A DNA stretch of 64,000 bases from Streptomyces liliiviolaceus (GTDB taxonomy: Bacteria; Actinomycetota; Actinomycetes; Streptomycetales; Streptomycetaceae): the NCBI RefSeq assembly GCF_018070025.1, contig NZ_JAGPYQ010000001.1, positions 806,001 through 870,000 of the forward strand, written 5' to 3'. The notes below the pieces were generated by a model. It did no database searches. It was not told the origin of the DNA and was given only the letters and a program-made list of their open reading frames with translations. Positions within the stretch are counted from its first letter, which is position 1. Every line of letters starts with the position of its first letter. Position numbers and translations under genes: made by a program. Of this stretch, positions 1-64,000 are shown in pieces.

Positions 1-169
1 CGAACCCGGGGGCGAGGACGAGCCCGGAGGCGTCCTCGGACGTCCGGGCCTCCTCGGTGACCGCCCCGACGACGGCGATCCGCCCGTCCCGTATCCCCAC
101 GTCGGCGACGAAGGCGGGCCGCCCCGACCCGTCGACGACTCGCGCACCTCTGATCAGATGGTCAAGCAC
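1..169 (-). CDS. N-acyl-D-amino-acid deacylase-like amidohydrolase, N-terminal fragment
   Basis: First 56 codons of a leftward gene that leaves the window at its left edge. The reading frame from a GTG gives LDHLIRGARVVDG, then RPAFVADVGIRDGRIAVVG. That is the N-terminal beta-sandwich strand pattern of D-aminoacylases and related metal-dependent amidohydrolases; the metal-binding histidines would lie outside the window. The GTG at 169-167 is preceded by a purine-rich GAAGGGG on the coding strand, a plausible ribosome binding site. It may be co-transcribed with the luciferase-like gene upstream, although an interspersed repeat lies between them. The substrate cannot be deduced from this fragment. 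Confidence 0.7.
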   Translation of the reverse strand, partial: MLDHLIRGARVVDGSGRPAFVADVGIRDGRIAVVGAVTEEARTSEDASGLVLAPGF

Positions 170-190
170 GACAGCCCCTTCGTTTGTTTT

Positions 191-237
191 TTTGGGGGCG
201 CGGGGAACTGCGCGACCAGCCCCGACGGACCCGCACC
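191..237 (+). repeat. Interspersed GGGGCGCGGGGAACTGCGCG repeat, single forward copy
   Basis: One copy of the GC-rich repeat that recurs in intergenic gaps of this window (core GGGGCGCGGGGAACTGCGCG, then a CAGCCCC..GACCCGCAC tail). It sits between two leftward catabolic genes and contains no ORF of its own. Confidence 0.8.
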
Positions 238-249
238 CTCCGACGAACC

Positions 250-1368
250 TCAGACCGCCCCGCGGAATCGAGTGGTCCGGTGGACGGGGTCGGTATCGAT
301 CTTCGGAATCACGTGCTCCCCGATCAGCCGGATCGTCTGGAGCGTCTCCTCCTTGGGCACCCCCACCGGCAGCCCGAACGACAACTGATCGGCCCCGGCC
401 TGCTCCCACCGCTTGCACTGCGTGAGCACCTCGTCCGGGTCCCCGCAGATCAACAGCTCCTCGGCGATGAGCAGTTCGATGAACTCCTCGTTGTACTCCG
501 GCAGCGTCTCCGGCCAGACGGGGAAACCCTCGGGCCGCGGGAACGTGTCGTGGTAGCGGAAGACGAGCGAGGGCAGATAGTGCAGCCCGCCGCTCACGGC
601 GACCCGTACCGCCTCGTCGTGCGTGGGCGCGCAGACCGCCGTCGTCGTCACCATCACGTTGTCGTTGACGAAGTCCCCGACCGGCTCGGCCTCGACGACC
701 GCCGTCTTGTACTGCTCAAGGACCCACTCCATGTCGGAGACCTTCTGCACGCTGAACCCGAGCACCCCGAGCCCCTTGCGGGCGGCCATGGCGTACGAGG
801 GCGGCGACCCGGCGGCGTACCACATGGCGGGGTGCGACTTCCCGTACGGCTTCGGCAGGATCTTGCGCGGCGGGAGCTGCCAGTGCTTGCCCTGGAAGCC
901 GACGTACTCGTCCTGGAGCCACATCTTGGGGAACTCGGCGATGGTCTCTTCCCAGATCTCCTTGGTGTGGTTCATGTCGGTGATGCCGGGGAGGAAGCCG
1001 AGGATCTCGTGCGAGCCGGCCCCGCGTCCGCTGCCGAACTCGAAGCGGCCCTCGGTGAGATGGTCGAGCATGGCGACCTTCTCGGCGACCTTCACGGGGT
1101 GGTTGACCTGGGCGAGCGGGTTGAAGATGCCCGAGCCCAGGTGGATGCGTTCGGTGGCGTGCGCCAGATAGCCGAGGTAGACGTCGTTGGCGGAGAGGTG
1201 CGAGTACTCCTCCAGGAAGTGGTGCTCCGACGCCCAGGCGTACTTGAAGCCGGACTTGTCGGCCTGGATGACGTACTCGGTCTCCTCCATCAGCGCCTTG
1301 TGCTCCGCGAGCGGGTCGGTCTCGGCCCGCTTGCCCACGTATCCCTGTACAAAGAGCCCGAATTCCAA
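250..1368 (-). CDS. LLM-class flavin-dependent oxidoreductase (bacterial luciferase-like)
   Basis: 372 aa, full length for the luciferase-like monooxygenase family (TIM barrel, FMN or F420). It begins MEFGLFVQGY and has the family's EHHF motif near residue 50 (WASEHHFLEEYS) and GRFEFGSGRGAGSHE near 105-120, which fits the flavin phosphate-binding region. The only in-frame start is TTG at 1368, because a stop lies four codons upstream; a weak AGGGGA lies about 12 nt before it. A palindromic operator of the window-wide set lies 49 bp upstream, so the gene probably belongs to the acyl-CoA catabolic regulon. Its likely role is oxidation or monooxygenation of a pathway intermediate; the exact substrate is unknown. 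Confidence 0.85.
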   Translation of the reverse strand: MEFGLFVQGYVGKRAETDPLAEHKALMEETEYVIQADKSGFKYAWASEHHFLEEYSHLSANDVYLGYLAHATERIHLGSGIFNPLAQVNHPVKVAEKVAMLDHLTEGRFEFGSGRGAGSHEILGFLPGITDMNHTKEIWEETIAEFPKMWLQDEYVGFQGKHWQLPPRKILPKPYGKSHPAMWYAAGSPPSYAMAARKGLGVLGFSVQKVSDMEWVLEQYKTAVVEAEPVGDFVNDNVMVTTTAVCAPTHDEAVRVAVSGGLHYLPSLVFRYHDTFPRPEGFPVWPETLPEYNEEFIELLIAEELLICGDPDEVLTQCKRWEQAGADQLSFGLPVGVPKEETLQTIRLIGEHVIPKIDTDPVHRTTRFRGAV

Positions 1369-1417
1369 GGAGGTTCACCGTCCCCTGTGTCCGTCATCCG
1401 TCCGGCGAACGCCGAAC

Positions 1418-1432
1418 CTGACGCATCGTCAG
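1418..1432. promoter_or_regulatory. Regulon palindrome CTGACGCATCGTCAG
   Basis: Perfect 6+3+6 palindrome, followed by ATTG on the plus strand. It sits upstream of the leftward LLM oxidoreductase and is one of 13 such sites in the window. On the coding strand the sequence CAATCT, a possible -10, runs straight into the palindrome. Confidence 0.75.
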
Positions 1433-1532
1433 ATTGACCTGCCGCCGACTGTGGCACCGCACCCGTGAGGCGTCAATAGCTGATGGCCCGTCACATCCGG
1501 CCCGCCGCTCCCCGCCGCCGCTCACATCGCGC

Positions 1533-2351
1533 TCACATCGCGCTCACACCCGCCAGCCATCCGCCGTCGATCACGAAGGGCTGGCCGGTGATGTAGGAGG
1601 AGTCGTCGCAGGACAGGAAGAGGGCGAGCCGGGCCACCTCCTCGGCCCTGCCGATCCGGCCCATCGGGACGAGCTTGCGGTACAGCTTGGCGACGGCCGC
1701 CGAGGCCGCCTCCGCGGCCTCGGCCGAACGGGCGCCCCCCGATCCGGTGTCCGCCGTCGCCGGGTCCAGCAGGGCCGGATTGCTCATGGCGGTGTCGATC
1801 GCGCCGGGACAGACGGCGTTGACGCGGACCCCCTTCGGGGCCAGCTCCAGCGCGGCCACGCGCGTGAGGCCGACGATGGCGTGCTTGCTCGCGCTGTACG
1901 CGCCGACGTACGCCATGCCGGTGAGCCCGGTGTACGAGGCGGTGTTGACGATCGTCCCGCCGCCGGCCGCCTCGATCTCGGGGGCCAGGGCCTTGATGCC
2001 GAGGAAGACGCCGACCTGGTTGACGCGCACGATCTGCATGAACTCGTCGAGGGGGGTGTCGACGAGGGCGTTGAAGCGCAGGATGCCGGCGTTGTTGACG
2101 AGCCCGTCGACCTTCCCGTACGCCTCCTTCGCCAGCGCCACCGCGGCGGCCCAGTCGTCCTCCCGGCCGACATCCAGGTGTACGTACCGGGCGCGGGCCC
2201 CCAGTTCCTTGGCGAGGGTCTCCCCCTGCTCGTCGAGCACATCGGCGACGACGACCGAGGCGCCCTCCTCGACGAAGAGCCGGGCCTCCTGCTCCCCCTG
2301 CCCCCGAGCCGCCCCGGTGACGACGACGACCCGTCCGTCCAACTTGCCCAT
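1533..2351 (-). CDS. NAD-dependent short-chain dehydrogenase/reductase
   Basis: 272 aa classical SDR starting MGKLDGRVVVVTGAARGQG. The Rossmann motif TGAARGQG is at 12-19, an acidic residue at 37 (VVADV) suggests NAD preference, NNAG is at 86-89, and the catalytic residues are S139, Y152 and K156 (SYTG..YSASK). An Ala-rich insert near 200-225 (DTGSGGARSAEAAEAAS) extends the substrate-loop region. The longer upstream ORF is discounted because AGGAG precedes the ATG at 2351 at ideal spacing. It lies downstream of the second LLM gene in the same direction, so it probably oxidises or reduces a hydroxyacyl or alcohol intermediate of the same catabolic pathway. Confidence 0.88.
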   Translation of the reverse strand: MGKLDGRVVVVTGAARGQGEQEARLFVEEGASVVVADVLDEQGETLAKELGARARYVHLDVGREDDWAAAVALAKEAYGKVDGLVNNAGILRFNALVDTPLDEFMQIVRVNQVGVFLGIKALAPEIEAAGGGTIVNTASYTGLTGMAYVGAYSASKHAIVGLTRVAALELAPKGVRVNAVCPGAIDTAMSNPALLDPATADTGSGGARSAEAAEAASAAVAKLYRKLVPMGRIGRAEEVARLALFLSCDDSSYITGQPFVIDGGWLAGVSAM

Positions 2352-2450
2352 GATCACTCCTAAGCCGATGGGCGCCCTGTCAGGGGCGCGGGGCTGTGAC
2401 ATGTGCGGCTCCGCCGCGTGGGCGCGGCCGGCCACGACGCACCCGCGGCC

Positions 2451-2474
2451 GGGTACGGGTACGGGTACGGGTAC
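2451..2474. repeat. Tandem hexamer GGGTAC x4
   Basis: Four perfect GGGTAC units in the 130-bp gap between the SDR and the second LLM gene. No function is evident; it is a candidate polymorphic microsatellite. Confidence 0.9.
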
Positions 2475-2480
2475 GGCCGC

Positions 2481-3422
2481 CTACCCGAGCAGCGGGCCGA
2501 CCCCCGACCCGAACGCCGCGATCTGATCTGTCAGTTCGGCCCGGCTCCGAGACCGGAACCGCACCTGGATCTGATGCACCCCCATCGCCGCGTACGCCCG
2601 CAGCGACTCGGCGATCTCCTCGGCGGAGCCGGAGACCGTCCGGCGGCCCACGGCCCACGAGGGCCGCCCCACGTACAGCGGCTCGGTGATGGCGCCGACG
2701 GTGAGCGGCCGGGTCACCCCCGCCTCCTCCCGCAACCGCCCGAGCCGGGCGATCTGCTCGGGCAGCCGCTCCCGCGGATCGCCCTGCGGCAGCCACCCGT
2801 CCCCCCGGACCGCGGCCCGCCGCACGGCCGCGGGCGAGGACCCGCCGACCCACACGGGTACGTGTTCCTGCGCGGGCCGGGGCAGCTGGCCGAGCCCCTC
2901 GAAGTCGTACAGCTTCCCGTGGTGGGAGGGATATTCGTCCGGGCCGAGCGCGGCCCGCAGCGCGTCGATGCACTCGTCGAGGACCGCCCCGCGCCGCTCG
3001 AAGTCCACCCCCAGCGCCTCGAACTCCTCCTGTACGTGACCTGCGCCGACCCCGAGGATCAGCCGGCCGCCGCTGAGGTGGTCGAGGGTCGCGTACTGCT
3101 TGGCGGTGGCGAGGGGGTGCCGCAGGCCGACGACGGCGACGTGGCTGAGCAGCCGTACGTGCTCGGTGACCCCCGCCAGGAAGGCGAGGGTGGCGACCGG
3201 GTCGTACCAGACCGTGCTCATCGCGGCGGCGAGGCGGCGCGGGACGGCGACGTGGTCGCAGCTCGCGAGGTACGCGAAGCCGGACACGTCGGCGGCCCGG
3301 GCGATCTCCACGAGATCGCCCGGGCCGGCGTCGGCCTCCCACGCCTCGGCGTAGAGGGTGCTCTGCGACTGGACCGGGAGCTGCATCCCGTACTCCAGTC
3401 GCCCTTCGGGGAGGTTCTGCAT
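2481..3422 (-). CDS. LLM-class F420-dependent oxidoreductase
   Basis: 313 aa luciferase-like protein of the shorter, F420-type group: MQLPVQSQST near the start, ASCDHVAVP near residue 55, GGRLILGVGAGHVQEEFEALG near 118-138, and VWVGGSSPAAVRRAA near 190, which resembles the F420 phosphate-binding loop. It starts with ATG at 3422; no strong ribosome binding site is visible. Two copies of the regulon palindrome lie 16 and 59 bp upstream. It is followed in the same direction by the SDR, so the pair may act consecutively. The substrate is unknown. Confidence 0.85.
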   Translation of the reverse strand: MQNLPEGRLEYGMQLPVQSQSTLYAEAWEADAGPGDLVEIARAADVSGFAYLASCDHVAVPRRLAAAMSTVWYDPVATLAFLAGVTEHVRLLSHVAVVGLRHPLATAKQYATLDHLSGGRLILGVGAGHVQEEFEALGVDFERRGAVLDECIDALRAALGPDEYPSHHGKLYDFEGLGQLPRPAQEHVPVWVGGSSPAAVRRAAVRGDGWLPQGDPRERLPEQIARLGRLREEAGVTRPLTVGAITEPLYVGRPSWAVGRRTVSGSAEEIAESLRAYAAMGVHQIQVRFRSRSRAELTDQIAAFGSGVGPLLG

Positions 3423-3438
3423 GGGCGGCGCCCCCTAT

Positions 3439-3453
3439 CTGACGGGCCGTCAT
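3439..3453. promoter_or_regulatory. Regulon palindrome CTGACGGGCCGTCAT
   Basis: Matches CTGACGnnnCGTCAG at 11 of 12 fixed positions. It lies 16 bp before the start codon of the leftward F420-type LLM gene; identical in sequence to the site at 28705. Confidence 0.75.
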
Positions 3454-3481
3454 ATTGATGGGCCGACACCCATCGTCATAG

Positions 3482-3496
3482 CTGACGGATCGTCAG
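3482..3496. promoter_or_regulatory. Regulon palindrome CTGACGGATCGTCAG
   Basis: Perfect palindrome, centred 43 bp from the preceding site. The pair lies between the leftward LLM gene and the downstream end of the methyltransferase gene, so it can only serve the LLM gene. Confidence 0.78.
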
Positions 3497-3659
3497 ACAA
3501 GGTATGTGCGGGGACTCGTCGCCCTGACGGGCCCGCCCGCGATCAGAACGCGCTCGGGACCCGGGCATCGGGCGGCAGCGCGCCGGTGGCACCGCCCAGG
3601 GCCGGCCGCCCGATCGCCGTCACCGGTGTGGAGATCGAGACCCGCCTCCGAGCCCGCTC

Positions 3660-4316
3660 TCAGGGGCGACGACGCGCGAGGATGATCCCGCCCAGCCTGC
3701 TCTCGGCCGAGGTGAGCGTCTTGTGCGTCTCGACGTCGAAGCCGGCTTGATCGAGCCACGCGATCGTCCGGTCGTGCTGTCGGCGGTGAACACGGACCTT
3801 CATCGGGTGCCCGCCGTAGCCCTCGGTCTTCAGATGCGACGTGTCTCCGAGGTGGAAGCTGAGCAGCAGGGGCCCACCGGGCTGGAGCACTCGGTGGAAG
3901 TGCGCGAGTACGGAGCCGATCTCGCTGTCGGGGATGTGGATCAGCGAGTACCAGGCGACCAGACCGGCGGCCGAGGCGTCGGCCAGGGCGAGGTCCGTCA
4001 TGGAGCCGAGCTCGAAGCGCACCCCGGGGTGGTCGCGACGGGCCACCTCGATCATTCCGGGTGACAGATCGATGCCGAACACGTCCAGGCCCAGCTCTCG
4101 CAGGTGGCCCGTGATCCTGCCCGTCCCGCACCCCACGTCCGCGACCGGCCCGCCGCCCCGGGCACCCACCAGGTCCGCGAACCCGGCCAGGACCTCGCGT
4201 TCTTCGGGTGCTTCGTCCAAGATGTGTCGCGTCAGTTCCCTGTAACTTGCCGCGACGGTGTCGTAGGACGTCCGTGTGTCCGCCAGCCAGTCATCTGCGT
4301 CGAGTCCCATTTCCAT
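3660..4316 (-). CDS. Class I SAM-dependent methyltransferase
   Basis: About 218 aa. The glycine-rich motif I, VADVGCGTGRITGHL, lies near residue 60. It is followed by an acidic FGIDLSPGMIEVARR strand (motif Post-I) and LQPGGPLLLSFH (motif III). This is the usual layout of Streptomyces class I methyltransferases of unknown substrate. The start is uncertain: in-frame ATGs exist at 4346, 4316 and 4310, none with a clear ribosome binding site. I chose MEMGLDADDW because family-like sequence begins there. It has no regulon palindrome of its own and may be unrelated to the flanking catabolic genes. Confidence 0.82.
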   Translation of the reverse strand: MEMGLDADDWLADTRTSYDTVAASYRELTRHILDEAPEEREVLAGFADLVGARGGGPVADVGCGTGRITGHLRELGLDVFGIDLSPGMIEVARRDHPGVRFELGSMTDLALADASAAGLVAWYSLIHIPDSEIGSVLAHFHRVLQPGGPLLLSFHLGDTSHLKTEGYGGHPMKVRVHRRQHDRTIAWLDQAGFDVETHKTLTSAESRLGGIILARRRP

Positions 4317-4443
4317 CGGCCGCAGGGTACACAGATCATCGGTCATCGCTCGGCGTGACGGCCGGATCGGCCGGAATGCGCCGCACCGCGCGGGTGCGCG
4401 GTGCTGTTCGGCGCAGGCGTCGGCGTCCGGACGTCGGGTCCGT

Positions 4444-5673
4444 TCACCTCTGTTTCGCCGACGCCCAGAGTCCGTCCGCCGTCAGCCCCAGCAGTTCGAT
4501 CGCGTTGCGGCGGACGATCCGGTCCACGACGTCCGCGTCCAGGTGGCCCATCTGGGCCTCGCCGACCTGGCGGGACTCGGGCCAGGTGGAGTCGGAGTGG
4601 GGGTAGTCGGTCTCGTAGAGGACGTTGCCGACGCCGATGGCGTCCAGGTTCTTCAGGCCGAAGGCGTCGTCGAAGAAGCAGCCGTAGACGTGCTCGGTGA
4701 AGAGTTCGGACGGCGGGCGGTGGACCTTGTCCGCGACGCCGCCCCAGGCGCGGTTCTCCTCCCACACCACGTCGGCGCGTTCGAGAATGTAGGGGATCCA
4801 GCCGATCTGCCCCTCCGCGTACATGACCTTCAGATTCGGGAAGCGCTCGAACTTGCCGCTCATCAGCCAGTCGACCATCGAGAAGCAGCAGTTGGCGAAG
4901 GTGATGGTGGAGCCGACGGCGGGCGGCGCGTCGGCGGAGGTGGAGGGCATCCGGCTGCTCGACCCGATGTGCATGGCGATGACCGTGCCGGTCTCGTCGC
5001 AGGCGGCGAGGAACGGATCCCACTCGTCCGTATGAACGGAGGGCAGTCCGAGGTGCGGAGGTATCTCGGAGAAGGCGACGGCCCGCACTCCGCGGGAGGC
5101 GTTGCGCCGCACCTCCTGGGCGGCGAGGTGCGGGTCCCACAGAGGGATGAGCGTGAGCGGTATCAGCCGCCCCCGCGCCTCGGGCCCGCACCACTCCTCG
5201 ACCATCCAGTCGTTGTAGGCCCGCACCGAGAGCAGCGCCAGCTCGCGGTCGGCGGCCTCGGTGAACGTCTGGCCGCAGAACCGGGGGAAGGTCGGGAAGC
5301 AGAGCGCGGACTGCACATGGTTGACGTCCATGTCGGCGAGGCGCTGCGGGACGTCGTACGAGCCCGGCCGCATCTGCTCGTACGTGATGATCTCCAGCTT
5401 GATCTCGTCCCTGTCGTAGCCGACGGCGGTGTCGAGCCGGGTGAGCGGGCGGTGCAGGTCCTCGTAGACCCACCAGTCGCCGATCGGCCCGTCGTCGCCG
5501 GGGCCGCCCATGACGGGGGCGAACTTCCCGCCCAGGAAGGTCATTTCCTTCAACGGGGCGCGTACGACGCGCGGCCCGGTGTCCTGGTACTTCGACGGGA
5601 GCCGGTCCCGCCAGACGTTGGGGGGCTCCACCGTGTGGTCGTCCACCGAGATGATCTTCGGGAAGGTCTCCAT
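4444..5673 (-). CDS. Amidohydrolase family protein (COG2159-type)
   Basis: 409 aa metal-dependent hydrolase/decarboxylase-like protein. It begins METFPKIISVDDHTVEPPNVW, a variant of the DxHxxE entrance motif, and contains IAMHIGSSS (metal histidine), LKVMYAEGQIGWIPY and LYETDYPHSDSTWP near the C-terminus (metal-binding Asp). Such proteins are common beside steroid and other acyl-CoA catabolic genes in actinobacteria. A promoter with CTGACG (-35), a 17-bp spacer and TACCGT (-10) ends about 7 nt before the ATG, and no Shine-Dalgarno sequence is present, so the mRNA is probably leaderless. The C-terminal fragment at the right end of the window is a paralogue. Confidence 0.85.
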   Translation of the reverse strand: METFPKIISVDDHTVEPPNVWRDRLPSKYQDTGPRVVRAPLKEMTFLGGKFAPVMGGPGDDGPIGDWWVYEDLHRPLTRLDTAVGYDRDEIKLEIITYEQMRPGSYDVPQRLADMDVNHVQSALCFPTFPRFCGQTFTEAADRELALLSVRAYNDWMVEEWCGPEARGRLIPLTLIPLWDPHLAAQEVRRNASRGVRAVAFSEIPPHLGLPSVHTDEWDPFLAACDETGTVIAMHIGSSSRMPSTSADAPPAVGSTITFANCCFSMVDWLMSGKFERFPNLKVMYAEGQIGWIPYILERADVVWEENRAWGGVADKVHRPPSELFTEHVYGCFFDDAFGLKNLDAIGVGNVLYETDYPHSDSTWPESRQVGEAQMGHLDADVVDRIVRRNAIELLGLTADGLWASAKQR

Positions 5674-5680
5674 GCGTTGT

Positions 5681-5709
5681 ACGGTAACGCTGATCTGACG
5701 ATCCGTCAG
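5681..5709 (-). promoter_or_regulatory. Leaderless promoter with operator on its -35
   Basis: On the minus strand CTGACG (5709-5704), a 17-bp spacer and TACCGT (5686-5681) form a good sigma-70-type promoter. Transcription would begin at or next to the ATG at 5673. The -35 is the first half of the perfect palindrome CTGACGGATCGTCAG (5709-5695), so a bound regulator would block RNA polymerase. Confidence 0.72.
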
Positions 5710-5897
5710 CTACTGGGGAGCGGTCTCCGGAATGCGGGGACCGCCCCGCGGGGTTGCGACTACGGAGTGTGGGCCCTGTGAGGGGATGCGTGAACTTGGC
5801 ATGGCGGCCTGTGATCGGTGTCTCCCACGGCTGACGCATCCGCCATGAACAAGGCAAACTGGCCTGGTTGTCATGACGGTTCGGCAGGGGGACAGCG

Positions 5898-8852
5898 ATG
5901 GACGGTGTACCGCGAGTACCGGAGCAGTGGGTTCCCGAGGAATCGGTGGCCCTGCGCTTCAGTGTGCTCGGACCGGTGCGCGCCTGGCGGGGGGCACAGG
6001 CGCTGCCCACGGGGTCCCCGCAGCAACGCGCCCTGCTGGCCGCCCTGCTGCTCCGTGAGGGCCGCACGGCGACGTCCGGCGAGCTGATCGACGCCCTGTG
6101 GGGCGACGACCCGCCGTCCCAGGCGCTGGCCGCCGTGCGCACGTACGCCTCGCGACTGCGCAAGATCCTCTCCCCCGGCGTCCTCGTCAGCGAGTCCGGC
6201 GGGTACGCGATCCGGCTCACCGACGCCTCCGGCGGCGGCGCCACCCTCGACCTCGCCCTGGCCCAGGAACTGGCGGCCGACGCGGAGAAGGCGAAGAGCA
6301 GGGGCGATCTGTGCCATGCGCGCGCCCTGCTGAACAAGACGCTGAGCCTGTGGGACGGGGAGGTGCTGGCGAGCGTCCCGGGCCCGTACGCGGAGACCCA
6401 GCGCACCCGGCTGCAGGAGTGGAAGCTCCAGCTCACCGAGTCCCGCCTCGACATGGACCTCGAACAGGGCTGTCACGCCGAGGCCGTCTCCGAACTCACC
6501 GCGCTCACCGCCGCCCAGCCCCTGCGGGAGCGGCTGCGCGGACTGCTGATGCTGGCGCTGTACCGCTCGGGCCGGCAGGCCGAGGCCCTGGCCGCGTACG
6601 CCGACACCCGGCGGCTGCTCGCCGACGAACTGGGCGTGGACCCGAGCCCCGAACTCCAGGAGCTCCAGCAGCGCATCCTCCAGGCCGACCCCGGCCTCGC
6701 CGAACCCTCGGCCCCGCTGGCCCCGGAGACCGCCGCCGCCCCGGTGCGCCCCGCCCAACTGCCCGCGACCGTCCCGGACTTCACCGGACGCACGTCCTTC
6801 GTCTCCGAGCTGTGCGACGTCCTCGCGAGCGCCGAGGGCCGCGTGATGGCCGTCTCCGCGCTGGCCGGCATCGGCGGCGTCGGCAAGACGACACTCGCCG
6901 TCCACGTCGCCCACCAGTCCCGCGTCGCCTTCCCGGACGGCCAGCTGTACGTGGACCTGCAGGGCGCGGGTGCGCGGGCCGCGGCGCCGGAGGCCGTACT
7001 GGGCGCCTTCCTGCGCGCGCTCGGCACCCCGGACTCGTCCATTCCGGACACCCTGGAGGAACGGGCGGCCCTCTACCGCTCGGTGCTGGACGGCCGCCGC
7101 GTCCTGGTCCTCCTCGACAACGCCCGGGACGCGGCCCAGGTCCGCCCCCTGCTGCCCGGCACCGAGGGCTGCGCCGCGCTGGTCACCTCGCGGGTGCGGA
7201 TGGTCGACCTCGCCGGTGCGCACCTGGTCGACCTCGACGTGATGTCGCCGGAGGAGGCCCTCCAGCTCTTCACGAAGATCGTCGGCACCGAGCGGGTGGA
7301 GTCGGAACGCCAGTCCGCGCTCGACGTCGTGGCGGCCTGCGGCTTCCTGCCGCTCGCCATCCGGATCGCCGCCTCCCGGCTGGCCGCCCGCCGCACCTGG
7401 ACCGTCTCGGTCCTCGCGGCGAAACTCGCGGACGAACGGCGACGCCTGGACGAACTGCAGGCCGGCGACCTGGCCGTGAAGGCCACCTTCGAACTGGGCT
7501 ACGGGCAGCTGGAGTCCGCCCAGGCCCGCGCCTTCCGGCTGCTGGGCCTCGCGGACGGCCCCGACATGTCCCTCGCCGCCGCGGCCGCGGTCCTCGACCT
7601 GCCCCTCGACGACACCGAGGAACTCCTCGAATCCCTCGTCGACACCTCGCTGCTGGAATCGGCGGCGCCCGGCCGCTACCGCTACCACGACCTCGTACGG
7701 CTCTACGCGCGTGCGTGCGCCGAACGCGACGAACAACCGCCGGGCGAACGGGCCGCCGCGATGTCGCGTCTGCTCGACTTCTACCTCTCCACGGCCGCGC
7801 GCGTGTACGCCATCGAGCGCCCCGGCGACCGCCTGGTGGACCATCTGGAGACGACGCAGTACCCGGGCCTGACCTTCTCCGGAGGCAGCGCCGCGCTCGA
7901 CTGGCTCTACACGGAGGCCGCACCGCTGCTGGCGTGCGTACGGCAGTCGGCGGGGACGGAGTTCCTGCGGCGGGCGGTGGATCTGTTGTGGGCCGCCAAG
8001 GATCTCACCGAGTCGGGGGCGAACTCGCACCAGTACGAGACCACGGCCCGGGCGATGTGCGACGCCACGCGGACCGCGGGGGACGAGCGGGCGGAAGGGA
8101 GGGCCAGGACGATCCTCACCGACGTCCTCCTGGTCTCCGGCCGCATCCAGCAGGCGGAGGACGAGGCCCAGCGCGCCATGGCGCTCGCGGGTGCCGCGCA
8201 GGACGCCACCGCGATCAGCTGGGTCGCCAACAACCGGGGCCTCATCTGCCTGCACCAGAGCCGGCACGCGGACGGCAAGGAGTTCTTCGATCAGGCCATA
8301 GAGCTTCTGCGGGCCGCCGACAACCGGCCGTTCGAAGCGACCAGCCTCTGCAATCTCTCGCGCGCCCACCTCGGCATGGGCAACGTCACCAAGGCCGTGG
8401 AGATCGCACAGCGCGGTGTCTCGATCCATGCCGAATTCGGCCGGACGGTACGCCTCGCCAACGGCCACTACGCGGTGGGGATCGCTCTGCACATGGCCGG
8501 GCGGCACTCCGAGGCGCTCGGCCACTTCTCCGAAGCCCTGGGCATCCTCGGGGACCACCGGCAGCGGCTCTGGGAGGGGACGACCCACTTCCGTATCGCC
8601 GAGGTCCATCTGGCCGCCCACCGTCCCGCGCCGGCGGCGCAACATGCCGAACAGGCGCTCGCACTCAGGTGCATCGGCGGCGACCGTATGCGGGGCAACG
8701 TCCTGACGCTGCTGGGGCGGGCCCTGTCGGTCCTGGGACAGGTGGACCGGGCCACGGCCTGCTGGAGAGAGGCCCTCAACCTCTACGAGCATTGTGGCGC
8801 CGAGGAGGCCGCCGAGGTGCGCGCCCTGCTCACACCCGCCGCCGCTGCGTGA
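5898..8852 (+). CDS. afsR: AfsR, SARP-type global transcriptional activator with NB-ARC ATPase and TPR domains
   Basis: 984 aa, close to the 993 aa of Streptomyces coelicolor AfsR. In order: an OmpR-type winged helix at about 20-105 (LRFSVLGPVRAWRG..), a bacterial transcriptional activation domain at about 110-262, an NB-ARC ATPase with P-loop GIGGVGKTT at 324-332, and C-terminal TPR-like repeats from about 690. In S. coelicolor AfsR is phosphorylated by AfsK and activates afsS. Both partners are here: an afsS-like gene starts 216 bp downstream and afsK lies 13.5 kb away. GGGGGA precedes the ATG by 6 nt. The N-terminus MDGVPRVPEQ and the neighbourhood support orthology rather than a pathway-specific SARP. 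Confidence 0.92.
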   Translation: MDGVPRVPEQWVPEESVALRFSVLGPVRAWRGAQALPTGSPQQRALLAALLLREGRTATSGELIDALWGDDPPSQALAAVRTYASRLRKILSPGVLVSESGGYAIRLTDASGGGATLDLALAQELAADAEKAKSRGDLCHARALLNKTLSLWDGEVLASVPGPYAETQRTRLQEWKLQLTESRLDMDLEQGCHAEAVSELTALTAAQPLRERLRGLLMLALYRSGRQAEALAAYADTRRLLADELGVDPSPELQELQQRILQADPGLAEPSAPLAPETAAAPVRPAQLPATVPDFTGRTSFVSELCDVLASAEGRVMAVSALAGIGGVGKTTLAVHVAHQSRVAFPDGQLYVDLQGAGARAAAPEAVLGAFLRALGTPDSSIPDTLEERAALYRSVLDGRRVLVLLDNARDAAQVRPLLPGTEGCAALVTSRVRMVDLAGAHLVDLDVMSPEEALQLFTKIVGTERVESERQSALDVVAACGFLPLAIRIAASRLAARRTWTVSVLAAKLADERRRLDELQAGDLAVKATFELGYGQLESAQARAFRLLGLADGPDMSLAAAAAVLDLPLDDTEELLESLVDTSLLESAAPGRYRYHDLVRLYARACAERDEQPPGERAAAMSRLLDFYLSTAARVYAIERPGDRLVDHLETTQYPGLTFSGGSAALDWLYTEAAPLLACVRQSAGTEFLRRAVDLLWAAKDLTESGANSHQYETTARAMCDATRTAGDERAEGRARTILTDVLLVSGRIQQAEDEAQRAMALAGAAQDATAISWVANNRGLICLHQSRHADGKEFFDQAIELLRAADNRPFEATSLCNLSRAHLGMGNVTKAVEIAQRGVSIHAEFGRTVRLANGHYAVGIALHMAGRHSEALGHFSEALGILGDHRQRLWEGTTHFRIAEVHLAAHRPAPAAQHAEQALALRCIGGDRMRGNVLTLLGRALSVLGQVDRATACWREALNLYEHCGAEEAAEVRALLTPAAAA

Positions 8853-8884
8853 TCGACGGACCGCCCACCAGGGCGGATGCAGAC

Positions 8885-8902
8885 GTTCAGCATTCGTTTA
8901 TC
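8885..8902 (+). promoter_or_regulatory. Candidate AfsR/SARP direct repeat upstream of afsS-like gene
   Basis: GTTCAGC (8885-8891), a 4-nt spacer ATTC, then GTTTATC (8896-8902): two heptamers with an 11-bp period. This is the helical-turn spacing typical of SARP/OmpR-type activator sites. It lies in the gap between afsR and the afsS-like gene, where AfsR acts in S. coelicolor. It is farther upstream of the best -10 candidate than expected for a classical SARP promoter, so the assignment is tentative. Confidence 0.5.
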
Positions 8903-8952
8903 TCCGCGCGTCAGTCTCTACCTGTCACACCGTCGCGTCGGGGGGCAGACGG

Positions 8953-8980
8953 TCTGACCAGGAGCCCAACCGGCTAGTGT
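8953..8980 (+). promoter_or_regulatory. Candidate promoter of afsS-like gene
   Basis: TCTGAC (8953-8958) and TAGTGT (8975-8980), separated by 16 bp. Transcription would begin near 8987, leaving a leader of about 80 nt that opens with a strong hairpin. Confidence 0.45.
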
Positions 8981-8988
8981 GCGGCTCC

Positions 8989-9034
8989 GAACGCCCGTCC
9001 AGCGGCCCTCGGGGGAGTCTCTGGACGGGCGTTC
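8989..9034 (+). promoter_or_regulatory. 14-bp perfect leader hairpin before afsS-like gene
   Basis: GAACGCCCGTCCAG (8989-9002) and CTGGACGGGCGTTC (9021-9034) are exact inverted repeats around an 18-nt loop. No T-run follows, and the afsS-like start codon is 34 nt downstream. It could stabilise the mRNA, attenuate transcription, or terminate afsR read-through while leaving the afsS leader structured. Confidence 0.7.
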
Positions 9035-9068
9035 TTCACTTGTCAACATCAGCAAAGGGAGTCACCCC

Positions 9069-9386
9069 ATGAGCGACAAGAAGAAGGACACGGCCGGGGC
9101 TCTGCCGGACGACTCGGTCAAGGACGAGGCCATCACCACGATGGACAACCCGATGCCGACGCCGACGGCCGGGCCCGACCTCACCGCGATGGACAACCCG
9201 ATGCCCACACCGCCGGCCGGGCCCGACCTGACGGCGATGGACAACCCGATGCCGACGCCGCCGAAGGACTCGGACGTCGTCGTCACACTGGACAACCCGA
9301 TGCCGAGCGAGCCCGCCAAGGGTGGCGTCACGACGCTGGACAACCCGATGCCGACGCCGCCCGCGCTCGGTCTGGACAACAACTAA
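9069..9386 (+). CDS. afsS: AfsS-like DNxMP-repeat regulatory protein
   Basis: 105 aa, hydrophilic, no signal peptide. It contains five DNPMP motifs starting at residues 26, 42, 58, 75 and 91, giving units of 16-17 residues of the form (T/A)-x-DNPMPTPPAGPDL. S. coelicolor AfsS is a 63-aa protein built from a few TxxxDNHMPxPP-type repeats, so this looks like an expanded AfsS with Pro in place of His. The position right after afsR, in the same direction, matches the afsR-afsS arrangement. AAAGGGAG precedes the ATG at 9069; the longer GTG ORF from 8979 is rejected because it would read through the leader hairpin. AfsS acts in the cytoplasm on secondary metabolism by an unclear mechanism. Confidence 0.85.
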   Translation: MSDKKKDTAGALPDDSVKDEAITTMDNPMPTPTAGPDLTAMDNPMPTPPAGPDLTAMDNPMPTPPKDSDVVVTLDNPMPSEPAKGGVTTLDNPMPTPPALGLDNN

Positions 9387-9407
9387 AGACCTTTCTCCCG
9401 ACGGGGA

Positions 9408-9446
9408 TCGGCCGCGGTGGCGCGGAGGGGGAGCCACCGCGGCCGA
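9408..9446 (+). terminator. Terminator after afsS-like gene
   Basis: Perfect 14-bp inverted repeat: TCGGCCGCGGTGGC (9408-9421) and GCCACCGCGGCCGA (9433-9446), with an 11-nt loop, starting 22 nt after the stop codon. A strong GC hairpin without a U-tract, as is usual in Streptomyces. Confidence 0.85.
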
Positions 9447-9474
9447 GGTCTGTCCGCGGGAGGGTTCAGGTCAA

Positions 9475-9504
9475 TCGATGGCTCGAACCGTTCGACTCCA
9501 TCGA
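9475..9504. promoter_or_regulatory. Interrupted palindrome upstream of secreted-peptide gene
   Basis: TCGATGG ... CCATCGA (7-bp arms, 9475-9481 and 9498-9504) encloses a nested TCGAA-CCG-TTCGA. The two halves match over about 14 bp with one indel. A -10-like TAGGGT (9523-9528) follows, so this could be an operator for the peptide gene. Confidence 0.5.
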
Positions 9505-9567
9505 ACACACGTCCCCTGTCGCTAGGGTCGCTTGCGACTCGGAATCCCCTCTCCACCAGGAGCAGAG

Positions 9568-9711
9568 ATGACCCGTACCAAGAAGATCCTCGCCACGATC
9601 GTCCTGATGCTCGGCATCACCGCGGCGGCCGCGAGCCCTGCGCTGGCCGATAACGGCATGCCCGTCGCGCCGCCGGACAACGGCATGCCCGTGGCGCCGG
9701 TCACCCCCTGA
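9568..9711 (+). CDS. Small secreted peptide with two DNGMPVAP repeats
   Basis: 47 codons with an excellent AGGAG 5 nt before the ATG. MTRTKK gives a basic N-region, residues 7-22 are hydrophobic (ILATIVLMLGITAAAA), and SPALA at 23-27 forms an AxA signal-peptidase I site. Cleavage would release a 20-residue peptide: two tandem units, DNGMPVAPP and DNGMPVAPVTP. The units echo the DNPMPTPP repeat of the AfsS-like protein encoded 181 bp upstream. The gene is bracketed by its own candidate operator and terminator. I know of no named family; it could be an extracellular signal, a decoy, or a surface peptide. Very likely a real gene, unknown function. Confidence 0.8.
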   Translation: MTRTKKILATIVLMLGITAAAASPALADNGMPVAPPDNGMPVAPVTP

Positions 9712-9729
9712 CACTCCATCACCCCGACA

Positions 9730-9758
9730 GGGCCGAGCCCGGAACCCGTGCTCGGCCC
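9730..9758 (+). terminator. Terminator after secreted-peptide gene
   Basis: GGGCCGAG (9730-9737) and CTCGGCCC (9751-9758), a perfect 8-bp stem with a 13-nt loop, 18 nt after the stop codon. Confidence 0.7.
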
Positions 9759-9855
9759 GTCGTCGTGTCCGGGGCTCCGGGACCGGCCGGAATTCGTTGC
9801 CGGGCGGGCCCGGTTCTCGCGGTGCCCGCCCGTACGCCGTACTGTGCGGCTCACG

Positions 9856-10257
9856 ATGACAGCGCACCCCATCGAGCCCGGCAGACCCCTCGTTCCCCGG
9901 CCGGAACGGACACCCGGCGCCCTTCGCGCGGCCGTCATCCGGGTTGCCCCGCACCGGCTCGCCGAGCTGGAGCGGGACACCGACGGGGCCATCGGCGCCG
10001 CCGCGCGCACCGGCAGTCTCGGACCGATCATCCAGTTGCTCGACACCTGGGCCGTCACCGTGGAGATCGCCAGGTTCCCGTCCACGGCCGCGCGGCTCCG
10101 CAAGGCCGAGCACACGGTGGGTGCCGCGGGGCGGGGCGCTCCCGCGCGGCGCGGGGCCCGGGACGAGATCCATGCGTTGCGGGCGGCGGCGCGGGAATCG
10201 CTGGCGCGGGATTCGCTGGCGCGGGGCTCGGGGACTTCGACGTCGGCGTCGGCGTAG
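9856..10257 (+). CDS. DUF6247 family protein
   Basis: 133 aa. The core ALRAAVIRVAPHRLAELERDTDGAI, then GSLGPIIQLLDTWAVTVEIARFP and TAARLRKAEH, is the conserved pattern of the DUF6247 family, small helical actinobacterial proteins of unknown function. The C-terminal 35 residues are Ala/Arg/Ser-rich low complexity. I chose the ATG at 9856, where the family-like sequence begins, although no strong ribosome binding site precedes it. It stands alone between the peptide gene and an interspersed repeat, so context gives no partner. Confidence 0.7.
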   Translation: MTAHPIEPGRPLVPRPERTPGALRAAVIRVAPHRLAELERDTDGAIGAAARTGSLGPIIQLLDTWAVTVEIARFPSTAARLRKAEHTVGAAGRGAPARRGARDEIHALRAAARESLARDSLARGSGTSTSASA

Positions 10258-10270
10258 GCTCGTTGCCATC

Positions 10271-10313
10271 TGCGGGCCGGTGGGGGCTGGTCGCGCAGTT
10301 CCCCGCGCCCCTA
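10271..10313 (-). repeat. Interspersed repeat, single reverse copy
   Basis: Reverse-oriented copy (CGCGCAGTTCCCCGCGCCCC core) directly after the DUF6247 gene and at the 3' side of the serine hydrolase gene. Confidence 0.8.
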
Positions 10314-10350
10314 AGAGGCGCCCCTTACGAGGCGTGCCCCGGGGTTGGCG

Positions 10351-11535
10351 TTACGCGCAGAGTTCGTCGTCGATCAAAGCGTTCTGGGTGTCCTGGGTGG
10401 ACGCGTCGGTGGAGCCGTCGCCGGTCGAGTTCAGGACGACGGTGCGGCTGCCGTCGTCGCTGGTGCCGTTGCGGGTGGTGTAGCCGGGGAGGTTGCCTCC
10501 GTGGCTGTAGTAGACCCCGCCGCAGGACAGCGGGACGCTCATCAGACCGAGGCCGTAACGCACACCGGGCCAGGCGTCGTCCAGTTCCGGGGCCGGTACG
10601 GTCGTCTTCATCGCCGTCAGCTCCGCAGGGCGCAGCAGCCGGCCGCCGAGGAGCGCCTGGTAGAAGCGGCTCAGGTCGGCCGTCGTACTGATCATGGCGC
10701 CCGCCGCGCCGCCCGCGGAGGCGTTGAGTTCGGTGATGTCGATCGCCGGCCCCTCCTCCTCGAAGCTGGAGTAGCCGCGCAGATGGCGGCCGGGGATACG
10801 GGACTCGGTGGTCGGGGCGAGGGTGTCGCGCAGGCCCAGCGGGCGGATGAGACGCCGGTCGACCTCCTCGTTCCAGGTGTGCCCGGTGGCCTTCTCGATG
10901 ATCATTCCGGCGAGGATGTAATTGGTGTTGGAGTAGCTCCATCCGTCGCCGGGCGCGAATCCCGGGGTGTGCCGCATCGCGATGCCGACCAGCTCCTGCG
11001 GGGTCCAGGTGCGGTAGCGCTCGGCCTGGTAGCCGGCCGTGCCTTCGAACTCGGGGAAGTCCGACGTGTAGTCGAACAGTCCGCTGGTGTGCTGGAGCAG
11101 CTGCCGTACGGTGATCGCGCCGCCGTCGTTTCCGTTGCCCGAGACGACTCCGGGCAGCCACTGCTCCACGGTGTCGTCGAGCGACAGGCGTCCCTCGCCG
11201 ACGAGTTGCAGGATCACCGTGGCGACGAACGTCTTGCTGGCGCTGGCGATCCGGAACCTGTCACCGGGGCGTACGGCCGCCTGGGTGGCTCGGTCGGCGA
11301 CCCCGCCGGTGGCGTACCGGACGCCTCGCGGGCCCGTCGACCGCGCCACGACCCCGACGGTCCCGGTCTTCATGACCGCGTCCACGCCGGCCTGCAACGC
11401 CCTGCTGTGCGAGGCGCTGTGCGCGGGTGTGCCGGTGGCCCCGGTCGCGCCCGCGGCGGGCAGGGTCAGGCCGATGCCGGCCAGCACGGTCGCCAGGGTC
11501 GTGGCCACCACTCGGGAGGTGAGTTCGGTCTTCAT
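10351..11535 (-). CDS. Secreted serine hydrolase, class C beta-lactamase / D-Ala-D-Ala carboxypeptidase family
   Basis: 394 aa. A signal peptide covers about residues 1-32 (hydrophobic ATTLATVLAGIGLTLPAAGATGA). The catalytic SxxK is SASK at 98-101, the second motif is YSN in WSYSNTNYILAG near 197, and the third is HGG in YYSHGGNLPG near 345. This matches penicillin-binding-protein-like beta-lactamase-family hydrolases common in Streptomyces, acting outside the membrane on D-Ala peptides or esters. A single ATG at 11535 fits the signal peptide. The gene stands alone, flanked by reverse and forward interspersed repeats. Confidence 0.88.
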   Translation of the reverse strand: MKTELTSRVVATTLATVLAGIGLTLPAAGATGATGTPAHSASHSRALQAGVDAVMKTGTVGVVARSTGPRGVRYATGGVADRATQAAVRPGDRFRIASASKTFVATVILQLVGEGRLSLDDTVEQWLPGVVSGNGNDGGAITVRQLLQHTSGLFDYTSDFPEFEGTAGYQAERYRTWTPQELVGIAMRHTPGFAPGDGWSYSNTNYILAGMIIEKATGHTWNEEVDRRLIRPLGLRDTLAPTTESRIPGRHLRGYSSFEEEGPAIDITELNASAGGAAGAMISTTADLSRFYQALLGGRLLRPAELTAMKTTVPAPELDDAWPGVRYGLGLMSVPLSCGGVYYSHGGNLPGYTTRNGTSDDGSRTVVLNSTGDGSTDASTQDTQNALIDDELCA

Positions 11536-11704
11536 GGGTCACGGGCTCCAAGCGTCTCGGTCGGGGTCGGGCCGTCGTCGCGGTACGACCACCACGCTAG
11601 AAACTCCACCTGTGCAACACGATCAAGCAGGCGCCCCAGGAGCCCCTGATGCACTCCCCCGCAAGAAGGTAGCGCCTCCTGTACCAACGAGCCGAGCCCC
11701 ATCC

Positions 11705-11845
11705 CACCCAGGGGCGCGAGGAACTGCGCGATCAGCCCCCACCGACCCGCACCCCACAACCCAACCGGAACCACCCCCCCCACCCCAGGGGCGCGGGGAA
11801 CTGCGCGGCCAGCCCCCACCGAACCCGCACCGCACCACGCACCCC
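11705..11845 (+). repeat. Interspersed repeat, two forward copies
   Basis: Two forward copies of the GGGGCGCGRGGAACTGCGCG element (cores near 11711 and 11789), about 78 bp apart. They lie in the 343-bp gap between the serine hydrolase start and the end of the response-regulator gene. No gene is visible in this gap. Confidence 0.82.
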
Positions 11846-11878
11846 GCACCCCACGCACTCCCCGTGACGGGCGGGCCG

Positions 11879-12538
11879 TCAGGCCCTGCGCCGCGCATCA
11901 TCCAGGTACCGAAGAACCGCCGCCACCCGCCGATCCACCTGATCGGCCGGCGACAGGTCCAGCTTCGCGAAGATGCTGCGGATGTGCTTGTGCACGGCCC
12001 CCTCCGTGACCACGAGCCGTTCGGCGATCGCCCCGTTGCCGAGCCCCTCCGCCATCAGCGCGAGCACATCCCGCTCGCGCGGACTGAGCCGCTCCAGCCG
12101 GGTGTCCTGCCTACTGCGGGTGAACAGCTGCGCGACGACCTCCGGGTCGATCGCCGTACCCCCGCCCGCCACGCGATGGAGCGCGTCCAGGAACTCCTCG
12201 ACCCGCCCCACCCGCTCCTTGAGCAGATAGCCGAGCCCGGTCACCCCACCGCCCAGCAACTCCGTGGCGAACGACTGCTCGACGTACGCCGACAGGACGA
12301 GGACCGCGAGATCGGGCCGTCGCCGCCGGGCCTCCACCGCCGCGACGATCCCCTCGTCGGTGTGCGTCGGCGGCATCCGTACGTCGAGGATGGCGACATC
12401 CGGCTTGTGGGTGTCGATGGCGTCGAGGATGCCGTCACCGGTACTGGCCGTCCCCACCACGTCGAGCCCTTCCGCGCGCAGCAGCAGCGCCAGCCCCTCC
12501 CGCAGCAGCGCGTCGTCCTCGGCGATCACAATCCGCAT
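11879..12538 (-). CDS. NarL/LuxR-type response regulator
   Basis: 219 aa. Receiver domain with acidic pair E7-D8-D9, phospho-acceptor D52 (LDVRMPP) and the K in LLKERV. The C-terminal LuxR helix-turn-helix contains LSPRERDVLALMAEGLGNGAIAE and VHKHIRSIFAKL. Its ATG overlaps the end of the histidine kinase gene by 13 nt, indicating translational coupling. It most likely controls the divergent ABC transporter operon; a palindrome in the shared promoter region is the obvious target. Confidence 0.93.
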   Translation of the reverse strand: MRIVIAEDDALLREGLALLLRAEGLDVVGTASTGDGILDAIDTHKPDVAILDVRMPPTHTDEGIVAAVEARRRRPDLAVLVLSAYVEQSFATELLGGGVTGLGYLLKERVGRVEEFLDALHRVAGGGTAIDPEVVAQLFTRSRQDTRLERLSPRERDVLALMAEGLGNGAIAERLVVTEGAVHKHIRSIFAKLDLSPADQVDRRVAAVLRYLDDARRRA

Positions 12539-13797
12539 GGCAGTTCCACCTTGAGAGTCGTCGGGCCGCCGGGCGGGCTGGCCAGTTCGAGGGTGCCGTC
12601 GTGCGCGGCGATCCGGTTGCGGATGCCGGTGAGCCCGGACCCGGCCTTCTCGTCGGCGCCGCCCCGGCCGTCGTCGGTGATGTCCAGGCTCAGCCGCCCG
12701 CCACCGCTGCGGACCGTGACCGCCGCCTGCCGTGCCCCGCTGTGCTTGGCGATGTTCGTCAGGGTCTCGGCGACCACGAAGTAGGCGGTCGCCTCCACGG
12801 ACGCGGCGCACCGCTCGGGCGCCTGGACGTCGATCCGGCAGGGCACCGGACAGCTCGCGGCGAGTCCGGTGAGCGCCCCGGCGAGCCCCCGGTCGGCCAG
12901 GACGGGCGGCAGGATGCCCCGGGCCACCGAGCGCAGTTCGGACAGGGCCTGTTCGGCGGCGCTCTGGGCGCGTTCGAGGAGTTCCTCGGCGCCCGCCGGA
13001 TCGCGGGCGACCATGCGGCGTGCGGCGCCGAGGAGCACGGTGACGGTGACGAGCCGGTTCTGGGTGCCGTCGTGCAACGAGCGCTCGATACGGCGCAGTT
13101 CGGTGGCGTGGGCGTCCAGGGCGGCGGCCCGGGTGGCGGTGAGTTCCGCGACCCGCAGGGACAGGTCCGTGTCGGGCCCGGCCGCGAGGAGGACCCGGCC
13201 GGGCCGGGCCTGGAGGCGCGCCATGCCGGGGCTGAGGCCCAGGATGATGGCGGTCCAGCCGAGTCCCAGGAGGCCGGCGGCGGCCGCGTCGGCCCAGGTC
13301 TCCGCGACCCCTATGCCGAGGGACGTACTGGTCGCGCCCTCCGGCAGCAGGCGCCAGTAGAGCGGGAAGAGGGAGTCGCGCAGGGCCAGCAGCGGCAGCA
13401 GCAGGCCGGCGAAGCCGAGCAGCAGACCGAGCGAGGCGTGGCGGGCCAGCCAGCGCAGTTCGCGGCGTGTGGTCGGGTCGACGACGGCGAGCCGCAGCGC
13501 GGTCGGCGCCGGGTCCGGCCCGATCACCTCGGGTCCCCACCGGCCGAGCCGGTCGCGTTCGCGTCCGGCGAGCGCGTGCAGGACCCGCAGGACGAGCGGT
13601 GCCATCAGCAGTCCGACGCCCGCCAGGGACGCCACGGCGGTCACGGCGGCCCAGAAGAGAACGAGCAGCGCCATCAGCGCGGTGCCGAGTCCGCCGACGA
13701 GCTGTTCGAGAGCGGCGACGGCCGCGCCGGCCGCCCGGACGACGGTGGCCCGGATACCGGGCCTGTCCTCGCCGCCCTCGTCGGGTGGGGTCGGCAT
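12526..13797 (-). CDS. Sensor histidine kinase (HisKA_3 type)
   Basis: 423 aa. Hydrophobic segments at about 36-75 and 120-190 form the Streptomyces-type membrane sensor region. A dimerisation/phosphoacceptor helix follows with H242 in RRIERSLHDGTQNRL. The HATPase domain contains NIAKHSGA (N box) and DDGRGG..GSGLTGIRNRI (G boxes). GAGGAGGGG lies about 6 nt before the ATG at 13797, deciding this start over the longer ORF. It pairs with the overlapping response regulator and probably senses envelope stress or a peptide antibiotic handled by the divergent ABC system. Confidence 0.9.
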   Translation of the reverse strand: MPTPPDEGGEDRPGIRATVVRAAGAAVAALEQLVGGLGTALMALLVLFWAAVTAVASLAGVGLLMAPLVLRVLHALAGRERDRLGRWGPEVIGPDPAPTALRLAVVDPTTRRELRWLARHASLGLLLGFAGLLLPLLALRDSLFPLYWRLLPEGATSTSLGIGVAETWADAAAAGLLGLGWTAIILGLSPGMARLQARPGRVLLAAGPDTDLSLRVAELTATRAAALDAHATELRRIERSLHDGTQNRLVTVTVLLGAARRMVARDPAGAEELLERAQSAAEQALSELRSVARGILPPVLADRGLAGALTGLAASCPVPCRIDVQAPERCAASVEATAYFVVAETLTNIAKHSGARQAAVTVRSGGGRLSLDITDDGRGGADEKAGSGLTGIRNRIAAHDGTLELASPPGGPTTLKVELPCGL

Positions 13798-13867
13798 CCG
13801 CCCCTCCTCTCCCGCTCGTCCACAGCCCTGCGCGAGCGACCGTTCCACTGTCGTGGAGGAGCGTAGA

Positions 13868-13885
13868 GGTACAGCCTGCTGTACC
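13868..13885. promoter_or_regulatory. Perfect palindrome in two-component/ABC divergent region
   Basis: GGTACAGC-CT-GCTGTACC: perfect 8-bp arms with a 2-bp centre, 71 bp upstream of the kinase start and about 190 bp upstream of the divergent operon. Size and symmetry suit a dimeric LuxR-type response regulator site. Confidence 0.6.
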
Positions 13886-14077
13886 CCCACTCGGGCTGCT
13901 GGCGGGCTCGGCCGACGGGGGTCCTGATCCGTAACTTCGAAGCCACGACAGCGAGACCCGCAGCGCGAGTCGCACACCGCGAATCGCCAACCGCGAACCG
14001 CACACCGCGCACCAGGCGCCAGGCGCCGCGCACCGCACAGGGTCCGAAGAGCTCGACGACTCCGAAGAGGGACAGCC

Positions 14078-14335
14078 ATGACGACCACGGACCCCTACCG
14101 CCTCGACGGCTTCCCCGGAAGCACGGACCCGGCGCGGCAGGACGCCCCCCGGGAAGGCATCACCCGGGACCGCTTCGTGCGTACGGCGCTGTGGCTGGTC
14201 CTGGTGATCAGCACCGTCGGCAACATGGTGGCCTCCTACAGCGCCGCCTCCACCGGGGTCCACCTGGTCTGCGGCGGGGTCACCGCCGTGTGCGTGACCG
14301 CGCTCGTCGTCCGTCACCTGCGGGGCCGGCGATGA
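14078..14335 (+). CDS. Small two-helix membrane protein of the ABC operon
   Basis: 85 aa. A hydrophilic N-terminal 30 residues is followed by two predicted membrane helices, about 34-55 (RTALWLVLVISTVGNMVASY) and 58-80 (GVHLVCGGVTAVCVTALVV). GAGGGACAGCC precedes the ATG. Its stop overlaps the ATG of the ABC ATPase gene (ATGA), so it is translated with the transporter and may be an accessory subunit or a regulator of it. No named family is recognised. Confidence 0.75.
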   Translation: MTTTDPYRLDGFPGSTDPARQDAPREGITRDRFVRTALWLVLVISTVGNMVASYSAASTGVHLVCGGVTAVCVTALVVRHLRGRR

Positions 14336-15096
14336 GCGGGGTCCTCGCGGGAGCCGGCCACCCGATGGCTGCACCGACCGCGCCGGCCATCGAGCTGGCC
14401 AACGTCAGCAAGACGTACGCGGGAGGCGTCCGCGCCCTCGACGACGTGTCGCTGAGCGTCGAACACGGCACGTTCCTCGCCGTGATGGGGCCCTCGGGCT
14501 CCGGCAAGAGCACGCTGATGCACTGCGCCGCCGGTCTCGACTCCCCCACCTCGGGCAGCATCCGTATCGGCGAGCGTGAGATCAGCGGGCTGAACGAGAC
14601 CCGCCGTACCGAACTGCGCCGCGAGCACATCGGTTTCGTGTTCCAGTCCTACAACCTGGTCCCCGCCCTCAGCGTCGCCGACAACATCACGCTGCCGCTG
14701 CGGCTGGCGGGCCGCGCCCCGGACCGGGAATGGGTACGGACGCTGGTCGAGCGGGTCGGTCTCGCCGACCGGATGGCGCACCGGCCCGCCGAACTCTCCG
14801 GCGGCCAGCAGCAACGGGCCGCGATCGTACGGGCCCTGGTGGCGAAGCCCGCCGTCGTGTTCGCCGACGAGCCGACCGGCGCCCTCGATCTGCGCAGCGC
14901 CCACGAGGTGCTGGGCCTGCTGCGCGAACTGGTCGACGAGCTGCGCCAGACGGTGGTGATGGTCACCCACGACCCGGCCGCCGCCGCCCAGGCCCATCAC
15001 GCGGTGGTGATGGCCGACGGCCGGGTGGTGGAGCGCCTGTACCGGCCCACCGCCCCCGAACTGGCCGACCGTCTCGTCAAGCTGGGAGAGGTCTAG
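14332..15096 (+). CDS. ABC transporter ATP-binding protein (MacB/LolD type)
   Basis: 254 aa. Walker A is GPSGSGKS, the signature is LSGGQQQR, Walker B is VVFADEPTGALD, and the switch histidine is in VTHDPAAAA. The YNLVPALSVADNITLPL pattern after the Q-loop (FVFQS) is typical of LolD/BceA-type ATPases that pair with FtsX-like permeases. The start ATG at 14332 overlaps the preceding stop by 4 nt; a downstream ATG at 14365 is possible. The partner permease begins 4 nt after this gene. Confidence 0.95.
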   Translation: MSGVLAGAGHPMAAPTAPAIELANVSKTYAGGVRALDDVSLSVEHGTFLAVMGPSGSGKSTLMHCAAGLDSPTSGSIRIGEREISGLNETRRTELRREHIGFVFQSYNLVPALSVADNITLPLRLAGRAPDREWVRTLVERVGLADRMAHRPAELSGGQQQRAAIVRALVAKPAVVFADEPTGALDLRSAHEVLGLLRELVDELRQTVVMVTHDPAAAAQAHHAVVMADGRVVERLYRPTAPELADRLVKLGEV

Positions 15097-15100
15097 AACC

Positions 15101-17722
15101 ATGCTGCATCTCGCGGTCCGTATGGCAGGACACCGGATCACCGCCCTGATCGCGGTGGCGTGCGCGGTGCTCGGCGGCGCGGCCCTGATCACCGGCACGG
15201 GAGTACTGGCCGAGTCCGGCCTGCGCTCCCAGCTGCCGGCCGGACGGCTCGCCGGAGCCGGCGTCGTGGTCTCCACCGACCAGAGCTTCCATCCGGCCGG
15301 GGACCTGCCGATCGCCCTGCCGGAACGCGGCACGGTCCCGGCCTCCCTGGTCGACCGGCTCGCCGAACTGCCCGGGGTCACCGCGGCGGTCGGTGACGTC
15401 AGCTTCCCCGCCGCCGTGGTCGACGCCGACGGCCGCGTCGTACCGGCCGAGGAGCCGCGGACGGCCGGTCACGGCTGGTCGTCGACGAAGCTGCTCACGG
15501 ATGCGGAGGTCAGGGGCGACGAGCCGTCCGGCGCCGCCGAGGTGGCGCTCGACCGGGCGACGGCCGAGGCCGCGGGTGTCCGGGCGGGCGACCGGGTCGA
15601 GATCGTCGCGGCCGGCCGGTCCGCCGCCGGGTACCGCGTCACGGCGGTGGTCGACGCCCCGGGCGCGGGCATCCTCTTCGCCGACCCGACGGCCCGGCGG
15701 CTGGCGGGCCGCGACGGCGGCAGCGGCAGCGTCGGCAATGCGGGAGCGCGCGCCGGGACCGTCGACCTGGTCGGTCTGCGCACCGAGCCGGGCGCCGAGG
15801 CCTCGGTGGCCGCCGCGGCCCGCGAGGCGGTCGAGGAAGCCGGCAGGAACGCCGGCAAGGACGCGAACGGAACCGCTTCCGGCAAGGCCGGCGCCGAGGT
15901 GATCGTCTCCACCGGTTCCGACCGCGGGGACATCGCCTCCCCCGGTGCGGGCGCGGCCCGTTCGCTGCTGATCCTGCTCGCCGGTTCGCTCTCCGGGATC
16001 GTCATGATGATCATCGGGTTCGTGCTGGCGAGCGCCCTGGCCGTGTCGATCGGCGGCCAGCGCCGCGACCTCGCCCTGATGCGGGCCGTCGGCGCGACCC
16101 CGAAGCAGATCAGACGGCTGGCCGCCGCGCAGGCCTCGGTCATCGCCGCCGTGGCGGTCGTGCCCGGGGTGGGCCTCGGCTATCTGCTGGCCGGGCAGTT
16201 CCGGCGGATGCTCGTCGACCGCGAGGTGATCCCGGCCGGTCTGCCGCTCACCTACGGCCCGCTGCCCGCGCTCGCCACCGTTCTCCTCCTGGGTCTCGCC
16301 GTGCAGGTGTCGGCCCGCGGTGCCGCGTGGCGCACCTCGCGGCTGCCGGCCACGGAGGCGGTCGCCGAGTCGCGCGTGGAGCCCCGTACCCCCTCGAAGG
16401 TCCGGATCCGCTCGGGCCTGCTGCTGATCGTCGCCGCGACGACACTCTCGGTGGTGCCGCTGCTGAGCCGGACGGTCCTCGGCGCGGCGGCCACCTCCAT
16501 GGCCGGCATCATCGGCGCGATCGGTCTCGCTTTGGCGGGACCGGCCCTGGTCAAGGGCATCGGCGACACGGCGGCCCGCCGGCTGCGGCCCGGGGTCTCG
16601 GCCCCGACCTGGCTCGCGGTGGCGAACATCCGCGGGTACGCCCTGCGGCTGTCGGGGGTCGTCAGCGCGCTCGCCATGGCGGTCGTGTTCGTCCTGACCT
16701 ACACCCTCGCGCAGACGACCGTCATGAGCGCCACCGCGCAGGACACCCGTACCGGCACGCTCGCCCAGCAGAACCTGAGCGCACCGGGACTCGGCGGGGT
16801 GCCCGCGGGCACCCTGGCGGACGTCCGGCGGACCGACGGGGTACGGGCGGCGGCCCCGGTCAGCGACACCACGGTCGTGTGGGAGTACGAGATGTTCGGC
16901 GAACCGGAGGTCGAGGCCGCCTCCGCGATGATCCTCACCCCGGCCGCGCCGGACGTCCTGGACCTCGGCGTACGGGACGGCAGCCTGGCCGGGCTCACCG
17001 GTGACACGGTCGCCGTCGACAGCGAGGCCGCCCGTTCCCGTGGCGCGGAGGTCGGCGAGCGGATCACTCTCGTCCTCGGGGACGGCAGCCGGGTCAGCCC
17101 GAAGGTCGTCGCCGTCTACGACCGCGGCCTCGGCTTCGGCCCGGTCGCGCTCTCCCACGACCTCGCCGCGGGGCACACCACCGCCGGCCTCGACCAGCGA
17201 CTCCTCGTACGCACCGACGGCACCGACGCCGCCGAGCGCAACCTCGCCGAACTGGCCGCGTCCCGGCCCGGGTTGGCCCTGGCGCCCACCGACACCGGGT
17301 CAGGCGACAGCCTGAGCGACGCACCGGCGACGGTCTGGATCAACCTCGCCACCATCGTCGTACTCCTCGGCTATCTGCTCCTGTCCATCGCCAACAAGCT
17401 GGTCGCCACGACCGCCCAGCGGCGCAACGAGATCGCCACGCTCCGCCTCAACGGCACCACCCCGCGCCAGATCCTCGCGATGATGCGCCGCGAGGCCGCG
17501 GTGATCGGGGTCGCCGCGGTCGCCACCGGGCTGCTGCTGTCCGCGATCCCGCTCGTGCTGCTCGGCATCGGCTTCCTGGACCGGCCGTGGCCCGCGGGCC
17601 CGGTGTGGCTGCTCCCGGCCGTCGCGCTGACCGTGATCTGCACGGCCTTCGTCACGGTCGAACTCCCCACCCGGCAGGCCCTGCGCACGGCCCCGGCCCA
17701 CGCGCTGTCCGCCCGCGAATAG
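15101..17722 (+). CDS. FtsX-like ABC permease
   Basis: 873 aa with two FtsX modules. TM1 is at about 13-33. A large extracellular domain runs to about 285. A three-helix block follows (LLILLAGSLSGIVMMIIGFVLASALAV, then SVIAAVAVVPGVGLGYLLAG), then mid-protein helices around 440-560, a second extracellular loop, and a final three-helix block (NLATIVVLLGYLLLSIANKL to the C-terminus). The motif RRDLALMRAVGATPKQIRR and its second copy RRNEIATLRLNGTTPRQIL are FtsX-domain hallmarks. Together with the divergent two-component system this resembles BceAB-like modules for peptide-antibiotic resistance or lipid extraction. Confidence 0.93.
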   Translation: MLHLAVRMAGHRITALIAVACAVLGGAALITGTGVLAESGLRSQLPAGRLAGAGVVVSTDQSFHPAGDLPIALPERGTVPASLVDRLAELPGVTAAVGDVSFPAAVVDADGRVVPAEEPRTAGHGWSSTKLLTDAEVRGDEPSGAAEVALDRATAEAAGVRAGDRVEIVAAGRSAAGYRVTAVVDAPGAGILFADPTARRLAGRDGGSGSVGNAGARAGTVDLVGLRTEPGAEASVAAAAREAVEEAGRNAGKDANGTASGKAGAEVIVSTGSDRGDIASPGAGAARSLLILLAGSLSGIVMMIIGFVLASALAVSIGGQRRDLALMRAVGATPKQIRRLAAAQASVIAAVAVVPGVGLGYLLAGQFRRMLVDREVIPAGLPLTYGPLPALATVLLLGLAVQVSARGAAWRTSRLPATEAVAESRVEPRTPSKVRIRSGLLLIVAATTLSVVPLLSRTVLGAAATSMAGIIGAIGLALAGPALVKGIGDTAARRLRPGVSAPTWLAVANIRGYALRLSGVVSALAMAVVFVLTYTLAQTTVMSATAQDTRTGTLAQQNLSAPGLGGVPAGTLADVRRTDGVRAAAPVSDTTVVWEYEMFGEPEVEAASAMILTPAAPDVLDLGVRDGSLAGLTGDTVAVDSEAARSRGAEVGERITLVLGDGSRVSPKVVAVYDRGLGFGPVALSHDLAAGHTTAGLDQRLLVRTDGTDAAERNLAELAASRPGLALAPTDTGSGDSLSDAPATVWINLATIVVLLGYLLLSIANKLVATTAQRRNEIATLRLNGTTPRQILAMMRREAAVIGVAAVATGLLLSAIPLVLLGIGFLDRPWPAGPVWLLPAVALTVICTAFVTVELPTRQALRTAPAHALSARE

Positions 17723-17804
17723 CCCACGGGCGCACGGTCGCGTGGGCGCACGGCCGCGTGGGCGCGTGGGCGACCGGGGTCCCGTCGGCACAGGGCGGGG
17801 CCCC

Positions 17805-19451
17805 TCAACGCCGCCTGCGCAGCTCCCCCTTCACGACCTTCCCGCTGGCGTTCCTGGGCAGTTCGGCGACGAACTCCACCGCCCTGGGCACCTTGTAGTT
17901 GGCCATCTCGCGGCGCGCCCAGGCGATCAGGTCGTCGCCGGTGAGCGGGACACCGGGACGGCGTACGACATAGGCCTTGCCGACCTCGCCGAGCCGGGCG
18001 TCGGGGACGCCGATCACGGCCACGTCGGCGATGTCCGGGTGCAGGCCGAGGAGTTGCTCTATCTCCGCCGGGTAGGCGTTGAAGCCGCCGACGATGAACA
18101 TGTCCTTGATGCGGTCGGTGATCCTGAGGTTGCCGGCCGCGTCCAGGACGCCGATGTCGCCGGTGCGCAGCCAGCCGTCCGGGGTCATCGCCTCCGAGGT
18201 GGCGGGGGCGTCCTCGTAATAGCCACGCATGACGTTGAAGCCGCGGACCAGGACCTCGCCCGGGGTGCCGGGGGCGACGGCCGTGCCCTCCCCGTCCACG
18301 ACCCGCACCTCCGTGCCGGGGATCGCGCGGCCGGACGTGGACGCGATGACGTCCGGCTCGTCGCCGCGGCGGCACATCGTGACGATCCCGCTGGCCTCGG
18401 AGAGTCCGTAGGCGGTGAGGACCGTGCCCACGCCCAGTTCCGCCCGCAGCCGCTCCACCAGCAGCAGCGGCACGACCGCCGCGCCCGTCACCACCAGCCG
18501 CAGGGCCGAGAGGTCGTACGCGTCACGGTTGGGGTGGTCCAGGAGGGACTGGTGGAGGGTGGGCGGGCCGGGGAGCACCGAGATGCGTTCCGAGGCCACG
18601 TTCGCGAGGACCGTGTCCACGTTGAACACCGGCTGCGGGATCATCGTCGCGCCCCGCATCAGACAGGCGATGACGCCCGCCTTGTAGCCGAAGGTGTGGA
18701 AGAAGGGGTTCACGATCAGATAGCGGTCGCCCTCGCGCAGACCGGCCAGTTCGCACCAGACGTCGTACGCCCGCAGGGTCTGCGCGTGCGTGATCACGGC
18801 GCCCTTGGGGCGGCCCGTGGTGCCCGAGGTGAAGATGATGTCCGAGGGGGCGGACGGGTCGAGCGCCGAGGCCCGGGCCCGCACCTCGGCCTCCCCCACG
18901 CCGTCCCCGCTCGCCAGGAAGTCCTTCCAGGTACGGAAGTCGGCGGGGGCGTCGTCGGACAGGACGACCACCTGCTCCAGATGCGGAAGCCCCGGGAGGG
19001 GGCCCTCGCCCCGGCCGGTACGCGTGCCCGTGCCGGCGCCGGTGCCGTCCGGCTCCTCGCTCTCGACGCAGGCCCGCCGCAGGGACGCCACGTACGAGGT
19101 CCCCAGGAACGTACCGGTCACGAACAGCAGTTTCGTCCGGCTCCGGGCCAGTACGTACGCGGCCTCCGTCCCCTTGAAGCGGGTGTTCAGCGGGACGAGG
19201 ACCGCGCCCGCCGACACCGCGCCGAGGGCGGACGTCATCCAGTCCAGGGTGTTGGGCGCCCAGATGGCCACCCGGTCGCCGGGTTCCACGCCGTTCGCGA
19301 CGCAGGCCGCCGCCGCGCGTTCCACCCGGGCGCCCAGCTCCGCGTACGTGACGCGGGTACGGCCCTCGACGACCGCCTCCACGTCCGCGTACCGCTCGGC
19401 CGCCGCCCGCACGAGCCCCGGGATCGTCTCCCACTCCAAGTCACCGCGCAC
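17805..19451 (-). CDS. Fatty acid/steroid-type acyl-CoA ligase (FadD3-like)
   Basis: 548 aa ANL-superfamily adenylate-forming ligase. The P-loop TSGTTGRPKG is at 208-217, followed by PFFHTFGYKAG, YGLSEASG, GWLRTGDIG and the C-terminal catalytic lysine K538 in PRNASGK. A Gly/Thr-rich insertion near 134-150 (DGTGAGTGTRTGRGEG) breaks the N-terminal domain. GTG start at 19451 with GGAGG upstream. It shares a 131-bp divergent promoter region with the Ltp gene, containing two regulon palindromes that coincide with both -35 boxes. It activates a carboxylic acid as its CoA thioester at the entry of the pathway; FadD3-like similarity suggests a ring-derived or branched acid, by inference. Confidence 0.88.
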   Translation of the reverse strand: MRGDLEWETIPGLVRAAAERYADVEAVVEGRTRVTYAELGARVERAAAACVANGVEPGDRVAIWAPNTLDWMTSALGAVSAGAVLVPLNTRFKGTEAAYVLARSRTKLLFVTGTFLGTSYVASLRRACVESEEPDGTGAGTGTRTGRGEGPLPGLPHLEQVVVLSDDAPADFRTWKDFLASGDGVGEAEVRARASALDPSAPSDIIFTSGTTGRPKGAVITHAQTLRAYDVWCELAGLREGDRYLIVNPFFHTFGYKAGVIACLMRGATMIPQPVFNVDTVLANVASERISVLPGPPTLHQSLLDHPNRDAYDLSALRLVVTGAAVVPLLLVERLRAELGVGTVLTAYGLSEASGIVTMCRRGDEPDVIASTSGRAIPGTEVRVVDGEGTAVAPGTPGEVLVRGFNVMRGYYEDAPATSEAMTPDGWLRTGDIGVLDAAGNLRITDRIKDMFIVGGFNAYPAEIEQLLGLHPDIADVAVIGVPDARLGEVGKAYVVRRPGVPLTGDDLIAWARREMANYKVPRAVEFVAELPRNASGKVVKGELRRRR

Positions 19452-19510
19452 AGCAGGCCTCCCTCCGCCGCCCGAGCGGTCGTCCGATCGATCGGCCGGA
19501 CGACCGCTAG

Positions 19511-19552
19511 CTGACTACCCGTCAGATTAGCTGTAGCCTGACGCCCTGTCAG
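19511..19552. promoter_or_regulatory. Interlocked divergent promoters with two regulon palindromes
   Basis: Two palindromes: CTGACTACCCGTCAG (19511-19525) and CTGACGCCCTGTCAG (19538-19552). Rightward promoter: CTGACT (19511-19516), a 17-bp spacer, TAGCCT (19534-19539). Leftward promoter: CTGACA (19552-19547), a 17-bp spacer, TAATCT (19529-19524). Each operator thus covers one -35 and abuts the -10 of the opposing promoter, giving symmetrical joint control of the ligase and Ltp operons. Confidence 0.75.
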
Positions 19553-19581
19553 CATTCGTGGACCGTCGTGGAGGTACGCCC

Positions 19582-20745
19582 ATGGCAGGCACAGGGGCAG
19601 CGGGGCTCAAGGACGCGACCGCCGTCGTCGGGATCGGACAGACGCCTTTCGCCAAGCAACTCCCCGACAGCGAGAAGACCTTGGCCTGTCGGGCGATCCT
19701 CGCCGCCCTCGACGACGCGGGGATCTCACCGGCCGAGGTCGACGCGCTCGCCTCCTACACCATGGAGGAGACCGACGAGGTCGAGGTCGCCAAGGCCGTC
19801 GGGTTCGGCGACCTCAGCTTCTTCAGCAAGGTCGGCTTCGGGGGCGGCGGTTCATGCGCCACGGTCGCGCATCTGGCGTCCGCGGTGGCCACCGGCCAGG
19901 CCACGGTCGGCGTCGCCTGGCGCTCCCGCAAACGCGGCAGCGGACCGCGTCCGTGGAAGAACACGGCCGTCCAACTCCCCACCCCCGCCCAGTGGACCCG
20001 CCCCTTCGGCCTCCTGCGCCCCGCCGACGAGATAGCCATGCTCACCCGCCGCTATCTGCACGAGTACGGGGCGACCCGCGACCACCTCTTCAACGTGGCC
20101 CTCGCCTGCCGCAACCGGGCCAACCAGAACCCCGCGGCGATGATGTACGAACGACCGCTGACCCGGGACATGTACATGACCTCACGCTGGATCAGCGAGC
20201 CGCTCTGCCTGTTCGACAACTGCCTGGAGACGGACGGGGCGCTGGCCTGCGTGATCGTCTCCGCCGAACGCGCCCGCGACTGCCGACAGCGGCCCGTGTA
20301 CGTGCACTCCGCCGCCCAGGGCCTGCCCGCCCAGCACCACGGAATGGTCAACTACTGGAACGACGACCCGCTGACGGGCCCCGCCTGGACGGCCGCCCGC
20401 CACCTCTGGAAGCAGGCGGACTTCACCCCGGAGGACGTGGACGTCGCCCAGATCTACGACGCGTTCACCCCGCTCATCCCGCTCTCCCTTGAGGGCTACG
20501 GCTTCTGCGGCCGGGGCGAGGGCGGCGCCTTCACGGAAGGGGGCGCCCTGGAGATCGGCGGCCGGCTGCCGCTGAACACGAGCGGGGGCGGCCTCTCGGA
20601 GGCGTACGTCCATGGCTTCAACCTCATCAACGAGGGCGTGAAGCAGCTCAGGGGGACCAGTACGGCGCAGGTGCCGGGCGCGGCGACCTGTCTGGTGACG
20701 GCGGGCGAGGGCGTCCCGACCTCCGCCCTGCTTCTGAGGACCTGA
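19582..20745 (+). CDS. Lipid-transfer-protein / thiolase-like retro-aldolase (Ltp2 type)
   Basis: 387 aa thiolase-fold protein. It has ATAVVGIGQTPFAK at the start, GGGGSCATVAHLA where thiolases carry the nucleophile, and the Ltp-type QIYDAFTPLIPLSLEGYGFC and NTSGGGLSEAYVHG motifs. In actinobacteria Ltp2 works with a DUF35 OB-fold partner as an aldolase that cleaves side-chain acyl-CoA. Here a DUF35 gene follows immediately, supporting the same pairing. GGAGG lies 7-8 nt before the ATG at 19582. First gene of an Ltp-DUF35-hydratase operon. Confidence 0.87.
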   Translation: MAGTGAAGLKDATAVVGIGQTPFAKQLPDSEKTLACRAILAALDDAGISPAEVDALASYTMEETDEVEVAKAVGFGDLSFFSKVGFGGGGSCATVAHLASAVATGQATVGVAWRSRKRGSGPRPWKNTAVQLPTPAQWTRPFGLLRPADEIAMLTRRYLHEYGATRDHLFNVALACRNRANQNPAAMMYERPLTRDMYMTSRWISEPLCLFDNCLETDGALACVIVSAERARDCRQRPVYVHSAAQGLPAQHHGMVNYWNDDPLTGPAWTAARHLWKQADFTPEDVDVAQIYDAFTPLIPLSLEGYGFCGRGEGGAFTEGGALEIGGRLPLNTSGGGLSEAYVHGFNLINEGVKQLRGTSTAQVPGAATCLVTAGEGVPTSALLLRT

Positions 20746-20754
20746 GGAGTGCAC

Positions 20755-21201
20755 ATGCTCACACCTGTGGTGGACGACGACGGCGCCCCCTTCTGGGAGT
20801 ACGCGGCCCGCGGCGAACTGCGCGTCCAGGCCTGCGCCGAACCCGGCTGCGGGGAACTGCGCTTCCCGCCCCGCCCCTGCTGCCCGCACTGCCACTCCTT
20901 CGACAGCGAGTGGCGCAGGATGAGCGGCCGGGGCCGTATCTGGTCGTACGTGATCCCGCACCCCCCGCTCCTGCCGGACTACGCGGCGCAGGCCCCGTAC
21001 AACGTGGTCGTCGTCGAACTGGCGGAAGCGCGGCGGATCCGGCTGGTGGGCAACCTCGTCAGCGGCCCGGACGCGCCTCTCAACTCGGTGGCGGGGGAAC
21101 GGATCCGGATCGGGGCGCGGGTGCAGGTGGTGTTCGGTACCGGCGTTGGGGACGGCAGGGACGGCCCCCGGCTGCCGCGCTGGGTCCTGGAGCGGCCATG
21201 A
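20755..21201 (+). CDS. DUF35 zinc-ribbon/OB-fold protein
   Basis: 148 aa. A rubredoxin-like zinc ribbon has C27, C32, C43 and C46 (CAEPGCGELRFPPRPCCPHC). The OB-fold follows, including GRGRIWSYVIPHPP and APYNVVVVELAE. This is the standard acyl-CoA-binding partner of Ltp aldolases or of MaoC-like hydratases (ChsH2 type). GAGGAG sits 5 nt before the ATG at 20755, which decides this start over the in-frame GTG at 20749. The gene starts 9 nt after the Ltp stop and overlaps the next gene by 4 nt (ATGA). Confidence 0.9.
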   Translation: MLTPVVDDDGAPFWEYAARGELRVQACAEPGCGELRFPPRPCCPHCHSFDSEWRRMSGRGRIWSYVIPHPPLLPDYAAQAPYNVVVVELAEARRIRLVGNLVSGPDAPLNSVAGERIRIGARVQVVFGTGVGDGRDGPRLPRWVLERP

Positions 21202-21971
21202 CCGCCCTGCGGACCACCACCGACAAGGAGACGGGCGTCGCGGTGGTGACACTGGACCGCCCGGACCGCCTGAACGCCATCGACCTGGAGATGACGGCTC
21301 AACTTAAGTCGCTCTGGGCGGAGTTCAGATTCGACGATTCCATACGGGCGATCGTCCTCACCGGGGCCGGCGACCGGGCGTTCTCGACGGGCCTCGACCG
21401 CGACGCGGAGATTCCGCAGCCGGCGTCTCCCTACATGCTCGACGACCCACTCGCCTCGATCGGCCCGAAGGCGTCCGACCTGTGGAAGCCGGTGATCGCC
21501 GCGGTGAACGGGATGGCGTGCGGCGGGGCGTTCTATCTGCTCGGCGAGGCGGACTTCGTGATCGCGGACGAGACGGCCACGTTCTTCGATCCGCACACGA
21601 CGTACGGCATGGTCAGCGCGTACGAGTCCGTGTACCTGGCCCAGCGGACACCGTTCGGGGAGGTGGCCCGCATGGCCCTGATGGGAACGGCCGAACGGGT
21701 GTCCGCGCGGCGGGCGTACGAGGTGGGGCTGGTGTCGGAGGTGACGGAGCCGGGGGAGTCGGTGGAGGCGGCGGTGCGCTGCGCGACCGTGATCGCGTCC
21801 TACCCGCCGGCGGCGGTGCAGGGCACGGTCCGTGCCCTGTGGTCGGCCCAGGAGGCCACGCGGACGGCGGCGCTGTCGCAGGCACCCCAACTGATCACGC
21901 TGGGCAACCTGCCGCCCGACGCCCAGACACACCTCTTCAACACCCGATCCCCAACATCCCGAACCCGCTGA
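21198..21971 (+). CDS. Enoyl-CoA hydratase/isomerase family protein
   Basis: 257 aa crotonase fold. It has VVTLDRPDRLNAID, AFSTGLDRDAE (CoA-binding loop, normally FSAGAD), NGMACGGAFYLLGEADFVIADETA (oxyanion hole) and TYGMVSAYESVYL. The usual two catalytic glutamates are not both obvious, so it might be a hydratase, isomerase or C-C hydrolase. The ATG overlaps the DUF35 stop (ATGA), giving a tightly coupled three-gene operon with the Ltp. The C-terminus ends in a Ser/Thr/Arg tail just before a repeat array. Confidence 0.85.
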   Translation: MTALRTTTDKETGVAVVTLDRPDRLNAIDLEMTAQLKSLWAEFRFDDSIRAIVLTGAGDRAFSTGLDRDAEIPQPASPYMLDDPLASIGPKASDLWKPVIAAVNGMACGGAFYLLGEADFVIADETATFFDPHTTYGMVSAYESVYLAQRTPFGEVARMALMGTAERVSARRAYEVGLVSEVTEPGESVEAAVRCATVIASYPPAAVQGTVRALWSAQEATRTAALSQAPQLITLGNLPPDAQTHLFNTRSPTSRTR

Positions 21972-21974
21972 ACC

Positions 21975-22275
21975 CTCCCCTGCGGGCGGGTGGGGGCCGG
22001 TCGCGCCGTTCCCCGCGCCCCTGAGGGGGTGGGGGTGTCGGCCGGAGACTCGACCGCGGGCGCATCGTGGCTGAGCGCGCCGTTCCCCGCGCCCCTGAAA
22101 AGCGGGGCTGCGCCCCAGCTTTTCCCTTCAGGCGCCCGCCGGCCTTCGCCCCTCAGGGGCGCGGGGAACGGCGCGCTCAACCCCCACCGGCCCGCGGTCA
22201 AAACCCGGCCCGAGCCACCCCCCACCCAGGGGCGCGGGGAACTGCGCGACCGGCCACGACGGGCCCGCACTCACC
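21975..22275. repeat. Interspersed-repeat array, two reverse then two forward copies
   Basis: Four copies of the GGGGCGCGGGGAAC element between the convergent hydratase and afsK genes. The first two are reverse and the last two forward, with the flip at a hairpin (22098-22123). The 356-bp gap holds no gene. Confidence 0.85.
22098..22123. terminator. Bidirectional terminator inside repeat array
   Basis: AAAAGCGGGGC - TGC - GCCCCAGCTTTT forms a GC stem flanked by A and T runs, so it can terminate in both directions between the convergent hydratase operon and afsK. A near-identical hairpin is at 30249-30274. Confidence 0.8.
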
Positions 22276-22327
22276 ACGAACCCGCAGGGCACGCGCGTGG
22301 CGCGGAGCCGGCCGGTGGAACCCCGGT

Positions 22328-24706
22328 TCAGGAGCGGGCCGTGCCCGTTCCCTTTTCCGCGTCCAGTGCGTACACGCACCGATCCTTGCTGCACGCGTAC
22401 ACCACCCCGTCCTTGACGACCGGAGACCCCGTGATCTCCCCACCGGTGGCCAGCTTCCAGCGCAGCCGGCCGTCGTCCGCCTTCAGCGTGTACAGCAGGT
22501 GGTCGGTCGAGCCGAAGTGGATGCGGCCGTCGGCCACGGCCGGCGCCCCCACCAGGTCGCCGCCCGCCTGGAAGCGCCACTTCGGCGTCCCCGTGACCGC
22601 GTCCAGGGTGTAGAGCCCCTTGCCGCTGCCCACATGGACATGCCCCGCCGAGACGAGCACCGGGTCGATGGAGGACCGCGCCTCCGTCGCGATGCGCCAG
22701 CGGTCACGCCCGTCGGTGGCGTCGAGCGCGTACACCGTGCCGAGGTAGTCGGCGAGGTACACCCCGCCCCCCGTGACGGCCGGCCCCGGCGCGAACGTGG
22801 GCGCGCTCAGGAACACCGCCGGCGCCTCGAAGTGCCAGCGCACATGCCCGCCGGCGATGTCGATGGCGAGGACGCGCGTCCCGGCGGACACGTACACGTA
22901 TCCGTCGTCGGCGTGCGTGATCCGGACGGGCACGCCCCCGCAGGAGGCCGCGTCGCCGATCGGGTACGACCAGCGCTCGTCCCCCGTACGGGCTTCGAGC
23001 GCGCGCAGCCGGGCGTCCTTCCAGACGTAGACCGTGCCGTCGTGGACGGCGGGACCGGCCTCCGGCGACTCGAAGTCCGTCTGGGCGCCGGTGATCTCCC
23101 AGAGCTTCTGCCCGTTGGCGGCCTCCCAGGCCTGTACGCCGCCACCGCGGGTGCCGGTGACGACCGTGCCGCGGTCGGCCTTGAGGGAGTACACCCAGGC
23201 GTCGGTCGGCAGCCGCCACAGGTCGGTGCCCTCGCGGGCGTCCAGCGCGAAGAGCGTGGGCCCGTCGGACGCGTGCACGCGCCCGTCGGCGACCGCCATC
23301 GACCAGGCGACGTCGCGCGTCTTGAAGCGGCGCCGCCCGGTGGCCACGTCCAGCGCGTGCACCTCGAAGGAGGTGACGTAGACCAGGTCTCCGGCGACGG
23401 CGGGCGTCCCCCACACGTCGTTCGACATACGGAAGCGCCACGGCCGCCAGGAGGAGCCGCCGTCGGGCCCGGCGGGCGCGGGGACGGCCGCCACGGGCTC
23501 GGCGCCGTTCACGCCGGGGCGCGAGCGGGACCAGGCGGCGGCGAGTCCGGCCTCGGGGGGAGGCGCCTTCACCGCCGCCGCGCGGGCGTCGGCGACGCGC
23601 GGGCCCGGCCCGATCGGCACCTGGGCACCGGCGAGACGTACGGGCCCGACGTCGGGCGCACCGCCCGGCCGGCCGACGCCCGCGCCGACCGGCATGCGCG
23701 GCGGCCCGGACGACGGCATGGGCGGGATCGGCGGGTCGTGCGGCGGCGGGGGCGGCACCACGGCCACCCCGCGTCCGCCGCTGCGGCCGGACGAGGGCTT
23801 CGGGGCGGGCCGGCCGCCGCGCCGCGTCTCGATGAGGCTGACGGCCCGCTCGGGCAGCCACGCGGACGCGGTACCGCTGTCGTCGGAGCCGGAGCCGAAG
23901 AGGTGGGGTGCCAGTTGGGCCTGGAGGTCGGCCGGGTTGGGGCGGGCCGTCGCGTCCATCTGCATGCAGGACTCGATCAGCGGACGCAGTTCGTCGGGGA
24001 GCCCTTCGAGGTCCGGCCCCTCCCTGAGCAGCATGAAGACGGTCTCGACGGGGTTCGCGCCGTGGAAGGGCGCGTGACCCGTGGCGGCGAAGACGAGCAT
24101 CGAGCCGAGCGAGAAGACGTCGCTCGCGCCGGTCACGCTGCGGGAGTCCTTCGCCTGCTCGGGTGACATGTACGCGGGCGTACCGACGGCGACGTTCGTC
24201 ATCGTCAAACGCGTGTTCGAGACACCGGAGGCGATACCGAAGTCGATGACGCGCGGCCCGTCCTCGACGACGAGGACGTTCGACGGCTTCAGGTCGCGGT
24301 GGACGAGACCGGCGCCGTGGATGGACTGCAGCGCCTCGGCGACGCCCGCGGCGAGCCAGCGGACCGCCTGGGCCGGCATGGGCCCGCACTCGGTCACTAT
24401 CTCTTCGAGGGAGGGCGCGGGCACGTACGCGGTGGCCAGCCAGGGCACGGCCGCGCGCGCGTCGGCGTCGACGACGGCCGCCGTGTAGAAGCCGGAGACG
24501 GCACGGGCCGCCTCGACCTCGCGCGAGAAGCGGACGCGGAACAGCTGGTCCTCGGCGAGCTCGGTCCTGACCGTCTTGATCGCCACGCGCCGGCCCGAGG
24601 CCGAGCGCGCGAGATAGACCAGCCCCATGCCGCCGGCGCCCAGCCGTCCCAGCACCTCGAACGGCCCGATCCGCCGCGGATCGTGCTGTGTCAGCTGATC
24701 CACCAC
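22328..24706 (-). CDS. afsK: AfsK serine/threonine protein kinase with PQQ-type beta-propeller
   Basis: 792 aa (S. coelicolor AfsK is 799). The kinase domain at about 14-270 has GRLGAGGMG (P-loop), K44 in [12 protein letters not shown] at 136-143, DFG at 155-157 and [11 protein letters not shown]168 in RLTMT matches the AfsK autophosphorylation threonine. A Pro/Gly-rich linker at about 280-400 leads to a C-terminal beta-propeller of PQQ-like repeats ([30 protein letters not shown] and others). No transmembrane helix is evident; AfsK is loosely membrane-associated and phosphorylates AfsR. GTG start at 24706 with GGAGG upstream. The gene is separated from afsR and afsS by 13 kb of transporter and catabolic genes. 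Confidence 0.95.
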
Positions 24707-25046
24707 TTGCCTGCCACCTCCCCGTACGCGGCCGCGCTTCCAGCCACCGCTCCAGCCGCAGCTTCAGCCACTGCGCAGCGTCTCACCACCGAACCGATCC
24801 GGCGGTACGCACCCCGATTCTTCCTGTCCTGCGCTCCGGTTGCGAACCCGGGACCCATTCGGGATGTCTCCCACCATTCCCGGGCAAAAAGCCCGCCGCC
24901 GCCTTGATTTTCAACGTCGGCCGGGGCTTTTCGGTGCCTTTCAGAGCTTCCCGCACGGGTTTCGGCCCTGGAGCATCGTCTATTTCAGCGGCGCAGAAAC
25001 CTGAAATTCCGCGCTGGAGCATGACTCGTCCCCCATCGTGGACGCC
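24707..25046. other. Intergenic region upstream of afsK
   Basis: About 340 bp between afsK and the VOC gene, both leftward. It is somewhat richer in A+T around 24900-25010. It presumably contains the afsK promoter, but I find no convincing -35/-10 pair, repeat or ORF. Confidence 0.5.
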
Positions 25047-25934
25047 TCATCCGCCGTCGCGGCGCTGCAGCAGCGCGAACGACGCCCCCTGATTATCACT
25101 GACGACGGCCACCCGTCCGTACGAGGTGTCGAAGGGCGGCGCCTGGACCCGGCCGCCGAGCCTCGCCACCGCGCCGAGCGCCGCCTCGCAGTCCTGGACC
25201 CCGAAGTGCACGAGGAAATGGGGCGGCATCTCGGCGGGATAGACGTCGGAGATGTGGGCGCGGCCGAATTCCCGGGTGACGCCCGGCCCGAAGAGGGCCT
25301 CGCGGAAGAGACCGGGATAGAAGGCGTCGGCGGTGGCGGTGTCCCGTGAGTACAGCTCGACCCAGCTGAAGGTGCCCGTCCCGCGGCTGCCGCCGAAGCC
25401 GGGGTGCGTACCGGCCTCCCAGAGCCCGAAGACCGCGCCCTCGGGGTCGGCGGCGAGGGCCCCGATCCCGTACGGGCCCACCGGCACGGGGGTCGTGACG
25501 ATCTGGCCGCCCCCCTTGCGGATGCGGTCGGCCATGTCGTGGGCGTCCGGGGTGGCGAACCAGACCGTCCAGACGGTGGGCATCCGCCCGTCCCGCTTCG
25601 GTACGAGGGCCGCGACGGGTTCCCCGCCGAGCCGCGCCCGCACGGCGCCCGCGTACGGACTGTCGGCCCACTGCGCGGCCTCGGCCTCGGCCCTGGTACC
25701 TGCCCTGGTCCCGGCCCCTGCCTCGGCCCCTGCCTCGGAGGGTGCGGCGCCCTCCGAGGGACCGGCGGGGTCCGTGAGGTCCGTGAGGTCCGCAGGGTCC
25801 GCAGGGTCCGCGGAGTCGAAGGTCCAGCCGAACAGTCCGCCGTAGAAACGCTTGCCCGCCTCGACGTCCGGCAGCTGGGCGTCGATCCAGCAGGGGACGC
25901 CCTCGGCGAACGCGGCAGAGTCAGATCCAGCCAT
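25047..25934 (-). CDS. Tandem VOC (glyoxalase/bleomycin-resistance fold) protein
   Basis: 295 aa with two VOC modules. Module one starts VPCWIDAQLPDVEAGKRFYGGLFGWTF and module two GTGTFSWVELYSRDTATADAFYPGLF, each the beta-alpha-beta-beta-beta start of the fold. Residues about 42-90 are a low-complexity Asp/Pro/Ala/Thr and Gly/Ala stretch (DPADPADLTDLTDPAG), encoded by tandem 9-bp repeats that interrupt module one. Such proteins act as small-molecule dioxygenases, lyases or binding proteins; no specific activity can be assigned. It lies between afsK and a divergent TetR gene. Confidence 0.82.
   Translation of the reverse strand: MAGSDSAAFAEGVPCWIDAQLPDVEAGKRFYGGLFGWTFDSADPADPADLTDLTDPAGPSEGAAPSEAGAEAGAGTRAGTRAEAEAAQWADSPYAGAVRARLGGEPVAALVPKRDGRMPTVWTVWFATPDAHDMADRIRKGGGQIVTTPVPVGPYGIGALAADPEGAVFGLWEAGTHPGFGGSRGTGTFSWVELYSRDTATADAFYPGLFREALFGPGVTREFGRAHISDVYPAEMPPHFLVHFGVQDCEAALGAVARLGGRVQAPPFDTSYGRVAVVSDNQGASFALLQRRDGG
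25768..25815. repeat. In-frame 9-bp tandem repeats within VOC gene
   Basis: About five units of GGTCCGTGA / GGTCCGCAG encoding an Asp-(Leu/Pro)-(Thr/Ala) pattern. The 9-bp period keeps the frame, so copy-number change would alter only linker length. Confidence 0.8.
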
Positions 25935-26050
25935 GCGGCCAAGCTAACGGCGTTCCGCCGATCCCGCAGAGCGGGCGGCTCCACCGCTCCGCAGGTCGGT
26001 GCACCCCATTTGCAGTCGGCCGAATCGCGCTCCGATCACCCCTCGGTAAG

Positions 26051-26065
26051 CTGACGGCATGACAG
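26051..26065. promoter_or_regulatory. Degenerate regulon palindrome over TetR start codon
   Basis: CTGACGGCATGACAG matches CTGACGnnnCGTCAG at 10 of 12 fixed positions and overlaps the ATG of the TetR gene. If bound it would permit autorepression; it is the weakest site listed. Confidence 0.3.
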
Positions 26066-26706
26066 GACAAGTGCGTACCGTCGACGGCCGTGTGGCCGGT
26101 CGGCGCGGGCAGGCGACGCGGCAGAAGCTGCTCGACTGCCTCAGCGAGATGCTCAGCTCCTCGCCCTACCGCGACGTCAAAGTCATCGACGTCGCCCGGA
26201 AGGCGGGCACTTCACCGGCGACCTTCTACCAGTACTTCCCGGACGTCGAAGGCGCCGTCCTGGAGATCGCCGAGCAAATGGCGGCCGAGGGAGCCGGGTT
26301 GACCGAGGTCCTCGAAGGACGCTCCTGGGTCGGCAAGGCGGGCTGGCAGACCGCGCAGGAACTCGTGGACGGATTCCTTGAGTTCTGGCGCAAAAACGAT
26401 GCCATCCTCCGGGTCGTCGACCTGGGCGCCGCCGAGGGCGACAAACGCTTCTACAAGATCCGTATGAAGATCCTCAACTCCGTGAACAACTCCCTCACGG
26501 ACACGGTCAAGGAGCTCCAGGCCAAGGGCAAGGTCGACAAGGACGTCAACCCCGCGGCCATGGCGGGCTCCCTCGTGGCGATGCTCGCGGCGGTGGCCTC
26601 GCACCAGAAGGGCTTCCAGACGTGGGGCGTCAAGCAGGCTGAACTGAAGCCGAACCTGGCGCTGCTGGTGCACCTGGGTGTCACGGGCAAGAAGCCGACC
26701 AAGTAG
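26059..26706 (+). CDS. TetR-family transcriptional regulator beside afsK
   Basis: 215 aa. The N-terminal TetR helix-turn-helix is at about 20-66 (RQKLLDCLSEMLSS..YRDVKVIDVARKAGTSPATFYQYFPDVEGAV). The ligand-binding domain is entirely helical. A TetR gene next to afsK is a familiar arrangement in Streptomyces. No strong ribosome binding site is visible (GCTGACGGC precedes the ATG), and a degenerate copy of the regulon palindrome covers the start codon. It is the best local candidate for the regulator of the CTGACGnnnCGTCAG sites, by inference only; an afsK-linked role unrelated to catabolism is equally possible. Confidence 0.9.
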   Translation: MTGQVRTVDGRVAGRRGQATRQKLLDCLSEMLSSSPYRDVKVIDVARKAGTSPATFYQYFPDVEGAVLEIAEQMAAEGAGLTEVLEGRSWVGKAGWQTAQELVDGFLEFWRKNDAILRVVDLGAAEGDKRFYKIRMKILNSVNNSLTDTVKELQAKGKVDKDVNPAAMAGSLVAMLAAVASHQKGFQTWGVKQAELKPNLALLVHLGVTGKKPTK

Positions 26707-26767
26707 GCCGCCCAGACATTCCGCACGTTCCCGGCTCGCCGCTTCCAGGCACACGTCCTGTCACACG

Positions 26768-26809
26768 GGCGGCAGTTCACCCCGGAAGATTCCCCGGTGG
26801 ACTGCCGCC
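26768..26809. terminator. Terminator between convergent TetR and reductase genes
   Basis: GGCGGCAGTTCACC (26768-26781) pairs with GGTGGACTGCCGCC (26796-26809) with a single G-U type mismatch, loop 14 nt. It serves both converging genes. Confidence 0.75.
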
Positions 26810-26909
26810 TGTCGCGCTCCCGGGACCGGGTCCAGGTCCAGGCCCGCACCCGTCATCTCCGCACGAGCCCTTCACCTCCGTACGAGCCCGTCATATCCTC
26901 ATAAGCCCG

Positions 26910-27458
26910 TCATCTCCGCACGATCCGGAACAGCCGGATCTCCCGCTCCACCCGCGCCTGGTACGTCGCGTACGGCGGCCAGAACTCCAGCAGCGCCCGC
27001 CACACCGCGTCCCGTTCCGCACCGGCCAGCAGACGGGCGGTCACCGGGATGTCCCGGCCCTTCCAGTTGATCTCCGCGTCCGGGTGCGCGAGCAGATTGG
27101 CGGTCCAGGCGGGATGGTCCGTACGCCCGAAGTTGGACCCGATGAGAATCCAGCTCCCGACGGCACCCTCGCCCCCGCCCTCACCCCCGGCCCCGCCCTC
27201 GACCGCGTCCTCCCTGGTACGCGTCTCCGGCATGCAGGCCAGCGGCGTACGCCTGGGCAGCCCGCTCCTCGCGCCCCGCGCCGTGAGGATGACACCGGGC
27301 AGCATCTGAGCGCTGAGCAGCACCTTTCCGCGCGTGAGCCGGTGCACCGCGCGGTCCAGCGCCGGCACGACGTGCGGTGCGACCTTCGCGAAACCGCGGG
27401 TAGAGGACACCTTCTGCACCAGCCGCACCCCGGGCCGCCGGGACGGGGACACGGTCAT
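26910..27458 (-). CDS. F420-dependent nitroreductase-fold (Ddn/DUF385) oxidoreductase
   Basis: 182 aa. It has VLLSAQMLPGVILTARGARSGLPRRTPLAC, then WILIGSNFGRTDHPAWTANLLAHPDAEINW and a C-terminal FWPPYATYQARVEREIRLFRIVRR. These are the signature blocks of deazaflavin (F420)-dependent nitroreductase-family proteins. A Gly/Glu-rich insertion of about 14 residues (EGGAGGEGGGEG) precedes the second block. Its ATG overlaps the stop of the upstream acyl-CoA dehydrogenase gene (TGATG), so the two are translationally coupled and the reductase likely works on the same substrate class. Confidence 0.87.
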   Translation of the reverse strand: MTVSPSRRPGVRLVQKVSSTRGFAKVAPHVVPALDRAVHRLTRGKVLLSAQMLPGVILTARGARSGLPRRTPLACMPETRTREDAVEGGAGGEGGGEGAVGSWILIGSNFGRTDHPAWTANLLAHPDAEINWKGRDIPVTARLLAGAERDAVWRALLEFWPPYATYQARVEREIRLFRIVRR

Positions 27459-28657
27459 CAGACCGCCACCTCCCCGCCGCCGAAGAGCCGTGCCTCCTGC
27501 GCCGCGTACGCGCGCAGCCGGTGCACCGGCCCGAAGAGCAGTTCGTCACCGGCCGCCCGCTTGAAGTACAGATGCGCCTCGTGCTCCCAGGTGAACCCGA
27601 TCCCGCCGTGCAGCTGAACGGCCTCGGAGGCGCAGACGCGCAGCGCCTCCAGAGCCTGCGCGAGCGCGAGTCCGCCGACCCGCTCCCGGCCCTCGACGGT
27701 CGCCCAGGCCGCGTAGTAGGCGGCGGAGCGCGCGCCCTGGACCTGTACGTACAGATCGGCCAGCCGGTGCTTCACCGCCTGGAACGACCCGATCGCCCGC
27801 CCGAACTGCTCACGCTGCTTGACGTACTCCACGGTCCGTTCCAGTACGCGGTCGGCGCCGCCGACGGCCTCCGCGGCGAGGACGGCGGCGGCCGAGTCCC
27901 CCACGCGCACGAGGACACCGCCGACGTCCGCGCCGTCCCCGTCCCCGTCCCCCAGCAACTCGGCTTCCACATCCCGCAATTGGATGCGGCTCTGCGAACG
28001 GGTCTCGTCGAGGGAGGTCTGCCGTACGCGGGTCACCCCCTCCCGTACGAGCTCCCGCACAAGGAAGAAGAGGGTGCGCGGGCGGGCGAAGCCGCCGGTG
28101 TGCGCGGCGACGACCAGCAGGTCGGCGCTGTGCCCGTCGAGCACCTGGTCGGCCTGCCCGTACAGCCGCCACCCGCCGTCGGCCCGCCGCGCCTGTACAC
28201 CGCCGGCCCGTCCGCCGCCCGCCCAGTCGCCGCGGTTGCCGCCGGTCAGGCCGAGGGCGGTGGTCAGCGCCGCCCCCGGTACGACGAGGGCGGCGGTGAG
28301 TTCACCGGAGGCGATACGGGGCAGCAGCGCGGCGCGCTGGTCCGCGCTGCCGAGGCCGAGCACGAGGGGCGCGCCGAGCACGGCGGTGGCGAGGAGGGGC
28401 GACGGGGCGAGGGCACGCCCCATCTCCTCCGCCGCGAGGGCGAGTTCGGACGTCGTGCACCCCACTCCCCCGTACGCCTCGGGGAGGGCGAGGCCGGGCA
28501 GGCCGAGCTGCTGGGCGAGGGCCTCCCAGAGGCCGGGGTCGTAGCCGTCCGCGGTCCGCACCGCGGACCTGACCTCCTCCGGGCCACAGCGTTTGAGGAG
28601 CAGCTCACGGAGGGTGCGGCGGATCTCGTCCTGTTCCGCGGTGAAGGTGGCGTCCAT
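27458..28657 (-). CDS. Acyl-CoA dehydrogenase
   Basis: 399 aa FadE-type flavoprotein. It has LPEAYGGVGCTTSELALAAEEMGRALAP (N-terminal domain end), VKQREQFGRAIGSFQAVKHRLADLYVQ and QLHGGIGFTWEHEAHLYFKRA (C-terminal helical domain). The middle beta domain is Gly-rich and degenerate, as in one subunit of heteromeric steroid-type dehydrogenases. GGGGAGGAG precedes the ATG at 28657. A regulon palindrome lies 47 bp upstream, opposite the divergent Ltp gene. It probably introduces a double bond into the pathway acyl-CoA, perhaps paired with another FadE encoded elsewhere in the regulon. Confidence 0.87.
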   Translation of the reverse strand: MDATFTAEQDEIRRTLRELLLKRCGPEEVRSAVRTADGYDPGLWEALAQQLGLPGLALPEAYGGVGCTTSELALAAEEMGRALAPSPLLATAVLGAPLVLGLGSADQRAALLPRIASGELTAALVVPGAALTTALGLTGGNRGDWAGGGRAGGVQARRADGGWRLYGQADQVLDGHSADLLVVAAHTGGFARPRTLFFLVRELVREGVTRVRQTSLDETRSQSRIQLRDVEAELLGDGDGDGADVGGVLVRVGDSAAAVLAAEAVGGADRVLERTVEYVKQREQFGRAIGSFQAVKHRLADLYVQVQGARSAAYYAAWATVEGRERVGGLALAQALEALRVCASEAVQLHGGIGFTWEHEAHLYFKRAAGDELLFGPVHRLRAYAAQEARLFGGGEVAV

Positions 28658-28704
28658 CGGCGGGCTCCTCCCCGGGCCGGGTGACCGGCGTCCGGTTCCC
28701 TGAT

Positions 28705-28719
28705 CTGACGGGCCGTCAT
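28705..28719. promoter_or_regulatory. Regulon palindrome CTGACGGGCCGTCAT
   Basis: 11 of 12 fixed positions. It is 47 bp upstream of the leftward acyl-CoA dehydrogenase and preceded by GAT on the plus strand. With the site at 28786 it covers the divergent region. Confidence 0.75.
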
Positions 28720-28785
28720 GTTAGAGCGGCGGCAGGCAGATGCCCAGGGTCACGACAGCACGACGCCTCCCCCATCCCTCCCTAT

Positions 28786-28800
28786 CTGATGTACCGTCAG
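28786..28800. promoter_or_regulatory. Regulon palindrome CTGATGTACCGTCAG with embedded -10
   Basis: 11 of 12 fixed positions, extended as ATCTGATG..CGTCAGAT. It contains TACCGT (28792-28797), a good -10, and ends 5 nt before the Ltp start codon. No Shine-Dalgarno sequence fits in between, so the transcript is probably leaderless. Confidence 0.75.
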
Positions 28801-28805
28801 ATCCC

Positions 28806-29981
28806 ATGACGACCCCGTCCGGGAACCGCAAGGTGGCAGTTGTCGGTGTGGCCCTCTCCGACTGCGGGCGCGTGGACGGGGCGACGCCGTACGCGCTGCA
28901 CGCCCAGGCCGCGCGCAGGGCCCTGGCCGACTCGGGCCTGGACCGCTCGGTGATCGACGGCTTCGCCTCGGCGGGCCTCGGCACGCTGGCGCCGGTCGAG
29001 GTGGCGGAGTACCTGGGTCTGCGCCCGACCTGGGTGGACTCCACGTCCGTCGGCGGCTCGACGTGGGAGGTCATGGCGGCGCACGCGGCCGACGCGATAG
29101 CCGCGGGCCACGCCAACGCCGTCCTGCTGGTGTACGGGTCCACCGCCCGCGCGGACATCAGGGCGGGCCGCCGCACCGGCAACCTCTCCTTCGGCGCCCG
29201 GGGGCCGCTGCAGTTCGAGGTCCCGTACGGGCACACGCTCATCGCCAAGTACGCGATGGCCGCGCGGCGCCACATGCACGAGTACGGCACCACGCTGGAG
29301 CAGTTGGCGTCGGTGGCGGTGCAGGCGCGGCAGAACGCGGCGCTCAATCCCGACGCGATGTTCCGCGACCCGATCACGGTGGACGACGTCCTGTCGGGGC
29401 CGATGATCGCGGACCCCTTCACCAAGCTGCACTGCTGCCTGCGGTCGGACGGCGGGGCGGCGGTCCTGCTGGTGGCGCAGGAGTACGTACGCGACTGCCG
29501 TACCGCTCCCGTCTGGATCCTCGGCACCGGTGAGCACGTCTCGCACACGACGATGTCCGAATGGCCGGACTTCACGGTGTCGCCGGCTGCGGTGAGCGGA
29601 CGGATCGCGTTCGAACGGGCGGGAGTCCGGCCCGGTGACATAGACGTGGCGCAGATCTACGACGCTTTCACGTACATGACGCTCGTGACCCTGGAGGATC
29701 TCGGCTTCTGCGCGAAGGGGGAGGGGGGTGCGTTCGTGGAGAAGGGGCGGTTGAGGGTGGAGGGAGGGGAGTTGCCGGTCAACACGGACGGGGGCGGCCT
29801 CTCGGGCCAGCATCCCGGGATGCGCGGCCTGTTCCTCCTGGTGGAGGCGGTACGACAACTCCGCGGCGAGGCGGGACCCCGCCAGACCCACCGCCCCGAC
29901 GACACCCTGCCCGAACTGGGCGTGGTGTCGGGGACGGGGGGTTGGTTCTGCTCGGCGGGGACGGTGGTTTTGGGGCGGTAG
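28806..29981 (+). CDS. Lipid-transfer-protein / thiolase-like protein, second copy
   Basis: 391 aa paralogue of the Ltp at 19582. It has KVAVVGVALSDCGRVDG at the start, VGGSTWEVMAAHAADAIAAGHANAVLLVYGS, the diagnostic QIYDAFTYMTLVTLEDLGFCAKGEGG, and NTDGGGLSGQHPGMRG. Start ATG at 28806 lies 5 nt after an operator that contains a -10. No DUF35 gene follows directly; the nearest free DUF35 is at 37048. The role is probably aldol cleavage or thiolysis in side-chain degradation. It ends before a large repeat array, so it is likely monocistronic. Confidence 0.86.
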   Translation: MTTPSGNRKVAVVGVALSDCGRVDGATPYALHAQAARRALADSGLDRSVIDGFASAGLGTLAPVEVAEYLGLRPTWVDSTSVGGSTWEVMAAHAADAIAAGHANAVLLVYGSTARADIRAGRRTGNLSFGARGPLQFEVPYGHTLIAKYAMAARRHMHEYGTTLEQLASVAVQARQNAALNPDAMFRDPITVDDVLSGPMIADPFTKLHCCLRSDGGAAVLLVAQEYVRDCRTAPVWILGTGEHVSHTTMSEWPDFTVSPAAVSGRIAFERAGVRPGDIDVAQIYDAFTYMTLVTLEDLGFCAKGEGGAFVEKGRLRVEGGELPVNTDGGGLSGQHPGMRGLFLLVEAVRQLRGEAGPRQTHRPDDTLPELGVVSGTGGWFCSAGTVVLGR

Positions 29982-29984
29982 GGG

Positions 29985-30625
29985 GTGGGGGGGTCCGGCC
30001 GGTTGTCGGGTGCGGGCCGGTGGGGGGCTGGTCGCGCCGTTCCCCGCGCCCCTGTGGGGCGGGGCGGCTCCGACCGGTTACCGAGTGCGGGCCGGCGGGG
30101 GCTCGTCGCGCAGTTCCTCGCGCCCCATAGGGGCGGGGCGGTGGGGGTTACCCGCACCGTTCCCCGCACCCCTGACGGGGTGGGCGGCTGCGGCCGGTTA
30201 TTGCGTGCCGGTCCGTCGTGGCTGGGCGCGCAGTTCCCCGCGCCCCTGAAAAGCGGGGCTGCGCCCCGGCTTTTGTCTTTGGGGGCGCGAGGAACGGCGC
30301 GAGCAACCCCCACCGACCCGCGGCCAACAACCGGCCGCAGCCACCCCGCCCCTCGGGGGCGCGGGGAACTGCGCGATCAGCCCCCACCGGCCAGCGCAGG
30401 CCATGGACCCGCGGGCCCCTTTCGCCCCTCAGGGGCGCGCGCGGGGAGCCGCGTGATCAGCCACGACGGGGCTGCGGTCAAAGACCCGGCCGGCACCCCC
30501 ACCCACCCCAGGGGCGCGGGGAACTGCGCGAACGGCCCCCACCGGCCCGCACTCGGTAACCGGCCGGAGCCACCCCGCCCCTCAGGGGCGCGGGGAACTG
30601 CGCGATCAGCCCCCACCGGACCCGC
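29985..30625. repeat. Interspersed-repeat array, nine copies (four reverse, five forward)
   Basis: About 640 bp of tandemly dispersed GGGGCGCGGGGAACTGCGCG elements spaced 60-80 bp. The first four are reverse, the last five forward, with the switch at the hairpin 30249-30274. It is the largest array in the window and lies between two rightward genes. ORFs called through it are repeats read in frame, not genes. Confidence 0.88.
30249..30274. terminator. Bidirectional terminator at centre of repeat array
   Basis: AAAAGCGGGGC - TGC - GCCCCGGCTTTT, nearly identical to the hairpin at 22098-22123 and likewise at the point where repeat orientation flips. It is expected to end transcription of the Ltp gene. 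Confidence 0.8.
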
Positions 30626-30868
30626 AGACGAACATAACGGTCCAAACAACCCCACCACACACCAAGCAACCCGCACCCCCAAAGACGTACGGGAGTAGAA
30701 AAGTTGGCTGCGGGGAGATTGACACGCGTGGGGATACAGGGGCCATCCGTGCAAGGGACGGTAGTGTGTTCGAAGGTTGAACGACCCCCCGCAGACAACG
30801 CGGTGGCGACTCCGACACACAAGCAGTCCGTCCGAGCAGCCCGCACGCGACCTCTGAAAGTGGAGCTG
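30626..30868 (+). promoter_or_regulatory. Leader/promoter region of NlpC/P60 gene
   Basis: About 240 bp after the repeat array. TTGACA at 30719-30724 and TAGTGT at 30762-30767 are present but too far apart to form one promoter. I recognise no riboswitch fold. In-frame TTG/GTG codons here could extend the hydrolase, but no ribosome binding site supports this. Confidence 0.4.
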
Positions 30869-32011
30869 ATGAACGTGTCGACCGGCGGCAGACGGCTCCG
30901 CAGTCGCGCCACCATAGCCACCCTCACCCTCACCCTCACCATCGCCATCTCCCTCATATCCGGACCGAGTTACGCAGCCCCGGGCGAACCCGACCCCGGG
31001 AGCGACCAGTCCATCGAGGACATCCGCACCGAGCTGGACGGCCTCTACCGCACGGCGGAGGTGGCCACCGAGGCGTACAACACCGCGGACGAGAAGGCCA
31101 AGAAGCAGGAGAAGCGGCTCAAGTCGCTCCGCAAGGGCCTGACCCGCGCCGAGAACCGCGTGGACGACCTGCACGACCTCGGCGGCGCGGCAGCCCGGAC
31201 GCAGTACCGCGGCGGCGACCTCGCCGCCACCGGCATCCAGTTGCTGCTGGGCGACCACCCCGAACAGGCCCTGAACGAGGCGTCCCAGGCCCGTCAGGCC
31301 ATGCGGGGCCTGGCCAACGTCTCCGAGTCCCAGAAGACCGCCCGCGCGGAACTGAGCCGGCAGACCGACTCCGCCGAGAAGGAACTGCGGAAGCTGAAGA
31401 GCAGCCGCGCGGACAAGGCCGAGGCGAAGCAGAAGATCGAGGGGAAGATCGCCGAGGCCGAGCAGATCGAGGCGGGCCTCGAAAAGGACCAGACCCGCAA
31501 GCTGGCCGCGCTGGAGAAGCAGCGGAACGAGGAGGCCGAGTCCCAGTGGACGGCCTCGGGCGGCGGCGGCACCTCGACCGGGAACGGCGGCGGAACCGGC
31601 GGCGGAGGCGGCGGGGGCAATAACGGCGGTGGCTCGATCGGCGGCGGGACGACGGCCACCGGAGCAGCCGCGAAGGCCGTCGACTTCGCGATGGCCCAGA
31701 TCGGCAAGCCGTACGGGTGGGGCGCCACGGGCCCGTCGGCGTACGACTGCTCGGGGCTCACGTCCGTGGCCTGGGCGCGCGCCGGCCACCCCATACCCCG
31801 TACGTCACAGGCGCAGTGGGCGGGGCTGACCCGCGTCAGCCTGGCGTCCGCGCGGCCCGGCGACCTGATCATCTACTTCAGCGACGCCACGCACGTGGGC
31901 ATGTACATCGGGGGCGGGAAGATCGTCCACGCCCCCCGCCCAGGACGCACGATCACGATCGCCCCGGCCGCCTCCATGGCCATCCTCGGCGTCGTCCGAC
32001 CGGGAGTATGA
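30869..32011 (+). CDS. Secreted NlpC/P60 (C40) peptidoglycan endopeptidase with coiled coil
   Basis: 380 aa from the ATG at 30869 (GTGGAG just upstream). The signal peptide is about 1-36 (TIATLTLTLTIAISLISGPSYA). A long Lys/Glu/Ala coiled coil spans about 45-225, a Gly-rich hinge follows at about 232-265, and the C-terminal NlpC/P60 domain contains the catalytic Cys in YDCSGLTSVAW and the His in THVGMYIGGGKIVHAP. This is the RipA/CwlO-like layout: the coiled coil restrains a D,L-endopeptidase that cuts stem peptides during growth or septation. Regulation is unknown. Confidence 0.9.
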   Translation: MNVSTGGRRLRSRATIATLTLTLTIAISLISGPSYAAPGEPDPGSDQSIEDIRTELDGLYRTAEVATEAYNTADEKAKKQEKRLKSLRKGLTRAENRVDDLHDLGGAAARTQYRGGDLAATGIQLLLGDHPEQALNEASQARQAMRGLANVSESQKTARAELSRQTDSAEKELRKLKSSRADKAEAKQKIEGKIAEAEQIEAGLEKDQTRKLAALEKQRNEEAESQWTASGGGGTSTGNGGGTGGGGGGGNNGGGSIGGGTTATGAAAKAVDFAMAQIGKPYGWGATGPSAYDCSGLTSVAWARAGHPIPRTSQAQWAGLTRVSLASARPGDLIIYFSDATHVGMYIGGGKIVHAPRPGRTITIAPAASMAILGVVRPGV

Positions 32012-32015
32012 GCGG

Positions 32016-32936
32016 ATGTCCCACTCGCTGACACCCCGTGACACGGGAAACCTGCCCGCGCTCGCCGCACGGCCGCTGATCCGCCTCGACGCCTACGTGG
32101 CCGAGGACGGATCGACCGTGGTCAACGGCCATCTGCTGCAGATGGGCGGCAACCACAAACCCAACGAGGCGATCCTCGACGCCATCGCCATGTTCGCCCG
32201 CACCCTGGGGGCCCCGGTGGCGGCCACCGTCATCGACCGCTCCGTGATGCAGGTGGCACGCCTGCGGGTGCATCCCGACGGGTCGAGCCGGACGATCGCC
32301 GACGAGGACGATCTGCCGCCGGGGCTCGAACGGACCGCCGCGGAGGAGGAGGCGTTCCCTCCGCTCGCCCGCGTCGAGCGGATCATCCAGCACGCGCAGC
32401 GGGAGGAACTGCATGCCGCGTTCGTGCTCGCCAGCGCGTTGCGGGAGCACCTCACGCTGCGCCGGGGGCCGGAGGACGATCTCTCGCTGGAGGCTCGGGC
32501 GATAGAGGCGTACCTCGCCCATCTGCGCGGCGACTACACGCTGTCCATCACGCTCGCGCTGACCGTCGCGCGCATCCGGTGCCGCGTCGACCTGAACCGG
32601 GCCGCGCCCGATGTGGCCCGGGCCACGGCGGCGTGGCAGCGGCTGAACGACGAGGGTCAAGTGGTCACGCGGGGGCAGGAGTTGCTCCACATGTGGGGGC
32701 GGTTGTCCGCGGAGGGGCTGTTGCTGGAGCCTGCGCACCAGGCGATGGCGCATACGGTCCGGACGCGGCTGGAGCATGGCGGGCGGGCGGTTCCGGCGGC
32801 CCCGGTCTCGGCGCCGGCCCTGCCGCCGGGTCAGGCGCCGGCCGCCCCGGACGCCCCCGAGGACAAGCCCCTCAAGCCCACGCGCAGGGGCCTGCGCCGC
32901 TTCACCCGCAAGGCGACCAGGACGCCGGCTCCTTAG
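32016..32936 (+). CDS. Conserved hypothetical protein
   Basis: 306 aa, no signal peptide or membrane helix. The N-terminal 110 residues (PLIRLDAYVAEDGSTVVNGHLLQMGGNHKPNEAI...) look alpha/beta. The middle is helical with several Arg/Leu-rich helices (ARVERIIQHAQREELHAAF, AIEAYLAHLRGDYTLSITLALTVARIR). The C-terminus is a Pro/Ala linker and basic tail (KPTRRGLRRFTRKATRTPAP). It starts 5 nt after the NlpC/P60 stop with GGGAG upstream, so it is probably co-transcribed with that gene. I do not recognise the family. Confidence 0.75.
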   Translation: MSHSLTPRDTGNLPALAARPLIRLDAYVAEDGSTVVNGHLLQMGGNHKPNEAILDAIAMFARTLGAPVAATVIDRSVMQVARLRVHPDGSSRTIADEDDLPPGLERTAAEEEAFPPLARVERIIQHAQREELHAAFVLASALREHLTLRRGPEDDLSLEARAIEAYLAHLRGDYTLSITLALTVARIRCRVDLNRAAPDVARATAAWQRLNDEGQVVTRGQELLHMWGRLSAEGLLLEPAHQAMAHTVRTRLEHGGRAVPAAPVSAPALPPGQAPAAPDAPEDKPLKPTRRGLRRFTRKATRTPAP

Positions 32937-32974
32937 GGGGCGCCCCGGCGGGGACGAGTACGCGGTTCGCCGAC

Positions 32975-33425
32975 TGCGGCCCGGCGGGGGCCGTTCGCGC
33001 AGTTCCCCGCGCCCCTGAAGGGGCGGGCCTGCTCCCCTGACCTGGGTGAACACGCAGTCCACCGGGTGCAGGCCGGTGGGGGTTGCCCGCGCAGTTCCCC
33101 GCGCCCCTCAGGCGGCAGGGGCGCGGGCAACCTCCCACCGCCCCGCCCCTTAGGGGCGCGGGGAACTGCGCGGCCAGCCACGACGGACCCGCGGTCAAAA
33201 ACCCGACCGACACCCCCACCCCCCTCAGGGGCGCGGGGAACTGCGCGGGCAACCACAACGAACCCGCAGTCAAAAACCCGGCCAACACCCCCACCCGCCC
33301 CCTCAGGGGCGCGAGGAACTGCGCGGGCAACCACCACGGACCCGCGGTCAAAAACCCGACCGACACCCCCACCCCCCCAGGGGCGCGGGGAACTGCGCGA
33401 ACGGCCCCCACCGGTCCGCAGACGA
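32975..33425. repeat. Interspersed-repeat array, two reverse then four forward copies
   Basis: Six copies fill the gap between the converging hypothetical and DHFR-like genes. Orientation flips at the 11-bp hairpin 33098-33127. No gene is present. Confidence 0.86.
33098..33127. terminator. Terminator formed by facing repeat copies
   Basis: CCCGCGCCCCT (33098-33108) and AGGGGCGCGGG (33117-33127), perfect 11-bp arms with an 8-nt loop. It is made by the junction of a reverse and a forward repeat core between converging genes. Confidence 0.75.
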
Positions 33426-33434
33426 CAACCCGGC

Positions 33435-34001
33435 CTAAGCCACCCCACCCCCCGGCCCGTACACAAGATTCAGCACGCCCGTCCGGAACGTCTCCGACGA
33501 GATCAGCGTCAGCGGAATCGACGCATCCCCCTCCTCGAACAACCGCATCCCCTTCCGCACCGCGATCGGATGCACCAGCAGATGCAGTTCGTCCAACAGC
33601 CCCGCCCCCAACAGCTGCCGTACGACAGACACGGACCCGCTGAGCGCGATGTCCCCGCCCTCCTCGTTCTTGAGGGCGGTCACCACCTCGACAAGGTCCC
33701 CCTCCAACTGCTCGGAGTTGCGCCACTCGAACTGAAGCCGCGTCCTCGACACCACGATCTTGCGCACGTCACCGAGCTGCTTGGCGAACCCCGCGTCCTC
33801 GCCCCCGGCGGCCTCCCGCTCCGGCCACGCCCCGGCGAAGCTGTCATAGGTCTTGCGGCCGAACAGCATCGTGTCCGCCGAACCGAAGGTCGCCCCGACA
33901 GCCGCGCCCATCTCGTCGTTGAAGTAAGGGAAGTGCCACTGGTCGGGCGCCTCGACGACGCCGTCGAGCGAGATGAACAGTCCGGCGCTGATCTTCCTCA
34001 T
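33435..34001 (-). CDS. Dihydrofolate reductase-fold (RibD C-terminal) family protein
   Basis: 188 aa. MRKISAGLFISLDGVVEAPDQWHFPYF, then TMLFGRKTYDSFAGAWP and DIALSGSVSVVRQLLGAGLLDELHLLVHPIAVRKGMRLFEE are the conserved blocks of the RibD_C/DHFR-like group. These are NADPH-dependent reductases of unknown substrate, frequent in Streptomyces. The ATG at 34001 has GGAGGAACATC upstream. It is a single gene; there is no sign that it belongs to the catabolic regulon. Confidence 0.9.
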   Translation of the reverse strand: MRKISAGLFISLDGVVEAPDQWHFPYFNDEMGAAVGATFGSADTMLFGRKTYDSFAGAWPEREAAGGEDAGFAKQLGDVRKIVVSRTRLQFEWRNSEQLEGDLVEVVTALKNEEGGDIALSGSVSVVRQLLGAGLLDELHLLVHPIAVRKGMRLFEEGDASIPLTLISSETFRTGVLNLVYGPGGGVA

Positions 34002-34101
34002 GATGTTCCTCCAGGGTCCGTAGGAGCCGGTCGGTGCAGATCCGCGTACCGGTCACTACTTGGACGGCAAGAGCCGGAAAAACTAATCGGCACCCAGCCC
34101 A

Positions 34102-34671
34102 TCACGCCCCGGCCGCGAGGACCAGCGGAGAGCGGGAGACGGAAGCGACCGACACCAGGACGACCGGGACGACCGGGACCGGCGCGACAACCCCGCCCCC
34201 ACGCCCACCCGCACCCGTAGCCACACCCGCACCCGCACCCGCCGCGAAGACGAACACCCGCAGCACCAGGAACCGCCCCACCCCCGCGAGCCCGGAAGCC
34301 GCGAGGTAGACGATCTGCTCGGTGAGCACCCCGGGCGACGACTGCACCAGGTGCAGGGCCAGTACGGCGAAGGAGGTCACCGCGTAGGCGGCCGTCGCCG
34401 ACCCCGCCGACTGCCAATGCCGCCGCCACCCGGCCCGCTGACCGGTCCCGAAAGTGAACAGCGCGTGCAACTCGGTGCACAGAGCGGTCGACACGACAGT
34501 GATCACCGCGTTCGCCACCACCCACGGCATCGCCCCGGCCAGCAGCGCCACCGCACCGCTGGACAGCACCCCGACACCCCCACCGCACACCACGAACCGC
34601 ACGAAGGAGACGAACGCCCCGGGAGCGGCCACACCCACCGTCTCCGGCTCCGCCGCGAGCTGCGCCTTCAT
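34102..34671 (-). CDS. GtrA-like small membrane protein
   Basis: 189 aa. Four hydrophobic helices: about 24-45 (FVRFVVCGGGVGVLSSGAV), 50-72 (MPWVVANAVITVVSTALC), 95-115 and 125-145, with FTFG between helices 2 and 3. This is the GtrA/DPMS topology of polyprenyl-sugar flippase-like proteins. Val/Pro/Ala-rich low complexity fills the C-terminal 45 residues. GGAAGG lies about 11 nt before the ATG at 34671. Possible role in moving lipid-linked sugars for wall polymers; no glycosyltransferase is adjacent. Confidence 0.78.
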   Translation of the reverse strand: MKAQLAAEPETVGVAAPGAFVSFVRFVVCGGGVGVLSSGAVALLAGAMPWVVANAVITVVSTALCTELHALFTFGTGQRAGWRRHWQSAGSATAAYAVTSFAVLALHLVQSSPGVLTEQIVYLAASGLAGVGRFLVLRVFVFAAGAGAGVATGAGGRGGGVVAPVPVVPVVLVSVASVSRSPLVLAAGA

Positions 34672-35022
34672 GGGGGTTTTCCTTCCGGGGGAAGAGGCTG
34701 CGGCCCCTTCGATCAACTGGCTTCGACCGGGTTCAACAATGCCGTCGCCCGGCCGCCCCATCGAGACAGTCCGCACCCGGATCCATGGTGGTGCCAGCCC
34801 TACCCCCGGCCTGCGCCGCACCCCCGCCTCGCCTCGCACCCCGCCCCGCTCCGCGCGCCCGCTGCCGCTCCGGCGCGCCGACGCCGTGGCGCTCCCGGAA
34901 TACACGGACGGGCGCACCACGCTGAAGGAGCTGAAGGCACCACCGAAGGCACCACCGAAGGAACCACCGACGGACCGCGGAAAGACATCCCAGGCACCCC
35001 GACGACCCTCCGGAGGAACCCC
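34672..35022. other. Intergenic region with 12-bp tandem repeats
   Basis: The 350-bp gap between divergent genes. Near 34938-34976 there are about three GCACCACCGAAG-type 12-bp units just before the flavin-binding gene. No ORF or clear promoter. Confidence 0.55.
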
Positions 35023-35448
35023 ATGGCCCTGACCCGTGAAGAACGCGAGAAGTTCCTCGCCGAACCGCACATCGCCGCGCTCGCCGTGGACGCGGGGGCG
35101 GGCCGCGCCCCGCTGACCGTGCCGATCTGGTACCAGTACGAGCCCGGCGGCGACGTCTGGATCCTGACCGGGCTGAACTCCCGCAAGAACGAGCTGATCA
35201 GCGCCGCGGGCAGGTTCTCCCTGATGGTGGACCGGCTCGAACCCACCATCCGGTACGTGTCCGTCGAAGGGCCGGTCGTCGAATCGACCCCCGCGACCCG
35301 CGAGCGGCTCCACGAGATCTCGGCCCGCTATCTCCCGGCGGACAAGGTCGACGGGTACGTCGACTTCTCCTGGAAGGAGCACGGCGAGATGGTGGTCATC
35401 CGGATGCGCCCCGACCGGTGGCTGTCGTCCGACCTCGGTTCGGTCTGA
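35023..35448 (+). CDS. Pyridoxamine 5'-phosphate oxidase-fold (FMN/F420-binding) protein
   Basis: 141 aa split-barrel protein: LTREEREKFLAEPHIAALAVDAG..PLTVPIWYQYEPGGDVWILTGLNSRKNELI, then FSLMVDRLEPTIRYVSVEGPV. This matches the PNPOx-like family of small flavin or F420 reductases rather than true PdxH. GGAGG lies 6 nt before the ATG at 35023. It is 27 bp upstream of the PdxH-like gene in the same direction, so the two may be co-expressed. Confidence 0.88.
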   Translation: MALTREEREKFLAEPHIAALAVDAGAGRAPLTVPIWYQYEPGGDVWILTGLNSRKNELISAAGRFSLMVDRLEPTIRYVSVEGPVVESTPATRERLHEISARYLPADKVDGYVDFSWKEHGEMVVIRMRPDRWLSSDLGSV

Positions 35449-35475
35449 GGGCGCCCACCGCGTGACAATCGGCGC

Positions 35476-36240
35476 ATGAGTGCCGACAGCGCCGACGCCC
35501 CCACCCCGCCCACGACCGACTCACCCGGCTCACCACACTCCCCTGGCTCCCCCGCCCCCTCAGCCGCCTCCGATCCCTCGGCGCCCTCCGAGTTCGTACG
35601 GCTGCTGAGGGCTCAGCGGGTCTGGGACACCGAGCTGCCGGACTTCGCCCCGGCCGCGGCACCGGCCGGTCCGCTGCCGCTCTTCGAGCAGTGGTTCGCC
35701 GAGGCCGTGGCCGCCGGGCAGGTCGAGCCGCACACGATGTCGCTGGCCACGGCGGACGCCGAGGGCCTGCCCGACGTACGGACCGTGATGCTGCACGGCG
35801 CCGACCAGGAGGGCTGGCACTTCGCCTCGCACGCGGGCAGCCGCAAGGGTCGGCACCTGGCGGCCCGCCCGTACGCGGCGCTCGGCTTCTACTGGCCCGC
35901 GCAGGGCCGGCAGATCCGGGTACGCGGCCCGGTGACCGTCGCCCCGCCCGAGGTCGCGCGGGCCGACCTGCACGCCCGCTCGACCGGCGCGCTCGCCTCA
36001 GCCCTGGTGGGCAGACAGAGCGAAGTACTGCACTCGTACGAGGAGTTGGAGCGCGCCTCGGACGCGGCCTGGGACCGCGCCCGGCGCGAACCGGACGCCT
36101 CGGCGCCGTCGTGGACGGTGTACGTGCTGGCCCCGGACGAGGTGGAGTTCTTCCAGGGCGACGCGCGCCGCCGCCACGTACGCCTGACCTACCGCCGCCG
36201 CGAGGACGGCACCTGGCGCAAGGACCTGCTGTGGCCCTGA
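35476..36240 (+). CDS. PdxH-like pyridoxal 5'-phosphate synthase family protein
   Basis: 254 aa. A Pro/Ser-rich N-terminal 36 residues is followed by the PdxH core: PLPLFEQWFAEAVAAGQVEPHTMSLATADAEGLPDVRTVML, FASHAGSRKGRHLAARPYAALGFYWPAQGRQIRVRGPV and VEFFQGDARRRHVRLTYRRREDGTWRKDLLWP. The last block replaces the usual RLxPxx..W..RLxP tail, so enzyme activity on pyridoxine phosphate is probable but not certain. No strong ribosome binding site is visible (CCGCGTGACAATCGGCGC upstream). Confidence 0.85.
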   Translation: MSADSADAPTPPTTDSPGSPHSPGSPAPSAASDPSAPSEFVRLLRAQRVWDTELPDFAPAAAPAGPLPLFEQWFAEAVAAGQVEPHTMSLATADAEGLPDVRTVMLHGADQEGWHFASHAGSRKGRHLAARPYAALGFYWPAQGRQIRVRGPVTVAPPEVARADLHARSTGALASALVGRQSEVLHSYEELERASDAAWDRARREPDASAPSWTVYVLAPDEVEFFQGDARRRHVRLTYRRREDGTWRKDLLWP

Positions 36241-36301
36241 CGGCCACCGCGGTCCGGGCGGTCCGCGCAGGCGGCTCAGGGCAATCAGGGCACGCAGGGC
36301 A

Positions 36302-36922
36302 CTACGGCAGTACGGGCGCGGGCTCCAGATCCGTCGCGGGGTCCGTGGCCAGCCGGCCGTGCAGGTGGACGTCCCGGAAGGCGTCCAGGCGCCCCGACTC
36401 GAACATCGCGCCGCGCAGCGTCCCCTCGGCCGGGTACCCGCACCGCTCGGCGATCCGGCACGACGCCTCGTGACCGAGCGCGTGCCCCAGCTCCAGCCGG
36501 TGCAGGCCCAGTTCCTCGAAGGCCCACCGTGAGGCCAGGGCGAGGGCGCGCGTGGCCACCTGGCGGCCGCGCGCGTCGGGGAGCACCCAGTAGCCGACGC
36601 GGGCGACCCGTATGACGTGGTCGATGTCGTTGATCCCGACGTGCCCGAGCGGTACGCCACCGGTCGCGTCGGTGACGCAGAAGGAGGCGCCCACCCCCTC
36701 CTGGGCCGCCTTGACCCGCGCCGCCATCGACTCCTGCGCGTCGGCACGGCCCTCTATCGGCTTGAGCGGTGTGTTCCACCGCTGGAACTCGGGGTCGAGG
36801 TATCCCCGCAGCCACGCCTGGACATCCCCCTCGGTGTCCGGGTCCCAGGGGCGGAGCCGCAGTCCGTGGCCGCGGATCTCGGGATGGGGGAGGGAGCCGG
36901 AGGACTCGTACAAGTCGGTCAT
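36302..36922 (-). CDS. GNAT-family N-acetyltransferase
   Basis: 206 aa RimJ/RimL-like. RLRPWDPDTEGDVQAWLRGYLDPE, then GHVGINDIDHVIRVARVGYWVLPDARGRQVATRALALASRWAFEELGLHRLELGHALGHEASCRIAERCGYPAEGTLR contains the motif A acetyl-CoA pyrophosphate loop (RGRQVATRA). No Shine-Dalgarno sequence precedes the ATG at 36922. Substrate unknown. Confidence 0.9.
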   Translation of the reverse strand: MTDLYESSGSLPHPEIRGHGLRLRPWDPDTEGDVQAWLRGYLDPEFQRWNTPLKPIEGRADAQESMAARVKAAQEGVGASFCVTDATGGVPLGHVGINDIDHVIRVARVGYWVLPDARGRQVATRALALASRWAFEELGLHRLELGHALGHEASCRIAERCGYPAEGTLRGAMFESGRLDAFRDVHLHGRLATDPATDLEPAPVLP

Positions 36923-37047
36923 TGAGCCATTCAACAACGGCCCCGAGCCGGAACGGGACGAGGGTCGCCCCGAAGCCCCGGGAAGCCCCTGGAAGCCCCG
37001 AGAAGCCGCGGAAGCTCTGAAAAAGGAACTAAGGAAACTAAGAAAGC

Positions 37048-37506
37048 TCAGGAAGAGAAGCGGGGCCGGAACACCGGAACAGCGACGCCCTCCTCCACTC
37101 TCCCCTCCCCCTCCCCTTCCCCTTCCGCCCGGAAGGCCACCTCCAACGCCATCTCCACCCGCAGGTCGCCCTCCCCGCACTCCACCACCTCGGTCATCAT
37201 CCGCGGCCCCTCTTCGAGGTCGACGACGGCGGCGACGTACGGGGTGCGGGCCCCGAAGGGCGGCAGGTCGTTGCGGTGGACGACGGACCAGGTGTAGAGC
37301 GTGGCCCGGCCGCTCGCCCGTTCCCAGGTCACGGCCTCGCTCCAGCAGTGCGGGCAGAACTCGCGCGGGTAGTGGTGGGCGCGCCCGCACGCGCCGCACC
37401 GGCGCAGCAGCAGGCGCCCGTCGGCGGCGGCGTCCCAGTAGGGCCGGGTGAAGGCGTCGATCTCCGGCAGGTCGTAGCGGGCCGGTACGCCGGAGCCGGC
37501 CGCCAT
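37048..37506 (-). CDS. DUF35 zinc-ribbon/OB-fold protein, second copy
   Basis: 152 aa. The zinc ribbon has C37, C40, C51 and C54 (CGACGRAHHYPREFCPHC); the OB-fold contains GRATLYTWSVVHRNDLPPF and APYVAAVVDLEEGPRMMT-like strands. A Glu/Gly-rich tail ends the protein. The ATG overlaps the DoxX stop (TGATG), so the two are coupled and share the palindrome at 37985. It may partner the orphan Ltp at 28806, by analogy with the adjacent Ltp-DUF35 pair at 19582-21201. Confidence 0.88.
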   Translation of the reverse strand: MAAGSGVPARYDLPEIDAFTRPYWDAAADGRLLLRRCGACGRAHHYPREFCPHCWSEAVTWERASGRATLYTWSVVHRNDLPPFGARTPYVAAVVDLEEGPRMMTEVVECGEGDLRVEMALEVAFRAEGEGEGEGRVEEGVAVPVFRPRFSS

Positions 37507-37955
37507 CAGAAGAGTCCCAGCGCGCTGTCCAGCGACCACGTCTGCCAGGACATGCCGAACAGGGCCACGAGGGAGATGAGGGCCATCATCGCGTTCTGCC
37601 CCTGCTCGGCCCAGTCGTGGATCATCAGGACGAGGTAGAGGAGATTGAGCAGCAGACCGCCGACCAGGGCGATCGGGGTCAGGAAGCCCACGACGAGGCC
37701 GAGGCCCAGGGCGAGTTCCGCGTACACGACGACGTACGCCATCGTGCGCGGCCGGGGCGCGACGACCACGTCGAAGCCGCTGCGCACCGAGGTCCACCGG
37801 TGCTTCGCGGCGACGTCGGCCGCCCAGGCGATCCCGGTGCCCCGCTCGAACCAGCCCTTCTTGTCCTTGTGCCGCCAGCTCTCCAGCCACCACAGCCCGA
37901 GCCCGACCCGGAGCACGGCGACCCATTCCGCACCGGTGAGCCAGATGGTGTCCAT
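37506..37955 (-). CDS. DoxX-family membrane protein
   Basis: 149 aa with three to four membrane helices (about 11-25, 70-90 MAYVVVYAELALGLGLVVGFL, 93-113 LVGGLLLNLLYLVLMIHDW, 122-140). This is DoxX/TQO small-subunit topology, which suggests quinone-linked electron transfer or a membrane anchor. GGAGGGG lies about 13 nt before the ATG. First gene of a two-gene operon with DUF35, controlled by a regulon palindrome 29 bp upstream. Confidence 0.85.
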   Translation of the reverse strand: MDTIWLTGAEWVAVLRVGLGLWWLESWRHKDKKGWFERGTGIAWAADVAAKHRWTSVRSGFDVVVAPRPRTMAYVVVYAELALGLGLVVGFLTPIALVGGLLLNLLYLVLMIHDWAEQGQNAMMALISLVALFGMSWQTWSLDSALGLF

Positions 37956-37984
37956 GGCACCGCATCCCCTCCGCAGCCGCAGAT

Positions 37985-37999
37985 CTGACGGTACGTCAG
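37985..37999. promoter_or_regulatory. Regulon palindrome CTGACGGTACGTCAG with embedded -10
   Basis: Perfect palindrome preceded by AGAT. Read on the minus strand it contains TACCGT, the same -10-like hexamer as in the site at 28786, positioned for transcription of DoxX-DUF35. Confidence 0.78.
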
Positions 38000-38085
38000 T
38001 TCAGTCGATGCGAAGGCACTCGCGCAAGACCGCGTGCGGAAACTTTCCGCCGACCACCCAGGCTCCATTCGCCGGCGAAGGTCCA

Positions 38086-39621
38086 TCAGGTCAGGACTCC
38101 TTCGGGGACCGCCCTTCCGTACAACTCATCCAGTCCGACCAGCAGTACGCCCCCCTGCCTGGCTTCGACACGCAGCGCTTCACTGAAGCCGGCAGCACTG
38201 AAGCACGCCAGGCCGCAATGCCCGGTGTCCATCCCCCGCACGGCGAGCAGCTCTCTGGCCCGACGGAGGCGTTCCAGGTGACCGACTCCCATGACCGTGC
38301 CCCACTTCACCTCACCGAGCAGAGCAACCGACTGCGCACTGCCACCGGAGCCCGGCTCGACGACGGCCACGTCGATCTGAATCTGCCGACGTTCCTTCGG
38401 ATCCGTCACCACGCCGCCGCCGACAGTTCCGAGAGAAGTACTGAGCAGGGATCTCCCCGGCCCCAGCACGTACTCACGGCACACCGTCTCGAAGTGCGGC
38501 CCCGCCACCTGAGCGGCGAAGCGCTCTGCGGACTGCGCCCACACCTCCTGGGCCTGGCCACTCTCCAACCGCGCCCAGGACGGCCGCATGACGGCCTCAT
38601 AAAAGTTGATCAGCGGTTCGGTGATGCGGTACTGCGACTTGCCGGCCCGAAAGACATCTTCCTCTCGCGCGAGGAGATGGCTGTCCTCCAGCACATTGAG
38701 CGGATGGGAGATGTCGACGGACTTGCGTCCGATGTAGCCGGCGATACCGCCCCGCGTCGTGTTGCCCTGCGCCACAGCCGCCAGCACCGAGTGATACAGG
38801 GCGGTGTCACGGATGTCCGCCTCCTCGGCGAGCAGATACCGCGCCTCCCGGAAGAGAGGACTGAACGGCGAGAGGACGGTGCGGCAGAGCCAGTCGTCGA
38901 AGTCGGCCAAACTGCCGGGAACGTCGTCCGCAAGGAACTGCCGACGATACGCGGGGGTCCCTCCGACAACGGCGTGCAGCCTGGCGGCCAGTGCCGGATC
39001 GCCGCCGACATCCCAGAAGTCCGCCGCCGCCCGATACCCGAAAGGCCGTACGACGAGTTCGATTTGGGCACGGCCACGCAAGGGTGCCGTGCTGGCCAGC
39101 AGCCCACCCATGACCGACATGGCCGAGCCGCACAGGAGGAGCCTCATCCGACTCCCCTCCACCTGGAAGCGGTCGGTCTCCCGCTGGATGAGCGAGGGGA
39201 GCTCCGGCGCCACCTTCGCCAGGTACGGAAACTCGTCGATGACCACGAGAAGCGGCGCCTTCGGGTCGGCACCTCCCGGAGTGTCGCCCTTTCGGGGGGA
39301 GGCGAGCCCGAAGAGATACGAGATCGCGTCGTCCCACGTGGCGAAGGAGAAGGCCACCGGGGAACTGGCGTACTCGGCCAGGGCTGCGCTGAACTGGCGG
39401 AGGGACTCCGCCTCGGTCCCCGCCGTGGCGCCGAAGTAGAACCCTCCGTACTGCTCGACAAGCGCGCGCAGCAGGTAGGTCTTGCCCATCCGCCGTCTGC
39501 CGCTGAGGATCCCGAGCATGGCGTGCGGCAGGGGCCGGTCCACGAAGGCGGTGAGCGCGTTCCACTCATCCCCGCGATCAAAGACGCGTGACGGCTTGCC
39601 CGGCTTGGCCCGCTGCTGCAA
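38086..39621 (-). CDS. AAA+ ATPase of the archaeal-ATPase/DUF234 type
   Basis: 511 aa. Walker A is GRRRMGKT at 41-48 (LGILSGRRRMGKTYLLRAL), Walker B is PLLVVIDEFPYLAK near 130, and a sensor-like LLLCGSAMSVM lies near 163. The middle region RSGGIAGYIGRKSVDISHPLNVLEDSHLL-like is a winged helix. The C-terminal DUF234 domain has a nuclease-like strand (IDVAVVEPGSGGSAQSVALLGEVKW). The first TTG with a GGGAG ribosome site is at 39621; a TTG at 39639 lacks one. It lies divergent to the small membrane protein and PglX-type gene, with an inverted repeat over its promoter, and may belong to a defence locus. Confidence 0.82.
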   Translation of the reverse strand: MQQRAKPGKPSRVFDRGDEWNALTAFVDRPLPHAMLGILSGRRRMGKTYLLRALVEQYGGFYFGATAGTEAESLRQFSAALAEYASSPVAFSFATWDDAISYLFGLASPRKGDTPGGADPKAPLLVVIDEFPYLAKVAPELPSLIQRETDRFQVEGSRMRLLLCGSAMSVMGGLLASTAPLRGRAQIELVVRPFGYRAAADFWDVGGDPALAARLHAVVGGTPAYRRQFLADDVPGSLADFDDWLCRTVLSPFSPLFREARYLLAEEADIRDTALYHSVLAAVAQGNTTRGGIAGYIGRKSVDISHPLNVLEDSHLLAREEDVFRAGKSQYRITEPLINFYEAVMRPSWARLESGQAQEVWAQSAERFAAQVAGPHFETVCREYVLGPGRSLLSTSLGTVGGGVVTDPKERRQIQIDVAVVEPGSGGSAQSVALLGEVKWGTVMGVGHLERLRRARELLAVRGMDTGHCGLACFSAAGFSEALRVEARQGGVLLVGLDELYGRAVPEGVLT

Positions 39622-39642
39622 GTGAACTCCCGAGACCAATTC

Positions 39643-39677
39643 GTAAGGGATACAGCACTAAGGAGTGTACCCCTTAC
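39643..39677. promoter_or_regulatory. Inverted repeat at ATPase promoter
   Basis: GTAAGGGATACA (39643-39654) and TGTACCCCTTAC (39666-39677): 12-bp arms with one mismatch and an 11-nt loop in locally A+T-richer DNA. It covers the expected promoter of the leftward ATPase gene and ends 11 bp from the stop of the small membrane protein gene. Either an operator or a terminator of that gene. Confidence 0.6.
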
Positions 39678-39688
39678 AGAATGATGCG

Positions 39689-39904
39689 TCACGCGGCCAC
39701 AAAGGCCCCGACCGCGAGGCCAAGCGTCGCCACCCCAAGGAAGGTCACACCACCCGCCGCGAGCGCCACCTTCACCCTCTCCCCGGCCGGGTCACCACTT
39801 GTCGCCAGCCAGAAAATACCAGCGGCGACACAACCAATCAGCAAAGCGCCAATTAGCACGAAACCCACCCATACCCACTTGAGCCTCCCACCATCACCAT
39901 CCAT
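39689..39904 (-). CDS. Small two-helix membrane protein
   Basis: 71 aa from the ATG at 39904, with AAAGGGGG upstream. The charged N-terminus MDGDGGRLK is followed by helix 1 (WVWVGFVLIGALLIGCVAAGIFWLA), a short polar loop (TSGDPAGERVK) and helix 2 (VALAAGGVTFLGVATLGLAVGAFVAA). No family is recognised. It lies between the ATPase and the PglX-type gene in DNA of lower GC content. A membrane-embedded effector or an anchor is possible. Confidence 0.6.
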   Translation of the reverse strand: MDGDGGRLKWVWVGFVLIGALLIGCVAAGIFWLATSGDPAGERVKVALAAGGVTFLGVATLGLAVGAFVAA

Positions 39905-39994
39905 GAGCCACCCACCCCCTTTCATCGAAGACAACCGGCCACCACGACCGCCCCATCGCCAGAAGAGTAGACCGCGATCACAACACTCTCCAAA

Positions 39995-40021
39995 CTTTAT
40001 GACACTCTCTCGTTGATAAAG
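39995..40021. promoter_or_regulatory. CTTTAT/ATAAAG inverted repeat before PglX-type gene
   Basis: CTTTAT (39995-40000) and ATAAAG (40016-40021), 15 bp apart, in an A+T-rich patch 45 bp before the start. GATAAA may double as a -10 element. Confidence 0.4.
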
Positions 40022-40065
40022 TGGGGCTCGCACCACACGAAGACAATGGGAAGGGGCACACGCCC

Positions 40066-43000
40066 GTGGACAACGGCCTGCTGGGCGACCTGCTGGGGCT
40101 CACAGCCCGCATCGAGTCGGACCTGCGCACTCGCGTCCCCGCCGATCCGGCCGTCGAGAATCTGCGCGACGAGTACAAGACCGCCAGGCAGGCCGGGCTG
40201 ACGTCAGGGACATGGGCAGGCTGGCTGGATGCCCGGCTCTCCCAGGTGGCGACCGCGTGGGTACTCGCGACCGTGATGATCCGGTTCTGCGAGGACAACG
40301 AGCTGCTCGACATCCCCTTCGCTGTTCATCCGGCCGACCTCACGGGCGAGGACTCCTACTCGGCCCGCACACACACGACGGCAGGCGACGTGCTGGTACA
40401 CGCCGTCGACCGACTCCGCGCGCATCCCGCGATGGCCTCCGTGTTCGACGGCTCCGGGCATCCCTTCCGTCAGCTGCGCCCCAGCGACGAGGTCGGCAGG
40501 GAAGTGCTGTCCGTCTGGCGCCGCCGGAACCCGGACGGCACTCTCCGGCACGACTTCACCGACGCCTCACGCTCCACGGAGTTCCTCGCCGATCTCCACT
40601 CGGCGCTCAACGAGCGGGCACGGAAGTCGTACGGCCAAACCTCCACTCCTCGGTTCGTGGTCGACCTCATCCACGATCTGGTACTCGAACCGGCCCTCGC
40701 GGAATACGCGGCGGACCGGACATCGGGCACCGGGGGGCTGTCCGGATTCCGGGTCGTCGACCCCGCTTGCGGCTCGGGAGCGTTCCTCCTCGACGCGTAC
40801 GAACGGCTCTTCCGGCGTTGGTCCGACACCCGGCCGGACATGAGCCCGTGGCAGCGTGCGGCACGGGCTCTACGATCGGTACACGGCTGCGACATCGACC
40901 CGGGCGCTGTGAACGTCACCCGGTTCCGTCTGTTGCTGGCCGCCATGAACAGCACTGGGGAGCGACGTCTCGACAAGGTTCCCGACCTGTCGCTGGTCGT
41001 CGCGACCGGTGACTCCCTTCTCTACGGCCGTACAACGCGTCCGAGTCGAACCACGAGTCCGGGTCTGCTGCGCTCCGAGTTCGACGAGTGCCAGGCCCAC
41101 CCCTCGGAGGTCGACGAGTACGCCGCTCGGCACGGGTTTCTTCTCCCGGCGTCGTACCACGTGGTGACGACCAATCCGCCGTACATCACCGTCGCGGACA
41201 AGGCACTGTCCGCGACCTATCGCGACCTCTACGAGAGCTGCAGTGGCGCGTACACGCTGCCGGTTCCCTTCACGGAACTGGCCTTCGAACTCGCGCGGCG
41301 GGGCGAAGCGGGCGGCCGGGTCGGTCTTTTCACGTCCAACTCCTTCATGAAGCGTGAGTTCGGACGGAATCTCGTCGAGCACACTCTGGCCAGGGTGGAG
41401 ATCACGCACGTCATCGACACGTCGGGGGCATACATCCCCGGTCACGGCACACCGACCGTCATCCTCGCGGGCCGCAACCATGTGGCCGATCCCGGTACGC
41501 CTGTCCATACGGTCGTGGGCCGCCGGAGTGAACCCTCGGCACCGGCGGTCCCCGAACAGGGACACGTCTGGCAGTCTCTGCGGGCCTTGGCATTCATGAC
41601 CGGGGCGGTGAGCGAGTGGGCGGAGTCCTACGAGCAGGACCGCAAGCAGTTGAGCGTCTTCCCCTGGAGTCTCACGCCGTTGGCGGCCCGCGACGTGTTG
41701 CGCCGCATGGAGACCGGTGAGCGGCTCGGCGACCGGGTCGTGCGCATCGGATACGCCGCCAATACCGGAGCCGACGACCTTTTCTGCGCCACCGGCGGTA
41801 CGTTCCGGCGCCAGGGCGCCGAGGAGTCTGCCACCGTCCCGGTGCTGACCGGTTCCGAGGTGCGGGACTGGTCGGCGTCCCCAGCACTCAAAGCGTTCTT
41901 CCCCCGTACGCCACAGCGCTTCGACCCCGTCATCGACCTGCACAGCCTTCCCGGACACCACCGACGCCTGTGGCCGTACCGAACCGTGTTGAAGGAGCGG
42001 AAGGGCGCGAAGAAGTCGTCCCCCTGGTACGACTGGCACCACATCGCGTCCACCGGCGACGCGCATCCGTGGTCCCTCGTCTTCCCCTGGGTGGCCACCC
42101 ATCCCCACTTCAGCCTGCTCCGGGGTGCTGCCGTTCCCCTCAACTCGGCACCAGTGATCAAGCTGCCGAAGAGCACCTCGGCGGAGTCCCATCTCGGGCT
42201 GCTGGGCACCCTCAACAGCTCGGCCGTGAGTTTCTGGCTCAAGCAGATGAGCCAGAGCAAGGGACAGTCACGCGTGGACCAGCTACGTGGCTCCGAAGCT
42301 GGCGGTGACGCATGGGCGAAGATCTACGAGTTCACCTCGACCCGGCTTCTCGACCTGCCCCTTCCTGCCGAGTTCCCTGTCGCGGAGGCGGCCGAGCTGG
42401 ACCGGCTCTCGGCCGAGTCGCAGCACGTCCTGCGGGAGATCGCAGCCCCTGACACCCGCGTCACCGCAGACTTCCTCGGCTCAGCCAAAGCCCGGTCCTC
42501 GTCACTCAGAGCACGGATGATCGCCCTTCAGGAAGAACTCGACTGGGAGGTGTACGCCCACTACAACCTGATCTCAGACGCCGGGGAACTGACCGGCCCG
42601 GTCGAGGACGTACCCGCCCTCGCCATCGGGGAACGAGCCTTCGAGATCGTGCTCGCCCGGCGCGCCGCGACGGGTGAGGTGCAGACGCAGTGGTTCACGC
42701 GTCACTCGGCCACGCCGCTGACCGACGTTCCTCAGCACTGGCCCCCGGCGTACCGAGATCTGGTACGACGCCGGGTGGACGCCATCCAGCGGAGTACCTC
42801 CCTGGGGCTGCTGGAGCAGCCGGAGTACAAGCGCCGCTGGGCGGTCGAACCCTGGGAAGCAAGGATCCATGCCGTGCTCCGGCAACGCCTGCTGGACCAC
42901 TGCGAAGCGCCCCACCTGTGGTTCGAGATCTCCCCGACAGGACGTCAGCCCGTTCCGCGGACCGTCCGCCAACTGACCGAGCTGCTGGGCGGGAACGAGG

Positions 43001-43650
43001 ACTTCACCAGGCTGGCAGGCCTCTACGCTCCCGCTGCCGGGGTGTCCGAAGTGCTGCTGGACCTGCTCACCGACGAACACGTACCCCAGGCAGCACCTCT
43101 TCGGTACAAGGCATCGGGCCTCGCCAAGCGTCGCGTCTGGGAAGAGACGTGGGAGGCACAACGTCGAGAGGACCGGCAGGAGATCGCCGACGACGTACAC
43201 CACTCGACGCCGGCCCCACCGCGCTTCATGGCCGTGGACTTCATGAAACCCTCCTACTGGAGACACCGCGGCAAGTTCGACATCCCTGACGAGCGGTTCG
43301 TCTCGTTGGCGTCGTCCGCCTCGCCGCTTTCTCCCCTCACACCGATCGGCTGGGCGGGCTGGTCCGCCGACGAGCGAGCCTTGGCGGTGTGCCGCCTCCT
43401 TGCATCCGATTCCCACGCCCACGCACAGCGTCCGGCGTCGGCCGTGCCCTTGCTCAGGGCATTCGCGGATCTACTCCCGTGGACCGCTGCGGTCACTCGC
43501 GGCACCGCCCCGTCCCCGCCGCTGGAGGGCAGCGAATCCCTTCGTCACGCCTACGAGCAGCACCTCACCCGCCTGGGCCTCTCGGCCGAGGATGTGGACA
43601 CGTGGCGCCCCCCAGCCCCGAAGCGGGGCAGGCCACGCAGAGGCGCATAG
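40066..43650 (+). CDS. pglX: PglX-like (BREX-2 type) adenine-specific DNA methyltransferase, solitary
   Basis: 1194 aa from the GTG at 40066 (AAGGGG about 8 nt upstream). The helical N-terminus ATAWVLATVMIRFCEDNELLD is typical of Pgl/BREX methylases. The SAM motif DPACGSG is at about 232-238 and the catalytic NPPY at 370-373. A long C-terminal target-recognition and helical part follows, including the internal segment RAFEIVLARRAATGEVQTQWF. Length and layout match BREX-2 PglX, but none of PglW, PglY, PglZ or BrxA-like genes is in the window. Function is probably site-specific adenine methylation in phage defence; alone it could be a type IIG-like enzyme. Confidence 0.8.
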   Translation: MDNGLLGDLLGLTARIESDLRTRVPADPAVENLRDEYKTARQAGLTSGTWAGWLDARLSQVATAWVLATVMIRFCEDNELLDIPFAVHPADLTGEDSYSARTHTTAGDVLVHAVDRLRAHPAMASVFDGSGHPFRQLRPSDEVGREVLSVWRRRNPDGTLRHDFTDASRSTEFLADLHSALNERARKSYGQTSTPRFVVDLIHDLVLEPALAEYAADRTSGTGGLSGFRVVDPACGSGAFLLDAYERLFRRWSDTRPDMSPWQRAARALRSVHGCDIDPGAVNVTRFRLLLAAMNSTGERRLDKVPDLSLVVATGDSLLYGRTTRPSRTTSPGLLRSEFDECQAHPSEVDEYAARHGFLLPASYHVVTTNPPYITVADKALSATYRDLYESCSGAYTLPVPFTELAFELARRGEAGGRVGLFTSNSFMKREFGRNLVEHTLARVEITHVIDTSGAYIPGHGTPTVILAGRNHVADPGTPVHTVVGRRSEPSAPAVPEQGHVWQSLRALAFMTGAVSEWAESYEQDRKQLSVFPWSLTPLAARDVLRRMETGERLGDRVVRIGYAANTGADDLFCATGGTFRRQGAEESATVPVLTGSEVRDWSASPALKAFFPRTPQRFDPVIDLHSLPGHHRRLWPYRTVLKERKGAKKSSPWYDWHHIASTGDAHPWSLVFPWVATHPHFSLLRGAAVPLNSAPVIKLPKSTSAESHLGLLGTLNSSAVSFWLKQMSQSKGQSRVDQLRGSEAGGDAWAKIYEFTSTRLLDLPLPAEFPVAEAAELDRLSAESQHVLREIAAPDTRVTADFLGSAKARSSSLRARMIALQEELDWEVYAHYNLISDAGELTGPVEDVPALAIGERAFEIVLARRAATGEVQTQWFTRHSATPLTDVPQHWPPAYRDLVRRRVDAIQRSTSLGLLEQPEYKRRWAVEPWEARIHAVLRQRLLDHCEAPHLWFEISPTGRQPVPRTVRQLTELLGGNEDFTRLAGLYAPAAGVSEVLLDLLTDEHVPQAAPLRYKASGLAKRRVWEETWEAQRREDRQEIADDVHHSTPAPPRFMAVDFMKPSYWRHRGKFDIPDERFVSLASSASPLSPLTPIGWAGWSADERALAVCRLLASDSHAHAQRPASAVPLLRAFADLLPWTAAVTRGTAPSPPLEGSESLRHAYEQHLTRLGLSAEDVDTWRPPAPKRGRPRRGA

Positions 43651-43830
43651 CCCTGGCATCGAAACAACACAAGGCCGCCGCCCGGGTCATCACGTGCATC
43701 GCCGTCTCCGCGTAATCCGAGGCACCTACGCCACCGGACCCACACACCCCTCCTACAGCCGTGATCAATTCGCAACCGATTCCGGGCTTGACCGAGACCC
43801 ATCAAATGCCGACATGCATACGCTCGGCAC

Positions 43831-45234
43831 ATGGCCGACTCTCCCGACCCGACACCCCGGACACCCGAGACACCCGAAACGTCCGAGGCGTCCGCAGCAC
43901 CCGCAGCACCCGCAGCACCCGCAGCGTCCGAAACACCCGCGGCGTCCGAGGCACTCGCGGCGTCCGAGGCACCCGAGCCGACCCCGTCGGCTTCGTCCAC
44001 GTCGTCGGCTTCGTCCACGTCGTCGACGCCCTCGGCCTCGCCGGCACCGCCGACCGCGACGGCCGCGCCTCAGCAGGACCGGCCCGTGTACGTCATCGGG
44101 GGCGGACCGGGCGGCCTCGCGGCGGCGCACGCGTTGCGCGTCCAGGGCGTACGGGCTGTCGTGCTGGAGAAGTCCGACCGGGTCGGGGCCTCCTGGCGGC
44201 GGCACTACGACCGGCTGCGGCTGCACACCACGCGGCGGCTCTCCGCGATGCCGGGCCTGCCGATGCCCCGTTCGTTCGGGCGGTGGGTGTCGCGCGACAA
44301 CGTGGTGCGCTATCTGGAGAAGTACGCCGAGCACCACGAGTTGGAGATCGTCACCGGCGTCGAGGTCTCCCGCGTGGAGCGCTCCGCCGACGGCACCGGC
44401 TGGCTGTTGCACGCCACCGGCGGACGTGAGCTGACCGGCAGCGCGGTGGTCGTCGCCACCGGCTTCAATCACACGCCGCACGTGCCCGACTGGCCTGGCC
44501 GCGACGGGTACACGGGCGAGTTCCTGCACGCAGGCGAGTACCGCAACCCCGCACCCTTCGCCGGACAGGACGTCCTCGTGGTCGGTGTGGGCAACACCGG
44601 CGCCGAGATCGCCGTCGACCTCGTCGAGGGCGGCGCGTCGCGCGTACGCCTCGCCGTGCGGACCGCGCCGCACATCGTGCGCCGGTCGACGGCCGGGTGG
44701 GCGGCCCAGTACACCGGGATACTCTGCCGGCGGCTGCCGGTCGCGCTGGTGGACCGGCTGGCCGGGCCGATCGCCAAGCTCAGCATTCCGGACCTCGCCG
44801 CCCAGGGGCTGCCGCGGCCCGACACCGGGCTGTACTCACGGGTGAAGGAGGGGTCCATCCCCGTGCAGGACGTCGGCCTCATCGACGCGGTCCGCAAGGG
44901 CCGGGTCGAGGTCGTGGCGGCGGTCGAGGGCTTCGAGGACGGCAAGGTCGTCCTCGCGAACGGCGACCGCGTCGGCCCGGACGCCGTGATCGCCGCGACC
45001 GGCTACCGGCGGGCCCTGGAGAACGTCGTCGGCCACCTCGACGTGCTCGACGGCCGCGGCCGCCCGGTCGCGCACGGCGCCCGCACCCCGAAGAACGCCC
45101 CCGGCCTGTACTTCACCGGCTTCACGAACCCCATCAGCGGCATGTTCCGCGAACTGGCCCTGGACGCCGAGAAGATAGCGAAGGCGATCGCACGAGACGC
45201 CGACCGCAGGAACCCGTCCCGCCTCCCCCGCTGA
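43831..45234 (+). CDS. FAD/NAD(P)-dependent flavin monooxygenase (FMO/BVMO-like)
   Basis: 467 aa. The first 82 residues are Ala/Pro/Ser/Thr/Glu low complexity, encoded by short tandem repeats. The FAD site GGGPGGLAAAH follows at 90-100, then HYDRLRLHTTRRLSAMPGLPMP, VVATGFNHTPHVPDWPG, the FMO-type fingerprint YTGEFLHAGEY, the NADPH site VVGVGNTGAEIAVDL and a final IAATGYRRAL. It resembles YUCCA/indole-type flavin monooxygenases. No Shine-Dalgarno sequence precedes the ATG, so it may be leaderless. No regulon palindrome is present. Confidence 0.88.
   Translation: MADSPDPTPRTPETPETSEASAAPAAPAAPAASETPAASEALAASEAPEPTPSASSTSSASSTSSTPSASPAPPTATAAPQQDRPVYVIGGGPGGLAAAHALRVQGVRAVVLEKSDRVGASWRRHYDRLRLHTTRRLSAMPGLPMPRSFGRWVSRDNVVRYLEKYAEHHELEIVTGVEVSRVERSADGTGWLLHATGGRELTGSAVVVATGFNHTPHVPDWPGRDGYTGEFLHAGEYRNPAPFAGQDVLVVGVGNTGAEIAVDLVEGGASRVRLAVRTAPHIVRRSTAGWAAQYTGILCRRLPVALVDRLAGPIAKLSIPDLAAQGLPRPDTGLYSRVKEGSIPVQDVGLIDAVRKGRVEVVAAVEGFEDGKVVLANGDRVGPDAVIAATGYRRALENVVGHLDVLDGRGRPVAHGARTPKNAPGLYFTGFTNPISGMFRELALDAEKIAKAIARDADRRNPSRLPR
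43864..43980. repeat. In-frame short tandem repeats in monooxygenase N-terminus
   Basis: Units such as GCAGCACCC and GCGTCCGAG repeat in multiples of 3 bp, encoding an Ala/Pro/Ser/Glu linker. Confidence 0.8.
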
Positions 45235-45240
45235 CACCGA

Positions 45241-45266
45241 CCCCCGGCGGCCGTTGCCGCCGGGGG
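45241..45266. terminator. Bidirectional terminator, monooxygenase/TetR
   Basis: CCCCCGGCGGC (45241-45251), CGTT loop, GCCGCCGGGGG (45256-45266): a perfect 11-bp stem with a tetraloop, 7 nt after the monooxygenase stop and before the converging TetR end. Confidence 0.88.
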
Positions 45267-45363
45267 TGACGGCCACCATGCGCCCCGGCCGGGCCGCCGG
45301 GCACCGACCCCCGACGCCCCAGGCCGCCCCGCGCACCCCCTCCGGGCGCAACGCCCCGCGGCC

Positions 45364-46086
45364 CTACCCCTCCGTGAAATGCGCGAGCGTGCCGATGAGT
45401 CGTTCCGCGATGTTCGGGGGCCAGGGGAACGACGGGGCGACCGCCCGTTGGTGGGCCAGTCCGTGCAGGCCGAGCCAGAGTGCGACCACGTCGGTCGCCA
45501 CGTCGGCGCTGGCCGAGGAGCCCTCCGCGACGCACTCCTGGAGGGCCTCGCCGAGTCGCCGCATGCTCGCCTCGCCGAGCGCGCCGAGGTCCTCCGCCGT
45601 CACGGAACTCGCGTCCGGATCGGGCATCCAGAACCCGCCGAACATCGTGCGATAGCGCCCCGGGTGGGCCTCGGCGAACTCCAGATAGCCCTCGCACAGG
45701 GCCGTGAGCCGCGCGCGGGGCGAGTCGTCGGCCGCGTCCACGGCCGCGCGCAACTGCTCGTCCAGCTCGGCGAAGGCGTTGCGCACCACGGCCAGCATGA
45801 TGGCGGGCTGATCGGCGAAGTGCCGGTAGATCGAGGGGGCGGCGATACCGACCTTGCGGGCCACGGAGCGCAGGGTGATGGCGCTCTCGTCGCCGGTCTC
45901 GTCGAGCAGGGCGACCGCCGCCGTCACGATCTCCTGGCGCAGCCGGTCCCCCTCCCCCCGGCGGTTGCGCACGCGGACGGGCGTCGCCGCGCTGTCGCCC
46001 GCGTCGTCTCCCGTACCTGCTCCCGTACCTGTTCCCGTGCCTGTTCCCGCACCTGTTCCCGCACCTGTTCCCATAGCTGCTCCCAT
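45364..46086 (-). CDS. TetR-family regulator with repetitive Gly/Thr N-terminus
   Basis: About 240 aa. The ATG at 46086 follows AAGGTGAC; a GTG at 46095 is also possible. The first 30 residues are (Gly-Ala/Thr) repeats encoded by seven 12-bp tandem units, an unusual tail ahead of the DNA-binding domain. The helix-turn-helix is LRQEIVTAAVALLDETGDESAITLRSVARKVGIAAPSIYRHFADQPAIM. The C-terminal part resembles the TetR_C_13/WHG group (AELDEQLRAAVDAADDSPRARLTALCEGYLEFAEAHPGRYRTMFG). Divergent from a medium-chain reductase gene with a palindrome between them, so it probably represses that operon. Confidence 0.88.
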   Translation of the reverse strand: MGAAMGTGAGTGAGTGTGTGTGAGTGDDAGDSAATPVRVRNRRGEGDRLRQEIVTAAVALLDETGDESAITLRSVARKVGIAAPSIYRHFADQPAIMLAVVRNAFAELDEQLRAAVDAADDSPRARLTALCEGYLEFAEAHPGRYRTMFGGFWMPDPDASSVTAEDLGALGEASMRRLGEALQECVAEGSSASADVATDVVALWLGLHGLAHQRAVAPSFPWPPNIAERLIGTLAHFTEG

Positions 46087-46091
46087 ACCCG
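46009..46091. repeat. Seven 12-bp tandem units in TetR N-terminus
   Basis: Units of the form TCCCGYACCTGY occupy 46009-46091 and keep frame. Copy number sets the length of a Gly/Thr tail preceding the DNA-binding domain. Confidence 0.88.
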
Positions 46092-46154
46092 TCACCTTAC
46101 AGCGCGAAGCTTATGAGCGTTTCCTCTTGCCATCCGTGAGCTAACAGTCATAGC

Positions 46155-46168
46155 CTTACGACCGTAAG
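46155..46168. promoter_or_regulatory. TetR operator candidate CTTACG-AC-CGTAAG
   Basis: 6-bp arms around a 2-bp centre, flanked by complementary G and C, 30 bp before the reductase start and about 70 bp from the TetR start. It is likely the site for the divergent TetR protein. Unrelated to the CTGACG set. Confidence 0.65.
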
Positions 46169-46197
46169 CACACGGCAGCAACTTCAAGGGGTACGCC

Positions 46198-47298
46198 ATG
46201 ACCAACACCGCCGCCCACGCATCCGCCACCTCCACCACTCCCGTCGTCTCCGCGACCGAGGTCGTCCTGCCCGGTCTGGTCGAGCCGGACGGCCTGGAAC
46301 TCCGGAGCCGCGAGCTCCCGGCGCCGGCCAAGGGCCAGGTCGTCCTGCGGATGGACGCGACGGGCGTGTCGTTCGCCGAGCAGCAGATGCGGCGCGGCAA
46401 GTACTACGACCAGCCGTCGTTCCCCTTCGTGCCCGGCTACGACGTGGTCGGCACGGTGACGGCGGCCGGCCCGGACGTGGACACCGCGCTCGTCGGCCGC
46501 CGGTTCGCCGCGGTCACCAAGATCGGCGCCTGGGCCAGCCACCTCCTGGTCGACGCCGTGGACCTGATGCCCGTACCGGACGAGGTGGACGCGGCCGACG
46601 CGGAGACCGTCGTCGTCAACGGCATCACGGCCTGGCAGATGCTGCACCGCATCGCCAAGGTCCGTACCGGCGGCACGATCGTGGTCCTGGGCGCCAACGG
46701 CGGCGTCGGCTCCACGCTCGTCCAACTGGCCCGTCACGCCGGGATCACCGTCATCGGCACGGCGTCCGCCCGCCACCACGCGACCGTACGGGAACTGGGC
46801 GCGACTCCGGTCGACTACCGCGACCCCGACATGTACGCCCGGATCCGCGAACTCGCCCCGGCCGGCGTGGACGCGGTGTTCGACCACGTCGGCGGCGCCG
46901 GGGGGGAGCAGTCGTGGCAGCTGCTGCGCAAGGGCGGCACGCTGGTCTCGTACGGCACCGCCGCCACGAAGGACGACGAGGGCAACTCCCAGGTACCGGT
47001 ACTGAAGCTGTTCGCGCGCCTCGCCGCGTGGAACTCCCTGCCCAACGGCAGGAGCGCGCACTTCTACAACTTCTGGGCCGGCAAGCGCCGTTGCCGGGCC
47101 TCCTGGCAGCAGCGGATGACCGAGGACCTGACCCAGGTGCTGCGCCTGGTCGCCGACGACGTCCTCACCCCGCAGATCGCCGCGCGGATCCCGCTGTCGG
47201 ACACCGCCGCGGCCCTGACGCTCGCCGAGTCCCGCACGGTCGCCGGAAAGATCGTCATCGTCCCCGCTGCCGCCCCCGCCCCCGCCCCGGAGGCGTGA
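46198..47298 (+). CDS. Medium-chain dehydrogenase/reductase (quinone oxidoreductase-like)
   Basis: 366 aa. It has GQVVLRMDATGVSFAEQQMRRGKYYDQPSFPFVPGYDVVGTV (zinc-independent MDR entry), the cofactor loop VVLGANGGVGSTLVQLARHAG, and VDAVFDHVGG..SWQLLRKGGTLVSYG. No structural zinc cysteines, so NADPH:quinone reductase-like. AAGGGG lies 6 nt before the ATG. First gene after the TetR operator and likely repressed by that TetR; possible role in detoxifying enones or quinones. Confidence 0.88.
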   Translation: MTNTAAHASATSTTPVVSATEVVLPGLVEPDGLELRSRELPAPAKGQVVLRMDATGVSFAEQQMRRGKYYDQPSFPFVPGYDVVGTVTAAGPDVDTALVGRRFAAVTKIGAWASHLLVDAVDLMPVPDEVDAADAETVVVNGITAWQMLHRIAKVRTGGTIVVLGANGGVGSTLVQLARHAGITVIGTASARHHATVRELGATPVDYRDPDMYARIRELAPAGVDAVFDHVGGAGGEQSWQLLRKGGTLVSYGTAATKDDEGNSQVPVLKLFARLAAWNSLPNGRSAHFYNFWAGKRRCRASWQQRMTEDLTQVLRLVADDVLTPQIAARIPLSDTAAALTLAESRTVAGKIVIVPAAAPAPAPEA

Positions 47299-47439
47299 CG
47301 CGTCGAGCACCGCGGTTACGCCACTCGCACGCGCCGTCGGCACTCCAACACCCCCACTCCACCCCGCCCCACTCCTCAGTCCGCAGCTCGCACCCGCACT
47401 CGCACTCGCGCCCTCGCCCGCAGCCCGGAGGTATCCGCC

Positions 47440-48090
47440 ATGTCCGTCACCACCACCGCCGCCACCGCCACGGCCGTCCCCCTCACCGGCCACCCGGACG
47501 CGGCGTTCGCGCCGACCGCGGCGCGTGTCCCGGGCGACGTCGACAACCGTGCGACCTACGTGAGCTTCGGGCTGGCCTACCTGTTGGGCCACGGTTCCGC
47601 CGCGGTCTCCGAGGGCGCGACCCCGCTGCTCGACCTGCCCGGCTGGCTGCCCATGACCCTCCTCGGCGCCGGGCTGGCCGTCGGCACCGTCCAGGCCACG
47701 GTCGCCGCCCTACGTGCCCAGCGTGCCGCCGCCGGGCCGGACGACGTCCTCTCCGGCAAGCTCCTCGGCGCCGCCTGGGTCACCGCCTTCGCCGCGCTCT
47801 TCCTCGCGATCACCGGTCTGACGGCCACCCTCGACATTCCCGACGTGCAGTCCCTGCTCTGGCCCACCGGTTCCGGCTTCGTCGTCGGCCTGCTCTACAT
47901 CGCCGAAGGCGCCCAGCGCCGCAACCTGCTCCACTACGGCCTCGGCACCTGGCTCGCCCTGACCTCCACCGCGGCCCTCCTCCTCGGCACCCCCGGCCTC
48001 TACTGGGTCCTCACGCTCGCCGGCGGCGGCGCCTACGCCCTGGCGGCGGTCCTCGAAGGCCGCCGCCTCGCCGCTCCCGCAGCCCCGTAA
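47440..48090 (+). CDS. Conserved integral membrane protein
   Basis: 216 aa. About five helices: 38-60 (ATYVSFGLAYLLGHGSAAV), 67-90 (PGWLPMTLLGAGLAVGTVQATVAAL), 105-128 (LLGAAWVTAFAALFLAITGLTA), 140-155 and 165-205. The loop between helices 2 and 3 is charged. The family is not recognised. It follows the reductase gene in the same direction after 141 bp and has CGGAGG before the ATG; it may be in the same TetR-controlled unit. Confidence 0.75.
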   Translation: MSVTTTAATATAVPLTGHPDAAFAPTAARVPGDVDNRATYVSFGLAYLLGHGSAAVSEGATPLLDLPGWLPMTLLGAGLAVGTVQATVAALRAQRAAAGPDDVLSGKLLGAAWVTAFAALFLAITGLTATLDIPDVQSLLWPTGSGFVVGLLYIAEGAQRRNLLHYGLGTWLALTSTAALLLGTPGLYWVLTLAGGGAYALAAVLEGRRLAAPAAP

Positions 48091-48220
48091 CCCGGTAACC
48101 CCGCGAACCCCGTAGAACGCACCCACCGAAGCCCTCCCCTGCCACCCCAGCCCCACCACCACCATCGCCATCTCCATCGCCACCATCGCCATCACCACCA
48201 CCCACAGCGAGAGGAACACC

Positions 48221-48940
48221 ATGCCCAGCAACAGCTCCTCCTCCCTCCCCGTCCAGCCCTCCCGCCGTCAGCGCCGGCCGCGGACGCGCATACGCACCGC
48301 CACCACGCTCACGGCCGCACTCGCCGCGATCGGCGTCCTCGCGAGCACCGCTCCCGCCCAGGCCGCCTCAGCCTGGACCGCCGCCCCCACCCGAACGGGA
48401 CCCCCGCACCAGACGGACGGGCTGAAGTGCCAGGGCAAGGGCACGAACCCCGACGCCCTCATCCGCTACCGCACCGACATCGTGATCAAGGCCCCGCTGA
48501 GCACCGTCTTCAAGCTGCAGACCGACGTCGAGCGCTGGCCGTCGTGGCAGGCGCCGGTCCTCTCCGCGAAGCGGCTCGACCACGGCCCGCTCCGCGCGGG
48601 CTCGCAGTTCCGGTGGACGACCCCGGCGCCCGCCACGCCCACCACCCCCGAGACCACCCTGAACATCACCTCCACCGTCCGCGGCCTCGACCGGAACTCC
48701 TGCATCCGGTGGACGGGCCCCGCGGTCGGCGAGGGGCTGACCATCGACGAGGGCGTCCACGTCTGGAACTTCACCGAGGTCAAGGGCGGGGTGCGCGTAC
48801 AGACCGAGGAGACGTGGACGGGTGCCCAGGTCGAGGCGGACGTCCCCCTGGCGACCTCGATGCTCGGCGCGGGACTCGAACAGTGGCTCCGCGAGCTGAA
48901 GACCACCGCGGAATCCCGCACCGGCGGACCGTGCGCCTGA
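48221..48940 (+). CDS. Secreted SRPBCC/START-like domain protein
   Basis: 239 aa. A long basic N-region (RRQRRPRTRIR) and hydrophobic segment (TATTLTAALAAIGVLASTAPAQA, residues 28-50) form a signal peptide. The mature part is a polyketide-cyclase/SRPBCC module: IVIKAPLSTVFKLQTDVERWPSWQAPVLSAKRLDHGPLRAGSQFRW and GVRVQTEETWTGAQVEAD. SRPBCC proteins usually bind lipophilic ligands in the cytoplasm; an exported one is less usual. Upstream lies a (ACCATCGCC)-type repeat tract at about 48155-48200 and GAGAGG before the ATG. Confidence 0.82.
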   Translation: MPSNSSSSLPVQPSRRQRRPRTRIRTATTLTAALAAIGVLASTAPAQAASAWTAAPTRTGPPHQTDGLKCQGKGTNPDALIRYRTDIVIKAPLSTVFKLQTDVERWPSWQAPVLSAKRLDHGPLRAGSQFRWTTPAPATPTTPETTLNITSTVRGLDRNSCIRWTGPAVGEGLTIDEGVHVWNFTEVKGGVRVQTEETWTGAQVEADVPLATSMLGAGLEQWLRELKTTAESRTGGPCA

Positions 48941-49117
48941 CGGACGGCCACCCGCCCACCCGGAGGCCCGTTCCCCGGCCACCGGAAGGCCCGTTCCCCG
49001 CCCGCCCGGCGGGGAATTCGCCACGCGCCGGAACCCGCACCTTCGGCACCCACACCTGTGGCCGCCACTGTGGCAGCCACTATGGCCGCCACAAGTTCTT
49101 TGCTTCCCGACCCATTC

Positions 49118-49132
49118 CTGACGCAGCGTCAG
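49118..49132. promoter_or_regulatory. Regulon palindrome CTGACGCAGCGTCAG
   Basis: Perfect palindrome 91 bp before the ADP-forming ligase. TAATCT, a good -10, follows at 49138-49143. Confidence 0.78.
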
Positions 49133-49151
49133 TTCAGTAATCTGGCCTTAT

Positions 49152-49166
49152 CTGACACTGCGTCAG
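49152..49166. promoter_or_regulatory. Regulon palindrome CTGACACTGCGTCAG
   Basis: 11 of 12 fixed positions, extended by TTAT on the left. Centre-to-centre distance to the previous site is 34 bp, about three helical turns, suitable for cooperative binding. Confidence 0.75.
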
Positions 49167-49169
49167 TTG

Positions 49170-49202
49170 TTGGCAGTCATGTTGGCAGTCGTATTGGCAG
49201 TC
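49170..49202 (+). repeat. Three 12-bp direct repeats in ligase leader
   Basis: TTGGCAGTC occurs at 49170, 49182 and 49194, exactly 12 bp apart, between the operators and the ribosome binding site. Possible additional regulator site or leader element. Confidence 0.75.
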
Positions 49203-49222
49203 ATACAGGAGCGGGCGGACCG

Positions 49223-51460
49223 ATGCTTGGATCAACCCACGGCACCCTCACCACCGACTCCCGCCGGGCCCGGGTCATCGCCTGCGGCGAGCAACCGGCC
49301 CCTGCCGTGCACGGCAGGCCGGCCGCCACCGACGACCTCGACGTCAGCGGCAGGCCGCTGTACGCCGGCGTACCCGATCTGGACCGCTTCTTCCGCCCCG
49401 AGTCGGTGGCCGTCGTCGGCGCCTCGGACGCCGAAGGGCGACCGAACACCGGCATCACCCGCCAACTGCTCGCCTGGGCCGAGCGGGTGGGCGCGCGCCT
49501 GCATCCGGTGCACCCCACCCGGGAGACCGTGTTCGGTCTGCCCTGCGTCCCATCGGTCGCGGAACTGCCCGAACAGGTCGATCTGGCCGTGCTGCTGGTC
49601 TCCGACCCGCTGCCCGTGATCGAGCAACTCGCCGAGACCAAGGTGCGGTTCGCGGTCGCCTTCGCGTCCGGATTCGCCGAGACGGGAACCGTGGGCGCCG
49701 CCGCCCAGGACCGGCTCGCCGACGCCGTACGGCGCTCCGGAATCCGCTCCGGCCTGCGGCTGCTCGGCCCGAACACCAACCTCAACGCCTTCGAGAAGTT
49801 CCGCGACGACCTCGACGGCCCGGCGATCGCGCTGATCACCCAGTCCGGCCACCAGGGCCGCCCCGTCTTCACCCTCCAGGAACTGGGCATCCGCGTCTCC
49901 CACTGGGCCCCCACCGGCAACGAGGCCGACCTGGAGAGCGCCGACTTCATCTCCTACTTCTCCGAGCAGCCCGAGGTGGGCGCCATCGCCTGCTACGTCG
50001 AGGGCCTCAAGGACGGCCGCTCCTTCCTCCTCGCCGCCGACCGGGCCGCCCGGCGCGGGGTCCCCGTCGTCGCGGTCAAGGTCGGCCGCACGGAGACGGG
50101 CGCGCGTACGGCGGCCTCCCACACCGGCAAACTGACGGGCGCGGACGCGGTGGTGGACGCCGCGATGCGCCAGTACGGGGTCGTACGCGTCGACGGCCTC
50201 GACGAACTCCAGGACACGGCGGCCCTGTTGGCCCGCGCCAGGCCACCGTCCGCCGACGGAGTGGCCGTCTACTCCATCTCAGGCGGTACGGGCGCCCACT
50301 TCTCGGACCTGGCGACGGAGGCGGGCCTGCGCCTGCCGCCCCTCTCCCCCGCCAAGCAGGCCGAACTCCACCAGTGGATACCCGAGTACCTGGACGTCAC
50401 GAACCCCATCGACAACGGCGGTCACCCGGTCGGCGACTGGCGGGGCCGCAAGATCATCGACGCGATCCTCGCCGATCCGGCCGTCGGGGTGCTGATCTGT
50501 CCGATCACGGGCCCCTTCCCGCCCATGAGCGACAAGCTCGCGCGGGACCTGGTGGACGCGGCGGAGCAGACGGACAAACTGGTGTGCGTGGTGTGGGGTT
50601 CACCGGTCGGCACGGAGTCCGCGTACCGCGAAACGCTCCTCGGTTCCTCCCGGGTCGCGACCTTCCGCACGTTCGCGAACTGCATCACGGCGGTACGCGC
50701 CCACCTGGACCACGCCCGCTTCACCGCCTCCTACCGCTCCCCCTTCGACGAGGCCCCGCGCACCCCGTCCCCCTCCTGCCGCAAGGCCCAGGCGCTGATG
50801 CGGCCGGGCAGCAGGCTGAGCGAACACGCGGCGAAACAACTGCTGCGGGCGTACGGGATCCGGGTGCCGCGCGAGCAGTTGGTGACCAGCGCGGCGGCCT
50901 CCGTACGGGCGGCCGGTCTGGTCGGGTACCCGGTCGTCATGAAGGCGTCCGGTGCGCGGCTCGCCCACAAGACGGAACTGGGCCTGGTGAAGATCGGCCT
51001 CACCTCCGCCAGCCAAGTACGGGACTCGTACCGCGAGTTGACCGACATCGCCCGGTACGAGGACGTGTCGCTCGACGGGGTTCTGGTGTGCCAGATGGTG
51101 GAGCAGGGGGTCGAGATGGTCGTCGGCGTGACGCACGACGACCTCTTCGGTCCGACGGTGACGGTCGGGCTGGGCGGCGTACTCGTGGAGGTCCTCCAGG
51201 ACACCGCGGTACGGGTGCCGCCGTTCGGCGAGGACCAGGCACGGTCGATGCTCGACGAGTTGCGGGGGCGGGCGCTGCTGGACGGCGTCCGCGGGCGGCC
51301 TCCGGCGGACCTCGACGCGCTGGTGGAGGTCGTCCTCCGCGTCCAGCGGATGGCCCTGGAACTGGACACGGACCTGTCCGAACTGGACATCAACCCCCTG
51401 ATGGTCCTCCCCCGAGGCCAGGGAGCGGTGGCCCTGGACGCCCTGGCCATCTGCCGCTGA
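49223..51460 (+). CDS. ADP-forming acyl-CoA ligase family protein (ACD, fused alpha/beta)
   Basis: 745 aa. The N-terminal CoA-binding domain (FFRPESVAVVGASDAEGRPNTG) is followed by succinyl-CoA-ligase-like flavodoxin domains (ALITQSGHQGRPVF; SHTGKLTGADAVVDAAMRQYG) and a C-terminal ATP-grasp domain (RLSEHAAKQLLRAYGIRVPREQLV; VVMKASGARLAHKTELGLVKIGL; LDTDLSELDINPLMV). AGGAG lies about 11 nt before the ATG at 49223. Two regulon palindromes precede it. Such enzymes interconvert an acyl-CoA and its acid with ATP formation or use; here it may activate the substrate or release an end product. Confidence 0.88.
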   Translation: MLGSTHGTLTTDSRRARVIACGEQPAPAVHGRPAATDDLDVSGRPLYAGVPDLDRFFRPESVAVVGASDAEGRPNTGITRQLLAWAERVGARLHPVHPTRETVFGLPCVPSVAELPEQVDLAVLLVSDPLPVIEQLAETKVRFAVAFASGFAETGTVGAAAQDRLADAVRRSGIRSGLRLLGPNTNLNAFEKFRDDLDGPAIALITQSGHQGRPVFTLQELGIRVSHWAPTGNEADLESADFISYFSEQPEVGAIACYVEGLKDGRSFLLAADRAARRGVPVVAVKVGRTETGARTAASHTGKLTGADAVVDAAMRQYGVVRVDGLDELQDTAALLARARPPSADGVAVYSISGGTGAHFSDLATEAGLRLPPLSPAKQAELHQWIPEYLDVTNPIDNGGHPVGDWRGRKIIDAILADPAVGVLICPITGPFPPMSDKLARDLVDAAEQTDKLVCVVWGSPVGTESAYRETLLGSSRVATFRTFANCITAVRAHLDHARFTASYRSPFDEAPRTPSPSCRKAQALMRPGSRLSEHAAKQLLRAYGIRVPREQLVTSAAASVRAAGLVGYPVVMKASGARLAHKTELGLVKIGLTSASQVRDSYRELTDIARYEDVSLDGVLVCQMVEQGVEMVVGVTHDDLFGPTVTVGLGGVLVEVLQDTAVRVPPFGEDQARSMLDELRGRALLDGVRGRPPADLDALVEVVLRVQRMALELDTDLSELDINPLMVLPRGQGAVALDALAICR

Positions 51461-51519
51461 CCCACTGCGTGGGGCTGGGGGAACGGGGTTGGGGGGACGA
51501 AGAGGATGCGTCTTCAACC

Positions 51520-51775
51520 GCGGGCCGGTGGGGGCTGGCCGCGCAGTTCCCCGCGCCCCTAAAGGGCGCCCCTCCGGGAGCGCAAGGAACGGCGCGCCCA
51601 GCCACAACCACCCCACACCCACAAACCCACCCCAGCCCCCACCGCCTAAGGGGCGCGGGGAACTGCGCGGCCAACCCCCACCGAACCCGCACCCAACACC
51701 CCAAGGCCAGGCCCCACCCCCTCAGGGGCGCGGGGAACTGCGCGACCAGCCCCCACCGGACCCGCACCCACCCAC
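51520..51775. repeat. Interspersed-repeat array, one reverse then three forward copies
   Basis: Four copies between two rightward genes (ligase and hydratase). The 364-bp gap contains no gene. Reverse copy first, forward copies after, as in the other arrays. Confidence 0.85.
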
Positions 51776-51824
51776 AACCCATCACACCCACTCCCTCTGT
51801 CTCCCCTCCCCCCTCGGAGCCCCC

Positions 51825-52607
51825 ATGATCATCCACACCCTCGACGACACCCACGTCTCCTGGATCACCCTCAACCGACCCGAGGTCATGAACGCCATCA
51901 CCCCCGAGCAACGGGAAGAGCTCATCCACCTCATGGAGACCGCGTCCGCAGACGCGAACACCCGCGCGGTCGTCCTCACAGCCACCGGCCGAGGTTTCTG
52001 CACAGGCGCAGACCTCCGCGGAGGCCCACCCCCCGAGGACCGCCTCCCAGGAGACGTATCCCGCGTCATAAAGAACGGCGCCCAACGCCTCATCACCGCA
52101 ATCCTGGACTGCGAAAAACCGGTGATCGCCGCAGTGAACGGCACCGCGGCCGGCCTCGGCGCCCACCTCGCGTACGCCTGCGACCTCATCCTCGCCGCGG
52201 AATCGGCAAGATTCATCGAGGTGTTCGTCCGCCGCGGCCTCGTCCCCGACGGCGGCGGCGCCTACCTCCTCCCCCGCCTGATCGGCCCGCACCGCGCGAA
52301 GGAGCTGATGTTCTTCGGCGACGCCCTCACCGCCGCGGACGCCCACCGCCTCGGCCTGGTCAACCGGGTCGTCCCGGACGGCGAGTTGGAGAAGACGGCC
52401 CGCGCCTGGGCCGAACGCCTCGCCACCGGCCCCACCCGCTCCCTCGCCCTCACCAAGCAACTGGTGAACGCCTCCCTGGACTCCGACCGCGCCACCGCGT
52501 TCACCGCCGAAGCCACCGCGCAGGAGATCAACATGACGACGTCGGACGCCACGGAGGGCGTGACGGCGTTCGTGGAGCGCCGCACCCCGGACTTCACAGG
52601 CCGCTGA
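51825..52607 (+). CDS. Enoyl-CoA hydratase/isomerase
   Basis: 260 aa crotonase. SWITLNRPEVMNAITPEQREEL, GFCTGADLRGG, NGTAAGLGAHLAYACDLILAAESARFIEVFVRRGLVPDGGGAYLLPRLIG. The Glu in FIEVF sits where one catalytic glutamate is found and the Asp of VPDGGG takes the second position, as in many actinobacterial homologues. CGGAG lies 5 nt before the ATG at 51825. It is separated from the upstream ligase by a repeat array and has no palindrome of its own. Confidence 0.9.
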   Translation: MIIHTLDDTHVSWITLNRPEVMNAITPEQREELIHLMETASADANTRAVVLTATGRGFCTGADLRGGPPPEDRLPGDVSRVIKNGAQRLITAILDCEKPVIAAVNGTAAGLGAHLAYACDLILAAESARFIEVFVRRGLVPDGGGAYLLPRLIGPHRAKELMFFGDALTAADAHRLGLVNRVVPDGELEKTARAWAERLATGPTRSLALTKQLVNASLDSDRATAFTAEATAQEINMTTSDATEGVTAFVERRTPDFTGR

Positions 52608-52659
52608 ACACCGCCGAACGCCACCGAAGACCACCGAAGGCCACCGCACCCCTTCCAAT

Positions 52660-52674
52660 CTGACGCCCCGTCAC
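52660..52674. promoter_or_regulatory. Regulon palindrome CTGACGCCCCGTCAC
   Basis: 11 of 12 fixed positions, preceded by CAAT. It ends 5 nt before the ATG of the flavin reductase gene, the same spacing as at 28786-28806. Confidence 0.72.
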
Positions 52675-52679
52675 CTTCA

Positions 52680-53351
52680 ATGGACGGTGTGATGGGACAC
52701 GCAGGAATGGCCGCGGCAGCCGTCCGCTATCTGAGGTCGGCCGGGGAGCCGAGGACCGCGGGACCGGTCGACCCGCTCCCGCGCCCGGACCTGCGCGCGG
52801 TCGGCGACGACGAACGCGCACCGATCGACCCGGCGGAATTCCGCCGCGTACTCGGAAACTTCGCCACGGGCGTCACCGTCATCACAGCTCCGGCCCCGGC
52901 CACCACCCCGGACTCCGCCCCCGGCACCCCATCCGGCACACCCTCCGGCTTCGCCTGCCAGTCCTTCGCCGCGCTGTCCCTCGACCCGCCCCTGATCGCG
53001 TTCATGGTCGCGCGTACGTCCACGACCTGGCCGCGTATCGCCCGCGCGGGCGTCTTCTGCGTGAACGTCCTCGGCGCGCACCAGGGCGACCTGTGCCGCC
53101 GCTTCGCGGTGAGCGGCTCGGACAAGTTCGCGGGTGTCGACCACGAACCGTCGCCGGTCTCCGGTTCGCCCCGCCTGGCCGGCGCCACCGCGTGGATCGA
53201 CTGCGCCGTCCACGCGGTCCACACGGGCGGCGACCACCTGATCGTGGTGGGCCGGGTGAACGCCCTGGGCACCCCCGACCCCGACCCCGACGGCAACGGC
53301 GGCGCCCCCCTGCTCTTCCACCGCGGCCGCTTCGGCGACTTCACGGCCTGA
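52680..53351 (+). CDS. Flavin reductase family protein (HsaB/NTAB-like)
   Basis: 223 aa. IDPAEFRRVLGNFATGVTVITAP, GFACQSFAALSLDPPLIAFMVARTSTTWPRIARAGVFCVNVLG and AWIDCAVHAVHTGGDHLIVVGRV are the signature blocks of FMN reductases that feed two-component monooxygenases. The N-terminal 45 residues are an extra arm. A start at 52680 puts the operator 5 nt upstream with no Shine-Dalgarno sequence; ATGs at 52692 and 52707 are alternatives. Likely electron supplier for a pathway monooxygenase, possibly an LLM protein of this regulon. Confidence 0.88.
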   Translation: MDGVMGHAGMAAAAVRYLRSAGEPRTAGPVDPLPRPDLRAVGDDERAPIDPAEFRRVLGNFATGVTVITAPAPATTPDSAPGTPSGTPSGFACQSFAALSLDPPLIAFMVARTSTTWPRIARAGVFCVNVLGAHQGDLCRRFAVSGSDKFAGVDHEPSPVSGSPRLAGATAWIDCAVHAVHTGGDHLIVVGRVNALGTPDPDPDGNGGAPLLFHRGRFGDFTA

Positions 53352-53379
53352 CGCCCCCCGAACGCCGTCCGGCCCCGCC

Positions 53380-54714
53380 CTAGGCCCTGGCGAGAGCGGT
53401 CGCCCCCGGCACCACCCTGCGCCGGATCACCAGCGCCATCAGCGCCGCCACCGCGCACAGCGCCCCGGAGGCGTACCACATCACGTCGTACGAGCCGAAG
53501 GCGTCGCGGGCCACCCCGCCCAGGAAGGCGACCAGCGCAGCCCCGACCTGGTGGGAGGCGAGGACCCAGCCGAAGACGATGGCGCTGTCGTCGCCGAACC
53601 GGTCGCGGCACAGGGCGATGGTGGGCGGCACGGTGGCGACCCAGTCGAGCCCGTAGAAGACGATGAAGAAGACCATCGGCGGGTGCACCGAGGGGCCGAG
53701 CAGCAGCGGGAGGAAGAGGAGCGAGACGCCGCGCAGGGCGTAGTAGACGGCCAGCAGCCGGCGCGGGTCGAAACGGTCCGTGAACCAGCCGGAGGCGATC
53801 GTGCCGACGACGTCGAAGACCCCGATGACCGCGAGCAGCGAGGCCGCCGCCGTGATGGGCATGCCGTGGTCGTGGGCGGCGGGCACGAAGTGGGTCTGGA
53901 TCAGACCGTTCGTCGAGGCGCCGCAGATCGCGAAGGTCCCCGCGAGCAGCCAGAAGGGCCCGGTGCGCGCTGCGGAGAAGAGGACCTGCACCGCCCGGCG
54001 CGCGGCCCCCGGCACGGGCGGCGGCTTCTCGACGAACTCCGTCGCCCCGTACGGCTTGAGGCCCACGTCCGCCGGATGGTCGCGGAGCAGCAGCCAGACG
54101 AACGGTACGACCGCGAGCGCCGCGAGGGCCACGGTCACGGCGGCCGGGCGCCAGCTGTGCTCCGAGACGATCCACGACAGTACGGGCAGGAAGATCAGCT
54201 GCCCGGAGGCGGAGGCCGCGGTGAGGATGCCGGTGACGAGGCCGCGCCGCTCGGTGAACCAGCGGTTGGTGACCGTGGCGGCGAAGGCGAGGGCCATCGA
54301 GCCGGAACCCAGGCCCACGAGCAGCCCCCAGCACAGCAGCAGCTGCCAGGCCGCGGTCATCCACACGGTGGCGCCGGAGCCGACCGCGATCACGACGAGC
54401 GCGAGCGCGACGACCCGCCGGATGCCGAACCGGTCCATGAGCGCCGCGGCGAACGGCGCCGTCAGCCCGTACAGCGCGAGGTTGACGGAGACCGCGAGGC
54501 CGATCGTGCCGCGCGACCAGTCGAACTCGTCGTGCAGCGGGTCGATCAGCAGCCCCGGCAGGGAACGGAAGGCCGCCGCGCCGATGATCGTCACGAAGGT
54601 GACGGCGGCGACGAACCACGCCCGGTGCACCCGGGTGCGGCGCCGCGCGCCTCCGCCGGTTCCGGGGTCCTGCGCGGGTACCGCCTCGCTCGCGGCGTCG
54701 GTTGTCTGGGTCAC
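53380..54714 (-). CDS. MFS transporter (MCT/OFA-like)
   Basis: 444 aa with twelve predicted helices in two bundles. The motif LMDRFGIRRVVALALV after helix 2 and its repeat DRFDPRRLLAVYYALRG in the second half are MFS loop 2-3/8-9 signatures. The overall pattern (LPGLLIDPLHDEFDWSRGTIGLAVS) resembles oxalate/monocarboxylate transporters. GTG start at 54714. It lies between the flavin reductase and the divergent GlxA regulator, which may control it. It may import the acid fed to the ligases. Confidence 0.88.
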   Translation of the reverse strand: MTQTTDAASEAVPAQDPGTGGGARRRTRVHRAWFVAAVTFVTIIGAAAFRSLPGLLIDPLHDEFDWSRGTIGLAVSVNLALYGLTAPFAAALMDRFGIRRVVALALVVIAVGSGATVWMTAAWQLLLCWGLLVGLGSGSMALAFAATVTNRWFTERRGLVTGILTAASASGQLIFLPVLSWIVSEHSWRPAAVTVALAALAVVPFVWLLLRDHPADVGLKPYGATEFVEKPPPVPGAARRAVQVLFSAARTGPFWLLAGTFAICGASTNGLIQTHFVPAAHDHGMPITAAASLLAVIGVFDVVGTIASGWFTDRFDPRRLLAVYYALRGVSLLFLPLLLGPSVHPPMVFFIVFYGLDWVATVPPTIALCRDRFGDDSAIVFGWVLASHQVGAALVAFLGGVARDAFGSYDVMWYASGALCAVAALMALVIRRRVVPGATALARA

Positions 54715-54785
54715 GTCACCGAGCTTCCGTCCTCGGCCTGCCCCGAACGAGTGGCCCGAAGGACAGCATTCGCTAGGATCGGGCC

Positions 54786-55775
54786 ATGGGTACGCACACG
54801 CCGGACGCCCCGCCCCCTCGGCACCGTGTCGTCGTCCTCGCCCTGGACGGCCTCCTCCCCTTCGAGCTGGGCATCCCGCAGCGCATCTTCGGGCGCGCCA
54901 AGGACACCCGGGGCCGCAGTCTGTACGAGATCGTCACCTGCTCCGTCCGGCCGCCGGGCCCGGTCGAGACGGACGCCGACTTCTCCGTACTGGTCGAGAA
55001 CGGCCCGGAGGCCCTGGCCACCGCCGACACCGTGGTCGTCCCGGCCTCGTACGAGCTGGGCCCGGTCCACGACGAGGGTGTGCTCACCGAGGAGCTGGCC
55101 GCGGCCCTCGCCCTGATCCGGCCGGGCACCCGGCTCGTCTCGATCTGCACGGGCGGGTACGTCCTGGCCGCCGCCGGGCTGCTCGACGGGCGCCCGGCGA
55201 CCACGCACTGGGCGTCCGCCGAACACTTCCAGCGCCTCTTCCCGAAGGTGCGGGTCGACGCGGACGTGCTGTTCATCGACGACGGGGACGTGCTGACCTC
55301 CGCCGGGGTCGCGGCGGGCATCGACCTGTGCATCCACATCGTGCGCCGCGACCACGGGACCGCCGTCGCGAACGAGGTGGCCCGCCGCACGGTGGTGCCT
55401 CCGCACCGGGACGGTGGGCAGGCGCAGTACATCGAACGGCCGGTGCCCGAGCCGCAGTTGGCGACGACTGTCGGGGCGCGGGCGTGGGCGCTGAGCCGGT
55501 TGCACGAGCCGATCCAGTTGCGGGACATGGCGGCGCAGGAGGCGATGTCGGTGCGGACGTTCACGCGGCGGTTCCGGGAGGAGGCGGGGCTCAGTCCCGG
55601 TCAGTGGCTCACGCAGCAGCGGGTCGAGCGGGCTCGCCATCTGCTGGAGTCCACGGACCTGTCGATGGACCAGGTCGCGGCGGACTCCGGCTTCGGCACG
55701 GCCCAGTCGATGCGCCAGCATCTCCAGTCGGCCCTAGGGGTCACCCCCACGTCCTACCGCCGAACATTCCGCTGA
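54786..55775 (+). CDS. GlxA-family AraC-type transcriptional regulator
   Basis: 329 aa. DJ-1/PfpI-like domain at about 13-190 with the nucleophile elbow SICTGGYVLAAAGLLDGRPATTHW, then a C-terminal AraC double helix-turn-helix (LRDMAAQEAMSVRTFTRRFREEAGLSPGQWL, VERARHLLESTDLSMDQVAADSGFGTAQSMRQHLQSALGVTPTSYRRTF). Divergent from the MFS gene (71 bp between starts), its most probable target. Confidence 0.92.
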   Translation: MGTHTPDAPPPRHRVVVLALDGLLPFELGIPQRIFGRAKDTRGRSLYEIVTCSVRPPGPVETDADFSVLVENGPEALATADTVVVPASYELGPVHDEGVLTEELAAALALIRPGTRLVSICTGGYVLAAAGLLDGRPATTHWASAEHFQRLFPKVRVDADVLFIDDGDVLTSAGVAAGIDLCIHIVRRDHGTAVANEVARRTVVPPHRDGGQAQYIERPVPEPQLATTVGARAWALSRLHEPIQLRDMAAQEAMSVRTFTRRFREEAGLSPGQWLTQQRVERARHLLESTDLSMDQVAADSGFGTAQSMRQHLQSALGVTPTSYRRTFR

Positions 55776-55839
55776 ACAACTCGTCTCCGCCCCCGCCGCC
55801 CCTACCCGTTCCCGTCCACGCATGGGGGCTCCGCCCCCT

Positions 55840-56045
55840 ATCCCCCGCTGCGCAGTTCCCCGCGCCCCCAACCACCTAGGGGCGCGGGGAACTGCGCGGC
55901 CAACCCCCACCGGCCCCGCACCCACAAACCCACGCGAGTCCCACCCCCTAAGGGGCGCGGGGAACGGCGCAGTCTTTTGCCTTTAGGGGCGCGGGGAACT
56001 GCGCAATCCTTAGGGCCCGCCCCCACCGGACCCGCACCCGCAAGC
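55840..56045. repeat. Interspersed-repeat array, one reverse then three forward copies
   Basis: Four copies between the converging GlxA and alcohol dehydrogenase genes. The last forward copy is truncated and joined to a TCTTTTGCCTTTA remnant that resembles the hairpin tail found in other arrays. Confidence 0.84.
55850..55897. terminator. Very strong terminator from facing repeat copies
   Basis: GCGCAGTTCCCCGCGCCCC (55850-55868) and its exact complement (55879-55897): perfect 19-bp arms with a 10-nt loop, between converging genes. Confidence 0.85.
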
Positions 56046-56068
56046 GGCAAGCGGCAAGCCGCACGTTC

Positions 56069-57118
56069 CTAGAACGTCAAAACAGCCCGGGCCGCAAGCC
56101 CACCCCGCGCATCCGCGACCGCCTTCTCGAACTCGTCCACCCCATACGTCTCCGTCACCAGCTCATCCAGCAACAACCGCCCCTCCCGATACATCTCCGC
56201 ATACAGCGCAACATCCCGCTGCGGCCGCGAGGACCCGTACCGGCACCCGAGGATCGACTTGTCCAGGTACATCGACGAGACGAGGAACGACGCCTCGGCG
56301 CCGGCGGGCGGCACGCCCAGCAGTACCGCCTGCCCCCGCCGGTCGAGCAGATCGACGGCCTGCCGTACGAGCTCGACCCGCCCCACGCACTCGAAGACGT
56401 GATCCGCCCCCGTCGGCAGAACGTCCCGCGCCCCCTCCACGGACGTGAAGAAGTGCCCGGCCCCGAACCGCCGCGCCACCCCCTCCTTCGCCGGATTCGA
56501 GTCCACCGCGACCACGGTCAGCGCCCCGGCGATCCGCGCGCCCTGGATCACGTTGAGCCCGATCCCGCCCGTCCCGATGACGACGACGCTGTCCCCGTGC
56601 TCCACGCGCGCCCGGTTCAGCACGGCCCCGACCCCGGTCAGCACCCCGCATCCGATCAGTGCGGCCGAGGCCATCGGGATGTCCTTCGGGATGCGTACCG
56701 CCTGCACGGCCTTCACCAACGTCCGTTCGGCGAAAGCGGAGTTGGACGCGAACTGGTACAGCGGCCGCCCCTCCCGCAGGAACGGCCGCTGCGGCATCCC
56801 GATGGCCTTGCGGCACATGGTGGGCCGCCCCCGGTCGCACTCGGCGCACGCACCGCAGTTCGCGAGCGTGGACAGGCAGACGTGGTCGCCGGGCTGCACG
56901 TGGGTGACGCCCGCGCCCACCTCCGCCACGACTCCCGCGCCCTCGTGTCCGAGCACCACGGGTACGGGGAAGGGGATGGTCCCGTCCAGCACGGAGAGGT
57001 CGCTGTGGCACAGCCCCGCCGCCGAGACCGCGACCAGTACCTCGCCGGGCCCCGGATCCCGTATCTCCAGATCGTCCACCGTCCGGGCCTGCTCACCGTC
57101 GAAGATCACGCCCTTCAT
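56069..57118 (-). CDS. Zinc-dependent alcohol dehydrogenase (class III/mycothiol-like group)
   Basis: 349 aa. Catalytic zinc ligands C37 and H58 with E59 (GLCHSD, GHEGAGVV); structural zinc C88, C91, C94, C102 (CGACAEC..C). NAD site VVIGTGGIGLNVIQGA, with DSNPAKEGVARRFGA following. ATG at 57118 begins MKGVIFDGEQ, 4 nt after the stop of the upstream acyl-CoA dehydrogenase gene, so they form an operon (SDR - dehydrogenase - ADH). Oxidises an alcohol intermediate or by-product of the pathway. Confidence 0.92.
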   Translation of the reverse strand: MKGVIFDGEQARTVDDLEIRDPGPGEVLVAVSAAGLCHSDLSVLDGTIPFPVPVVLGHEGAGVVAEVGAGVTHVQPGDHVCLSTLANCGACAECDRGRPTMCRKAIGMPQRPFLREGRPLYQFASNSAFAERTLVKAVQAVRIPKDIPMASAALIGCGVLTGVGAVLNRARVEHGDSVVVIGTGGIGLNVIQGARIAGALTVVAVDSNPAKEGVARRFGAGHFFTSVEGARDVLPTGADHVFECVGRVELVRQAVDLLDRRGQAVLLGVPPAGAEASFLVSSMYLDKSILGCRYGSSRPQRDVALYAEMYREGRLLLDELVTETYGVDEFEKAVADARGGLAARAVLTF

Positions 57119-57122
57119 GGCC

Positions 57123-58265
57123 TCAGCCCTTCGCTTCCCTGGGAAGGCCGAGCACACGCTCGGCGATGATCGTGCGCTGGATCTCGTCCGAGCCGCCGTA
57201 GATCGTGTCGGCCCGGCTGAAGAGGAACAGGTGCTGAAGCGCGTCCAGTTCGTAGGGCGAGCCGGCCGACCAGTCCCCGGGACCGACCGCCGCCCCGGCC
57301 CCCCGTACCCGCATCGCCAGCTCGCCGAGCCGCTGATGCCACCGGCCCCACATCAGCTTGGCCACGCTGGGAGCACCCTGGTCCGCCGAACTCCCCAGCG
57401 TCCGCAGGGCGTTCCACCGCATGGTGCGCAGCTCGGCCCACTGGCGTACGAGCAGATCGCGCACGACCGGGTCGTCGGCCGCCCCCGAGGCGACGGCCGC
57501 CTCGATCACCTGCCCCAACTCCTGGGCGAAGCCGACCTGCTGGGCCAGCGTGGAGACTCCGCGTTCGAAGCCGAGCAGGCTCATCGCGACCTGCCAGCCG
57601 TTGCCCTCGCCGCCGACGAGATGCTCCGCGCGGGCGTGCGCCCCGTCGAAGAAGACCTCGTTGAACTCGCTGGTCCCGGTCATCTGCCGGATCGGCCGTA
57701 CGTCGATACGTCCGGGCTGGTCCATGGGGACGAGCAGAAAGCTCAGCCCGCGATGCCGCCGCGACCCCGCCTCCGTACGCGCCAGCACGAAGCACCAGTC
57801 CGCCTCGTGCGCCAGCGAGGTCCAGATCTTCTGCCCGCTGATCCGGTACCCGTCCGCCTCCCGCACGGCCTCCGTACGGATCCCGGCGAGGTCGGACCCG
57901 GCCCCGGGCTCGCTGTACCCCTGGCACCACAGCTCGTCACCGGAGGCGATGGGCGGCAGGAAACGGTTCTTCTGCTCCTCACTGCCATGCGCGATGAGCG
58001 TGGGAGCCAGCAGCTTCTCCCCGATGTGCCCACTGCGGGCCGGCGCCCGGACCCGCGCGTACTCCTCGGCCCACACCACCTGCCGTTCCAGCCCGACCGC
58101 ACGATTCCCATACCCCTCCACCCCCCACCCGATCCCGATCCACCCCCCACCCCCAAGAACCCGCTCCCACTCCCTGCGGTCCCCGACACCCCCCACATGC
58201 TCCGCAAGCCACCCCCGCACCTCAGCACGAAAGGCTTCATCCTCCGACGTACGCCCGAATTCCAA
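57123..58265 (-). CDS. Acyl-CoA dehydrogenase (FadE26-like large subunit)
   Basis: 380 aa. It has LWCQGYSEPGAGSDLAGIRTEAV (FAD/substrate loop), ISGQKIWTSLAHEADWCFVLART, MGRWHQRLGELAMRVRGAGAAVG and the C-terminal IYGGSDEIQRTIIAERVLGLPRE. Start is TTG at 58265, with GGGAGGA 5 nt upstream; longer ORFs would read through the interspersed repeat. Close relative of the dehydrogenase at 62686. It probably works as a heteromer with a shorter FadE such as 61765 or 27458. Confidence 0.88.
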   Translation of the reverse strand: MEFGRTSEDEAFRAEVRGWLAEHVGGVGDRREWERVLGGGGWIGIGWGVEGYGNRAVGLERQVVWAEEYARVRAPARSGHIGEKLLAPTLIAHGSEEQKNRFLPPIASGDELWCQGYSEPGAGSDLAGIRTEAVREADGYRISGQKIWTSLAHEADWCFVLARTEAGSRRHRGLSFLLVPMDQPGRIDVRPIRQMTGTSEFNEVFFDGAHARAEHLVGGEGNGWQVAMSLLGFERGVSTLAQQVGFAQELGQVIEAAVASGAADDPVVRDLLVRQWAELRTMRWNALRTLGSSADQGAPSVAKLMWGRWHQRLGELAMRVRGAGAAVGPGDWSAGSPYELDALQHLFLFSRADTIYGGSDEIQRTIIAERVLGLPREAKG

Positions 58266-58287
58266 GATGTCCTCCCACCGCCCAGCT

Positions 58288-58340
58288 TTCAGGGGCGCGG
58301 GGAACTGCGCGACCAGCCACAACGCACCCGCACTCACCCA
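58288..58340 (+). repeat. Interspersed repeat, single forward copy inside an operon
   Basis: One GGGGCGCGGGGAACTGCGCG copy in the 85-bp gap between two same-direction catabolic genes, an unusual position compared with the arrays at convergent junctions. Confidence 0.82.
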
Positions 58341-58350
58341 CGACCGCCTC

Positions 58351-59262
58351 CTACGCCCCCGCCCCCTTCGCGGCCCGAGCAGCCCGCTCCATCTCCTGCA
58401 CCCGCTCCAGCAACGGCATGGGATCCACCCCCACCGCCCCCGGCAGAAAGTCCGCGATCCGCTCAGGCGTCCACCCCCCTTCCGCATACCCGGCACGGAG
58501 TTCCCGCGGCTGCGCCCACACCGCGATCTTCGGCCCCGCGACGGTGTACACCTGCCCGGTGATCCCCTCCTCCCGGGCCCGCCCGGACAGCAGGTACACC
58601 ACGAGCGCGGCCACATCCTCCGGCTCACCGATCTCCGCCAGCTCCATCGGCACGTTCGCGGACATCCGCGTACGCGCGACCGGCGCGACCGCGTTCGCCG
58701 TCACCCCGTACTTGTGGAGCCCGAGCGCCGCGCTGCGGACGAGCGAGATGATCCCGCCCTTCGCCGCGCTGTAGTTGGCCTGCGAGACGGACCCCTGGTG
58801 GTTGCCGCTGGTGAACCCGATCAGCGTCCCGGCACCCTGCTTGCGCATGACGGCGGACGCCGCACGGAACACGGTGAACGTGCCCTTCAGATGCGTGGCG
58901 ATCACCGGGTCCCACTCGTCCTCGGACATGTTGAAGAGCATCCGTTCGCGCAGGATCCCGGCCACGCAGACGACCCCGTCGAGCCGCCCGTACGCCTCCA
59001 GGGCCGTGTCGACGATCCGCTGCCCGCCCGCCATGGTGGAGATGTCGTCGGCCACCGCGACCGCTTCCCCGCCGGCCGCCCCGATCTCCTTGACGACGGC
59101 GTCGGCGACCGAGCTGCTCGGCTCCGAGCCCTCGATCGAGACGCCGTAGTCGTTGACGACGACCCGTGCGCCCTCGGCCGCGGCGGCCAGTGCCACCGCG
59201 CGTCCGATGCCCCGGCCCGCCCCGGTCACGGCGACGACCCTGCCTTCCAGGAAGTTCCCCAC
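58351..59262 (-). CDS. Short-chain dehydrogenase (hydroxyacyl-CoA type, MFE-2-like)
   Basis: 303 aa. TGAGRGIGRAVALAAAAEGARVVVNDYG (Rossmann, with the long post-strand-2 insert SIEGSEPSSS typical of 17beta-HSD4/MFE-2 dehydrogenases), VCVAGILRERMLFNM in place of NNAG, and catalytic S and YSAAKGG. The C-terminal 45 residues (GGWTPERIADFLPGAVGVDPMPLLERVQEMER) extend beyond the plain fold. GTG start at 59262. A regulon palindrome 24 bp upstream controls it. Probably the beta-hydroxyacyl-CoA dehydrogenase step. Confidence 0.88.
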   Translation of the reverse strand: MGNFLEGRVVAVTGAGRGIGRAVALAAAAEGARVVVNDYGVSIEGSEPSSSVADAVVKEIGAAGGEAVAVADDISTMAGGQRIVDTALEAYGRLDGVVCVAGILRERMLFNMSEDEWDPVIATHLKGTFTVFRAASAVMRKQGAGTLIGFTSGNHQGSVSQANYSAAKGGIISLVRSAALGLHKYGVTANAVAPVARTRMSANVPMELAEIGEPEDVAALVVYLLSGRAREEGITGQVYTVAGPKIAVWAQPRELRAGYAEGGWTPERIADFLPGAVGVDPMPLLERVQEMERAARAAKGAGA

Positions 59263-59285
59263 GCCCTGGCCCCTTCCCGCGGTTT

Positions 59286-59300
59286 CTGACGGTCCGTTAG
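59286..59300. promoter_or_regulatory. Regulon palindrome CTGACGGTCCGTTAG
   Basis: 11 of 12 fixed positions, followed by ATTTG. It lies 24 bp before the leftward SDR start; a weaker relative, TCTACGACCCGTCAG (59319-59333), faces the rightward cyclase gene. Confidence 0.74.
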
Positions 59301-59363
59301 ATTTGCTACGGCTCAGATTCTACGACCCGTCAGATACCTGGAGACAAGCCCCGGGGAGTACTC

Positions 59364-60290
59364 ATGTCACTGCCGGCCGAGTTCCACGAGATCGCCAAGC
59401 GCGTGAACAACTGGGGGCGTTGGGGCGCCGACGACGAGATCGGCACCCTGAACCTGATCACCGACGAGGTCGTGCGCGAGGCCGCCGCGAACGTCCGGAC
59501 CGGCCGTCGCGTACCGCTGGCGCTCCCGCTGCGCCAGGACGGCGTGCAGACGGGGATGATCCCGGGCCGGGTCGATCCGCTGCACACGATGGTGCAGATC
59601 AACCAGGAGCTGTTCGGCCCGGGCACGATCGCGTGCAGCGACGACGCCGTGACGATGGGCCTCCAGGCGGCCACCCACTGGGACGCGCTCAGCCATGTCT
59701 CGCACTCGGGCAGGCTCTACAACGGCCGCCCCGCCGGCACGATCACGGCGCACGGGGGCGCCGAGTTCAACGGCATCGACAAGCCCCGGCACATCGTCTC
59801 GCGCGGCGTCCTGCTGGACGTGGCCCGCGCGCGCGGCGTGGAGCGCCTGGACGGCGGGCACGCGGTGACCCCGGAGGACCTCGAAGCGGCCGAGGAGCTG
59901 AGCGGCACGAAGGTCGGCCCGGGCGACATCGTGCTCGTACGCACCGGTCAGATCCAGCTCCTCCTCGCGGGCGACAAGCACGGGTACGCCTTCCCCTCCC
60001 CCGGCCTGTCCGTGCGCACCCCGGAGTGGTTCCACGCCCGCGATGTCGCGGCGGTCGCGAACGACACCCTCACCTTTGAGATATTTCCTCCGGAAATAGA
60101 GGACTTGTGGCTGCCCGTCCATGGGCTCCATCTGGTCGAGATGGGCATGCTCCAGGGCCAGAACTGGAATCTCGAAGAGTTGTCCACAGCCTGTGGAGAA
60201 GTCGGCGGCTCCACGTTCCTGCTGTCGGCGATGCCCGAACCGTTCACCGGAGCCACGGGAACCCCCGTCGCACCGGTCGCGATCCTCTGA
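59364..60290 (+). CDS. Cyclase family protein (kynurenine formamidase-like metal hydrolase)
   Basis: 308 aa. The metal-binding block THWDALSHVSHSG has H105, D107, H111 and H114, and the later PGDIVLVRTG and WLPVHGLHLVEMGMLQGQNWNLEEL blocks fit the cyclase (PF04199) family of amide/lactone hydrolases. It starts with ATG at 59364 after GGGGAG. Divergent from the SDR across the palindrome region, so probably in the regulon; it may open a ring or hydrolyse a lactone. Confidence 0.88.
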   Translation: MSLPAEFHEIAKRVNNWGRWGADDEIGTLNLITDEVVREAAANVRTGRRVPLALPLRQDGVQTGMIPGRVDPLHTMVQINQELFGPGTIACSDDAVTMGLQAATHWDALSHVSHSGRLYNGRPAGTITAHGGAEFNGIDKPRHIVSRGVLLDVARARGVERLDGGHAVTPEDLEAAEELSGTKVGPGDIVLVRTGQIQLLLAGDKHGYAFPSPGLSVRTPEWFHARDVAAVANDTLTFEIFPPEIEDLWLPVHGLHLVEMGMLQGQNWNLEELSTACGEVGGSTFLLSAMPEPFTGATGTPVAPVAIL

Positions 60291-60730
60291 AAGCCCGGAC
60301 CACCGGGGCCGGCTGGCGGCGCGTCTCCCCCAGTACGACCACGCCCGGGCGAGCGAGGCCCCCACCCCACCCCGGGCGCGGCACCGCGCGCCGCCATCCG
60401 GCTCTCCGGCGCGCCTGCCCCCGACCCCTCGGGAGCCGACGCCGAATCGCGATCCGCGCTCGCCGAGGGCTCCCGTCACCGAAGACCTCGACGTCCCCTC
60501 ACGGCGAACCGCTGACCACAAGCGTGATGAAACGGACACGAGCCGTCAACGCCTGTTCGGCGATTCATGCCATTGGCGCGCTTTGTGACGCCCGCGGGCG
60601 GAAGCACGGCCCGGCGCACTCGGCATCACCGGACACCAGGGCCCCGGACTCCGTGCCACCCGTGCGCCAGCGGGCGCACCCGTGCCCGAGCGCCCGCTCC
60701 CGCGTGACGGGCCCGGCGGGGAGCCGGTGC
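60291..60730. other. Non-coding gap between converging genes
   Basis: 440 bp between the cyclase end and the leftward ATPase end. ORFs crossing it show no domain and run through both neighbours. No repeat, hairpin array or motif stands out. Confidence 0.55.
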
Positions 60731-61264
60731 CTACACGGCCTCGTACGCCAGGCCCCCGTACACCACGGGAGATGCCGCCGAGGGCCCCACCGGCACCGCG
60801 TCGCATCCCGTGACGAGGGGGGTCGCCGACGAACATCGGTCCACCTCGCACCAGATGCGCTTCCCGGCGCCCTCGGAACTCCAGCCCCACCGGTCGGCGA
60901 GACCGTCGACGAGTGCGAGGCCGCGGCCGTTGGTGTCGTCGCCGTCCGCGCAGCGCGGGCGCGGGGCCCGGGTGCTGGCGTCGACGACCTCCAGGCGGAC
61001 GGTCGCGACGGCGTCCCCGACGGCCCGCTCACCGGCTGTCGGCCCGCTCGCCGCGTCCGGCACGAACAGCCGCAGGACCGCGGGGCGGCCGGTGTGCACC
61101 ACGGCGTTGGTGACCAGCTCCGAGACGAGCAGGATCAGCGTCTCGGCCAGGGGCTCATCGGCCTCTATCCCGGAACCCGCGAGCCGCGAACGGGCCCACC
61201 TCCGGGCTCGCCCCACCTCCGCGGGGTCGGGCCGGATCTCCAGCTGCACTTGAAGCACCTGCAC
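60731..61264 (-). CDS. Anti-sigma-factor-like ATP-binding protein (HATPase_c_2)
   Basis: 177 aa. ILLVSELVTNAVVHTGRPAVLRL is the N box and TNGRGLALVDGLADRWGW the G1 box of the GHKL fold. This is the short RsbW-like form abundant in Streptomyces, which usually binds a sigma factor or anti-anti-sigma protein. GTG start at 61264; other GTGs lie within a few codons. No sigma factor or STAS partner is nearby, so the target is unknown. Confidence 0.87.
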   Translation of the reverse strand: MQVLQVQLEIRPDPAEVGRARRWARSRLAGSGIEADEPLAETLILLVSELVTNAVVHTGRPAVLRLFVPDAASGPTAGERAVGDAVATVRLEVVDASTRAPRPRCADGDDTNGRGLALVDGLADRWGWSSEGAGKRIWCEVDRCSSATPLVTGCDAVPVGPSAASPVVYGGLAYEAV

Positions 61265-61764
61265 CGCTCACACCATCCGAACCGGCGGACACATCGCCTC
61301 GCGCCTCGCAAGGGCCACGATCGTGGTCAGAAAAGGGCTCACGGAACGTGATTCCCTCAGGAGACAGCATGGTTGACGTACAGTCACCCCAACAAGCGCT
61401 TCGGGCATATTCCAGCGCGAAGGAGTACGCGTGCGGCATACTGTGCGACGCTCGCCACGGGGAGTCGAACAGGCAGGAACGGTCCTGCTTCCTGCCCCGC
61501 GAGCGGCACGCATCGCCGGATCCGGGGCTGCCCCGGGGGCAACACCGTGATGGCCCGGCCTCAGAACCACTCGCATCCCACACAAGGTACCGGAGCGGGC
61601 CGCCGACTCCAGGCCGTGACGAGTCACGCGTAGGACACAACCCGGTATCAACGCTCGGTAATTCCGGTATGCCACGTTCCGTGACTTCCGTCCTTTCGGG
61701 CGCCTGCCGCTCCTCGCCGCAGTGCCACGATCGGCGGCATTGAGCGCCGCCCGGCCCGCGCGGC
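61265..61764. other. 500-bp gap upstream of ATP-binding protein
   Basis: Lower GC than the flanks around 61330-61450. Small ORFs on the plus strand (for example 61348-61743) have no recognisable domain and atypical codon use, so I do not call them. It should hold the promoter of the leftward ATP-binding gene, which I could not place. Confidence 0.45.
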
Positions 61765-62682
61765 TCACGTCCCGGGCCGCGCCGCCGACGCCAGCAGATC
61801 CTCCGCGAGCGCCTCCTCGGCCGCCGCGGCGCCCGGCCCGCGGCGGGCCCGCGACCAGGCCCGTTTGAGGTGGAGGTGGACATCGGACTCCCAGGTGAAT
61901 CCCATCCCGCCGTGCACCTGGAGGCAGTCGCGGGCCCCGCGCTCGGCGGCCTCGTCGGCCAGCAGCCGGGCCGCCGCGATGTCGAGCGGGTCGGCGGTGA
62001 CGGCCGCCGCGTACACCGCCGCACGGGTCACTTCCACCCGCACCAGCATCTCCGAGCACAGGTGTTTCACCGCCTGGAAGGCCCCGATCGGCTGCCCGAA
62101 CTGCTCACGGGTCCGGGCGTGTTGCACGGCCAGCGCGCACGTCCACGCGGCCGAGCCGAGCTGCTCGGCGGCGGTCAGCAAGGTGGCGACCGGGTCGGCC
62201 GGCGCGGCGCGGGGCACCCGGTGCAGGGGCGTCAGCGGATCGACGGACCGCAGGGCGACGGCTCCGCCCGCATCTCCCCGTACGACGTCCGCCTCGTCCA
62301 GCCATTCGACGAGGTCGCCGTCGACGGCGGTGACGACACACGCGCCGGTGGCGGCGCCGGGCACCTCACCGGCCGCGAGGTGGGTGGCCACGAGCGGTCC
62401 GGGCAGCAGCGCCCGGCCGGCCTCCTCGAAGGCGAGCACCGCCTCGGGCAGCCCGAGCCCGACCCCGCCCCGCTCCTCCGGCAGCCGCAGCGCGAAGAAC
62501 CCGGCCTCGCCCAACTCGCGCCAGAGCGCCCGGTCGAGCCCACCGCCCGCTCGCGGCCCCCCGGAGCCCTCTCCTCCCGGGCCCGCGGCGGCCCGCAGCC
62601 GCTCCCGCCCGAACCGCCGTACCAGCAGCTCGCGCACCCCGGCCCGTAACGCCCGTTGATCGTCGCTGAGTTGGAAATCCAC
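61765..62682 (-). CDS. Acyl-CoA dehydrogenase, short subunit
   Basis: 305 aa, shorter than canonical FadE (about 380). MDFQLSDDQRALRAGVRELLVRRFG, RLPEERGGVGLGLPEAVLAFEEAGRALLPGPLVATHL, ARTREQFGQPIGAFQAVKHLCSEMLVRVE and CLQVHGGMGFTWESDVHLHLKRA. The central beta domain is reduced, as in the non-catalytic or FAD-sharing subunit of alpha2beta2 steroid-type dehydrogenases. GTG start 3 nt after the stop of the longer dehydrogenase upstream, giving a fixed pair. Confidence 0.88.
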   Translation of the reverse strand: MDFQLSDDQRALRAGVRELLVRRFGRERLRAAAGPGGEGSGGPRAGGGLDRALWRELGEAGFFALRLPEERGGVGLGLPEAVLAFEEAGRALLPGPLVATHLAAGEVPGAATGACVVTAVDGDLVEWLDEADVVRGDAGGAVALRSVDPLTPLHRVPRAAPADPVATLLTAAEQLGSAAWTCALAVQHARTREQFGQPIGAFQAVKHLCSEMLVRVEVTRAAVYAAAVTADPLDIAAARLLADEAAERGARDCLQVHGGMGFTWESDVHLHLKRAWSRARRGPGAAAAEEALAEDLLASAARPGT

Positions 62683-62685
62683 CGG

Positions 62686-63840
62686 TCACCGTCCCTTCGG
62701 GAGGCCCAGAATCCGCTCGGCCACGATGTTCCGCTGGATCTGCGAGGTCCCGGCCGCGATGGTGTACGAGAGCGACGACAGCCGGTCGACCGTCCACTCC
62801 CTGCCCAGGTCGAGCGCTTCGGGACCCAGTACCTCGGCCGCCGCGTCGTACAGCTCCTGCCGTGCCTGCGAGTAGCGCAGTTTGAAGACCGAGCCGCCGA
62901 CGCCCGGCACTCCGCCACCGCGCTCGGACTCGCTGACGTTCCACTGCGTCAGCCGCCACAGTGCCCGGAACTCGGCGTTGAGACGGCCGAGTCTGCGCCG
63001 CAGCGGCACGTCGTCCCACCGGCCGTTCTTGCGGGCCTCCCGCGCCAGCTCCCCGAGCACGCGCCGGCAGGCAACCACCTCGCCCACGAAGGCGGTGCCG
63101 CGCTCGAAGGACAGCGTCACCATGGTCACGCGCCAGCCGTCGTTCTCCTCGCCGACCCGGTTGGCGACGGGCACCCGCACCTCGTCGAGGAAGACCTCCG
63201 CGAACTCGGCCGACCCGGCGAGCGTACGGAGCGGCCGTACGGTGATCCCCGGCGTGTCCATCGGCATCGCCAGCCAGGTGATCCCCCGGTGCTTCGGCGC
63301 CTCTGTGTCGGTCCGCACCAACAGCTCGCACCAGTCGGCGACTTCGGCGTGCGAGGTCCAGATCTTGGAACCGCTGACCACGTAGTCGTCGCCGTCCCGC
63401 CACGCGCGCGTGCGCAGCGACGCGAGGTCGGACCCGGCGTCCGGCTCGCTGAACCCCTGGCACCACACCTCCTCGCCCCGCAGCACGGGCGGCAGCCACC
63501 GCGCCCGCTGCCGAGCGCTTCCCTCGGCGGCGATGGTCGGCCCGGCATGCAGCAGCCCGACGAAGTTGGCCCCTACGTAGGGAGCACCCGCCTTCTCGGT
63601 CTCCTCCAGGAAAATCAGATGCCGGGTCGGTGTGGCGCCACGGCCTCCCGCGTCGACCGGCCAGTGCAACCCCGCGTACCCGGCGTCGTACAACAGCCGC
63701 TGCCACCCGAGGTCGTACGCACGCCGCCCCGGCCAGTCGTCGGCCGAGGGCTTGGGAGGCAGCCCGGGAAGTACCTCACCCAGCCACTCCCGCAACCGCG
63801 CCCGGAACTCCTCGTCCTCGGCCGAGTAGGAGAGGTCCAT
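62686..63840 (-). CDS. Acyl-CoA dehydrogenase, long subunit
   Basis: 384 aa. VWCQGFSEPDAGSDLASLRTRAW, VSGSKIWTSHAEVADWCELLVRTD, the FAD/substrate motifs, and C-terminal SYTIAAGTSQIQRNIVAERILGLP. Its ATG overlaps the stop of the amidohydrolase (TAATG), and the short dehydrogenase follows 3 nt downstream: an amidohydrolase - long FadE - short FadE operon running leftward. The pair is predicted to form a heterotetramer. Confidence 0.9.
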   Translation of the reverse strand: MDLSYSAEDEEFRARLREWLGEVLPGLPPKPSADDWPGRRAYDLGWQRLLYDAGYAGLHWPVDAGGRGATPTRHLIFLEETEKAGAPYVGANFVGLLHAGPTIAAEGSARQRARWLPPVLRGEEVWCQGFSEPDAGSDLASLRTRAWRDGDDYVVSGSKIWTSHAEVADWCELLVRTDTEAPKHRGITWLAMPMDTPGITVRPLRTLAGSAEFAEVFLDEVRVPVANRVGEENDGWRVTMVTLSFERGTAFVGEVVACRRVLGELAREARKNGRWDDVPLRRRLGRLNAEFRALWRLTQWNVSESERGGGVPGVGGSVFKLRYSQARQELYDAAAEVLGPEALDLGREWTVDRLSSLSYTIAAGTSQIQRNIVAERILGLPKGR

Positions 63841-64000
63841 TACCTGTCGCGGTCCAGGTCGAGGCCCAGCATGCGGATGGCGTTGCCGCGCATCAGCTTG
63901 TAGACGGTCTCGTCGTCGAGGCCCTTCACATGGTCGAGGGCGACCTCCTTGGTGTGCGGGAAGGTCGAGTCGACGTGCGGATAGTCGGTCTCGAACGTGG
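63840..64000 (-). CDS. Amidohydrolase, C-terminal fragment
   Basis: Last 52 codons of a leftward gene that enters from the right edge: TFETDYPHVDSTFPHTKE, then DDETVYKLMRGNAIRMLGLDLDRDR. It matches the C-terminus of the amidohydrolase at 4444 (LYETDYPHSDSTWPES..RNAIELLGL), including the metal-binding Asp, so the window contains two paralogues. The stop TAA overlaps the ATG of the long dehydrogenase. Confidence 0.8.
   Translation of the reverse strand, partial: TFETDYPHVDSTFPHTKEVALDHVKGLDDETVYKLMRGNAIRMLGLDLDRDR

Follow-up and report, generated by a model that had tools for sequence, protein, structure and literature searches.

A palindrome, ATCTGACGnnnCGTCAGAT, recurs among scattered catabolic genes in the 64-kb stretch of Streptomyces liliiviolaceus DNA analysed here (the window), which raises the question of whether it is an operator and which protein reads it. 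The 13 coordinates given in a sequence-only reading of this DNA all proved exact, with at least 11 of the 12 fixed bases present at each site, and the catabolic genes named there do follow them: all 13 sites fall in non-coding DNA, which makes up 8% of the window, at most 150 bp upstream of a gene start called by a codon-usage script. The genome-wide scan proposed in that reading (11.13 Mb) found 28 sites for the 19-mer form with up to two mismatches, against none for the reversed control, 83 against 3 with up to three mismatches, and 131 against 35 for the 12-base form with up to one mismatch. An equal density elsewhere in the genome was not borne out, as the 64 kb hold 13 of these 131 sites and would hold 0.75 at the genome mean. 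The looser form (12 bases, up to two mismatches) was dropped as evidence within the window (19 matches, 7.6 expected, and 19 reached in 1 of 100 shuffles); looseness matters, and the strength of the motif comes from its tight form. Contig positions 760888, 871066 and 871144, all outside the window, carry extra sites, and only two further matches of at least 12 bits were found in 264 kb, one at 1480 and one at the start of a TetR gene (26051). No printed copy of the motif was seen among the matches listed in literature searches, which does not prove absence, and we take the operator sequence to differ from those of KstR and KstR2.

The leftmost operator (1418..1432, 12/12 bases; the palindromic sites are given without strand) lies 79 bp upstream of the LLM-class oxidoreductase gene g02 (250..1338, minus strand, PF00296), whose operon exits the window leftwards, and stands in tandem with an additional, weaker 14th site (1480..1494, 10/12 bases, PWM score 21.4 bits). 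Another tandem pair (3439..3453 and 3482..3496) is found 16 and 59 bp upstream of g04 (2481..3422, minus), an LLM-class oxidoreductase of the TIGR03619 family. The operator at 5695..5709 precedes the amidohydrolase gene g06 (4444..5673, minus, PF04909) by 21 bp and lies 188 bp from the ATG of afsR (5898..8852, plus, NCBIfam NF053617), which we treat as context outside the assigned regulon. The earlier statement that the afs genes lack the motif therefore has to be narrowed: afsR shares with the amidohydrolase gene the gap that holds this site, though the site is far nearer the latter.

Two divergent promoters carry two operators each. Sites 19511..19525 and 19538..19552 separate the AMP-forming acyl-CoA ligase gene g17 (17805..19451, minus) from the probable operon g18-g20 (19582..21971, plus), which encodes an Ltp-type thiolase, a ChsH2-like DUF35 protein and an enoyl-CoA hydratase; sites 28705..28719 and 28786..28800, the second 5 bp from the start of g26, separate the probable operon g25-g24 (26910..28657, minus; acyl-CoA dehydrogenase and deazaflavin-dependent reductase) from g26 (28806..29981, plus), an Ltp/thiolase-like protein. 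In alignments of these promoters, the first site keeps its arms in 7/7 species, with drift in the 3-base spacer and the flanks, the second g17/g18 site had lost its left arm in two of the seven, and the second g25/g26 site was present in five. To the right, an operator at 37985..37999 lies 29 bp upstream of g35, a small protein with a weak MauE match below the cut-off, and the DUF35 gene g34 (together 37048..37955, minus), and the tandem sites 49118..49132 and 49152..49166 lie 90 and 56 bp upstream of the ADP-forming acyl-CoA synthetase gene g43 (49223..51460, plus). The last two are found at 52660..52674, 32 bp upstream of the flavin reductase gene g45 (52707..53351, plus), and at 59286..59300, in the divergent promoter between the probable operon g50-g49-g48 (56069..59262, minus; SDR, acyl-CoA dehydrogenase and zinc alcohol dehydrogenase) and the cyclase-family hydrolase gene g51 (59364..60290, plus, PF04199). 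The operator would thus unite scattered, poorly annotated enzymes (LLM oxidoreductases, amidohydrolases, Ltp-DUF35 proteins and flavin reductase) into one regulon.

The placement of the sites bears on whether the palindromes are operators at all or instead form hairpins or terminators in RNA. In public genomes, 101 of 121 exact operators lie within 250 bp upstream of a gene start, 3 are intragenic and 17 fall elsewhere, which, like the upstream position of every one of the 13 window sites, speaks against hairpins. What could be taken in their favour comes from family f15, whose genomes (G051, G069, G084, G097 and G110) hold 68-244 sites, the same core occurring 135 and 218 times in two of them; among 18 sites examined in two f15 genomes, 6 are convergent, 9 intragenic by the gene caller, 2 codirectional and 1 divergent. 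As only this one of the 18 lies between divergent genes, we regard the f15 palindrome as a different element, and the hairpin explanation of the window sites as extremely improbable. The five f15 genomes were left out of the co-distribution count below, which their inclusion would have inflated. Some catabolic families are enriched downstream of operator sites; for the LLM and thiolase families, no significant enrichment was found downstream of public sites relative to neighbours from the same loci.

The evidence points to g23 (26059..26706, plus), set in the middle of the group beside kbpA and afsK, as the likely regulator of the palindrome, for which the sequence-only reading had named none. 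Its C-terminal domain is PF19352 (TetR_C_38; E 5.3e-74, 247 bits against a cut-off of 23.9) and its N-terminal helix-turn-helix is PF00440 (E 4.6e-6, 26.8 bits against a cut-off of 24). The predicted model is a confident, all-helical, two-domain TetR fold (pLDDT 90.6), nearest to EthR and then to FasR, the acyl-CoA-binding FadR and DesT; a PDB profile search with alignment A1 returned nothing at 1e-10. The gene order afsK, kbpA, g23 is kept in relatives, with kbpA divergent from the TetR gene (afsK and kbpA 22328..25934, minus, NCBIfam NF053615 and NF053614; both, like afsR, are NCBIfam equivalogs), and a g23 counterpart is present in 25/25 Streptomyces genomes.

The motif and this TetR occur together across the genomes of the class. 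Outside Streptomyces and f15, at least 4 sites were found in 12 of 13 genomes with a strong PF19352 match and in none of 53 with a weak match or none, and the cut-free rank test gave p = 8e-8. Among genomes with at least 10 DUF35 genes, sites number 4-11 in the 6 that carry the TetR and 1-2 in the 8 that lack it (p = 0.0003); the sites track the TetR, not DUF35 gene content. When genomes were instead picked by the exact operator, PF19352 was present in 26/35, namely in 26 of the 29 with a site upstream of a gene and in 0/6 where the site was not upstream; G255, counted among these 26, duplicates G215 from the earlier count. Exact sites in genomes such as Akkermansia, Nitrotoga and Ruegeria were taken as chance, there being no TetR there. 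In summary, the genome-wide excess, the phylogenetic footprints, the placement of the sites, the downstream enrichment of some catabolic families and the TetR co-distribution strongly support the proposed catabolic regulon and its dedicated operator.

A rival reading is that the operator is real but bound by another factor, such as the TetR g39 (45364-45972), the AraC-type g47 or a protein encoded elsewhere, with the PF19352 TetR a mere passenger of the cluster. Three genomes with a gene-upstream site have no PF19352 match (G251, G254 and G265), which fits such a factor, as does the persistence of the TetR in Streptomyces with few sites: 8 of 34 Streptomyces genomes have only 1-7 sites though each has the TetR (G010 2, G017 3, G114 1, G144 5, G154 3, G172 3, G181 7 and G216 5). 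In these eight the TetR has thus survived the regulon and may have a further role. The recognition helix was rejected as a discriminator, since G057, which has the TetR and no sites, carries the same variant (TSAATFYQYF) as G087, which has 4 sites. Against another factor stand the tracking of the TetR rather than of DUF35 gene content and, in G026, the position of g23 as the only TetR in the site-bearing stretch 10134-10176 kb, as judged by eye, where an ECF-sigma-like gene is also found.

The self-sites weigh on both sides of this question. The g23 homologue of families f14, f16 and f18 sits within an operator-bearing cluster and in most cases has an operator at its start, which argues against another factor. 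In 10 of the 13 non-Streptomyces, non-f15 genomes with strong PF19352, an operator with 0-1 mismatch is the best match near the TetR start, lying 22-84 bp upstream in nine and overlapping the called start in one; of the remaining three, one has an overlapping site with 2 mismatches and two have no self-site. Of the TetR loci in operator-bearing genomes, 19 could be read; 10 of these have no self-site above chance level, and 3 have only the weak, start-overlapping one. The Streptomyces self-site is weak, which fits another factor: the operator-like site at 26051..26065 (10/12 bases, 12.6 bits, shuffle p 0.016) overlaps the TetR start codon and, although also present in the Streptomyces relatives examined, is half start codon and coding sequence, and was therefore set aside as proof of autoregulation in Streptomyces and kept as supportive only. 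Taken together, we consider binding by another factor quite improbable.

In the best reading, ATCTGACGnnnCGTCAGAT is very probably the operator of g23, an autoregulated TetR that represses an acyl-CoA catabolic regulon and lets go when an intermediate of the pathway is present. A g23 dimer would sit on each palindrome, often two in tandem, and cover promoters of acyl-CoA catabolic operons, in many lineages also that of the TetR gene itself; transcription would stay blocked until the intermediate fills the C-terminal pocket, an acyl-CoA or some other hydrophobic catabolite being the likeliest. The data show the sites, where they lie, that they are conserved and co-distributed with the TetR family, and that TetR genes of other families carry operators; we infer that g23 contacts the DNA, that it represses and does not activate, what its ligand is, and that the genes are co-expressed. 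The TetR could instead be an activator or a developmental regulator: for SCO4421, its positional counterpart in S. coelicolor, PMC3878966 describes a promoter that works in spores and reduced expression when whiA is mutated. The sites, however, lie 5-90 bp from the nearest starts and overlap probable promoter elements (by eye), and the nearest folds are repressors, so we regard this role as unlikely. As an extension of the repressor model, which we hold to be doubtful, an old TetR-operator module might have spread through Actinomycetes, Acidimicrobiia and some MAGs labelled Deltaproteobacteria, and in Streptomyces have been built into the afs locus, the repressor touching afsR (site 5695) and kbpA/TetR (site 26051) and coupling acyl-CoA catabolism to AfsK-AfsR antibiotic control.

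Among known regulators, EthR shares 16-19% identity with g23 and regulates a different target. SAV3818, a TetR of S. avermitilis that reportedly stimulates antibiotic production, may be the g23 ortholog, judging by the gene numbering beside afsK. SCO4421, an orphan TetR of unclear published function near afsK (SCO4423), has the same gene neighbourhood as g23, the orthology being one of position; the passages on it in PMC3878966 give no target, motif or function and record no visible phenotype on deletion. The operator gives SCO4421 a testable job, beside the AfsK-AfsR antibiotic switch. Close parallels are the KstR and KstR2 regulons, in which TetR repressors likewise control dispersed acyl-CoA and Ltp catabolic genes. 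The best KstR chain matches g23 with E 0.21 over 47 helix-turn-helix residues (13-59) and not over the full length; no chain named KstR2 occurs among the best 60 of 75 sequence matches to g23, and its absence from the best 50 entries of the fold list proves nothing. The operator and the TetR of families f14 and f16 adjoin IpdA-type genes (L110 against 6co6, E 5e-93), members of the KstR2 regulon in mycobacteria (PMC5380842); this suggests that in some actinobacteria a regulator different from KstR2 controls steroid-ring-type (IpdA-like) genes. Another TetR, SRTF1 of Nocardioides (Pimelobacter) simplex, responds to steroids and has a palindromic site next to its gene, but the palindrome is of 22 bp and the three reported binding sites lie in one gene island (PMC7062782, PMC7807495). 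The regulon would be new, within a known kind of system.

All thirteen palindromes that the sequence-only reading had placed in the window (806001–870000 of contig 1, in a genome of 11.13 Mb) were recovered in place with 11 or 12 of the 12 bases, and every one is non-coding, with a called gene start no more than 150 bp downstream of it, a placement for which 8% of window positions qualify. By Pfam, the downstream genes encode two LLM oxidoreductases, an amidohydrolase, AMP-forming and ADP-forming acyl-CoA ligases, two Ltp-like thiolases, an acyl-CoA dehydrogenase, a DUF35 protein, a flavin reductase, an SDR and a cyclase-family protein; the DoxX label of the small protein g35 found no confirmation, its Pfam result being a weak MauE hit below cut-off. 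The window also carries the Streptomyces afs locus, with AfsR, AfsS, AfsK and KbpA identified as NCBIfam equivalogs; this locus and the named relatives of the TetR g23 (below) assign the genome to the genus Streptomyces. The gap upstream of afsR (window 5695–5898) contains an operator, 188 bp from the afsR start codon.

Over the whole genome, the 12-base form with at most one mismatch occurs at 131 sites versus 35 for a reversed control, and the extended 19-mer at 83 versus 3 (up to three mismatches) or 28 versus 0 (up to two). The 760–871 kb block holds 13 of these 28. The remaining 15 comprise four intragenic sites and 11 at or upstream of a start, seven of which precede acyl-CoA dehydrogenase, acyl-CoA ligase, two LLM, SDR, DUF35 and DAP_DH-like dehydrogenase genes, while the genes that follow the other four are, judged by eye, a DUF7064 gene, one with a glyoxalase fold and two for secreted-type proteins. 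A scoring matrix built from 16 sites and run over 264 kb gave 18 positions of at least 12 bits, whereas 20 base shuffles gave 1.1 on average. Two of the 18 did not belong to the matrix set: site 1480, a weaker site in tandem with site 1418, and a position at the start of g23, the TetR gene (26059–26706).

Eight relatives were inspected, two of which (G012 and G010) lack the gene pairs, and two promoters were aligned over seven species, the window's among them. In the acyl-CoA ligase/Ltp promoter (g17/g18), all seven species preserve the arms of the first site, while G005 and G023 have lost the left arm of the second; in the acyl-CoA dehydrogenase/Ltp promoter (g25/g26), the first site is again preserved in all seven, and G013 and G007 have no second site within the called gap. 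Spacer and flanking bases vary between species. In G010, afsK and kbpA are still present, as is g23 in a diverged form (75% identity), but the surrounding catabolic genes are lost and there are only two sites.

The proposed reader of the operator, g23, carries PF19352; its best named relatives are nearly all from Streptomyces, and one copy of this type is present in each of 25 Streptomyces genomes. PF19352 matches occur in 46 of 196 genomes of the class, and the motif was counted in 80: all 27 non-Streptomyces matches, nine matching Streptomyces and 44 of the 150 genomes that lack one. With the nine Streptomyces and five genomes of family f15 set aside, at least four sites were found in 12/13 genomes with a strong match (E < 1e-20; next weaker 7e-9) versus 0/53 with a weak one or none (rank test, p = 8e-8). 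The same holds within family f18 alone (4–11 sites in five genomes versus 1–2 in five, p = 0.004), and in family f3 each of 14 TetR-bearing genomes has 11–24 sites; G025 and G040, which lack the TetR, have one each. Gene content was considered as the cause of the site counts and rejected: genomes with at least 10 DUF35 genes have 4–11 sites with the TetR (six genomes) and 1–2 without it (eight).

Among the matches listed for the exact 19-mer in species genomes, 35 of 52 non-Streptomyces loci were picked by the operator only, and PF19352 was present in 26 of these 35 genomes, that is, in 26/29 with a site upstream of a gene and 0/6 otherwise; one is not independent, since its TetR place is the same as in another (G255 and G215). 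Two MAGs labelled Deltaproteobacteria (G260 and G261; L145, L203) carry the operator together with a TetR of the PF19352 type, so the module may extend beyond Actinomycetota.

An operator with 0–1 mismatch lies at the TetR start in 10 of the 13 strong-PF19352 genomes outside Streptomyces and f15; a further one (G141) has a two-mismatch site, and the inspection found no operator there in G057 and G065. In the operator-picked genomes, 19 of 20 TetR loci were readable: six have a self-site with 0–1 mismatch, three a weak start-overlapping one, and in ten the self-site is no better than chance. The helix TSPATFYQYF is common to nearly all the TetRs, with variants at one position.

Counting against the proposed role of g23, 8/34 Streptomyces counted have only 1–7 sites, with the TetR present in each. 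In six of these eight, 15 of 19 sites were read and are mixed, some being intragenic; they include the flavin reductase promoter (G114) and the start of a glyoxalase-fold gene (G154, G172). At L268:5079, L288:1503 and L290:1503, a palindrome around ATCTGAC-ATG overlaps the start codon of one and the same glyoxalase-fold gene, in three Streptomyces, two of which have few other sites. In f15 (L248–L265), CTGACGnnnCGTCAG occurs without mismatch 218 times in G110 and 135 times in G051 (control, 1 and 0). Six of the 18 look-alike sites examined there lie at convergent gene ends and some palindromes enclose stop codons; this element possibly resembles a bidirectional terminator. As the look-alike shows, the core palindrome is not diagnostic by itself.

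The exact 19-mer, sought across species genomes, was found in at least 120 stretches, and among the matches listed 101/121 sites lie at most 250 bp upstream of a start, three are intragenic and 17 are placed otherwise. For these sites, Pfam domains were counted in 132 of 134 downstream proteins and in 130 of 134 neighbours sampled from 359; the six proteins not counted were very long. Amidohydro_2 (12 versus 3, p = 0.016), acyl-CoA dehydrogenase N (12 versus 4, p = 0.036) and short-chain dehydrogenase (11 versus 2, p = 0.010; all one-sided, uncorrected) were more frequent downstream, and LLM (9 versus 6) and thiolase (7 versus 4) were not significantly enriched. Three MAG stretches titled Bifidobacterium breve (L143, L155, L192) have a G+C of 68–69% and are probably mislabelled.

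No printed copy of the motif was found among the literature matches listed. By position, g23 agrees with SCO4421, a TetR near afsK, which is reported to be expressed in spores, at a reduced level in a whiA mutant, and whose deletion gave no detected phenotype, its function being termed unclear by the authors (PMC3878966). In families f14 and f16 (L108, L110, L114, L118, L121, L123), the TetR and operators, as judged by eye, adjoin IpdA-type genes as well as an enoyl-CoA hydratase, and the L110 gene matches IpdA structures (E 5e-93). In mycobacteria, IpdA-type genes belong to the KstR2 regulon (PMC5380842). The arrangement in f14 and f16 suggests that steroid ring C/D genes there may be controlled by the PF19352 TetR rather than by KstR2.
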